35,069 nt of DNA, taken from contig CADANF010000038.1 of assembly GCA_902789175.1 (NCBI GenBank), forward strand, positions 1 through 35,069, written 5' to 3'. The position numbers and the translations under genes were made by a program. Below, piece by piece: positions 1 through 35,069 of this stretch (the stretch's first letter is position 1; every line of letters starts with the position of its first letter). This DNA comes from an uncultured Lachnospiraceae bacterium. Lineage in GTDB: Bacteria; Bacillota; Clostridia; Lachnospirales; Lachnospiraceae. Under the pieces are notes generated by a model, which made no database searches, was not told where the DNA came from, and was given only the letters and a program-made list of their open reading frames with translations.

Positions 1-5
1 TTTTA

Positions 6-88
6 TTCACTTAATAAGTGAAATGCAATATTCAGTTAAAATATAGTAACTATGTGGCTTTCAGCCACTTTCACGGCTCTGCCGTGAA
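6..88. terminator. cluster of three small hairpins at cassette end
   Basis: Three adjacent inverted repeats lie at the 3' end of the minus-strand cassette: TTCACTT/AAGTGAA (6-22), GTGGCT/AGCCAC with a 3-nt loop (54-68), and TTCACGGC/GCCGTGAA (70-88). The last contains the TGA stop of the KAP-like gene. The G/C-rich pair is the likeliest transcription end or 3' mRNA stabiliser. No long T run follows, so a classic intrinsic terminator is not certain. Confidence 0.45.
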
Positions 89-1246
89 TAATTTAGGTTT
101 AATTTCATCTTTCTTTTCTAGTTTTTTTTGAATTTTTTCTAAAGCATCAATAACTTCTTCTTCTGTATGAACAGAATAATTAAATAGTGTACTTAAATCT
201 TTATCATTATATTCTGATATATCTTCTAAAAATCTATATTTTCTAAGAGCTGCAACTTCTTCTGCTACAGCTGTATTATCAAACACCTGCAATCTCAGAT
301 ACTTATATGCAACAAACGTAAGAGGATAATTCTTATCTCCTAAAGTCAAGGAAAAATAATTATTTCCATCCCATTTAGGAAAAACACTTTTATTAATTTT
401 TGATGTAAAATATAATATTCCAAAAAATAAACATTTATAATAGTCTTCGTCGATTTCATTCGATGAATCTATCTTAAGTATAATGTCTTTAGTTTTCTGG
501 ATTGCATAAATAAGATTACGAAGATTACTATTACATACGCCATTCACAATCCTAAATGCTGTTTCATATAAACTATTATCATCTTGAAATAATTTTTTTA
601 TAGTATAGCTTGCATAACCATTCATAATATTTTTTATAGCACTTTCATTATTCAATTTAAACAAAATAGTATCACTTATTGTTTTTTCCTTAATACTAAG
701 ATATTGAAGATTTTCATTTTTTTTGTCATCAACATTATTTTTCAATATTTCTTCTTCATTTGCTACGAGTAAAACCTTTACTCCATCTCTTTCAACCAAG
801 CCATTTACATATCCTAAAACATCAGCGATTTTAATTACACTTCTTTCAATATCCTCTAATACTAAAAGTTTATTGCTTAAATCAATAGTCTCAAAAAAAA
901 CATTTAAATCTTTTTCAGAAACATCTAAACTTATCGGAGTAAAACCTGCTACACTTTTTATCACTGTCTTTGCAATTATTTTTCCAGCAACTAGAACCTT
1001 TGGATTCTTTAATAATTTCATTTTTGCTTCAATGAAAATATTTTTACTTATTTCATCAATACTCTTTAATCCATATAACGAAACAATAATTACCTCTTTA
1101 CAATTTTTCTCGAGATAGGGAACAAGCTCATCATTAATATAATGTGACTTCCCTGATCCCCAATTACCATTAAGCATTATTGATGTATTAGTTTTATCAT
1201 TTTTAAGATAGTTTAATATGAATTCATTTAGAATCTCTGTTGTCAT
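71..1246 (-). CDS. KAP-like P-loop NTPase, fourth gene of the putative defence cassette
   Basis: The 391-aa product has a Walker A motif GNWGSGKS at residues 27-34 and a Walker B-like LLVLEDIE at 127-134, the pattern of KAP-type P-loop NTPases. KAP proteins are known as membrane-associated or phage-exclusion ATPases (PifA is one). No clear transmembrane hairpin is visible here. The C-terminal half (about 200-391) is alpha-helical and not recognised. A GTG four codons upstream lies inside the Shine-Dalgarno (AAAGGTGG), so the ATG at 1246 is the likely start. It follows the helicase gene by about 45 bp in the same direction, so it is probably co-transcribed. The stop codon sits within a hairpin. 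NTPase assignment is firm; the role in defence is inferred from neighbours. Confidence 0.8.
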   Translation of the reverse strand: MTTEILNEFILNYLKNDKTNTSIMLNGNWGSGKSHYINDELVPYLEKNCKEVIIVSLYGLKSIDEISKNIFIEAKMKLLKNPKVLVAGKIIAKTVIKSVAGFTPISLDVSEKDLNVFFETIDLSNKLLVLEDIERSVIKIADVLGYVNGLVERDGVKVLLVANEEEILKNNVDDKKNENLQYLSIKEKTISDTILFKLNNESAIKNIMNGYASYTIKKLFQDDNSLYETAFRIVNGVCNSNLRNLIYAIQKTKDIILKIDSSNEIDEDYYKCLFFGILYFTSKINKSVFPKWDGNNYFSLTLGDKNYPLTFVAYKYLRLQVFDNTAVAEEVAALRKYRFLEDISEYNDKDLSTLFNYSVHTEEEVIDALEKIQKKLEKKDEIKPKLFTAEP

Positions 1247-1290
1247 TTTTAAATCCACCTTTGTTAAAGACTGAAAATCATGTAATTACT

Positions 1291-4017
1291 TTAACTTATT
1301 TTATTAATAAATTTTATAAGCCTATCTTTTTCTCCACTTCCCTTTGTGGAAAATCTCTCAAAAGGAATATCATACTTCTCTAATATTGAGTTTTTTAATA
1401 AATCCCTTTCAGCTTGTTTTGTACCTTCCTTATGGTATGTATAACCATCTACTTCAATTGCTCCAAGACATTCTTTACTAACCTTGCTATATAATATAAA
1501 GTCTAAATGTGTAAGCGGATTAATTGCATATTTTCTTTCTTCATCTGTCATTTTATCTAAATCTCTAAGTAACTGAGATAAAGGAAAATGGCTTACTATA
1601 GCAATATCATTTCTATTTAATTCTTTAAACACTTCATCAATCAGATTATACATAAGATTCTCAGAGTCAAATTCTGATACTCTCTTCTTACCTAAAAGAT
1701 ATTTTTTTCTTGCTTCTGTATAATTACTATATAAGTAATCGAAAATAGAATAAACTTTGCTTTCTACCACTTCACAGTTGTTATACCGAATATACGAGAT
1801 AAGATCATATATATCCTTTTTTCCAATATCATTTCCTGAAGCAACAACATACAAACGTTTTTTCGCCCTCGAAACTGCAACATTTATCAGGTCATGCTTA
1901 TTTGAAAACTCACGTTCTTCATCATCTACTGTAGAAATGATAATAATATTCTTCTCTCTTCCCTGAAACTTATGAACAGTATCTACCTCAATATTAGGCA
2001 GCTGTTTTTTTATTGCTTCAACTTGTTTATTATATGGCGTTATTATTCCCACATCTGAAAGATTTTCGCCTAGTTCTGGTAAAATTTCCTGCTTAATAAC
2101 ATCTATCTGTCTTTGGTTAACATTATTATCCACATGCTTTCCTTTTACCGTTGTTATAGCCTTTATAACATTTTCTTCCCCATTATCATGAGTCATTATA
2201 ACCAGCTCATCTGAATAATACTTTTGATTACAAAAATTAATAATCTTCGGATGACATCGATAATGCTCACATAATAAAGTTATAGAAATATCCGGAATAA
2301 TTTCCATAACAGATTTCAAAAAGCTATTTGAAAATAAATATCCTTCCGATAAATCATATTCAGCAAATATTGTTTCTATCATTGTTTCATCACTAACAAT
2401 ATTGGGAAGTTGCTTTGTATCTCCCACTATTACAGCATTATATGAAGAAGATAACGAAAGCACACCCGTTGCAATATCTACCTGTGAAGCTTCATCCATT
2501 ATCAAATAATCATATTGAACTTTTTTTCTTTTGTTTCCAAGACTAGTTATTGAAGAATGCGTAGTACTAAGTGTAACTGGATACTCCTTCAGTACTCTTT
2601 CAGGATATTTCCATAAATCATTTTCAGAAAAAATTTTTCTCTTTACATTTCTAGCATAACGTTTTGCTAAATAATGCTTTAAATATATCATCGACTTTGC
2701 CGCAAGCTCATCTGTACTAACATTCATTCCTTTATTATTTATATTAAGCCGATTTATTTCTTTATCAATTTCTTCTATTTTCATTTTATAGAATAAATTC
2801 TTCAGCACTAATATAGTATCTTCAAGCTTTGGATCAACTCTATTTTTATTATTTAATCCATACCTAAAAAAGTATAACAGTTTCTGCCAAAATGTTATCT
2901 GTTCTTTTTTTTCCAATTTATCAATTAAAACCGGTAAAAGATGCATTATATCTGTTGATCGTATCTTTTTTCTTATCTTAACACTATCCAACATAACACC
3001 TTTTTCTTTGATATACTGATCAAAATGTGTTTTTTCGACAAGTATATCTGCTTTTTCAGATGTGAGTTTTGCTATTTTTTTTTCATTCTGATAAACTAAT
3101 TTAAGTTTTTGAGACAAATCTATTATTTCATTAAGCAGTTCACTACAATTTCCTTTGTACTCCCAACCTGAAAAATCCGGATAATCTAAAGACTGATTTT
3201 CAATAAATTCTTTCTTATTATCCTTTTTTCCAAGCTTAGCAACAATAAAATCCATACCATATTTAGGCAAAGCTAATTTTTCCTGAACATTTTCAATGGC
3301 AGAGTTATTGTTTGATACTACTTGTATAGTCTTATTTGAAATTAATAGATTAGCTATTATATTTAGTATGGTCTGAGTTTTTCCAGTTCCGGGAGGTCCC
3401 TGTATCACACTCATCTGATTATTGAGTGCATTTTCAACAGCTTCATACTGACTAGAGTTACAACCAAAGGGAAAAATCAAAATATGGTTTTTATTTTTCT
3501 TTGGTGTTTTCCCATTAATGTAAAGATTTATGACAGTTTCCTCCGTGCCAAAATCAACCTTTTCGTATTGCTTAATAAGATAACCTTTAAACTCATTTTT
3601 TTTTGAATCTATAAACATTATCGTTTTTCTGAAGTAATCAACCAAATCTTTACTTCGTTGAGAATTAAAAACACTTCTTACTAAGCTGACTTCATCATCT
3701 CTATAATCCTCTGAAAAACCATCATTAAATATGACATGAAAATATTTTCTTTTCCCAGCTCTATCAGAGAATAAGTATATTTTTATAACTTCTCCAAGGA
3801 TTTGCCCATAACTATTTTTAAGTCTATACTCATTTAAATTTATTTCGATAGGTGAATTTAACTTTTCTACATTTTTATAATCATAGAAATATGTCTTTTC
3901 TTCATTAAATGTTACATTCCATTTTTTAGTAATGCTGTTATAAACACATGACTTGATAGATGAAGTTTTTATCTCTCCTTTTATCACAATCATTTCTTTA
4001 GTTCTATCTATCATCAT
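1291..4017 (-). CDS. SF1 (UPF1/DNA2-like) helicase with C-terminal PD-(D/E)XK-like nuclease domain
   Basis: The 908-aa protein has the full superfamily 1B helicase motif set: GPPGTGKT (207-214), DEAS (508-511), GDTKQLP (532-538), a HYRCHP block near 579-584, TVHKFQGREK (680-689) and NVAVSRAKKRLYVV (712-725). A charged, helical insertion (about 290-450) separates motifs I and II. The last ~110 residues carry H-L-D (D839) and A-I-E-V-D-G (E855, D857), the arrangement of DUF2726/Vsr-like endonuclease domains often attached to such helicases. The N-terminal ~150 residues are not recognised. It would unwind and probably cut DNA or RNA. It is third in the minus-strand cassette, behind the NERD gene (86-bp gap). 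ATGATG at the start leaves one codon of doubt; GGAG lies 5 nt upstream. Confidence 0.88.
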   Translation of the reverse strand: MMIDRTKEMIVIKGEIKTSSIKSCVYNSITKKWNVTFNEEKTYFYDYKNVEKLNSPIEINLNEYRLKNSYGQILGEVIKIYLFSDRAGKRKYFHVIFNDGFSEDYRDDEVSLVRSVFNSQRSKDLVDYFRKTIMFIDSKKNEFKGYLIKQYEKVDFGTEETVINLYINGKTPKKNKNHILIFPFGCNSSQYEAVENALNNQMSVIQGPPGTGKTQTILNIIANLLISNKTIQVVSNNNSAIENVQEKLALPKYGMDFIVAKLGKKDNKKEFIENQSLDYPDFSGWEYKGNCSELLNEIIDLSQKLKLVYQNEKKIAKLTSEKADILVEKTHFDQYIKEKGVMLDSVKIRKKIRSTDIMHLLPVLIDKLEKKEQITFWQKLLYFFRYGLNNKNRVDPKLEDTILVLKNLFYKMKIEEIDKEINRLNINNKGMNVSTDELAAKSMIYLKHYLAKRYARNVKRKIFSENDLWKYPERVLKEYPVTLSTTHSSITSLGNKRKKVQYDYLIMDEASQVDIATGVLSLSSSYNAVIVGDTKQLPNIVSDETMIETIFAEYDLSEGYLFSNSFLKSVMEIIPDISITLLCEHYRCHPKIINFCNQKYYSDELVIMTHDNGEENVIKAITTVKGKHVDNNVNQRQIDVIKQEILPELGENLSDVGIITPYNKQVEAIKKQLPNIEVDTVHKFQGREKNIIIISTVDDEEREFSNKHDLINVAVSRAKKRLYVVASGNDIGKKDIYDLISYIRYNNCEVVESKVYSIFDYLYSNYTEARKKYLLGKKRVSEFDSENLMYNLIDEVFKELNRNDIAIVSHFPLSQLLRDLDKMTDEERKYAINPLTHLDFILYSKVSKECLGAIEVDGYTYHKEGTKQAERDLLKNSILEKYDIPFERFSTKGSGEKDRLIKFINKIS

Positions 4018-4103
4018 CTCTTCTCCGTTATACTATCAGTCCTTGCATATAAGTCAATAACCCTGCCCGATAAGAATAGGAATACCATTACACCTTATCT
4101 TCA

Positions 4104-4928
4104 TTAGATGTCTTCCCATAATTTTTCATACGCCCATTGCCTTTCCTCATCATTTCCATATTTAATCAATTCAGCGTATGTAATATCTCTCTCAAAGCCA
4201 CACTCTGAATTAGTACATCCCATAAAATATCTCTTTTTCCCATTCTGAATAATTCTATGATTAGGTTTTAGAGTTGATCCACATTTAGGACATTCTATAC
4301 CTTCAGTATATTTTCTTACCCGTTCAATATGTTCAATTTGTTCTTTCCTTGAAGGTATATACATCTTTAGTAATTTATAAACTGCATCAATATTCTTTTC
4401 AGTAAAACGATTAGCCTTTTCACCAAAAATATATAATAAATAATTATACAGGTCATCCAATTGTAGAACTGCAATATTCGGACAATTTATTTTTTTCAAC
4501 TCACAGTTTTCACTAAAAACAATTATTGACTCAATGTTCTTAGGGACTGTCCTTAATACCTTTGCTAAAGCTGCACAATGTGTTTGATTTTGTCTAACAG
4601 GGTTATAAAAATAATATTTATCTCCTCCCCTAAAACACTGAGTCCACTGTTTTTGATTTTCACATCCAAATATCCACCCTGAAAGATTCTTATATTCAAT
4701 ACAAAATATACCTTTCTCATGAATAAGAATAGTGTCAATCTGTGTTTTATTTTTTCCTATTGGAAGTAAAACGTTGCTTATTATTTTATAATATCCCGGA
4801 AGATCTAATTCTGCTAAATAAAGATTAAGCTCACTTTCTCCAACATCACCTTGCATTTGAAATTGTTTTTTTTCAATATCACGAAAAATCTTAAACCCTT
4901 CAAAGAATAGATCACCGTCATTAAACAT
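4104..4928 (-). CDS. NERD-domain nuclease-like protein with C4 zinc finger
   Basis: The 274-aa protein begins with a NERD (nuclease-related) domain at about 25-130: Q-I-D (D65) and C-I-E-Y-K (E78, K80) fit the PD-(D/E)XK catalytic triad of this family. Near the C terminus, C213-x2-C216 ... C238 ... C243 with surrounding aromatic residues fits the topoisomerase-type C4 zinc finger, a nucleic-acid-binding module often paired with NERD. The catalytic residues are present, so it may be an active DNA nuclease. A GGGGGA ribosome site precedes the ATG. It is second in the four-gene minus-strand cassette, 55 bp after the AAA+ gene and 86 bp before the helicase. No signal peptide or membrane segment is visible. 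Confidence 0.85.
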   Translation of the reverse strand: MFNDGDLFFEGFKIFRDIEKKQFQMQGDVGESELNLYLAELDLPGYYKIISNVLLPIGKNKTQIDTILIHEKGIFCIEYKNLSGWIFGCENQKQWTQCFRGGDKYYFYNPVRQNQTHCAALAKVLRTVPKNIESIIVFSENCELKKINCPNIAVLQLDDLYNYLLYIFGEKANRFTEKNIDAVYKLLKMYIPSRKEQIEHIERVRKYTEGIECPKCGSTLKPNHRIIQNGKKRYFMGCTNSECGFERDITYAELIKYGNDEERQWAYEKLWEDI

Positions 4929-4983
4929 TAATTATCCCCCATATCAATAAACCAAATTTCTTTTATAACCAAATTCTTTATTA

Positions 4984-6432
4984 TCATTCTTTAATAGATA
5001 TTTCGTCTAAATATTTATTAATATCATCAATAGATATTTCCTGCATTTCTTCCTCAGTAGCATCAACTTCAGAAAGTCTATCCGCTTGATTTGTTATCAG
5101 AGTTTCGAATATATTTCTTACTGTTCTTGCATTTGCAAATGAATCATCTTTATTATTTACAACATTCTCAAAAATTAATCTCATTTTTTCATATGCTTCA
5201 TTTTTTATTACATAGTCATATTGATCACACATCTTTTTGAATATAAGGAACATTTCCTCTGATGTATAATCAGGGAATTCAATATATTTATTAAATCTAG
5301 ATTGAAGTCCTGGATTACTATTAATAAAATTCTTCATTAAATCCGGATAACCAGCTACAATTACTACAAAATCCTCTCTATTATCTTCCATTGCTTTAAG
5401 TACTGTATCTATCGCTTCTTGCCCAAAATCATTTGGTGCTTCTTGTTTTACAAGCGTGTATGCTTCATCAATAAATAACACTCCACCCATAGCTTCCTGA
5501 ATTTTCTTTTGTGTCTTTATCGCTGTCTGTCCAATATAACCCGCAACAAGTGCAGCCCTGTCAACCTCAACAAAATGTCCTTTTGACAATACTCCTATAT
5601 CTTTATAAATAGCTCCTATGATACGAGCTATAGTTGTCTTTCCCGTTCCTGGATTTCCAGTGAAAACTAAATGTAAAGATACTGGTACATTTGTTAATCC
5701 TTTTTCATTTCGCCTTTTTTGTAATTTCATAAAATTGACGAGTTTTTTTACATCTTCCTTAATAGCATCTAACCCTATCAACTTATCTAATTCACCATAT
5801 GGATCTGTAATAACCGAGTTATTATATGATTTAAAATTATTATTTGAGTTAAAGTTATTAATCATATTAAATCCAAAGTCTGAAGTATCAATTATACTTT
5901 TCTTTTCCCTTACTATACTTACACTACTTTTGCTACTATATGGATTAACTCTAAAAAGTATTCCTAAAAAAGCTCTAAGTATGTAATAATCATTGTAGCC
6001 TAATTCAATTCTGATACTAGAAAAAATATTCTTTTTATTAATCAAAGATATACTTTTCCATGATTGTTCAAATACTGTTGAATATTTAAGATTAAAGATG
6101 CTTTTCTTTTGAAAGCCATCAACTGAATATATTATTTCTAGATCATAATCAATTCGCGGTTTTATTTCATCACAAAAACTGCTGTATTTATTTCCTTTAT
6201 GCAAAACTGAGATGCAAAAATAATCTGCTGATTCACTAGCTATTTCACCCTTATCATTTTCATGCGTAATAACAATATCATTAAATTCAAGTGAAGTTTT
6301 CTTTGGATCTCCTATATATTTATCTATCTCCCTAACTACACCACTATCATTTAGACAATTGTAAAATGCATATTGATTTTTTAATAAGTTTTTGATTTTT
6401 TCCTCATTTATAATATCTTTATCCTCTTCCAA
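4984..6432 (-). CDS. AAA+ ATPase of CbbX/SpoVK type, first gene of the cassette
   Basis: Of the 482 residues, about 210-480 form one CbbX/SpoVK-like AAA+ module: Walker A GNPGTGKT (259-266), Walker B VLFIDEAY (318-325), sensor region VAGYP, and an arginine-finger region GLQSRF (about 375-380). The first ~200 residues are a novel-looking alpha/beta region rich in Asn, Tyr and Ser, ending in an Asn-rich linker. They could be the sensor or substrate adaptor. The start codon is TTG, ten bases after AAAGGAG. It heads the minus-strand cassette, so the ATPase would be made first. CbbX-type ATPases usually remodel protein partners, here possibly the NERD or helicase subunits. This is not a Rubisco activase context. 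Confidence 0.85.
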   Translation of the reverse strand: MEEDKDIINEEKIKNLLKNQYAFYNCLNDSGVVREIDKYIGDPKKTSLEFNDIVITHENDKGEIASESADYFCISVLHKGNKYSSFCDEIKPRIDYDLEIIYSVDGFQKKSIFNLKYSTVFEQSWKSISLINKKNIFSSIRIELGYNDYYILRAFLGILFRVNPYSSKSSVSIVREKKSIIDTSDFGFNMINNFNSNNNFKSYNNSVITDPYGELDKLIGLDAIKEDVKKLVNFMKLQKRRNEKGLTNVPVSLHLVFTGNPGTGKTTIARIIGAIYKDIGVLSKGHFVEVDRAALVAGYIGQTAIKTQKKIQEAMGGVLFIDEAYTLVKQEAPNDFGQEAIDTVLKAMEDNREDFVVIVAGYPDLMKNFINSNPGLQSRFNKYIEFPDYTSEEMFLIFKKMCDQYDYVIKNEAYEKMRLIFENVVNNKDDSFANARTVRNIFETLITNQADRLSEVDATEEEMQEISIDDINKYLDEISIKE

Positions 6433-6494
6433 AATAATTTTTCTCCTTTAGTTATTACGAAAATCACCAAATTTATAATTGGGCTTCTAGACTT

Positions 6495-6637
6495 CTAGTA
6501 TAACGTTCGCAAAATAACTGGACTAATGCGCTGAATGCTTGCTCGAGAGTGCGTCTCAAAAAACGTAGGCGTAGCGGGCTACGCTGAGGATAAGCAGGCA
6601 AGCATTCGGTTCAGTTATTTAAGTGACGTTATACTAG
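6495..6637 (+). repeat. 143-bp palindromic element, copy 1
   Basis: The element begins CTAGTATAACGT and ends ACGTTATACTAG. Imperfect terminal inverted repeats continue inward through AAATAACTG and a GAATGCTTGC block. The centre carries a perfect hairpin GCGTAGC-GG-GCTACGC (6569-6584). An inverted relative lies at 16824-16957. It fills the gap between the AAA+ gene start and the recQ stop codon (6638). It could be a MITE-like element, a terminator for recQ, or a structured RNA; no ORF of note fits inside. Confidence 0.75.
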
Positions 6638-8935
6638 CTACTGTATTTCTTCTTTTTTTTCAATATAGTGTTCCACTATCTCTTTTTGTACTTCTGCGGG
6701 ATACATCAGCACTTCGTAGACGTTTCCTTTTTCACTTATTTTTTCTACTGAAATAATACCTTTTGAAATGCCCGTCTCTGTAGCTTGTTTTACCAGTCTT
6801 CCATCCGTCAGGACTTCATTTACATATCCTAAATCTGTTAAAAACCTGAAAATATCCGTTCCAAATAATTGTTTAATGTTCTCTGCCGAAGATATTCTTT
6901 TTAGCTCATCCCTTATTTCGATTATATTGCATAGATCCTTATATTTAAACTTATTCTTATCTTCTGGATTTAAGTAAAAAGCTTCTTTAGTTTTCTTTGT
7001 CTTTCTTTTAGTTCCACTCCGAGAAGCTGCAGCATTTTCGCTGTCACTGCTAATAATCCCCGCCTCATCATCTTTGCTATCGCTGATAAATGTTACCGCC
7101 CCAGGATTTTCATCCACAAATTCTCTTACTGCCTCAATAAATCTTTCGCCGTATTTACTGAACTTTGCCTCGCCTATACCGGATACATTTAACATTTGAG
7201 CTCTATCAAGCGGAGTTTTTATCACCATATCGATCAATGTTTTATCATTAAAAATTATATATGGTGGTAGTCCCTCTTCACTTGCGATCGTTAAACGAAG
7301 TATGCGAAGTCTTTCAAATAGATCATATCCAGCCTTTGTAAGAATATCAGTCTTTTTACTACGTCGTTTTTTCGTAGTTTCAGTTTCATTTTCGCTTTCA
7401 GTACTTTTACGGATCATGATCCTTGTAGACGGATCCCTAAGCGGCTCAATATTTCCCATTTGTAAAACGCTATATTTATCCGCTGTCTGGCAAATGTAAC
7501 CTTTTAATATCAGCTGATTTATAAGCAGCCTTAAATCTTCTTCGTTACATTTTTCAAGCGCTTTATATGTTTTATATTTAAATGTTTCCAGCTCTCTTAT
7601 TCTGGCTGTGTTTGCGCCAAGAAGCGTTCCTATGATTATATTTGATCCAAATCTGCCTTTAGCTTCCCATACACAATTAATGACAGTTTTTGCTTCCTCT
7701 GTCATATCGATTTCTTTAAAATCTTTATTACAGTTTCCACAATTATCGCATGGTTCATTTCTCTTTTCTCCAAAATAATCAAGAATATAATTTCTGAGGC
7801 ACTCCGACGTTTTGCAATAGCCTTCCATAATCTGAAGTCTTCTTATGTCTCTTTCCATGATTAGATTTATATCTTCATAAGAAACATCAGCAAACTCTTT
7901 ATGTTCAAGAAGAAATTTATTTATCACTATATCCTGAGGCGAAAAAAGTAAAATACACTGCGCTGCTTCGCCGTCTCTTCCTGCACGCCCGGCCTCCTGA
8001 TAATAATTTTCCATACTCTGCGGCATATTGTAATGAATAACAAATCTGACATTCGATTTATCGATTCCCATTCCAAATGCATTTGTGGCAACTATAACCT
8101 GCACCCTGTCAAAAATAAAATCATTCTGATTATTTTTTCTATCTTCATTACTCATACCTGCGTGATATTTTGCAGCTGAAATGCCACTGCCCAAAAGCAA
8201 CTCAAAGAGATCATCCACTCTTTTTTTAGTTGCAGCGTAAATGATTCCACTCTCGTTTGGATGACTCTTTATATAATCAAGGACATAACCATCTTTATTC
8301 TTTAGTTTTTTTACATCGTAATAAAGGTTTTCACGGTCAAATCCTGTAACAACCACTTTCGGATTCTTTAGTTTCAGTACACAGGTTATGTCTGTCTTTA
8401 CTTCCTCCGTGGCTGTCGCTGTAAACGCACTGACGATAGGTCTATTCCTTAAACTATCAATAAAATCGATTATTTTAAGATAACTTGGTCTAAAGTCCTG
8501 TCCCCACTGAGATATACAATGTGCTTCATCCACAGTGACCATTGATATCTCCACATTTTCAACAAAGCTTTTAAATTCGCTACTTTCAAGTCGTTCTGGA
8601 GCAACATATAATATTTTAAATTTTCCTTCTTGGGCTAAAGAGTAGACTTTCATGATCTGCGTTTCAGATAACGACGAATTAATATAACCCGCATGTATCC
8701 CTGCTTCATTCAATGCTTTTACCTGATCCTGCATAAGAGAGATAAGAGGTGATATAACTATAGTGATTCCCGGTAAGATCAAGGCCGGCACCTGATAACA
8801 TATGGATTTTCCTGCCCCAGTAGGCATGATCGACAGCACATCATTTCCCGCAAGAATCGCCTCTATTATTTCTTCCTGCCCTGTTTTAAATGATTCATAT
8901 CCAAAATAAAATTTTAATACTTCTTTTGCGTTCAT
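6638..8935 (-). CDS. recQ: ATP-dependent DNA helicase RecQ
   Basis: The 765-aa protein has an SF2 helicase core with PTGAGKS (Walker A, 38-44), DEAH (136-139), the aromatic-rich loop after it (CISQWGQDFRP), and QEAGRAGRD (motif VI, 313-321). These are followed by the RQC zinc site (C374, C379, C396, C399, C402), a winged-helix region, and an HRDC domain (about 533-608). A Ser/Lys-rich linker and a further C-terminal ~100-residue module (655-765) make it longer than the ~600-residue E. coli enzyme, as in many Firmicutes. It unwinds DNA 3'-5' in recombination and repair. The gene is alone in its transcription unit. Its TAG stop directly abuts the palindromic element at 6495-6637. Confidence 0.93.
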   Translation of the reverse strand: MNAKEVLKFYFGYESFKTGQEEIIEAILAGNDVLSIMPTGAGKSICYQVPALILPGITIVISPLISLMQDQVKALNEAGIHAGYINSSLSETQIMKVYSLAQEGKFKILYVAPERLESSEFKSFVENVEISMVTVDEAHCISQWGQDFRPSYLKIIDFIDSLRNRPIVSAFTATATEEVKTDITCVLKLKNPKVVVTGFDRENLYYDVKKLKNKDGYVLDYIKSHPNESGIIYAATKKRVDDLFELLLGSGISAAKYHAGMSNEDRKNNQNDFIFDRVQVIVATNAFGMGIDKSNVRFVIHYNMPQSMENYYQEAGRAGRDGEAAQCILLFSPQDIVINKFLLEHKEFADVSYEDINLIMERDIRRLQIMEGYCKTSECLRNYILDYFGEKRNEPCDNCGNCNKDFKEIDMTEEAKTVINCVWEAKGRFGSNIIIGTLLGANTARIRELETFKYKTYKALEKCNEEDLRLLINQLILKGYICQTADKYSVLQMGNIEPLRDPSTRIMIRKSTESENETETTKKRRSKKTDILTKAGYDLFERLRILRLTIASEEGLPPYIIFNDKTLIDMVIKTPLDRAQMLNVSGIGEAKFSKYGERFIEAVREFVDENPGAVTFISDSKDDEAGIISSDSENAAASRSGTKRKTKKTKEAFYLNPEDKNKFKYKDLCNIIEIRDELKRISSAENIKQLFGTDIFRFLTDLGYVNEVLTDGRLVKQATETGISKGIISVEKISEKGNVYEVLMYPAEVQKEIVEHYIEKKEEIQ

Positions 8936-9070
8936 AGGTAACTTTTACAATTCCTTTATATTTATTCTGGTTAATCTGATTCTCTTTGGTAAGTTATAAT
9001 CTTTAATTCTGCTAGTAAATTTATTTAATTCTATATGCCAAAATAAAACCAATGCTTAGATAAAATACAT

Positions 9071-9721
9071 TTATCTATCCCAAACCTCATCAACCTTATC
9101 AAATACCCTTCCACATGATTGACATTGATATTTGTTACCATACATATTTGTACTCTCAACAGGAGCAGACTTAATGTTAGTATGCGTAAAAGGTTTTAAT
9201 GGATTAACATTATCCGAAACATATATTTTACCCTTTCCCTGTATTGTTCGTTCTTGGACCATATTCACTGTAATATCATTACTCTTACAGTATGGACAAA
9301 TAAGGATTCTTTTAGCTCCTCTTTCCATTTTTTCTAAGTCCATAATTCTTTGTTTATCATTTTTACATCTTATATAAACATAAATTCCTAACCCAATAAA
9401 AAATAAACCATCTATAACAAAACCAAGAAATAAACTAACTGTTCCAATAATAACTGCTATAAATCCAGCCACCCTAAACCCAAAAGTATTTCTCCCCATT
9501 AGCTGTTGTTTTTCCATTAATATTGCTTTTCTTCTTATCAAATCTGTATTAGTCTGAATTCTATTTAACCCTTGGTTTTCTCGATTTATTTGTGAGTTTT
9601 GATTGAGATTACTTTCTATATTTCCCTTTACAATCTTATCGGTAGGACATCCACAGTTAGGACATGCACTTGCCATATCTGAAAATTCTTTTCCACATTC
9701 TGGACACTTAATAAGTGACAT
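9071..9721 (-). CDS. double zinc-ribbon membrane protein of unknown function
   Basis: The 216-residue protein has an N-terminal zinc ribbon (C6-x2-C9 ... C20-x2-C23), a Gln/Asn-rich linker, two adjacent hydrophobic helices (about 75-110), and a C-terminal half with a second zinc-ribbon-like set (CPYC ... CQSC). Such zinc-ribbon plus membrane proteins are common in Clostridia and mostly uncharacterised. AGGAGG followed by seven A/G residues precedes the ATG, a very good ribosome site. The gene stands alone between recQ and a broken acetyltransferase gene. I cannot assign a function. Confidence 0.8.
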   Translation of the reverse strand: MSLIKCPECGKEFSDMASACPNCGCPTDKIVKGNIESNLNQNSQINRENQGLNRIQTNTDLIRRKAILMEKQQLMGRNTFGFRVAGFIAVIIGTVSLFLGFVIDGLFFIGLGIYVYIRCKNDKQRIMDLEKMERGAKRILICPYCKSNDITVNMVQERTIQGKGKIYVSDNVNPLKPFTHTNIKSAPVESTNMYGNKYQCQSCGRVFDKVDEVWDR

Positions 9722-10027
9722 TTTTTTCTCCTCCTGATTTCATATTTATGAGATATATTTCTATACCTTTCTCCCGTGATATCTAAGAATACAATTAGCC
9801 CTCTATATTATATCACAGCAAAAAACCAATCTCATTTATTTCAAATATTTTCTTCTCCCGCCTTAATTTTTTTCCCCCACAGCGAAGCTTTTACACTGCC
9901 ACCTCTAAGCGACAGCTCTCAAATTTCATGAAATCTTTCATCTATAACTATCGAATCAACATATAAAAATTTTAGGGAACTTTTATATATAAAACCTTTA
10001 CAAAAGTTCCCTAAAATTAATTTCTTA
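9722..10027. other. 306-bp intergenic stretch
   Basis: No coding region is supportable here. The right part holds the terminator palindrome 9968-10018. The rest is A/T-rich and presumably carries the promoter of the zinc-ribbon gene, but no clear -35/-10 pair stands out. Confidence 0.6.
9968..10018. terminator. two-way intrinsic terminator
   Basis: Arms AATTTTAGGGAACTTTT (9968-9984) and its exact complement (10002-10018) flank a 17-nt A/T loop. The stem has a short GGGAAC core with A/T tracts outside, so a run of U follows the stem in either reading direction. It lies 9 bp beyond the stop of the truncated GNAT gene and would end that minus-strand unit. Confidence 0.75.
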
Positions 10028-10282
10028 TTATTTTACATACTCCGGGTCGATCCGTATCATTTCTGTAAGAGCCTTGTTTCTATAATTAAGGTCATCACGA
10101 AGTGTAAAGCCCTCTGCTTCCCAGAAGGCGTTTCCTGCCTCATTCTTTTTAAATGCAACAAGAAGGACCTTGTTTATTCCTTCATAGGAATCATCTTTAT
10201 TGTTTAATCCATTTTGGCATTTGATCCACAGGTCATATGCCGCTTTATAATCGCGAGTTGTCATAAGTCTGTATCTTAACAT
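10028..10282 (-). pseudogene. GNAT acetyltransferase with internal deletion (N and C ends only)
   Basis: The 84-residue reading frame starts like the GNAT protein at 11461 (MLRYRLMTTRDYKAAYDL..., same first ~36 residues up to D-S-Y-E-G-I). It then jumps to a normal GNAT C-terminal part (NKVLLVAFKKNEAGNAFWEAEGF...). About 60 residues with the acetyl-CoA binding loop (R-R-M-G-I-G-K in the other copy) are missing. The join falls at an E-G-I codon trio, as expected for recombination between short repeats. The frame stays open and a GGGGGA ribosome site remains, so a peptide may be made, but it cannot be an acetyltransferase. Confidence 0.75.
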
Positions 10283-10303
10283 GCTTTTATCCCCCTTATG
10301 TAA

Positions 10304-10330
10304 CTTATTTGTATAGACTATACAAACAAG
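10304..10330. promoter_or_regulatory. 27-bp near-perfect palindrome, operator-like
   Basis: The core TTTGTATAG-A-CTATACAAA (10308-10326) is a perfect 9-1-9 palindrome, extended by CTT/AAG outside one mismatch. It lies between the alkD-like gene and the truncated GNAT gene. The length and symmetry fit a dimeric repressor site. A weak terminator for the alkD-like gene is the alternative; the stem is A/T-rich. Confidence 0.4.
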
Positions 10331-10340
10331 TTTTAAGTTT

Positions 10341-11012
10341 CTATTTTACAACCCTTAATTCCTCTTTATGTTCCTCGCTTACCCTATAGCTTTCTATGGC
10401 CTTCTGGATTGCTTTTTTATGAACCCAGTCCTCTAATCTACGTTCCTTAAAATACGGAAATGACTCTTCGTATTGCTTTGCTAAAGCTGTTGCGAAATAC
10501 CAGGCCTGCATCATTTTAAGATAGTAATCCTCACCCTGTTTTTTAGCCACAAGCTCTAAATATTCCTTCTTAAAATCATCCCCAAGGAATTCATTCATCA
10601 GCATACGAATGCCAAATCGGGCGGTATATACATGATCTGAGGCGATCCATTTTTTTATATAAGGAAGAAGTTTTTCATGATTCTTTTTAAATGACTTTGG
10701 GCTTGCCTGGTCCGACACCGGCCAGCAGTCCACGTAAGGAAGAAATGCCTCTACTGCTTTCACGGCCTCATCAAAATCTTTTATCATCGAAATGAGAAAG
10801 AAATGAATCAGGTTCTCCTCATAATATTTATGAGGCAGGCTGCCAAGGAACGCATCTTTTTCAGGACTTTCAAATAATTCCTTTGCAATGCTTCGCATCG
10901 CAGGGGTCCTGACTCCAACGATCGTTTCAGACGAAATATTTGGAACCAGTTTGATCTGGAACTCACGGTATTTATCATCTTTTACTTTTGTAAGCTGGTC
11001 ATATAAAGTCAT
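10341..11012 (-). CDS. DNA alkylation repair protein, AlkD-like HEAT-repeat glycosylase
   Basis: The 223-residue protein fits the DNA alkylation repair (AlkD) family: a nearly all-helical HEAT-repeat protein with the typical stretches GVRTPAMRSIAKELF, YYEENLIHFFLI, VDCWPVSDQASP and YTARFGIRMLMNEFL. AlkD removes positively charged alkylated bases such as N3- and N7-alkylpurines. The start is chosen at the ATG at 11012, because GAAGGAGG lies eight bases upstream. A longer reading frame would add an arginine-rich MTRYRRRRY with no ribosome site. It sits between two damaged copies of one GNAT gene in the same orientation. Confidence 0.87.
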   Translation of the reverse strand: MTLYDQLTKVKDDKYREFQIKLVPNISSETIVGVRTPAMRSIAKELFESPEKDAFLGSLPHKYYEENLIHFFLISMIKDFDEAVKAVEAFLPYVDCWPVSDQASPKSFKKNHEKLLPYIKKWIASDHVYTARFGIRMLMNEFLGDDFKKEYLELVAKKQGEDYYLKMMQAWYFATALAKQYEESFPYFKERRLEDWVHKKAIQKAIESYRVSEEHKEELRVVK

Positions 11013-11025
11013 ATAACGCCTCCTT

Positions 11026-11115
11026 CTATATCTCGTCATACGCCCTTACCATTGTAAGGAATTTCATTAAATGTTCTTTAGTTAATACTGTATCAATGGT
11101 TGCTACATTTTTCAT
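11026..11115 (-). CDS. possible 29-residue peptide or gene remnant upstream of the alkD-like gene
   Basis: A short frame starts at ATG 11115, reads KNVATIDTVLTKEHLMKF and ends 13 bp before the alkD-like start, so its end overlaps that gene's Shine-Dalgarno. It has no ribosome site of its own, and the frame continues open upstream. The composition looks protein-like. It may be the tail of a lost gene or a translationally coupled leader. I do not recognise it. Confidence 0.25.
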   Translation of the reverse strand: MKNVATIDTVLTKEHLMKFLTMVRAYDEI

Positions 11116-11132
11116 GTGATAGCGATTTTTAA

Positions 11133-11461
11133 TTAATTTAAATACTCTGGATCGATCCGGACCATCTCTTTAATGCATCCAGCGAAAGATCTACAAGTTT
11201 CTTTCCTATTCCCATTCTCCTTAAATCCAGCGAAACTGAGGTATGCTGGATTATTCCTCTCCGTCCGTCATGTCCGCATAAAATGACACCTACTACATTT
11301 CCATCAAGTTCTGCAACAAAAGAAGTATTTGGATTTCTCTTAAGATATTTCTCAATCCCTTCATAGGAATCATCTTTATCATTTAATCCATTCTGGCACC
11401 TGATCCATAGCTCATATGCCGCTTCATAATCGTCAATCGTCATAAGCCTGTAATTTAACAT
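11133..11461 (-). pseudogene. GNAT acetyltransferase, C-terminal deletion plus frameshift
   Basis: The first ~97 residues are a good GNAT N-terminal half, with beta strands (VAELDGNVVGVILCG), a QHTSVSLDLRRMGIGKKLVD acetyl-CoA loop, and helix DALK. The frame then ends after R-W-S-G-S-I-Q-S-I. Directly after ALK the neighbouring frame reads K-E-M-V-R-I-D-P-E-Y-L-N stop, which matches the C-terminus EMIRIDPEYVK of the copy at 10028. So ~50 residues were lost between two GCATTAAA-like repeats and one base is missing at the join. GGGGGA precedes the ATG. The ordinary reading frame ends at 11138; the lost-frame stop is at 11133. Confidence 0.75.
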
Positions 11462-11623
11462 TTCTCCCCCTGTACTTTACATCTATCTTTCTTTTACATG
11501 AATCCCTAAAACGCCTTAGCACGATATTTATAAAGATAATGAATTCTTATGCTTCTTACGTTACTATTATGCGCTAAACCACCTTTTTTGCCAATGTTTT
11601 TACTGGATTTATGAGTAACTAAA

Positions 11624-11652
11624 AAAGCGACGTTAAAATTTCCCGTCGCTTT
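11624..11652 (-). terminator. intrinsic terminator of the methyltransferase gene
   Basis: AAAGCGACG (11624-11632) pairs with CGTCGCTTT (11644-11652) around an 11-nt loop. On the minus strand the stem is followed by a run of six T, a textbook rho-independent terminator just after the methyltransferase stop at 11660. Confidence 0.85.
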
Positions 11653-11659
11653 ATTTTTA

Positions 11660-12448
11660 TTAACTATTTTTTCTTGCCACCAGATAGTACCTGTGAATGG
11701 TTCCTTCTATGCAACCTTTCTCATCTATTATCTCCTGCATTTTAAGAAGCTTGTCGAAACATTTTTCAACTGAAAAACCAGGAAATTCCCACTCGATTAT
11801 ATGAGCGAACCATACAAATGCTCCAATGTCATAAAATCTTATAGGTCTTAAAGCTTCATCTGAACTTACGACTTCAAAGCCTGCTTCTTCAAACTTCTTC
11901 TTCTGAACTTTTAATTCAAGATCAGGGAAAGGCTTAGGAATATCGGGAAGGACCATTTCAACCAAGTCCCTGTCATTTCTCGCGCCAACCTGCTGAGTTA
12001 TGAAATAACCGCCATTTTTAAGGAGTCTAAATGTCTCCTTTGCATCAAAGCTTCCGTGTCTGTTTAGGATAATGTCAAATGACTCGTCCTCGAATGGAAT
12101 GTTCGAAGCATCATCACAAGGCCTAAAATCGATGCCCCGTGGAAGAAGCATTTCGCGGCAAAGTTCTACATTTGGTGGAAATCCTTCTGTGGCTGCAGTG
12201 TTTTCGAAAGGATGACCCAGGGATAATAAGAACTCTCCGCCACCTGTGTCAAAGTCCATGATCTTTTTGTCAGGTGTAAGGTAGGTGTCGATTATCTCTT
12301 TGTAATCCCAGGGAAGATCGTCCTCTTCCTCATATCTGTCATGAATATGAGAAAAATCCCAGCCATGAATGTGAGCGATTTTTTCCTCAGCTTCCCATTC
12401 TTTTCTTAATTTATTTATTCTTTCTCGATTCATTATTTTTGTGTTCAT
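11660..12448 (-). CDS. class I SAM-dependent methyltransferase
   Basis: The 262-residue protein carries a Rossmann methyltransferase core: motif I KIMDFDTGGGEFLLSLG (about 83-99), an acidic residue after strand 2 (ATEGFPPN), a D-A-S-N-I-P-F-E-D motif II/III region, and DIILNRHGSFD. The C-terminal part (aromatic, helical) would be the substrate-binding lid. Similar proteins are annotated only as Methyltransf_11-type; the substrate is unknown. AAAGGAG lies 6 bp before the ATG. A good terminator follows. Upstream lies an unusual nested inverted repeat (12589-12659) that may belong to its leader or promoter region. Confidence 0.82.
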   Translation of the reverse strand: MNTKIMNRERINKLRKEWEAEEKIAHIHGWDFSHIHDRYEEEDDLPWDYKEIIDTYLTPDKKIMDFDTGGGEFLLSLGHPFENTAATEGFPPNVELCREMLLPRGIDFRPCDDASNIPFEDESFDIILNRHGSFDAKETFRLLKNGGYFITQQVGARNDRDLVEMVLPDIPKPFPDLELKVQKKKFEEAGFEVVSSDEALRPIRFYDIGAFVWFAHIIEWEFPGFSVEKCFDKLLKMQEIIDEKGCIEGTIHRYYLVARKNS

Positions 12449-12588
12449 ATCTGCTCCTTTTTGAATTTTTGACTGTTCTTCTTACCAGTTGGCTTGATAG
12501 AGTCCGGCTCCCATAATGAATGTGGGGAGATGTTCGACCTACCGTTTAGACTTCTGGTGTTTTAATTCTGGTTTTAAATCAATTCTTC

Positions 12589-12659
12589 CGGTGCAGAATG
12601 TGACAGCAATCTATATATTAACCTCGGTACAAGCTGCTGTCAGCATTAAATCTGCACCG
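12589..12659. other. nested inverted repeat, possible structured leader or small mobile element
   Basis: CGGTGCAGA (12589-12597) pairs with TCTGCACCG (12651-12659), and inside it TGACAGCA (12601-12608) pairs with TGCTGTCA (12635-12642). The two stems stack with only a small bulge (3 versus 8 nt) and close a ~26-nt loop. It lies about 140 bp upstream of the minus-strand methyltransferase start. It could be part of a regulatory leader. No poly-U follows the stem in either direction. Confidence 0.45.
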
Positions 12660-12770
12660 AGTAATTATCTCGTTCTCTCATGGTTACCTCCACGAAAATC
12701 TTTTATTATATAGATACTAAACATCCATACATGGTTCATTATATTCAAAACATGCCTTATCCGTCAACTA

Positions 12771-12825
12771 GTTGACATAAAAATGGACCATAGTCCCGGG
12801 GGCAGTGGTCCATTTTTATGTCAAC
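12771..12825 (+). repeat. 55-bp REP-like palindrome, copy 1
   Basis: Outer arms are GTTGAC and GTCAAC instead of GTTAAC, a paired change that keeps the stem. The centre reads TCCCGGGGG on the plus strand. It lies in the divergent gap before the symporter, far from any stop codon. Confidence 0.9.
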
Positions 12826-12987
12826 CCATAGATAACCCTCTTCATTATTCACTCTCATGAAATATTGTTCATTTTTGACTAAAAATGCATTTTTTTTGGC
12901 TGATTATGGAAAACTGATTTTCTGCAATATAGTATCATTAGATTGTGCATATTAAACAATTTTATAAAGTAATCAACATTTTCATTG

Positions 12988-12993
12988 TATAAT
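12988..12993 (+). promoter_or_regulatory. candidate -10 box of the symporter gene
   Basis: A consensus TATAAT lies 131 bp before the symporter start. No good -35 hexamer is visible 16-18 bp upstream, so this is only a candidate. It implies a leader of about 120 nt. Confidence 0.3.
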
Positions 12994-13124
12994 ATGTCAA
13001 GAGGATTATTATGCAGTGGCTTGTGATTTAAAGTATGATACACAAATTGAAAAACACATGTATCTAAATCAAAGTACACAAAACGAGTCATTTGCCCGTT
13101 AGTGTTTTGACAGGAGGGAAACGT

Positions 13125-14519
13125 ATGAAGGATGGTATGAAAAATGGTACAGAAAACGAAGTAAAGCTTTCTTCAAAGTTATGGTTATCCGCGGCAGATA
13201 GCATGTGCGGCGTGTTGTGCGGCATTGTTACCGGCGGTGGGATGACATATTTTTACACCAAATGGATGGGGCTAAACACTGAATATGCATCAGTTGTCTG
13301 GCTGCTCTTTGCCATTTGGAACGCCGTAAATGATCCGTTGTTCGGTTTCATTTCCGATCATACAAAATCAAAAATCGGCCGAAGAATACCGTATATAAGA
13401 TACGGAGCTCCATTTTACGGCCTGATCTTTATTCTAATGTGGGTACCTTATCTGTTCGGAAGAAGCCAGATGGCAGTGTCGATACAGATGCTCTCAATGC
13501 TCTTCTTATTCGATACCCTATATACCGCAATCGCAACGGCGCTTTATGTTATGCCGTATGAAATGACTGTAGATAATAAGACCCGCGCCTCAATATTTAT
13601 CTTTAAGATAATATTCGGTGTCATTTCCCTGGGGGGACCTATGGTTCTTCTACCACTTATTGAGCCGGACCCACATGACGATCCAACTTTCTTTAGGCTT
13701 GTGTTACTTGGAATTGGCGTTGTCGCTGCAGTGATCATCTTAATTTCAACATATTTTTATAAAGAACTTGATTATGTAAAAGACGAGGAACAACCTGGAT
13801 TTTTTAAAGCCCTTGCAGAATGCTTTAAGAACAAGCCATTTCTTATCTTTGAAGTCCTGTCATTTACGACTCAGCTTATAAATACCGCTCTCATGCAGGG
13901 AGTTTTGTATTATTTTGCAGAAACCAGGATAAAAATGGAACTTTGCTATACCCCAATGGTTATCGGGGCTGTAGCAGGAATGTTTATTTTTAAGATCATG
14001 ACAAATAAGCTGGGAGTAAAAAAATCGCTGCTCTTCCTTTGCTTTGAATTTGGTCTGGCCTGCCTCATGATGGCATTTTTCGGAAATGTTACATTTGTTG
14101 CAGTCATTGGTTTCTTCTGCGCTGGTATCGGCTACACCGGATGTATGTTCAGCGTTCCTCTTATGAATGGCGACGTGATTGATTTTGATGAAACAAGGAC
14201 TGGCCTTAGAAGAGAAGGAATGTACGCCGGAATAAACAGCTTTATCACAAAGCCTGCTCTTAGTATAGCTCAGGCCCTTTTCCTTACTATATGGAAAGCC
14301 TACGGCTATGACCAAAGTCTTGGCGCCGGCCTCCAGTCTGATAGAGCAAAGAAAGGACTTCTCATCGCTTGGATGATAGTTCCTGCCATATCTCTTATCA
14401 TCAGTGGCATTTCAATTTTATTTTATCCTTTAGACGGAAAAGAATGGGATGATAAAAAGAAAGAAATAATAAGGAAACATAAAGAAAAAGAAGCTCAATA
14501 CGAAAACCAATCGAAATAA
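13125..14519 (+). CDS. GPH-family (MelB-like) sugar:cation symporter
   Basis: The 464-residue integral membrane protein has about 12 hydrophobic segments. Family marks include D-P-L-F-G-F-I-S-D-H-T-K-S-K-I-G-R-R (first cytoplasmic loop) and the P-Y-E-M-T stretch typical of glycoside-pentoside-hexuronide symporters (MFS_2). Such carriers import sugars or glycosides with Na+ or H+. The start is the ATG at 13125, seven bases after AGGAGGG; an upstream in-frame ATG at 13092 has no ribosome site. The C-terminal tail is lysine-rich and cytoplasmic. No sugar hydrolase lies beside it, so the substrate is not known. A REP-like palindrome begins 4 bp after the stop and probably terminates it. Confidence 0.87.
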   Translation: MKDGMKNGTENEVKLSSKLWLSAADSMCGVLCGIVTGGGMTYFYTKWMGLNTEYASVVWLLFAIWNAVNDPLFGFISDHTKSKIGRRIPYIRYGAPFYGLIFILMWVPYLFGRSQMAVSIQMLSMLFLFDTLYTAIATALYVMPYEMTVDNKTRASIFIFKIIFGVISLGGPMVLLPLIEPDPHDDPTFFRLVLLGIGVVAAVIILISTYFYKELDYVKDEEQPGFFKALAECFKNKPFLIFEVLSFTTQLINTALMQGVLYYFAETRIKMELCYTPMVIGAVAGMFIFKIMTNKLGVKKSLLFLCFEFGLACLMMAFFGNVTFVAVIGFFCAGIGYTGCMFSVPLMNGDVIDFDETRTGLRREGMYAGINSFITKPALSIAQALFLTIWKAYGYDQSLGAGLQSDRAKKGLLIAWMIVPAISLIISGISILFYPLDGKEWDDKKKEIIRKHKEKEAQYENQSK

Positions 14520-14523
14520 GTTG

Positions 14524-14578
14524 GTTAACATAAAAATGGACCACAGTCCCGGGGGCTGTGGTCCATTTTTATGTTAAC
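14524..14578 (+). repeat. 55-bp REP-like palindrome, copy 2 (best example)
   Basis: Perfect 23-bp arms, GTTAACATAAAAATGGACC plus ACAG and their complement, flank the 9-nt centre TCCCGGGGG. It begins 4 bp after the symporter stop. Read rightward, the G/C-rich upper stem is followed by ATTTTTATG, a terminator shape; the same holds leftward. Confidence 0.95.
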
Positions 14579-14669
14579 TTTTTTATTTCTTCATATTTAC
14601 GAGCACTCATATACTTTTATTGCCAGCACTCTGCCTTTTTTCATGGTTGCTCAGTCTATTTCATCACAA

Positions 14670-15569
14670 TCACTCTGCAACTGGCGGTGCCTTAACCGTA
14701 TCTTCAGAAATGAGGCAGCTATCCACCGGTTCCATAGTTTCAGGCAATAGTGAATAAATGATATCGTCTTCTCCTACTCCATAATTTAAAAAGTATTGCA
14801 TATATGACATGTTCTTTGCCGTATAAAGGATAAGATCCATATGCTTTTCCCTTAATTCATTTAGATCATCGGTGCTTTCTCCCGGAACAACAGGAGTAAC
14901 CAATTCCTGATCTGCAAACTTCTGCCTTACTTCAAGCGTGGACAAAGGAACATTTTCCTCACCGATCCAATAAATATCGTTAGTCGTGTCCAACATAATC
15001 CATTTCTTATAATTACTGTCCCAGATTTCATTTACAACATGGCATTCGCCATCATAAATTGAAAATGGATTTATCCAAAGTTTACGCGAATATATTCCCA
15101 GCGCCAGATATTCTTCATTCATGATCTGAGCCTTGGCCCTGCAGTGAATACCATGCTTTGTTTCACCCAGCGCAAAATCAAGGAGATACAGCGCATTCAT
15201 ATCCTTCGTATATCCAGAAAAATTTCCATCATGTTCCATTTTATTTGAAAAATAATCCATAAGATTAACTGCTTTGTCGAACTCAGAACCATTTCCAGCA
15301 AGATCTATCAGATTGTATTTTTTTCTCAACTCCTGATACACTGGGTTATCCATATCATATTTGATAGTATTTTTTTCAGCACTTCTGAATGTCTTGGAAT
15401 TATAAATGATACCGCACTCCATGTTGTAGACTTCTTCTTTGGTTTGAACATAAGAAACCATCAGTTTATTAGGTGTAAGCTTGATATAAATTATATATCC
15501 CACAGCTACCGCTAAAAGAATCGTCAAACAGATTATAATGATATATTTAATCTTGATTTTCCCCTTCAT
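14670..15569 (-). CDS. membrane-anchored transglutaminase-like protein
   Basis: The 299-residue protein has a short basic N-terminus, one hydrophobic anchor (about 8-28), and an extracellular domain with the transglutaminase-like triad: C143 in GIHCRAKAQ, H177 in ECHVVNEIW, and D194 in WIMLDTTND. In Firmicutes such domains are mostly cysteine peptidases or cell-surface factors, not true protein cross-linkers. The start is the ATG at 15569, six bases after AAGGCGGGG; the upstream ATG overlaps that site. The C-terminus (Pro/Val-rich) is short. It stands alone; the gap to bioB is divergent and contains a palindrome. Confidence 0.8.
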   Translation of the reverse strand: MKGKIKIKYIIIICLTILLAVAVGYIIYIKLTPNKLMVSYVQTKEEVYNMECGIIYNSKTFRSAEKNTIKYDMDNPVYQELRKKYNLIDLAGNGSEFDKAVNLMDYFSNKMEHDGNFSGYTKDMNALYLLDFALGETKHGIHCRAKAQIMNEEYLALGIYSRKLWINPFSIYDGECHVVNEIWDSNYKKWIMLDTTNDIYWIGEENVPLSTLEVRQKFADQELVTPVVPGESTDDLNELREKHMDLILYTAKNMSYMQYFLNYGVGEDDIIYSLLPETMEPVDSCLISEDTVKAPPVAE

Positions 15570-15648
15570 AAAAACCCCGCCTTTCATTAATTCATTAGAA
15601 TTATAACATATTTTCTATCTCTTTTTACAACAGAAATAATCTGCCATA

Positions 15649-15703
15649 GTTAACATAAAAGTGGGCCAAGGTCCCGGGGGCAGTGGTCCACTTTTATGTT
15701 AAC
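15649..15703 (+). repeat. 55-bp REP-like palindrome, copy 3
   Basis: Outer arms are intact (GTTAAC...GTTAAC). The A-to-G change in the left arm (AAAAGTGG) is matched by T-to-C in the right (CCACTTTT), another compensating pair. One or two mismatches lie near the centre TCCCGGGGG. It lies between divergent genes, 21 bp before the BirA box of bioB. Confidence 0.9.
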
Positions 15704-15724
15704 CAGGGCAGCGGCCCCGCTTTT

Positions 15725-15756
15725 TTGTCAACCGTTGCTTAATTTCCGGTTGACAA
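15725..15756. promoter_or_regulatory. BirA operator of bioB
   Basis: TTGTCAACC (15725-15733), 14 bases, then GGTTGACAA (15748-15756) match the known BirA box of Gram-positive bacteria and many others (TTGTAAACC-N14/15-GGTTTACAA). Its right half contains a TTGACA (15750-15755) that can serve as the -35 box of bioB, with -10-like A/T sequence at 15771-15781. Biotin-loaded BirA would block the promoter. Confidence 0.85.
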
Positions 15757-15811
15757 ATTGATTTTTTTATTAAAATAATATGTCGTAAGAAACGAAACGA
15801 GGATTAAAATT

Positions 15812-16774
15812 ATGAAGATAGATTTAAAAAAACTTAGCCAGGAAATTATAAACGGTAAGAAGATAGATAAAGAAACTGCTCTCCTTCTTCTCGACGCCGA
15901 TTTAGATACTCTTTGTCAGGAAGCGGACAATATCCGCGCCGCATTTATGGCAAATAAGGTAAACCTTTGCTCCATTATCAGTGGCATTGAGGGCCGCTGC
16001 AGTGAAGATTGTAAATTCTGCGCCCAGTCAGGCCATAACAAATGTAACTGTGACGTTCATTCTCTTCTTCCCGACGAGACTGTGATCGCCGCTGCCAAAG
16101 CGAACGCTAACGCCGGTGTTAAGCGCTTTGCCATGGTAAATTCTGGCCGCTGCCCGTCAGCTGCTGACTTTGAAAGGATCATTTCTATCTATGAGAAAAT
16201 GAGTCGCGAAGTTGACATAAATCTTTGCTGTTCTCTTGGTTTCTTAACCAATGAGCAATTTATCCGCCTTAAAAATGCAGGCGTTAAATACGTTCATTGC
16301 AACCTTGAATCATCAAGAAATTATTTTGAAAAGGTCTGCAGCACCCACAGCTACGATGAAAAAATTGAAAATATCAGGCGTGCAAAAGCCGCAGGACTGA
16401 ATGTCTGCTCCGGCGGTATCATTGGCATGGGGGAGAGCTGGATGGACCGAATTGACATGGCTTTTGAATTAAGAGCCCTGGATATCAAGTCAATTCCCGT
16501 TAATACCCTTGTTCCAATCCCTGGAACTCCATTTGAAAATATTAAGAGGATCAGTGAAAACGATATTCTTCGATGCATTGCGATTTACCGTTTCATTAAT
16601 CCTGATGCGGACATTCGTCTCGCAGGCGGAAGAATCCTTATGAAAGATAATGGAAAGAAGGCATTTTCATGTGGTGCCTCAGCTTCAATCACAGGCAATA
16701 TGCTCACCACATCCGGCGCCACAATTAAAGAAGACATGTCCATGCTTAAAGAACTCGGCCGCATCGTTAGTTAA
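15812..16774 (+). CDS. bioB: biotin synthase
   Basis: The 320-residue radical SAM enzyme inserts sulfur into dethiobiotin. The [4Fe-4S] motif C63-x3-C67-x2-C70 (CSEDCKFC) matches the family, and the [2Fe-2S] cysteines lie at C114, C139/C140 and C199. The family stretches FCAQSG, GGIIGMGE, LVPIPGTPFE and RLAGGR are present. Length is normal. GAGG lies shortly before the ATG. The gene stands alone, with no bioA, bioD or bioF in the window, but its BirA box puts it under biotin control. The stop codon TAA lies inside the first bases of a REP-like palindrome (16770-16824), so the repeat supplies the end of the gene. Confidence 0.95.
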   Translation: MKIDLKKLSQEIINGKKIDKETALLLLDADLDTLCQEADNIRAAFMANKVNLCSIISGIEGRCSEDCKFCAQSGHNKCNCDVHSLLPDETVIAAAKANANAGVKRFAMVNSGRCPSAADFERIISIYEKMSREVDINLCCSLGFLTNEQFIRLKNAGVKYVHCNLESSRNYFEKVCSTHSYDEKIENIRRAKAAGLNVCSGGIIGMGESWMDRIDMAFELRALDIKSIPVNTLVPIPGTPFENIKRISENDILRCIAIYRFINPDADIRLAGGRILMKDNGKKAFSCGASASITGNMLTTSGATIKEDMSMLKELGRIVS

Positions 16775-16824
16775 CATAAAAATGAGCCATAGTCCCGGGG
16801 GCTATGGCTCATTTTTATGTTAAC
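16770..16824 (+). repeat. 55-bp REP-like palindrome, copy 4
   Basis: Inner arms are GAGCCATAG and CTATGGCTC instead of GGACCA/TGGTCC, changed on both sides so pairing is kept. The centre is TCCCGGGGG. The bioB stop codon lies inside the left arm. The last base is shared with the following 134-bp element. Confidence 0.95.
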
Positions 16825-16957
16825 TAGTATAACGTCACTTAAATAACTGGACCGAATGCTTGCCTGCTTACATCGATAGCACGCCTCAAAAATCCTCAGC
16901 GTAGCCCGCTACGCCTACGAGCGCATTAGTCCAGTTATTTTGCGAACGTTATACTAG
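16824..16957 (-). repeat. 134-bp palindromic element, copy 2 (inverted)
   Basis: This is the reverse complement relative of 6495-6637: it starts CTAGTATAACGTCACTTAAA and ends CGAACGTTATACTAG, with the same GTAGCGGGCTACG-type centre. A stretch of about 25 bp next to the centre differs from copy 1. The stop codon of the small membrane protein on the minus strand lies in its right end. It directly follows a 55-bp palindrome and precedes the RAYT gene by 0.6 kb. Confidence 0.75.
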
Positions 16958-17394
16958 TATTTGGCATTTTGCCAGGTTACATATATATGTCCTGTGAAAA
17001 ATAACACCGCAAACACCACTAGCAGCCAGTGTCTTAGTAAAACACCACTAATTATAAAAATGAAACTTGGAATTATAGCCAGTGCCATTGCAAGCCCCGC
17101 GCGCTTCTTTCTCATATAAATCGCAAATACAATATAATATGCAAAAAGAAGAATCAAATTTCCTATCACGTAAAGAACCATTTCAAATACGCTTTTAAAT
17201 CCAAACTTCCAGATAAGAAGCGGCATCCACATCAGCACTATACAGCCATATCTTCCAATCTGCTCTATTATATTCATAAAATGATTAATGCAGTGATTCT
17301 TCTCATCTTTATTTTTTTTTGCGTAAATAATATTCGGCACCATCATCAGAAGCACGATTGCCGCCCCAACAAAATTTATCCATCCAAATTTCAT
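16954..17394 (-). CDS. small membrane protein of unknown function
   Basis: The 146-residue protein is very hydrophobic, with four or five likely membrane helices (about 4-22, 42-62, 67-95, 100-118, 120-138) and lysine-rich loops, including K-K-N-K-D-E-K-N near 27. I do not recognise a family. Its TAG stop lies in the end of the palindromic element copy 2, so the element now forms its 3' end. It diverges from the RAYT gene across a 154-bp gap. Confidence 0.7.
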   Translation of the reverse strand: MKFGWINFVGAAIVLLMMVPNIIYAKKNKDEKNHCINHFMNIIEQIGRYGCIVLMWMPLLIWKFGFKSVFEMVLYVIGNLILLFAYYIVFAIYMRKKRAGLAMALAIIPSFIFIISGVLLRHWLLVVFAVLFFTGHIYVTWQNAKY

Positions 17395-17548
17395 TTAACT
17401 CATCCTTTTCCCTAATATGTATCCGTGAGAGACATTTACCCATTTATTATATCCAAGGAACTCATTTCCTCTATTGTAAGTTTCCAAAATTGATAATATA
17501 ATCAACTTACTATTAACAATTCTATAAAATTCTTTTAAAGGAGTACTT

Positions 17549-18334
17549 ATGCCAAGAAAACATAGACGTACTAGTTCTACTGGCATATATCATATCATAC
17601 TTCGTTCTATTAATCATCGTATTATCTTTGAAGAGAACTCCGACTATCTTAAATTTCTTTCAACCTTATCAATTAGTAAGGAAAAATATGGTATTGATAT
17701 ATTAGCCTATTGTGTAATGGATACTCACGTCCATTTTATGCTGCGTTCCGATTTGAACAACATATCTTTATTCTTTCAAAGTGTTGGCTCGAAGTTTGTC
17801 CTATGGTACAACAAAAAATATGAACGAACCGGTTCACTCTTTCAGGAAAGATACAGCAGTTTTGTTGTGGAAACTGAGCGCTATTTTCTATATACACTGG
17901 TCTATATTCATAACAATCCGGTCAAAGCCGGTGTCTGCCTTGCGCCTTCTGAGTACCGCTGGAGCAGTTTCAATGCTTATTATGGTGCCCATAATCCCCT
18001 TGTAAATGTTACTTATGCCATCAACTTATTTGGCAGCAAAGAAGCTCTGCACCGTTTCTTCGCTCATAATTTTAATCTTATTGATGAAAAATCATTTTCT
18101 TTTATTGAGAAAAAAAGTAATTATATGACTGATGAAGATGCTCTTAGAATTTATAAAGAGGTAACCGGACTTCCATCCGTTTCTGCCACCGCTGCTCTGC
18201 CGCGAGTTACGCGAAATAACTATATTCGCATATTAAAGAAAAAGGGCCTGACTATAAAACAAATTTCTCGAGTTATGGCAGTTTCAACAACAACCGTAAA
18301 ACGAATCTGCCCTTCCGCGGCAACTGAAACATAA
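17549..18334 (+). CDS. REP-associated tyrosine transposase (RAYT, Y1/HUH family)
   Basis: The 261-residue protein has an N-terminal Y1_Tnp (IS200-like) domain: start PRKHRRTSSTGIYHIILRS, the HUH motif M-D-T-H60-V-H62 followed by F-M-L, and the segment R-Y-F-L-Y-T-L-V-Y-I-H-N-N-P-V-K-A-G with the catalytic tyrosine (Y115 or a neighbour). These are hallmarks of RAYT/TnpA-REP proteins rather than of IS200 itself. The C-terminal ~90 residues end in a helix-turn-helix (about 220-255). AAAGGAG lies six bases before the ATG. RAYTs nick and move short palindromic repeats. Here the gene lies between palindromes at 16770 and 18384, and 13 copies of that repeat are in the window. Function on these repeats is inferred. 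Confidence 0.88.
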   Translation: MPRKHRRTSSTGIYHIILRSINHRIIFEENSDYLKFLSTLSISKEKYGIDILAYCVMDTHVHFMLRSDLNNISLFFQSVGSKFVLWYNKKYERTGSLFQERYSSFVVETERYFLYTLVYIHNNPVKAGVCLAPSEYRWSSFNAYYGAHNPLVNVTYAINLFGSKEALHRFFAHNFNLIDEKSFSFIEKKSNYMTDEDALRIYKEVTGLPSVSATAALPRVTRNNYIRILKKKGLTIKQISRVMAVSTTTVKRICPSAATET

Positions 18335-18383
18335 TATAAAAGCAAACCACAGTAAAAAAATCCTATAAAATTACTTTTTTTCA

Positions 18384-18438
18384 GTTAACATAAAAATGGA
18401 CCACTGCCCCCGGGACTATGGTCCATTTTTATGTTAAC
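18384..18438 (-). repeat. 55-bp REP-like palindrome, copy 5
   Basis: Intact arms GTTAACATAAAAATGGACC and complement, with centre CCCCCGGGA on the plus strand (TCCCGGGGG on the minus). It lies 49 bp after the RAYT stop and touches the stop codon of the convergent methyltransferase gene. Confidence 0.95.
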
Positions 18439-19148
18439 TAATTCTTTTTTTTCATTATGAAGATTCTTCTCTTTTCTTCTGCTTCACCTGGCCAAGCAAA
18501 ATATTCTATCTTCTCAATATCAAAATATTTGCTGAATATCTCGGTCCACTCTTCGTCTGTCCTTGTAACCATACGAAGAACGCCCCCCATATAGAGCTCA
18601 TTTTCATTTCTAAACTCAATTTTTTTCTCTGGATTATTTACCGGTGCCACGTAATAATTCATTGCAATAACAATCTTTGCACCGCCAGCAGCTATCCTTG
18701 CAAAATTTTTAAGGATACCCTCTGCAACATTTTCCGGAAGGACGTCGATCACATTGCTGCAAAAAATCCCATCATAAAGATCATCCTGCACATCCTTTAG
18801 CCAATCCACGTAAATGCATTTTGTCTCCATGCCCTTCTCGATCTTAAAGACATTTTTCATCAGATCTGCAAGTAAAATGGCATTTTCCACCACATCCACC
18901 GAGGTAACATTTTCACATCCTGATTTATTTAAAATAATACCTGCCCAGCCTTCTCCACAGCCATAATCTAAAACATTTTTCTGTGAAGCCAGCTGATTTA
19001 CCAGCACATTCTTAAGTTTTTCACATGAAGCAAGATTTTTCCAATCATTGTCGGGGTCGATTCCATTTATAAATTTTACTTTCTCTTCATCAGACATTTC
19101 AAAGGCCTGATTCCAGAAATTTAATGATTCCTTATAATTTTTATCCAT
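18438..19148 (-). CDS. class I SAM-dependent methyltransferase
   Basis: The 236-residue protein has a clear methyltransferase motif I, VLDYGCGEGWAG (59-70), followed by SVDVVENAI (acidic residue of strand 2) and a DGIFCSNVIDVLPE motif IV region. The last strands (AKIVIAMNYYV; RIFIMKKKN) are those of a small-molecule methyltransferase. The substrate is unknown. Its stop codon begins at the last base of a REP-like palindrome, which would terminate it. The gene diverges in no obvious operon; the broken small membrane-protein gene lies upstream on the same strand. Confidence 0.82.
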   Translation of the reverse strand: MDKNYKESLNFWNQAFEMSDEEKVKFINGIDPDNDWKNLASCEKLKNVLVNQLASQKNVLDYGCGEGWAGIILNKSGCENVTSVDVVENAILLADLMKNVFKIEKGMETKCIYVDWLKDVQDDLYDGIFCSNVIDVLPENVAEGILKNFARIAAGGAKIVIAMNYYVAPVNNPEKKIEFRNENELYMGGVLRMVTRTDEEWTEIFSKYFDIEKIEYFAWPGEAEEKRRIFIMKKKN

Positions 19149-19259
19149 AATTATTCCTTTCTATTAATTTATTAAACAAGTGACAATACTATTTCATTTC
19201 CTCTTTTTCCTAAAAAAATGGAACTAATACTCTATTACTATATTGCCCAAGCAACAATA

Positions 19260-19670
19260 TCACTTTATAAAACAAGCAACAATATTAGTTAATATCATTA
19301 AATGTAAAACAATATGGTATAAATCCGGGATCAATCTTGTTTCACTTACAGGAAAAACCTTAACTGTCCCTTCAAAGCAGCTATTATATCCCTTTAACTT
19401 TCTTTCACTTGCTCCGAAAATTGTAAAATACCAATGGCAAAAAAACTGAACGACAAACCAAAATAATAAAACTCCAAAAAGAATCCATTTACCAACAGCA
19501 GGAAAACAATAAAAACTTATAACCCCCGCACTATACAGGCAAAGCATAAAAAACTCAGCGCTCTTTATTCCCACCCCATCAACTAATTTGATTTTTCCAA
19601 ATTTCCAGCTTATTACACACCCTAAAAAACAGATTCATAATAAAAATTGAATAACACCTTTAATAAACAT
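19260..19670 (-). pseudogene. small membrane-protein gene with in-frame TGA at codon 12
   Basis: From ATG 19670, seven bases after GGAGG, the frame reads M-F-I-K-G-V-I-Q-F-L-L, then TGA (19635-19637), then continues unbroken for 124 more codons to the stop at 19260. The continued part has four hydrophobic segments and many aromatics, and reads as one protein (ICFLGCVISWKFGK... to ...IVACFIK). A downstream GTG (19574) could restart translation but has no good ribosome site. This is a recent nonsense mutation or a sequencing error. The family is unknown. Confidence 0.65.
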
Positions 19671-19783
19671 TTTTTCCTCCATTTCTGAGCTGTTGAAACA
19701 CCTGCCTGAATGCTCCAAGCCCTTTATTCATACCTTTTCAGCCTTAAATTAATACATTTCTTTCCAAAATCCCCGCCCATCTA

Positions 19784-19828
19784 GTTAACATAAAAATGGA
19801 CCACTGCCCCCGGGACCATGGTCCACTT
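19784..19828 (-). repeat. REP-like palindrome, copy 6, truncated
   Basis: The left arm and the centre CCCCCGGGA are intact, but the right arm stops after GGTCCACTT; the final TTATGTTAAC is lost. It lies 10 bp from the aldo/keto reductase stop codon. Confidence 0.85.
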
Positions 19829-19838
19829 CAACAAAATA

Positions 19839-20765
19839 CTATGGCAGGAACTTACCTGATGCAAGATACAACTCGTACCATTCATGATGCGTAAGCCTAA
19901 AGCTCGCTGCATCGCAGATATCCTTTAAATGTCCCTTATTCATAGTGCCAGCTATCGACTGAATTTTAGCCGGATGCCTTAAAATCCATGCTATCGCTAC
20001 CGCCGCTGAGCTGACTTTATATTTATCAGCCAATTTTTTTAAAACATCATTTAATTCTTTATATTCCGGGTCACCAATAAAACAACCGCCAAACATCCCC
20101 TTCTGAAGCGGAGACCAGGCCTGGATCGTAATATCATTTAACCTGCAATAATCAAGAACCCCGTTATCTCTGTCTATCGATCTATCGGTAGTCATATTGT
20201 TCATATAAAGGCCCCCGTCAATAAGCTGGGTCTGATCCAACGAAAACTGAAGCTGATTTATAACAAGCGGCTGTTTAACATATTTTCTAAGAAGTTCAAG
20301 CTGCCCCGGAGTAACATTACTCACCCCGAAACATCTGACCTTTCCCTCTTTTTCCAGTCTGTCAAATGCCTCTGCCACCTCAACCGGATCAAACAAAAGG
20401 TCCGGCCTGTGAAGAAGAAGCACGTCAAGATAATCCATATCCAGCCTCTTAAGGCTGCCCTCAACGCTCTCTATAATGTCTTCTTTACTCCAGTCAAATT
20501 CCTGCCTGTCGATATGAAGGCCACATTTGCTCTGGATTATCACGTCTTCTCTCTTAAGATCTGTATTCTTAAATGCCTCGCCGAATCTTATCTCCGCCTC
20601 GCCATCTCCATAAATCGTCGCATGGTCGAAGTAATTAATCCCATCATCAAATGCATGGCTGATAAGGTCCGCAGCTTCATTTTTGTTTAAAGCCGGCATC
20701 CTCATGCACCCTAAAATAATACTTGACGCCTTATCAATCTTTCCTGCTATATTTTGATATATCAT
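19839..20765 (-). CDS. aldo/keto reductase (YdhF-like)
   Basis: The 308-residue TIM-barrel oxidoreductase uses NAD(P)H. The catalytic tetrad is visible: D47 in NYFDHA, Y52 in TIYGDGEAE, K80 in IQSKCG and H119 in LLLHRPD. Family stretches include GVSNVTPGQLELL, INQLQFSLDQ, AWSPLQKGMFGG and the cofactor-binding IAGTMNKGHLKDI near the C terminus. Sequence features are those of the E. coli YdhF group; the physiological substrate is unknown. The stop lies 10 bp from a truncated REP-like palindrome and the start follows TTTCCTCC (AGGAGG on the minus strand). It is probably a single-gene unit, with palindromes on both sides. Confidence 0.9.
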   Translation of the reverse strand: MIYQNIAGKIDKASSIILGCMRMPALNKNEAADLISHAFDDGINYFDHATIYGDGEAEIRFGEAFKNTDLKREDVIIQSKCGLHIDRQEFDWSKEDIIESVEGSLKRLDMDYLDVLLLHRPDLLFDPVEVAEAFDRLEKEGKVRCFGVSNVTPGQLELLRKYVKQPLVINQLQFSLDQTQLIDGGLYMNNMTTDRSIDRDNGVLDYCRLNDITIQAWSPLQKGMFGGCFIGDPEYKELNDVLKKLADKYKVSSAAVAIAWILRHPAKIQSIAGTMNKGHLKDICDAASFRLTHHEWYELYLASGKFLP

Positions 20766-20815
20766 ATTTCCTCCATAAAATGAGTCACTTCCCCAAGAGC
20801 TATGTTCAACATTCA

Positions 20816-20870
20816 GTTAACATAAAAATGGACCACTGCCTCCGGGACCATGGTCCACTTTTATGTTAAC
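20816..20870 (-). repeat. 55-bp REP-like palindrome, copy 7
   Basis: Both outer arms GTTAAC are intact and the centre is CCTCCGGGA (TCCCGGAGG on the minus strand). One arm has AAAAATGG and the other CCACTTTT, a G-T wobble. It ends 3 bp before the stop of the Maf-kinase gene. Confidence 0.95.
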
Positions 20871-20873
20871 CTG

Positions 20874-22100
20874 TTATTTATGGTTCTCTACGTACTGTAT
20901 AAATTCCGGGGTTTTTGACCAATATTTGATTCCCCAGTTTTCGAAGTTCCACTCTTCCATATAGTTATTACATTCATAATCAATATAATAGATTTCATTT
21001 CCCTGAACCACAAAATTCGTAGGAAAATAATCAATATTCGTTTTGGCCGGATAAAGCAACTGGCACATGTCCTTCATCTGCTGAACATATTCATCTTTCA
21101 TCTGATCATTTAAAACCAGATCGTAAATGATACTTCCCTCGATATATTCCTTAAGAATCCTCTCCTTTTCTACGTCCACATCCAGCATAAGTGGAAGCCT
21201 TATCCCAATCTCCTTAAGTCTCTTATAATCATTAAGTTCCGACTGTATCTTATCTCCAAACTGATAATATGAACAAGGTTCATGGTGAATCTGCTTTAAT
21301 ACGTAATTCTTTTCATCCTTACTTACAAGAAATGAATATCCGCCTTTTCCTTTTCCCAGAAGTTTTTCAACTTTATATAACTTTCCATTCAGTTCTATTT
21401 TTCCCATTCTTCTTAAAAATGTAGCCAATGGGAACCCTACAACATTGTTATAATCTCCATCGATTTTTTCCACAAGTCTGGCCCCGATTCCTTGAATTCC
21501 GTAAGCTCCGGCCTTGTCCATCGGTTCGCCGCTTGCAATATACTCCAAAGCCTCTGATTCATCAAAATCATACATAGTAACTGCAGTCCTTACCACAAAA
21601 CAATCCTTCGTGGTTACATTTCCATCCAGCATGCTGATGCAGCAAACCCCTGTATAAACGTCATGAGTTTTTCCTGAAAGACTCATAAGTATCTTTAAAG
21701 CATCCTCTTCATCCTTCGGCTTTCCAATTACATGATTATCCAAAGCAACCACCGTATCCGCTGAAACGATAAGAAGCTCTTCCTTAGAATTCACTTTATC
21801 CTGAGAATCATTTGAAGCTTCGCCCTGCTCACAATTTGCATTTCTCTGCATATTTTCTTCAACTTCGTTCTGCAATTTCCCTGTAGCTTCACCCCTCAAA
21901 TGCTTCTTTGCTACAGCATCTGCTTTTCTTTCAGCCAGCTCTTTCACAGTTTTTTCTGCATCCTGTGTATCTACAGTTTCATCCACATCACTTATCTCGA
22001 TTGAAAAATCAAGCCCAGCCTGTGAAAGAAGCTCTTTTCTTCTAGGCGATCCTGATGCCAGTATAATTTTCGTATTGTCAGTCATCTTCTTGTTAGTCAT
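20874..22100 (-). CDS. Maf-type nucleotide pyrophosphatase fused to a kinase-like domain
   Basis: Residues 11-232 are a Maf/YhdE pyrophosphatase: LASGSPRRKELL (14-25), SADTVV (113-118), and GDYNNVVGFPL (215-225). Maf enzymes hydrolyse non-canonical or canonical nucleoside triphosphates. Residues 66-108 are an acidic, Asn/Gln/Glu-rich insertion inside the domain. Residues 235-408 look like a small protein-kinase or phosphotransferase fold: glycine-rich loop LGKGKGGYS (248-256), V-L-K269, I-D357-Y-F-P-T-N362 in place of the catalytic loop, and Y-I-D374-Y-E for the metal site. GAGG precedes the ATG. No frame disruption lies between the parts. It may act on a metabolite or protein linked to nucleotide housecleaning; this is unproven. 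Confidence 0.85.
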   Translation of the reverse strand: MTNKKMTDNTKIILASGSPRRKELLSQAGLDFSIEISDVDETVDTQDAEKTVKELAERKADAVAKKHLRGEATGKLQNEVEENMQRNANCEQGEASNDSQDKVNSKEELLIVSADTVVALDNHVIGKPKDEEDALKILMSLSGKTHDVYTGVCCISMLDGNVTTKDCFVVRTAVTMYDFDESEALEYIASGEPMDKAGAYGIQGIGARLVEKIDGDYNNVVGFPLATFLRRMGKIELNGKLYKVEKLLGKGKGGYSFLVSKDEKNYVLKQIHHEPCSYYQFGDKIQSELNDYKRLKEIGIRLPLMLDVDVEKERILKEYIEGSIIYDLVLNDQMKDEYVQQMKDMCQLLYPAKTNIDYFPTNFVVQGNEIYYIDYECNNYMEEWNFENWGIKYWSKTPEFIQYVENHK

Positions 22101-22127
22101 ATTGACCTCGTTTTCATTTACTCATTA

Positions 22128-22182
22128 GTTAACATAAAAATGGACCACTGCCCCCGGGACCTAGGTCCATTTTTATGTAAAC
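22128..22182 (-). repeat. 55-bp REP-like palindrome, copy 8
   Basis: The left arm is intact; the right arm reads ATGTAAAC, one mismatch from the consensus ATGTTAAC. The centre is CCCCCGGGA. It ends directly before the stop codon of the rhodanese/PP-loop gene. Confidence 0.95.
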
Positions 22183-22183
22183 T

Positions 22184-23341
22184 TTAGTATTCATCCAGGA
22201 AATTATGGCGAACTCCGCCCTTTTTATATTCTATCACCGTATCAAGATTAACATTTTCCACACTTCTAAAAATGTTAGACTCCACAAACGGATTGGTTTT
22301 CTTAAGTTCAGCTATCAGCTTCTTAGTATCCAGCCTCTTCGACGAAGTAGTTCCGTCCTCATGACATGTAGAACAAGTCTCCGTAAAATGACACGCGCAC
22401 TGTAAAAATCTAAGTTCGTTATAATCTCTCCAAGCGCAAATGTCACTTTCCCTTACAAGATAAAGAGGTCTTATAAGCTGCATCCCCTCAAAATTTGTGC
22501 TATGAAGCTTCGGCATCATAGTCTGGATCTGAGCACCATGCAGCATGCCCATAAGGATCGTCTCGATCACATCATCGTAGTGATGCCCCAGAGCAATCTT
22601 ATTGCAGCCCAGTTCCTTAGCCTTACTGTAAAGATAGCCCCTCCTCATCCTCGCGCAAAGATAACAAGGACTCTTCACCACCGTGTCCACCGTATCAAAA
22701 ATGCTACTTTCAAATATTGTTATCGGAATCCCGAGAGCCTTGGCATTGCTTTCGATAAGCGCCCTGTTTTCCTTATTATATCCAGGATCCATAACAAGAA
22801 ATGTCAGCTCAAATGACATCTGTCTATGCCGCTTTATTTCCTGAAAAAGCTTTGCCATAAGCATCGAATCTTTTCCACCGGAGATACATACCGCAATATG
22901 ATCCCCTTCCTCGATAAGCTTGTAAGTCTTGCACGCCTTCGCAAATGGAGAAAAAAGCTGTTTGTGGAATTTCTTCTGTATGCTCTTTTCTGCCTTATTT
23001 TTCCTTTCCTCTAAATTCGCTTCATTGCTCATCTCAGCACGCACATAACCGATGTATCCCTCAGCCAGGCTGTAGCAGTCCCAGCCACTTAAACATTCCA
23101 TGGTATCATCAAGCTCAAGCGAACTTCTGCCTATCTCGCAATAAAATATGAGCTTCTTATCCTTAGGAATTCCCACCAGCTTTTTGCGAACTTCATCACT
23201 GTTTTCTTCTAATTCCTCTTTAGTAAAATTCAAGGCTCCAGGGATCATGCCGTAAGCCACCGTCCCCTCATCCCTTATATCTATCAATTGAAATGAATCT
23301 TCCCTCAAAGCTTTCATTTCCTCATATGTTATCTCTTTCAT
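22184..23341 (-). CDS. rhodanese domain fused to TtcA-like PP-loop ATPase
   Basis: The 385-residue protein begins with a rhodanese domain (about 1-100; active-site loop F-Y-C68-E-I-G-R-S) and continues with an adenine nucleotide alpha-hydrolase domain (PP-loop SGGKDS at 154-159). C226-x2-C229 (C-Y-L-C-A-R-M-R-R-G) and ALGHHYDD follow; a further Cys-rich stretch near 315-326 (C-A-C-H-F-T-E-T-C-S-T-C) replaces the usual C terminus. This fits tRNA 2-thiocytidine (TtcA-type) enzymes, which bind an iron-sulfur cluster; the rhodanese part could supply sulfur. The start is ATG 23341, eight bases after GAGGAG. The upstream MLRRYL would read through the ribosome site. Confidence 0.82.
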   Translation of the reverse strand: MKEITYEEMKALREDSFQLIDIRDEGTVAYGMIPGALNFTKEELEENSDEVRKKLVGIPKDKKLIFYCEIGRSSLELDDTMECLSGWDCYSLAEGYIGYVRAEMSNEANLEERKNKAEKSIQKKFHKQLFSPFAKACKTYKLIEEGDHIAVCISGGKDSMLMAKLFQEIKRHRQMSFELTFLVMDPGYNKENRALIESNAKALGIPITIFESSIFDTVDTVVKSPCYLCARMRRGYLYSKAKELGCNKIALGHHYDDVIETILMGMLHGAQIQTMMPKLHSTNFEGMQLIRPLYLVRESDICAWRDYNELRFLQCACHFTETCSTCHEDGTTSSKRLDTKKLIAELKKTNPFVESNIFRSVENVNLDTVIEYKKGGVRHNFLDEY

Positions 23342-23444
23342 CAAATATCTCCTCAGCAAACTTACTGTATTCTTCTATATTTTTCGCCTGATTACATATA
23401 TTTTATGTCTCTTAATTTTCTTAATCTAATACAATTAAATGCTT

Positions 23445-24377
23445 TTATCTCCACATCCAACTAACCGTATTTTTCGTCTGCACCAGTCCCAGCCCCTTCT
23501 GCAACCTGATCGACGCCTTATTATCCGTTATAACATGACAATAAGGAATAAATCCTGTTTTCCTTATCTTTTTTATCATAACCTGTTCCAGCCTTGAACC
23601 ATAGCCTTTTTTCCTATATTCCGGGAAAATGTATAAAAGCCCCATACTGCCTTCATGATGCTGCCCGATAAATCCCACGAGCCTGTCCTCGTCATAACCC
23701 AGTAAAATGTTACCTTGCATCACCAGATCTTTTAATTCTTCTTTACTTATAAGATCATAGTTTGCAGAAAGCATGGAAAAATCATTTTCATCTGCAACCC
23801 TGACACTCAGCAAATCTCTTGTTTCTTCTGTCATCTCATTTGCTTCATCTTCCGCCATCTCACTGAGCAATTTTCCTGCTTCACCATCTTTCATCTCAGC
23901 ATGCAAGCCTCTTGCTTCATGTTCTATCATTTTCCTGCTCAATCCATCAACTCGCTTGGAATCAAGGTCATTAACTTCTTCTTCAAAACATACCTCTTCC
24001 CCGTCAGCATTTAAAAACGCAAACTGGTAGCACTCCATCGGCCCGTTAAAATCATATTTTCTAGCAGCTTTCTTTCCAAGAGATGCTCCCGCTGCATTCA
24101 TAGCCTCATTCACTAGAGTCTCTTTCGCTTCATACACTCTAAATTTTTCAGCAGGCATCTTCCTCTCTGGTTCAGTTACCATCAACAATTTCCAATCTTT
24201 AGTTATATATTTTTCAAGGATTTTCATTCCAGACTCATAATCAGCACATGCAAGATAGTAGCCTTCGCTTACTGAGTCAAATATTAAAAGATAATTATCA
24301 TTTTCTTCAATAATTTTACCTGTGCCTCGTTTCATTATATGTTGAAAAACAACATATTCAATTGAGCTAATATCCAT
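23445..24377 (-). CDS. GNAT-family N-acetyltransferase with N-terminal extension
   Basis: The 310-residue protein has a GNAT fold in its last ~120 residues: VADENDFSMLS, LVGFIGQHHEGSMGLLYIFPEYRKKGYGSRLEQVM (the acetyl-CoA loop R-K-K-G-Y-G-S-R), and a VITDNKASIRLQKGLGL C-terminal signature. The first ~135 residues (YVVFQHIMKRGTGKIIEENDNYLLIFD...) are a separate domain of about the length of a GNAT N-lobe. Between them lies a highly charged, Glu/Lys/Ala-rich helical stretch (about 136-192) that looks like an expansion. The substrate is unknown. It is upstream of the rhodanese/PP-loop gene on the same strand. Confidence 0.8.
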   Translation of the reverse strand: MDISSIEYVVFQHIMKRGTGKIIEENDNYLLIFDSVSEGYYLACADYESGMKILEKYITKDWKLLMVTEPERKMPAEKFRVYEAKETLVNEAMNAAGASLGKKAARKYDFNGPMECYQFAFLNADGEEVCFEEEVNDLDSKRVDGLSRKMIEHEARGLHAEMKDGEAGKLLSEMAEDEANEMTEETRDLLSVRVADENDFSMLSANYDLISKEELKDLVMQGNILLGYDEDRLVGFIGQHHEGSMGLLYIFPEYRKKGYGSRLEQVMIKKIRKTGFIPYCHVITDNKASIRLQKGLGLVQTKNTVSWMWR

Positions 24378-24477
24378 TTATCTTCCTCTAGTCACTCTAA
24401 CTTAAGTATTATTACGCTTCATTTTAACATTTTAACCTAACAACTGTGAAGCATAAAAAATGAGTCCCAACTTTCAA

Positions 24478-24532
24478 GTTAACATAAAAATGAGCCATAG
24501 CCCCCGGGACTATGGCTCATAATTATGTAAAC
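24478..24532 (-). repeat. 55-bp REP-like palindrome, copy 9
   Basis: This has the GAGCCATAG/CTATGGCTC inner stem (paired variant). The centre is CCCCCGGGA. The right outer arm is damaged (CATAATTATGTAAAC). It ends 3 bp before the flotillin stop codon. Confidence 0.93.
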
Positions 24533-24535
24533 AAA

Positions 24536-26068
24536 TTATTCCACTGTTTCCTCAATCTTATTTATATCTGTTGCTACATCTTCTGTAACAACGCTGTCTA
24601 CATTGCCGTCAACAGTGATATCTTTCTTAACAACTGCATCGTAGGTCTTAGCTTTTACAATTTCACCCATATCTACGCCTGTGATATCTGATGTGATATC
24701 AAATACCTGCTTCATAACTGATGGAACCATTCCAGTAACTTTCATTGTTCCATTTTCGCCTGACTTGTCGCTTGAAGCATCGTAAATATTGAGGTTTTTG
24801 ATATTTGCCATTGGCTCTGCAATTGCTTTAGCCATCTCAGGAAGCTTTTCAATGATCATCTGTACCATAGCAGCCTGACCATACTGCTTCATAGCTTCAG
24901 CCTTTTTCTTTGTTGCCTCAGCTTCAGCAACGCCCTTTGCTTCAATTGCAGCAGCTTCAGCTTCACCTTTTGCTCTGATAGCAGCAGCTGTCTGTTCTGC
25001 TACATAACGAGCTGCATCAGCCACAGCCTTTTCAGCTTCTGCCTGTTTCTCCTGCTCGTACTTCTTAGCATCTGCTTCATTTTGGCGTCTGATCTTGTCA
25101 GCTTCAGCTTTCTGCTGTGCTGCGTACTTTTCAGCTTCAGCCTGTTTCTTAATAGAAGCTGCAAGTTCCTGTTCCTTTACAGCAACCTGCTTATTACGAA
25201 GTTCTGTCTCACGCTCTGCCTTTGCAATCTCTGCGTTTACCTCTTCTGCATTGATTGACTTTCTCTGCTTCTGAGCCTCAATGTTACCGGCTGCTTCAGC
25301 CTTTGCCATTTCAATATCAGCCTGAGCCTTAAGTTCTGCTCTCTTTAAAGCAAGTGCTGTTTCGCGCTCTGCAATAGATGTCTTAGATTTTACTTCAGCT
25401 TCATTTGCAGCCTGATTTGCATCAGCCTGTGCAACCTTGATTTCCTTCTCAGCATTGGCCTTTGAAATCTCAGCTGATTTTCTGATTGCTACTGTGTTAG
25501 CAATACCAAGGTTTTCAATAACACCAAGTGCACCGTCGTCGATGTTCTGAATGTTAAATGTTACAATCTCAAGACCCATATTTCTCATATCTGCATCAGC
25601 ATTTTCCTGAACCTTAAGAGCAAATGTCTTTCTGTCATTCATGATCTCCTGAAGTTTCATAGATCCGATGATCTCACGAAGATTACCTTCAAGAACCGAA
25701 CCAACCATCGTATTAATGTAAGCTGTGTCCTTATTAAGGAAGTTTTCAGCTGCCTTTGAAAGATGCGCTGGATCATTTCCTATCTTTATCACTGCAACTG
25801 AATCAACATTGATATTGATGTAGTCCAGTGTTGGGATTGTCTGTGTTGTCTTAACATCAACTGAAAGCATCTGTAATGAAAGTACGTCTTTTCTCTGGAT
25901 AAATGGTACTTTAAATCCAGCCTGTCCGTTAAGATACTTCGGTTTCTTTCCTCCACCTGTTATAATAAATACCTTATCTGATGGTGCCTTTACATAAGAT
26001 GTAAAGAAAAGAAAGATAAGGAAAACTACAACAGCTCCAATAATTGCATACATTGTGTTATCGGTCAT
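24536..26068 (-). CDS. floT: flotillin-like SPFH membrane scaffold protein
   Basis: The 510-residue protein has one N-terminal membrane segment (about 7-25), a PHB/SPFH domain (about 28-200), and a long Ala/Glu/Lys/Gln-rich coiled coil (about 200-400) with repeated A-x-A-E/K units. It is the arrangement of B. subtilis FloT/YuaG. Flotillins form ring-like membrane scaffolds for signalling and transport. The C-terminal ~90 residues (KVTGMVPSVMKQVFDITSDITGVDMGEIVKAK...) are conserved in many clostridial flotillins. No NfeD-type partner gene lies beside it. A REP-like palindrome ends the gene. A plain run of GGGG precedes the ATG. Confidence 0.9.
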   Translation of the reverse strand: MTDNTMYAIIGAVVVFLIFLFFTSYVKAPSDKVFIITGGGKKPKYLNGQAGFKVPFIQRKDVLSLQMLSVDVKTTQTIPTLDYININVDSVAVIKIGNDPAHLSKAAENFLNKDTAYINTMVGSVLEGNLREIIGSMKLQEIMNDRKTFALKVQENADADMRNMGLEIVTFNIQNIDDGALGVIENLGIANTVAIRKSAEISKANAEKEIKVAQADANQAANEAEVKSKTSIAERETALALKRAELKAQADIEMAKAEAAGNIEAQKQRKSINAEEVNAEIAKAERETELRNKQVAVKEQELAASIKKQAEAEKYAAQQKAEADKIRRQNEADAKKYEQEKQAEAEKAVADAARYVAEQTAAAIRAKGEAEAAAIEAKGVAEAEATKKKAEAMKQYGQAAMVQMIIEKLPEMAKAIAEPMANIKNLNIYDASSDKSGENGTMKVTGMVPSVMKQVFDITSDITGVDMGEIVKAKTYDAVVKKDITVDGNVDSVVTEDVATDINKIEETVE

Positions 26069-26295
26069 ATTACCATACCCCTTTCATTTAATTAATAGTT
26101 GCAGGGGTGCTCTTCTGTCACCCGCTGATTCATAATTATATATTTTTCCCACATAAAAACAATCAATATTTGTGCACTATAACATCTTTTTCGTGCATTT
26201 TATAATTTTTGCGATATTGCACCGTCCAAACCCAGAAATGCATTGCTATTGGACTCACTGCCCAAACCTAAAGACGAGATGACACTGCCATCTCG

Positions 26296-26350
26296 GTTAA
26301 CATAAAAATGGACCATAGCCTCCGGGACTATGGTCCATTTTTATGTTAAC
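26296..26350 (-). repeat. 55-bp REP-like palindrome, copy 10
   Basis: Perfect outer arms and ATAAAAATGGACCATAG stem, with centre CCTCCGGGA. It ends 4 bp before the stop of the MATE gene. Confidence 0.95.
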
Positions 26351-26354
26351 TATT

Positions 26355-27737
26355 TTATACCATCTGCACTAACCAAATGTTGCTCTTTACCATGAAGTAG
26401 CCAACAATGCTCTTGATCAGTTCTGTTCCGTTTACAAAGAAATATACTAAAATGATTGAAAGCCCGGTATAATGAGCAAGCACAAATGCTAATGGTGCCA
26501 TTACAAAGCAGGTAAATACTGAGTCAAATAAAAATGTCACCAGAGTCTTTCCGCCGGATCTAAGTGTAAAATATGCCGCATGACTGAAAGCACATACCGG
26601 CATCCAAAAAGCATTAACAGCTATCATTTTCGCCGCAATATCCTTTATCTGCTGATCTACATTATAAATCTCAGGGAAGAGATGTCCGCAGGCAAACATT
26701 ATGGTCGCCATTATGGTACAGCAAAAAAATGAAAATACTATCATTTTATTGTCTGAGTCCTTGGCAAGCTCCATTTCCCCGGCACCAAGGTATTGTCCCA
26801 CAATGATACTGATACAGGCCCCCAGCTGGATGAATACTATATTAAACAGGTTCGCCACTGTATTTGTCATACTCATTGCCGTAAGCACATTCATGCCGCG
26901 AACCGAATAACTCTGGGTAACGGCACTCATACCGATTGCCCAAAGGATCTCATTTAACATAAGTGGAGCGCCCTTTAGAACGATCTTTTTAAATATATCT
27001 AGCGGAAGGCCAAAACCCTTATATGCCTCCTTAAGATATCTGTTTTTTTCTTTGTTTGAGTGCGCCCAGATGAGAACTATCGCCGCCTCTATGTATCGTG
27101 CAATGACCGTGGCAATAGCTGCTCCTGCAACCTTAAGTTCCGGAAATGGTCCAATTCCGAAAATGAGACAATAGTCCAGTACTGCATTTGTCACAACCGC
27201 AACCATTCCCGCAAGCATTGGAACTAAGGTCTGTCCCGTTTCTTTAATATTTGTCACATACGCCTGATTTATCGCAAATGGAATGAGTCCGATTATCATG
27301 ATCCCCAAGTACGAAAGTCCATATTCCAGGGCAAGGTCCACAGACGCACCTTCACTCTCCGTTAAAAATAAAGAGATCAGGTCTCTGCCAAAAAACTTAA
27401 ATAAAATGATTCCAAGTCCTGTCACGATCAAAGCCATATAAAGCTTAAATCTGAAAGTAAACATATGGCCTTTGTAATCACCTTTTCCATAATACTGGGC
27501 ACCATAGATACTTCCCGCTGAAACCGCACCAAATATAGCAAGGGAAAGAACAAAATTCAGCTGGTTTACTGTAGCTACAGCAGAAATGGCTTCCTGCCCC
27601 AGCTTACCAACCATGATATTATCCAGAAAACTAACGAAATTAGTTATGGCATTCTGGATTATCATAGGAGTGGCTATTAAGATATATCTTTTATAAAAAG
27701 CTTTATCGCCTATATATTTTTTTCTTAATCTTTCCAT
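26355..27737 (-). CDS. MATE-family multidrug/solute efflux protein
   Basis: The 460-residue integral membrane protein has about 12 hydrophobic helices and MATE signatures: an N-terminal M-I-I-Q-N-A-I-T-N-F-V-S-F-L-D-N-I-M-V-G-K-L segment with its repeat-like partner in the second half (AGEMELAKDSDNKM, VFSFFCCTIMATIMF). Such proteins export cations, drugs or metabolites using Na+ or H+. The start is ATG 27737, seven bases after AAGAGG. The longer reading frame from 27788 has no good site. It is read divergently from the spermidine-synthase-like gene across two degenerate palindromes. The transported compound cannot be deduced. Confidence 0.88.
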   Translation of the reverse strand: MERLRKKYIGDKAFYKRYILIATPMIIQNAITNFVSFLDNIMVGKLGQEAISAVATVNQLNFVLSLAIFGAVSAGSIYGAQYYGKGDYKGHMFTFRFKLYMALIVTGLGIILFKFFGRDLISLFLTESEGASVDLALEYGLSYLGIMIIGLIPFAINQAYVTNIKETGQTLVPMLAGMVAVVTNAVLDYCLIFGIGPFPELKVAGAAIATVIARYIEAAIVLIWAHSNKEKNRYLKEAYKGFGLPLDIFKKIVLKGAPLMLNEILWAIGMSAVTQSYSVRGMNVLTAMSMTNTVANLFNIVFIQLGACISIIVGQYLGAGEMELAKDSDNKMIVFSFFCCTIMATIMFACGHLFPEIYNVDQQIKDIAAKMIAVNAFWMPVCAFSHAAYFTLRSGGKTLVTFLFDSVFTCFVMAPLAFVLAHYTGLSIILVYFFVNGTELIKSIVGYFMVKSNIWLVQMV

Positions 27738-27940
27738 AATTTTCCTCTTTTCTATCCCGAACCATAAACTGAATCTAATATTTTTCATTTTCTCTTATTA
27801 CTTTTATACAGTATAATAATCGAATTTAATTAATGCAATCTTCCTAAAACACATCAGAAAAATCCCATTATTTTAACAGCTATATCAGATTTCTTCGGCA
27901 ATATTTTTGATTGAATCCTTAATCCGTCTCAAAATTTTAG

Positions 27941-27987
27941 GTCGACATAAAAATGGACCACAGCCTCCGGGACTATGGTCCACTTTC
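27941..27987 (-). repeat. REP-like palindrome, copy 11, degenerate
   Basis: The left arm starts GTCGAC; the centre is CCTCCGGGA; the right arm stops after GGTCCACTTTC and runs directly into the next copy. Confidence 0.85.
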
Positions 27988-27988
27988 G

Positions 27989-28036
27989 GTTAACATAAAA
28001 TGAGCCACTGCCTCCGGGACTATGGTCCACTTTTGT
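27989..28036 (-). repeat. REP-like palindrome, copy 12, degenerate, tandem
   Basis: The left arm has one A fewer in the A run (CATAAAATGAGCC), a GAGCC left stem against GGTCC on the right (one side changed, so a mismatch), and centre CCTCCGGGA. The right end decays into the promoter of the next gene. Confidence 0.85.
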
Positions 28037-28044
28037 GGTATAAT
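28036..28044 (+). promoter_or_regulatory. extended -10 promoter of the spermidine-synthase-like gene
   Basis: TGGTATAAT fits an extended -10 box. It starts at the decayed edge of copy 12, 45 bp before the ATG at 28090. No -35 is needed for such promoters and none is clear. Confidence 0.5.
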
Positions 28045-28089
28045 CATAAAACAGGTATGTATTTATATATTTTAAGAGGAGTTATATTT

Positions 28090-29877
28090 ATGAAAGAAAA
28101 AAAGGAAGGTATCACTGCGGCGGATCGCCCGATCTTAAAAAACAAGTCTTATCTTTATCTCACGGAATTTTTTTCCGGCATGTCTGTTATGGCAGTCGAA
28201 CTTGGAGCCAGCAGGCTTCTTGCCCCATATTTCAGTTCGTCCCAGATTGTCTGGACCATAATAATTGGAACCATAATGATTGCTATGGCTCTTGGAAACA
28301 TTTACGGTGGCCGAAAAGTGGATAAAGATCCGAATCCTGACAAACTTTATGGAAGGATTCTTCTTGCTGCCATTTGGATCGCGCTTATCCCTGCATTAGG
28401 CCGCTACATAATCATTGGCATTTCCGCTCTGCTGGTATTTACCATCAGCACCAACTTCCTTGTGATTGCTGCATTTGCTGCGTGCATGATAATCTTTGTA
28501 TTTCCACTTTTTTTACTGGGAACCGTAACCCCTTCCCTTGTAAAATATACTGTTGACAGCCTTGACGACAACGGAAAGATTGTTGGAAATCTCAATGCTT
28601 TCAACACTGTAGGAAGCATCATAGGAACATTTGTGCCTACATTTATAAGCATTCCCACAGTTGGAACTTCCATTACTTTCCTGATTTTTGCCGGAATCCT
28701 GATTATACTTGCAGCTATTTACTTCATTTCCAGCCACATTTTTCCAAAGAAACTTCCAATTGCTTTAATAATATTCATACTTTGCTGCATTTTCGGGCAT
28801 GGGAACAGTTTTGCTTTCTGGCAAAAACACCTTACTGCAGAGGATGAATCCATTTACAACTATCTTCAGGTTTCTGAAAATGATAAGCAGGTAATTCTTT
28901 CAACCAATGTGCTTTTCGGCGTCCAGTCCGTTTATCTTAAGGACCGGGAACTCACAGGCATGTATTACGACTATGCCATGGCGGCACCATACATGGCAGG
29001 GATTTATGAAAATAATCGTCCGCTGGATGTGCTGATCCTTGGCATGGGCACGGGAACTTACGCCACCCAGTGCCGCAGATATTTCGGGAAAATGAATATC
29101 GAAGGTGTTGAGATTGATCAAAAAATAACTGATCTAAGTCACCAGTATTTTCAACTGCCCCAGGATATAAATGTCGCAGCTTACGATGGCCGCGCGTATC
29201 TTAATGCCTTATCTTCCGATCACTGGAAAAATGATTCTCCATACGGAACTTCTGATAAAAAATATGACATCATCATGGTGGACGCATATCAGGATATAAC
29301 AATTCCATTTCAAATGTCTACGGTTGAATTTTTCACCCTTGTTAAGGCTCACCTTCGTGAAAATGGTATCATGGTGGTCAATATGAATATGCGCGGGATT
29401 TCAACTGAGGACGAGTTGAACGGGGCTTCAAATACGATTGGACCAAATGGGACTTCAAATACTGCTAAGTTAAATGGGACTTCAACTCAAGGTGGACCGG
29501 ATAGTGCTTTAAAAAAAGATGCTAATATCACCGACTATCTGGCAGATACCATTTCCTATGTATTTCCTGAGGTTGCAATCGTTGATGTAGACTATTCAAC
29601 AAACCGCGAATTATTTGCCGCCTGCTCCCCGGGGCTTTGGGAACATTTTAGGCAGAACATAGCTTTAGAAAATGATCCAGAATTACTTCAAATGATGAAT
29701 AGCGTAGAATCAGAACTAAAATCTTATTCTCCGGGCAACCACATAATGACCGATGATAAGGCCCCTGTGGAACTACTGGGAATGCAGGTAATCGATGAGA
29801 TCATCCGGGATGAAGTAAGTTATTATAAAAAAATCTATGATGAAAAGGGGTGGGATGGTCTCATGGAAATTCTATAA
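28090..29877 (+). CDS. membrane protein fused to a spermidine-synthase-like domain
   Basis: The 595-residue protein has about eight hydrophobic helices in residues 20-240 (MFS-like fused spermidine synthase family). A soluble Rossmann domain follows: nucleotide/SAM motif DVLILGMGTGTYATQC (313-328), acidic IEGVEID, and DIIMVDAYQD (393-402). The MVDAYQD motif is the aminopropyltransferase-type acidic pair. Residues 438-475 are a low-complexity Asn/Gly/Ser/Thr insertion with N-G-A-S-N-T, N-G-T-S-N-T and N-G-T-S-T repeats. Enzymatic polyamine synthesis is not shown for this membrane group. The start is ATG 28090, with AAGAGGAG eight bases upstream; the reading frame continues through a palindrome further upstream and is not coding there. 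Confidence 0.85.
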   Translation: MKEKKEGITAADRPILKNKSYLYLTEFFSGMSVMAVELGASRLLAPYFSSSQIVWTIIIGTIMIAMALGNIYGGRKVDKDPNPDKLYGRILLAAIWIALIPALGRYIIIGISALLVFTISTNFLVIAAFAACMIIFVFPLFLLGTVTPSLVKYTVDSLDDNGKIVGNLNAFNTVGSIIGTFVPTFISIPTVGTSITFLIFAGILIILAAIYFISSHIFPKKLPIALIIFILCCIFGHGNSFAFWQKHLTAEDESIYNYLQVSENDKQVILSTNVLFGVQSVYLKDRELTGMYYDYAMAAPYMAGIYENNRPLDVLILGMGTGTYATQCRRYFGKMNIEGVEIDQKITDLSHQYFQLPQDINVAAYDGRAYLNALSSDHWKNDSPYGTSDKKYDIIMVDAYQDITIPFQMSTVEFFTLVKAHLRENGIMVVNMNMRGISTEDELNGASNTIGPNGTSNTAKLNGTSTQGGPDSALKKDANITDYLADTISYVFPEVAIVDVDYSTNRELFAACSPGLWEHFRQNIALENDPELLQMMNSVESELKSYSPGNHIMTDDKAPVELLGMQVIDEIIRDEVSYYKKIYDEKGWDGLMEIL

Positions 29878-29902
29878 AAATCCATCTTATTCCCTGATCC
29901 AG

Positions 29903-29957
29903 GTAGACATAAAAATGAGCCATAGCCCCCGGGACTATGGCTCATTTTTATGTCTAC
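29903..29957 (-). repeat. 55-bp REP-like palindrome, copy 13
   Basis: The outer arms are GTAGAC and GTCTAC (paired change) and the inner stem is GAGCCATAG/CTATGGCTC (paired change). The centre is CCCCCGGGA. It lies between convergent genes, 25 bp after the spermidine-synthase-like stop and 27 bp from the permease stop, so it could end both. Confidence 0.95.
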
Positions 29958-29984
29958 CTAAGAGCGGGCTACTGCAGCTCATTT

Positions 29985-32300
29985 TTACTCTACATTTTTC
30001 AATGCATCGCTCTTTTTTATCTTTTTAATCTTAAATAACTGCAGCACAACCACTATAACGTAGCTTACTATTCCAAGTATGACCATTTCTATGTAACAGC
30101 TGCTGCTTACGCAGTATGGCAGATAGCCGCTCATTCTCTTATAAAGATATGTCGTAAATACCAGTCTGAGCAACCAGTCTACAAATGGCACCGCCAAGAG
30201 AAGGCTTAAAATTACAACTATCGATGTGGAAACAATATAAAGTCCTCCAATCTCTCCTGAAGTAAATCCCAGAATCTTTGTCATGGAAATGCTGTTCTGA
30301 TTTTTCTCAATTATCTGCTTTGCCAAAAGATAAACCATCAGCACAAACATTATGACACCAAAGAGTTTCATCGGCTCCATGAACTCTTCAAATGACTTCC
30401 ATAGCTGATCTGCGACCCCGCTAAAGACTTTAGAATCCAGCTTCATATAAATATTAGATTCTGTCAACCCAGTTAATTCGCTATCTGAAAAATAACCATT
30501 ATAGTTATCTTTCTCTTTTTCAAATATTTCATTGAATTCATCAAGATTCATAAATACTGAAAGTGCCGCTTCATAAGGATAATCCCCGGCTACAGTAAAT
30601 TCAAAGTATTTGTCTTTATACTTATCATAAAGCTTGATCTTATCCCCGGCCTTAACCCTGTACTTGTCCATAAATCCATTTGAAACCAGTACTTGTCCAT
30701 CCGGGATAATTGTTTTTATAAATTTACTCTTATCCTCGATTCCGTAAACTGAAATCTCATCAATCTTATAATCTTCCTTACTTATTTCAAGAGTCTCAAT
30801 GGCAAAACGCTCGGCCCAAGCCTCAGAAATGTCTTCCGGCGTCTTTAAAATGTACTGATACTTTGAAATACTGGTATCATCTATACGTCTTGCCACGTCA
30901 TCCAGCAGTGGCTTGAACATCAGCCCGAAAATGATTATAGCACCCGCCAGGATTATTCCCACCATCATCGTTATATAATTCGAAAGATTCTGCAGGATAA
31001 TGCGGATCCTGAATCTCCATTTAAAAGGAATCTTCCTGGAAAGATGCAGTGCTCTTCTTTTTTTCTTTCCAGAAATGTCACGTCTAAGAAACGCCAGCGG
31101 CCTTATCCTTAATTTGTGGATCAGGATGGTTACATTTATCAAAGTCATTATTATCGCAGGAATAAGCGAAGTCCTTATAAATGCATCTTTATTCCACATT
31201 GTTACAGCTTTTCCAAAGGAATACATAGAGCGGTAAATATCCAGCATAAAATCGCGCATCAAAGTGTAACCTAGTAGATTTCCCACAAATACTCCCAGCA
31301 AAAACGTTACAAATGGCAGGATAAAATAATGTCTTACCATCTCAGCCCTTGTATATCCTGAAGCACGAAGTGTTCCTATTACTGAGGCTTCCTTTGAAAT
31401 GGTATTTATAGTTGTAACCGCAACTATAAAGGACAAAACACAAACCACGATGTAAAGGAATATTTCCATTGAAGCTCCATCACCTGAAGTATCTTCTCCT
31501 GCAAATGTAATTGCTTTATTTGAATAATCCGGAAGATAATCCTTAATTTCTATAATGTTAAGTCCCTCTTCCCCTGCCAGTGTACGCTGATAAATATCTG
31601 TATTTACTTTTACCAATTCATCTCGAATAGCATCTAAAACTTTTTCTGAAGCTTCTTCTTTTTCCTTATCATTTATAATTTCCTTGTTATACCGCCATGC
31701 ATAGCTTACTGTCACATGATCAGAAGAAAAATCATCAAATTCCTCCTCTGCCATAACACCTACTCCGAAATTTGAAATATCAAACATAAGATCTGCATTG
31801 TCTTTAAATAAAGCGCTGTAATTAGGAAGCGCAACCAGTCCGGTAACTGTTAATTCATGTCCGTCTACCGGAATCTTATCTCCTACCTTGATCTTCTTAT
31901 TTGTTGAATGAAGATTATCAAGTGCGATCTCACCTTTATTTTCAGGAAGACGTCCCTCTGTAACTTCAGGAAGATTTACTTCACTTCCCATTCTATAAAC
32001 ACGAAGGGTCACGCCATCATTTATCTCTTCAAAATAATCATAAGGATAAAGCTTTATATCTGCTACATTTTCAATATTTTCTATAGTACTATCGTCAAGA
32101 CGTAGATTAAATGACATATGACCATTTTCGCATAAATTCTTATCCATATTTTCATGATAAGCTCTTGCCACTGCATCATTTGCCACCAGGAAGCTTGAAA
32201 CTACAGAGACTACCATGACTAAGAATAAAAAGATCACAAGGTATTTTCCTAAGTCCGATTTGAATTCCCGAAGGAATCTTTTATTCATTGGATTTTTCAT
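29985..32300 (-). CDS. ABC transporter permease, FtsX-like (MacB/lantibiotic-export type)
   Basis: The 771-residue protein has an N-terminal membrane anchor (about 18-40), a large extracellular domain (40-275), three helices (about 278-400), a second anchor and extracellular domain (about 430-625), and three terminal helices, the double FtsX layout. The conserved T-L-R-A-S-G-Y-T (about 323-330) and K-I-L-G-F-T-S-G-E motifs mark the coupling helices. The start is ATG 32300, five bases after AAGGAGGAG, which itself overlaps the ATPase stop; translational coupling is likely. It forms an exporter with the ATPase next door. Substrates of such pairs are peptides or antibiotics; here unknown. Confidence 0.9.
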   Translation of the reverse strand: MKNPMNKRFLREFKSDLGKYLVIFLFLVMVVSVVSSFLVANDAVARAYHENMDKNLCENGHMSFNLRLDDSTIENIENVADIKLYPYDYFEEINDGVTLRVYRMGSEVNLPEVTEGRLPENKGEIALDNLHSTNKKIKVGDKIPVDGHELTVTGLVALPNYSALFKDNADLMFDISNFGVGVMAEEEFDDFSSDHVTVSYAWRYNKEIINDKEKEEASEKVLDAIRDELVKVNTDIYQRTLAGEEGLNIIEIKDYLPDYSNKAITFAGEDTSGDGASMEIFLYIVVCVLSFIVAVTTINTISKEASVIGTLRASGYTRAEMVRHYFILPFVTFLLGVFVGNLLGYTLMRDFMLDIYRSMYSFGKAVTMWNKDAFIRTSLIPAIIMTLINVTILIHKLRIRPLAFLRRDISGKKKRRALHLSRKIPFKWRFRIRIILQNLSNYITMMVGIILAGAIIIFGLMFKPLLDDVARRIDDTSISKYQYILKTPEDISEAWAERFAIETLEISKEDYKIDEISVYGIEDKSKFIKTIIPDGQVLVSNGFMDKYRVKAGDKIKLYDKYKDKYFEFTVAGDYPYEAALSVFMNLDEFNEIFEKEKDNYNGYFSDSELTGLTESNIYMKLDSKVFSGVADQLWKSFEEFMEPMKLFGVIMFVLMVYLLAKQIIEKNQNSISMTKILGFTSGEIGGLYIVSTSIVVILSLLLAVPFVDWLLRLVFTTYLYKRMSGYLPYCVSSSCYIEMVILGIVSYVIVVVLQLFKIKKIKKSDALKNVE

Positions 32301-32311
32301 TTTTCTCCTCC

Positions 32312-33013
32312 TTACCACTCAATTTCAGAAACTGGCATAGGATTCTCATTAAGATAATTCTTATGTACTTTTCCATCACGAAGCTTAACCACTCGATCTG
32401 CCATATTTTTCAGGGCATCATTATGAGTTACCATGATGATGGTATTTTTATATTCATGATTAATCTTTTCAAGAAGTGCAAGGATTTCCTTGGAAGTGTT
32501 ATAATCAAGGGCTCCGGTTGGCTCATCGCAAAGAAGAATGTTAGGATTCTTAATAACCGCGCGGCCTATGGCTGTTCGCTGCTGCTGTCCGCCGGAAAGC
32601 TGATTTGGTAATTTGTTCCTATGATCATATAAACCAAGAGTTTTTAAAAGATCGTCCACATCAAGAGGATTGTCGCTAAGATATGCGCCAACTTCAATAT
32701 TTTCACGGACTGTAAGATTTGGAATAAGATTATATAACTGGAAAACATATCCTAAATGTTTTCTACGATACTGGGTAAGACGCTTCTCATTCATGTCCTT
32801 GGTCTTTTCATTATCGATCATAACATAACCTTCATCTGCATCATCAATACCGCCGATTATATTAAGAAGCGTGGATTTGCCACTTCCTGAAGGTCCAAGA
32901 AGAACACATAATTCTCCCTTTTCAATGCTAAGATCAACACCTTTAAGTACTGTCTGTTTAGCTTCCCCTTCACCATAATGTTTCTTAACATTTTTAATTT
33001 CAACAAAGCTCAT
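32312..33013 (-). CDS. ABC transporter ATPase (MacB/LolD type)
   Basis: The 233-residue protein is a complete nucleotide-binding domain: Walker A GPSGSGKS (40-47), Q-loop Q92, signature LSGGQ (139-143), Walker B ILLCDEP and the H-loop in IIMVTHND. It is typical of MacB/LolD/antimicrobial peptide exporters. AAAGGAGC eight bases upstream selects the ATG at 33013; the upstream ATG of the longer frame lies in an operator. The FtsX-type permease follows immediately. The operator palindrome at 33041-33055 lies 27 bp upstream and is shared with the tetR promoter, so the TetR protein probably controls this pair. Confidence 0.92.
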
Positions 33014-33040
33014 TTTCTTAGCTCCTTTCAAAACCTTTTT

Positions 33041-33055
33041 CATAACAGTGTTATG
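33041..33055. promoter_or_regulatory. TetR-type operator before the ABC exporter
   Basis: CATAACA-G-TGTTATG is a perfect 7-1-7 palindrome, placed between likely promoter and ATPase start. Two related sites flank the tetR promoter (33823-33837 and 33854-33868). Confidence 0.7.
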
Positions 33056-33161
33056 TCGTGAGTATTATTAAAATGAGACTGTTAATCTCATCTTAAATAA
33101 CTTTTCATTTTAAACAAAACTTATTACCTATTATTACGGAAAAATTTACCATATGTTTTAT

Positions 33162-33800
33162 TTAAACAAGATAATGATTTCCTATAACAGCAAACCATCC
33201 ACCAATTAGATAATTAAGCATTCCACTTAACTGTGCCAATGCATCCTTCTCATTCTTACAATGGGTAAGAAGATGAACAAATAAATCCACCTGATCATGT
33301 GCCATCCAATGAACAATGAATTTATCTTCTTTTGTCATTTGTCTTTTGGATGCATATCCCTTCATAGCCCGAAACAACTTGCAGTAGTGATTATTAAGCA
33401 TATCTGCAATATCATCTATTACATTTTCAAAACTAGATCCCTGAGACTTTGTTATAAGCAGCTCATACTCATCTTTATATCTAAAGAGTATTTTTACAGT
33501 CTGTATTGCCGCTTCCTTATCATCCTGAAGATTATATTTAACTCCTGGTTCATATTTATCTATTATTCCCAGTTCCTCACTCATATGTGATTCGATGATA
33601 TTCTTCAGTTTATTCAAGGGCTCTCCTACCACCGCTGCAAAAAGGTCATCTTTATCTTTAAATACAAAATACATTGCCCCTGTTGTCACGCCTGCATTTT
33701 TACATATGTCTCTGAGAGAGGCCTTCATATAACCTTTCTCCATAAATTCCTTTTTTGCACTTTCGATAAGTTTACTTTTTGTCTCCTTATCATTTCCCAT
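33162..33800 (-). CDS. TetR-family transcriptional regulator
   Basis: The 212-residue protein has a TetR N-terminal helix-turn-helix (about 10-55: AKKEFMEKGYMKASLRDICKNAGVTTGAMYFVFKDKDDLF). The C-terminal domain (about 60-212) is helical and belongs to a ligand-binding/dimer fold. It is in the same strand orientation as the ABC genes. A consensus promoter (TTGACA, 16 bp, TATAAT) lies upstream, with operator sites in the spacer and just downstream of the -10. It therefore probably represses itself and the exporter genes; the inducer would be an exported compound. Confidence 0.9.
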   Translation of the reverse strand: MGNDKETKSKLIESAKKEFMEKGYMKASLRDICKNAGVTTGAMYFVFKDKDDLFAAVVGEPLNKLKNIIESHMSEELGIIDKYEPGVKYNLQDDKEAAIQTVKILFRYKDEYELLITKSQGSSFENVIDDIADMLNNHYCKLFRAMKGYASKRQMTKEDKFIVHWMAHDQVDLFVHLLTHCKNEKDALAQLSGMLNYLIGGWFAVIGNHYLV

Positions 33801-33822
33801 AAATTAAACATCTCCTGACTAA

Positions 33823-33837
33823 TATAACAATGTTATG
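33823..33837. promoter_or_regulatory. operator site near the tetR start
   Basis: TATAACA-A-TGTTATG: one mismatch from a perfect 7-1-7 palindrome. It lies 23 bp upstream of the tetR start, in the transcribed leader. Confidence 0.65.
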
Positions 33838-33846
33838 TACGGACCT

Positions 33847-33874
33847 ATTATAACATAACACCGTTATCTGTCAA
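33847..33874 (-). promoter_or_regulatory. sigma-A type promoter of tetR with an operator in its spacer
   Basis: On the minus strand TTGACA (33869-33874), a 16-bp spacer, then TATAAT (33847-33852) are both perfect consensus. The spacer holds GATAACGGTGTTATG (33854-33868), an imperfect copy of the CATAACANTGTTATG site, so repressor binding would occlude RNA polymerase. Confidence 0.85.
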
Positions 33875-33884
33875 GAATCTTTAT

Positions 33885-33933
33885 ATTAATATCTTTCAAG
33901 ATTCTTAAAATTAATATCTTTCAAGATTCTTAA
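33885..33933. repeat. two 24-bp direct repeats upstream of tetR
   Basis: ATTAATATCTTTCAAGATTC followed by TTAA occurs at 33885-33908 and 33910-33933 (period 25). A partial earlier copy (TCAAGAATCTTTA) starts at 33871 and overlaps the tetR -35 box. They lie between tetR and the phosphopantetheinyl transferase and may be iteron-like binding sites or an unstable tandem repeat. Confidence 0.6.
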
Positions 33934-34027
33934 GATATATACCTTGACCTTGAAAAAATATTAATGTTATCATTAGTTAGTTTATGCTAACCACCACCTA
34001 TTAACATTACAAGGATACGGAGAAAAA

Positions 34028-34654
34028 ATGCATTACACTGATTCCTTTTTCAAAATAAACATGATAATAGATCCTGATCTTAAATGGTCATCATCACATG
34101 AAAAACTTATCAAAACACTAACCGAAGAAAGAATTAAAAAGATTAATTCTTATGTCTTTTCTCGGGACAAAATTCTTTCACTCTATGGAGCATGTCTTGC
34201 AAATCTCGCAATAAGCGATCTTTTAAAATGTCCTATTGAAACACTGAGATTTAATCATGATCCTTCCAGTAAACCCAGACTTGATCCCTCTTGTAATTTA
34301 CTGGCAGATAAGGTAGATTATAATATCTCTCATACCGAATCTGCTGCCATAGCGGCTGCAGCCCTTAACCACCGGGTTGGGGTGGATAGTGAATATATTA
34401 AAGACGCTCCTTTTAATGTTATGCCCTATGTCTTTAATAAAAATGAGATTGAATATGTTGAAAAAAAATCTACATCAAAATCATGTCGCTTCTTTGAAAT
34501 CTGGACCAGAAAAGAAGCCTATACCAAATGTCTTGGCACAGGCCTCTGCTGCGATCTTATATCTATTGATACACTTAATCCGCCCAAGGGTATCTGTATC
34601 ATCACTCATAGAATAAAAGATCATATATATTCCATATGCGCCGCTGACATGTAG
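34028..34654 (+). CDS. 4'-phosphopantetheinyl transferase, Sfp type
   Basis: The 208-residue protein shows the Sfp family motifs: V-G-V-D-S-E (117-122; Mg2+ ligands D120 and E122) and F-E-I-W-T-R-K-E-A-Y-T-K (156-167). It transfers phosphopantetheine from CoA to acyl or peptidyl carrier proteins. Sfp-type enzymes usually serve natural-product or secondary carrier proteins, and no such carrier or synthetase is in the window. The length is slightly short for Sfp (~224) but complete. ACGGAG lies six bases before the ATG. The 3' end overlaps the tail of the convergent truncated ABC gene by 34 bp. Confidence 0.85.
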   Translation: MHYTDSFFKINMIIDPDLKWSSSHEKLIKTLTEERIKKINSYVFSRDKILSLYGACLANLAISDLLKCPIETLRFNHDPSSKPRLDPSCNLLADKVDYNISHTESAAIAAAALNHRVGVDSEYIKDAPFNVMPYVFNKNEIEYVEKKSTSKSCRFFEIWTRKEAYTKCLGTGLCCDLISIDTLNPPKGICIITHRIKDHIYSICAADM

Positions 34655-34977
34655 TCCGATGATCTAAAATCTTCTACAGTATTATCCAGTCTCACTACCC
34701 TGTTGCAGCAATTAGCTATAAATTCCTCATCATGAGTAACTATAATAATCATCTTATTATCATTTGCCAGCTTTTTGATTATTTTGCTGGTCCTTATCAT
34801 ATTTTCATAATCAAGACCACTGGTAGGTTCATCCAGAGCAATTATCTTTCTCTTACTTATGATACTTACAGCCAAAGCCAGTCTTTGTTTTTGCCCTCCC
34901 GAAAGAGTATTAGGATGCTTATCTGCATAATCTAGTATAAATGTCTTTAAATAACTCGACTGTATTGGTATCCTCAT
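34621..34977 (-). pseudogene. ABC transporter ATPase, C-terminal half only (ECF/Cbi-type)
   Basis: The 118-residue frame contains only the second half of an energy-coupling-factor-type ATPase: signature NTLSGGQKQRLALA, Walker B KIIALDEPTSGLD and H-loop IIIVTHDEE. Walker A and the Q-loop are missing. The first codons (M-R-I-P-I-Q-S-S) run into the left flank of an IS630-like element, whose transposase starts at 35014 in the opposite direction. The IS probably cut the gene, and the missing half may lie beyond it. The remaining piece cannot bind ATP properly. Confidence 0.75.
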
Positions 34978-35069
34978 GATATAATCTTTATATATTTATT
35001 TGGAGGTTATATCATGGGCAGAAAAGCAGAAGCAATAATACTTACAACAGAGGAACGAGAATACTTGGA
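34950..35069 (+). mobile_element. left end of an IS630-like insertion sequence (runs off the window)
   Basis: The boundary is estimated from where ABC similarity stops (about 34945-34970); the exact terminal repeat is not recognisable with only one end. A TATAAT (34980-34985) precedes the transposase start. Confidence 0.5.
35014..35069 (+). CDS. IS630-like transposase, N-terminal fragment cut by the window end
   Basis: The frame starts ATG and reads G-R-K-A-E-A-I-I-L-T-T-E-E-R-E-Y-L, which matches the N-terminus of clostridial IS630-family transposases (the linker to the helix-turn-helix). TTGGAGG lies seven bases upstream. The rest is outside the window, so the family call rests on 18 residues. 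Confidence 0.6.
   Translation, partial: MGRKAEAIILTTEEREYL

Follow-up and report, generated by a model that had tools for sequence, protein, structure and literature searches.

The window analysed here, i.e., the whole stretch of 35,069 nucleotides from an uncultured Lachnospiraceae bacterium, carries thirteen copies of one palindrome between positions 12771 and 29957 and, amid them, a single intact RAYT gene encoding a Y1/HUH endonuclease of 261 amino acids (17549..18334, + strand; Pfam Y1_Tnp, E 7e-11). This bears out a sequence-only reading of the same DNA, which had counted ten full-length and three degenerate copies and had placed the RAYT gene between those at 16770 and 18384; the ten measure 55 nt and the other three are one-footed. 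Allowing up to 3 mismatches, the arm pattern matched 19 times, against an average of 0.01 over 100 shuffles, and Rfam gave no match to the window at gathering scores.

The strand of a copy was defined as the orientation with the loop GCCCCCGGGA. On this definition the four copies left of the RAYT, all full length, lie on the minus strand (12771..12825, 14524..14578, 15649..15703 and 16770..16824) and the nine on its right lie on the plus strand, an arrangement also seen, in similar form, in the single-contig genome G002. The first copy on the right (18384..18438, full length) lies 49 nt past the RAYT stop codon and is the inverted partner of the copy at 16770, the inverted arms around the gene (16767-16840 and 18368-18441) being 82% complementary. 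It is followed by a copy without the right foot (19784..19828), whose orthologue in the close species G018 lacks the left foot and not the right, and by full-length copies at 20816..20870, 22128..22182, 24478..24532 (with outer-arm mismatches) and 26296..26350. A doublet comes next, in which the first copy (27941..27986) lacks the right foot and the second (27989..28037) has a degenerate one, and the last copy (29903..29957) is full length with the foot variant GTAGAC/GTCTAC. In total, the palindrome fills 12 of the 15 gene spacers from about 12.4 to 30 kb.

The earlier description of these copies as near-identical and all intergenic stands in outline. It is the frame that is constant and not the individual bases: the stems are mainly GGACC/GGTCC or GAGCC/GGCTC, and the foot is GTTAAC, GTTGAC or GTTTAC, with GTAGAC in one of 83 full-length copies from two genomes. 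The copy at 16770 shares 5 nt with the end of the upstream radical-SAM/BATS gene (15812-16774), giving its TAA stop, and the copy at 27989 extends into the longest ORF at 28000, for which the likely start is an ATG after AGGAG near 28090, downstream of that copy. The genome as a whole has dozens of intergenic copies. Among 79 copies or parts in the fetched stretches, seven lie more than half inside an ORF, in DNA of which 14% is intergenic.

The RAYT and the repeats beside its relatives

The protein has the features that define RAYT/TnpA_REP, i.e., a Y1_Tnp domain with an HUH motif (H60-V-H62) and a single tyrosine in Y---NP (Y119, N123-P124), and H60, H62, Y119, N123 and P124 are the same in all 20 aligned sequences, themselves a selection. 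Its best family is the NCBIfam model for REP-associated tyrosine transposases, matched at 63.6 bits (E 1.7e-17; the curated cut-off of 80 is not reached) and at E≤0.001 by all 20 aligned sequences. The gene is low-copy (one match at E≤0.001 in its own genome) and under purifying selection, with dN/dS of 0.13-0.19. A C-terminal helix-turn-helix lies at about residues 221-255, where profile matches are weak (best E 0.0016, below cut-offs); HTH_7 reaches E≤1 in 15 of the 20 aligned sequences (best 1.2e-7). An AlphaFold2 model from three near-identical sequences has a mean pLDDT of 50 and is fair in the C-terminal helices only, and the PDB contained no match by sequence at E≤1. Since the helix-turn-helix is combined with inverted flanking repeats, the RAYT, judged from its sequence, fits the TIRYT/subclass 2.1 type.

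A comparison of flanks showed that nine of ten RAYTs 50-58% identical to this one have a related repeat on both sides, inverted, and that the tenth (G363) has no flanking repeat. The repeats beside the nine contain GGGAC, and most share with the window palindrome a stem end of the form GG[TA]CCATTT or GGCTCATTT. More distant RAYTs have different palindromes alongside. Motifs like GGGAC[AG]G are frequent beside RAYTs here, and ones like GGGGAC[AG]G occur beside relatives. A survey for own hairpins reached 6 or more copies at just two of the ten loci with RAYTs of 50-58% identity, in a search that required near-perfect hairpins and missed imperfect ones; both this survey and the flank comparison covered RAYT loci only.

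These relationships bear on the idea that the palindromes are MITEs of another transposase, whose terminal inverted repeats would be ends like GTTAACATAAAAATGGACC, and that the RAYT is there by chance. The inverted ends, high copy number, intergenic location and a purine as the outer base at 72 of 78 ends are all in keeping with MITEs; the observation that related RAYTs carry related flanking palindromes, and distant RAYTs other ones, argues against them. Many, though not all, DDE-type MITEs make target duplications, and across 39 full-length copies none was above chance (2 nt, 6 compared with 5.8; 4 nt, 1 compared with 0.2; 5 nt or more, 0). We therefore regard MITEs as a very unlikely explanation.

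Position, folding and divergence of the palindromes

Being intergenic, repeated and hairpin-forming, the palindromes share these properties with classical REPs. Hairpin z-scores were −8 to −11 (four folds of three full-length copies), and the hairpins are stable on both strands. Paired-change cells numbered 33, exceeding all 500 shuffles, and stem pairs with a double change numbered 6, a number also reached in the shuffles (mean 5.3, maximum 7). Orientation relative to gene direction followed no rule (38 opposite, 25 same).

Several of these properties would also be expected if the palindromes were bidirectional host terminators or 3′-end RNA hairpins under selection, with the RAYT as a bystander or ancient spreader. 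The layout is A-tract, G+C stem, T-tract; 39 of 59 copies between co-directional genes lie within 12 nt past the upstream stop codon (10.4 expected); stable hairpins form on both strands; and orthologous palindromes diverge by 2.8-3.6% per site compared with 5-9% in their flanks. However, a consensus terminator scan marked only two of the 13 window copies, with 19 sites in all against 12.1 (sd 4.1) in shuffles, and 6 of 78 placed copies, on crude ORF calls, lie between divergent genes. Ordinary terminators are also not expected to occur in only 4 of 61 genomes of a genus, with a common 55-nt sequence and densest at one gene. A terminator role is a possible reading, and one that we hold to be somewhat doubtful.

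Occurrence across genomes

Within the genus the palindrome is present in 4 of 61 genomes, and a RAYT at least 87% identical is present in the same four (Fisher 2e-6, kinship not corrected for). As the four species are closely related, this co-occurrence may represent one event. The palindrome was found in none of the 57 genus genomes without a close RAYT, so the link proposed in the sequence-only reading, which was to fail if RAYT-less relatives had the palindrome in equal abundance, withstands this check. An exact-pattern scan of 84,980 species detected the palindrome in three other genomes, each with this RAYT, at 97, 90 and 87% identity, the last match ending at residue 125, apparently at a contig end. 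Four genomes without a RAYT at E≤0.001 hold 2-9 copies of the GGGACGGTTCTG palindrome.

At the level of the order, 61 of 392 genomes have a RAYT match at E≤1e-30, and this system is thus not an oddity of a single Firmicute; in Quentin 2018 (PMC6006769), 25.4% of the surveyed bacterial species have a class 2 (RAYT-type) gene. A generic GGGAC[AG]G palindrome reached at least 10 hits in 26 genomes, rows picked by eye from a table, of which 12 have a RAYT (E≤1e-30) compared with 49 of the 366 others. This order-wide comparison is only suggestive, because the control with the pattern backwards reached up to 15 hits in one genome and three of the genomes richest in the generic palindrome (G342, G076 and G188) have no RAYT at that cut-off.

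The palindrome family looks old on sequence comparison, because most resolvable sites are common to close species. Among 79 sites, none was empty of 54 resolvable against G433, and two were empty of 52 resolvable against G018, in a comparison that favours filled sites since the stretches fetched from both genomes were those holding copies. There is little sign of recent activity, the few empty sites in close species being mostly messy, with one clean occupied/empty pair (G018 C41:1196 against G433 C14). Palindrome and RAYT are both absent from G440, which was considered as a RAYT-less outgroup and yielded no empty sites because it aligned well to the window at the Band-7 (SPFH) gene alone.

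Distribution around the RAYT

The RAYT-centred build-up of palindromes in several families is the most interesting feature of these data. In G002, which is one contig, 7 of 40 sites are no more than 15 kb from the RAYT, where 0.31 would be expected, and the RAYT locus is the densest palindrome spot on a 5-kb grid. In G061 and G098 the related repeat family found beside the RAYTs of 50-58% identity gave 69 and 70 pattern hits, of which 12 and 10 are no more than 20 kb from the RAYT (0.4 expected), and it gave none in 12 members of their genus that lack a RAYT at E≤1e-30. Near the RAYT were also 12 of 47 hits in G011 and 8, compared with 0.28, in G254. For the generic motif, 5 of 14 RAYT stretches showed an excess (G254, G301, G397, G417 and G048) and nine showed no significant excess (G311 twice, G320, G346, G386, G392, G039 and G149 twice); with gene-adjacent copies left out, p<0.01 was kept by G254 and G397 only. 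The genome of the window has RAYT-less palindrome clusters too (C4, C12 and C46), and its contigs C37-C38, C39-C41 and C34-C46 are linked via contigs of G433 and G018. A field-wide orientation rule was rejected: the nearest flanking copies were opposite at 14 and the same at 11 of 25 two-sided loci, and G011 was mixed. As orientation is mixed among loci, our claim is limited to the inverted pair that flanks the closest RAYTs.

Regional clustering, the symmetry of the sites and their sharing between species could also point to sites bound by a chromosome-organising or replication protein. The palindrome, however, was not found in 57 of the 61 genus members and so does not serve a general chromosome function, and its stems, of subtypes GGACC/GGTCC and GAGCC/GGCTC, preserve base pairing and not a single fixed sequence. 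Such sites are the least credible of the explanations considered, and we give them hardly any weight.

Discussion

Taken together, we consider it likely that the palindromes belong, as a cognate repeat family, to the single RAYT amid them, an enzyme of TIRYT/subclass 2.1 type, and we infer that the RAYT moved them. The sequence-only reading had called this a REP/RAYT system. The pairing is supported by co-occurrence, related flanking palindromes and clustering; a classical REP identity is not, given the absence of a GT[AG]G foot and the TIRYT/subclass 2.1 type of the enzyme.

As in classical gammaproteobacterial REP/RAYT systems (Nunvar 2010, PMC2817692; Corneloup 2021, PMC8266576), a RAYT lies amid its own intergenic palindromes, in tens to hundreds of copies. 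Unlike classical REPs, which are 20-50 nt long with a tetranucleotide (GTAG/GTGG) at one end, the window palindrome is 55 nt with the same foot at both ends, and its enzyme carries a helix-turn-helix. The 'double foot' REPs of subclass 2.4 (PMC6006769) similarly carry a foot at either end, one the reverse complement of the other; here, in contrast, the foot resembles GTTAAC and the enzyme fits a different subclass.

In its Y---NP motif, HUH, greater length and C-terminal helix-turn-helix the enzyme resembles TnpA_REP subclass 2.1/RAYT group 1 (PMC6006769). Quentin 2018 (PMC6006769) reports no REP-like sequences beside subclass 2.1 genes, whereas the window RAYT gene is flanked by hairpins repeated genome-wide. 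The TIRYT/'TIRtron' elements, in the sections of Di Nocera 2013 (PMC3733652) that describe them, comprise a RAYT-like Y1 transposase between terminal inverted repeats, as in the window; the repeats can be moderately abundant families, as singles, dimers and groups, and those of one S. maltophilia TIRYT are self-complementary, like the palindromes here. Many TIRYT repeats contain GGGGWSAS, in those sections and in the corresponding part of the subclass 2.1 source a majority consensus and not a universal one, and GGGAC[AG]G-like motifs are found beside RAYTs here; unlike in TIRYTs, the GGGAC of the window family sits in the loop, where the motif is CCGGGAC only and the full GGGGWSAS is absent. 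The same sections do not mention a RAYT-centred field or a preference for stop codons, and the text of Di Nocera 2013 (PMC3733652) contains neither 'Firmicutes' nor 'Clostrid-'.

In the mechanism that we propose, a palindrome made single-stranded at a replication fork or in a transcription bubble would fold into a hairpin, the HUH tyrosine Y119 would nick its foot, and the nicked piece would join nearby single-stranded DNA, a step by which copies would gather around the enzyme's gene. Surviving copies would mainly be those at harmless spots just past stop codons, aided by the stop codon within GTTAAC, and most dispersal seems older than the split of the sampled species. More tentatively, and with some doubt on our part, helix-turn-helix (TIRYT) RAYTs may seed mostly beside themselves, a cis or fork-local hop filling nearby spacers before rarer long jumps; each such Lachnospirales RAYT lineage would then have made a private palindrome field around itself, and its position would be marked by the density of that field.

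What is new here is that hairpins repeated through the genome flank a gene of the helix-turn-helix branch, earlier reported without REPs. With RAYT-matched palindromes that are dense by the gene in several families and tend to lie just past stop codons, dispersal becomes testable. The many RAYT-palindrome pairs within one bacterial order are natural material for mapping recognition by covariation, and a gut bacterium and relatives with their own hairpins offer a new place to study how an enzyme seeds chromosomal repeats.

Results

The palindrome field and its placement

The thirteen copies of a 55-nt hairpin palindrome that the sequence-only reading had placed at 12771-29957 were confirmed as ten of 55 nt and three without most of one outer arm, and the arm pattern was matched 19 times in the window compared with 0.01 in shuffles. 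Hairpin z-scores were -8 to -11 (four folds, three full-length copies) and -3.4 for one copy retaining a single foot, i.e., one outer arm end. By manual count, a copy is present in 12 of the 15 spacers separating the main ORFs from ~12.4 to 30 kb. All copies left of the REP-associated tyrosine transposase (RAYT) gene point one way and those right of it the opposite way; orientation is similarly split around the RAYT of G002, a relative with a one-contig genome, yet there is no general rule.

The assembly comprises 2,749,358 bases in 78 contigs, of which C38 is the window. A profile search located 79 complete or partial copies across 16 contigs of this genome (365 kb fetched, selected for pattern matches, so that too-degenerate copies elsewhere would escape), and 93 and 83 in the close palindrome-bearing species G018 (304 kb) and G433 (330 kb), respectively. 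Seven of the 79 have over half of their length within an ORF of 80 codons or longer (crude ORF calls), the intergenic share of that DNA being only 14%. Between same-direction genes, 39 of 59 copies begin no more than 12 nt from the stop codon upstream, against 10.4 expected from even placement of copies within their own spacers, and 22 of the 59 abut or overlap it. The base just outside the palindrome is a purine at 72 of 78 ends, and target duplications around palindromes were not above chance.

The RAYT gene and neighbouring elements

The RAYT ORF (17549-18334, + strand, 261 aa) encodes a Y1/HUH protein (Pfam E 7e-11) whose best NCBIfam match is REP-associated tyrosine transposase, at 63.6 bits, under the curated cut-off of 80. 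All 20 aligned sequences, hand-chosen among the matches, share H60, H62, Y119, N123 and P124. Residues 221-255 match a helix-turn-helix weakly in the window protein and more clearly among relatives (HTH_7 at E≤1 in 15 of the 20, best 1.2e-7), and the gene lies between palindrome copies 4 (16770-16824) and 5 (18384-18438), which form inverted repeats with 82% complementarity across 74 nt. Taken together, these features fit subclass 2.1, or TIRYT, in the accounts of Quentin 2018 (PMC6006769) and Di Nocera 2013 (PMC3733652), as a match to published features rather than a tree position. The gene has a dN/dS of 0.13-0.19 among three close species, thus it is kept.

Unrelated to the palindromes, a second repeat, MITE-like and ~135-145 bp long, is bounded by TAGTATAACG/CGTTATACTA and occurs at 16824-16957, abutting palindrome copy 4, and at 6495-6640. 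Such ends number 29 in the own genome (365 kb), 1 in G018 (304 kb) and 0 in G433 (330 kb), so the element looks recently active in the own-genome lineage. An A+T-rich stretch (71-6432, G+C 27-30%) carries KAP NTPase, AAA helicase with DUF2726, NERD and AAA genes (Pfam) matching the PADLOC models PDC-S49, MkoA/MkoC and IetA, a possible defence island adjoining the palindrome field; next to it, at 6638-8935, a RecQ-type helicase is encoded. The gene starts at 10176-10282, of a short ORF with no Pfam match, and 11355-11461, of a GNAT acetyltransferase (11138-11461), are 85% identical over 107 nt.

Distribution across species and related RAYTs

The association of RAYT and palindrome proposed from the sequence alone was supported among relatives: at up to 3 mismatches, the palindrome occurred in 4 of 61 genus genomes, the same four having a RAYT at least 87% identical to the window's, and no other RAYT detected in the genus exceeds 39% identity. 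When 84,980 species, from which the own genome was possibly omitted, were scanned for the exact pattern, 64 stretches came up, all from three genomes: UBA3772 (RAYT identity 90%), RGIG507 (97%) and an uncultured Lachnospiraceae bin (87%, visible only up to residue 125). The four palindrome-bearing species look like close relatives, a Band-7 protein being 97-99% identical among them and at most 71% elsewhere, therefore co-occurrence in these genomes may count as a single event.

A comparison of the two flanks at each of ten RAYT loci of 50-58% identity, all from outside the genus, strengthened the pairing. Nine have a repeat on both sides of RAYT in opposite orientations, the exception being G363, and these repeats are imperfect palindromes centred on GGGAC, most with a stem end of GG[TA]CCATTT or GGCTCATTT, like the window's. 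The palindrome family of relatives G061 and G098 had 69 and 70 pattern matches there, 3 in G358 and zero across 20 further genomes (12 from the genus of G061 and G098 without RAYT at E≤1e-30, 8 having a RAYT of 36-56%). Within the window's genus, three genomes whose RAYT is 36% identical contain 65, 47 and 11 copies of a different palindrome (GGGACGGTTCTG...), but four in which no RAYT reached E≤0.001, two of them 75-80% complete, also contain 9, 4, 3 and 2. A survey for near-perfect hairpins in stretches of up to 20 kb at 34 RAYT loci found at least 6 copies at 13, 1-5 at 18 and none near the gene at 3. The order-level relative G076 has 571 matches to a generic GGGAC[AG]G palindrome and no RAYT at E≤1e-30; we read these as an orphan or differently mobilised repeat.

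Clustering at the RAYT

Palindromes cluster at several RAYT genes. In G002, 64 typed positions reduced to 40 sites, seven of which lie within 15 kb of RAYT (0.31 expected); this locus has the top count on the whole 5-kb grid, and without the two flanking sites five remain (p 2e-5). Near-RAYT matches were 12 of 69 in G061, 10 of 70 in G098 and 12 of 47 in G011, against 0.4-0.5 expected, in spans of 20, 20 and 34 kb chosen after positions were known; G254 had 8 against 0.28, and the window, itself picked for its repeats, 13 against 1.0. The generic motif exceeded expectation (p<0.01) at 5 of 14 RAYT stretches (G254, G301, G397, G417, G048) and not at the other nine, where it is possibly not the cognate palindrome. 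Since RAYT-less clusters exist (C4, C12 and C46 in the own genome, C9 in G098), RAYT is a hub among palindrome clusters, not the sole one.

Age and sequence change

Occupied and empty sites, a comparison the sequence-only reading had suggested, showed all 54 resolvable sites of 79 filled in G433, 50 of 52 filled and 2 empty in G018, and 5/60, 1/47, 3/55 and 3/46 empty in four other comparisons, with empties under-counted as the stretches compared were selected for holding copies. One clean pair (G018 C41:1196-1250 versus G433 C14) lies directly after a stop codon. Full-length orthologous copies differ at 2.8-3.6% of bases, a count that pairs one copy twice, compared with 5-9% for flanks. Stem changes between orthologues are mostly on one side only. 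Among 59 distinct copies from two genomes, paired-change cells numbered 33, exceeding all 500 shuffles (largest 25), whereas stem pairs showing paired change numbered 6, within shuffles (mean 5.3, largest 7), both counts being inflated by kinship. One orthologous copy has lost opposite feet in two genomes, the right in the own genome, the left in G018, and G018 also holds an internally duplicated hairpin half.

Discussion

Among the papers listed by searches of open-licence PMC text, none dealt with REP or TIR families next to RAYTs in Firmicutes, Lachnospiraceae included. The pairing of RAYT and palindrome, the clustering and the conservation are observations, whereas nicking, joining and a local preference are inferred. 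The palindromes may additionally act as terminators. The best reading of the system is that RAYT would nick the palindrome in its single-stranded hairpin form and that the nicked palindrome would then be joined, with a local preference, into nearby single-stranded DNA, giving rise to local fields, after which selection would spare chiefly those copies sitting harmlessly behind stop codons.
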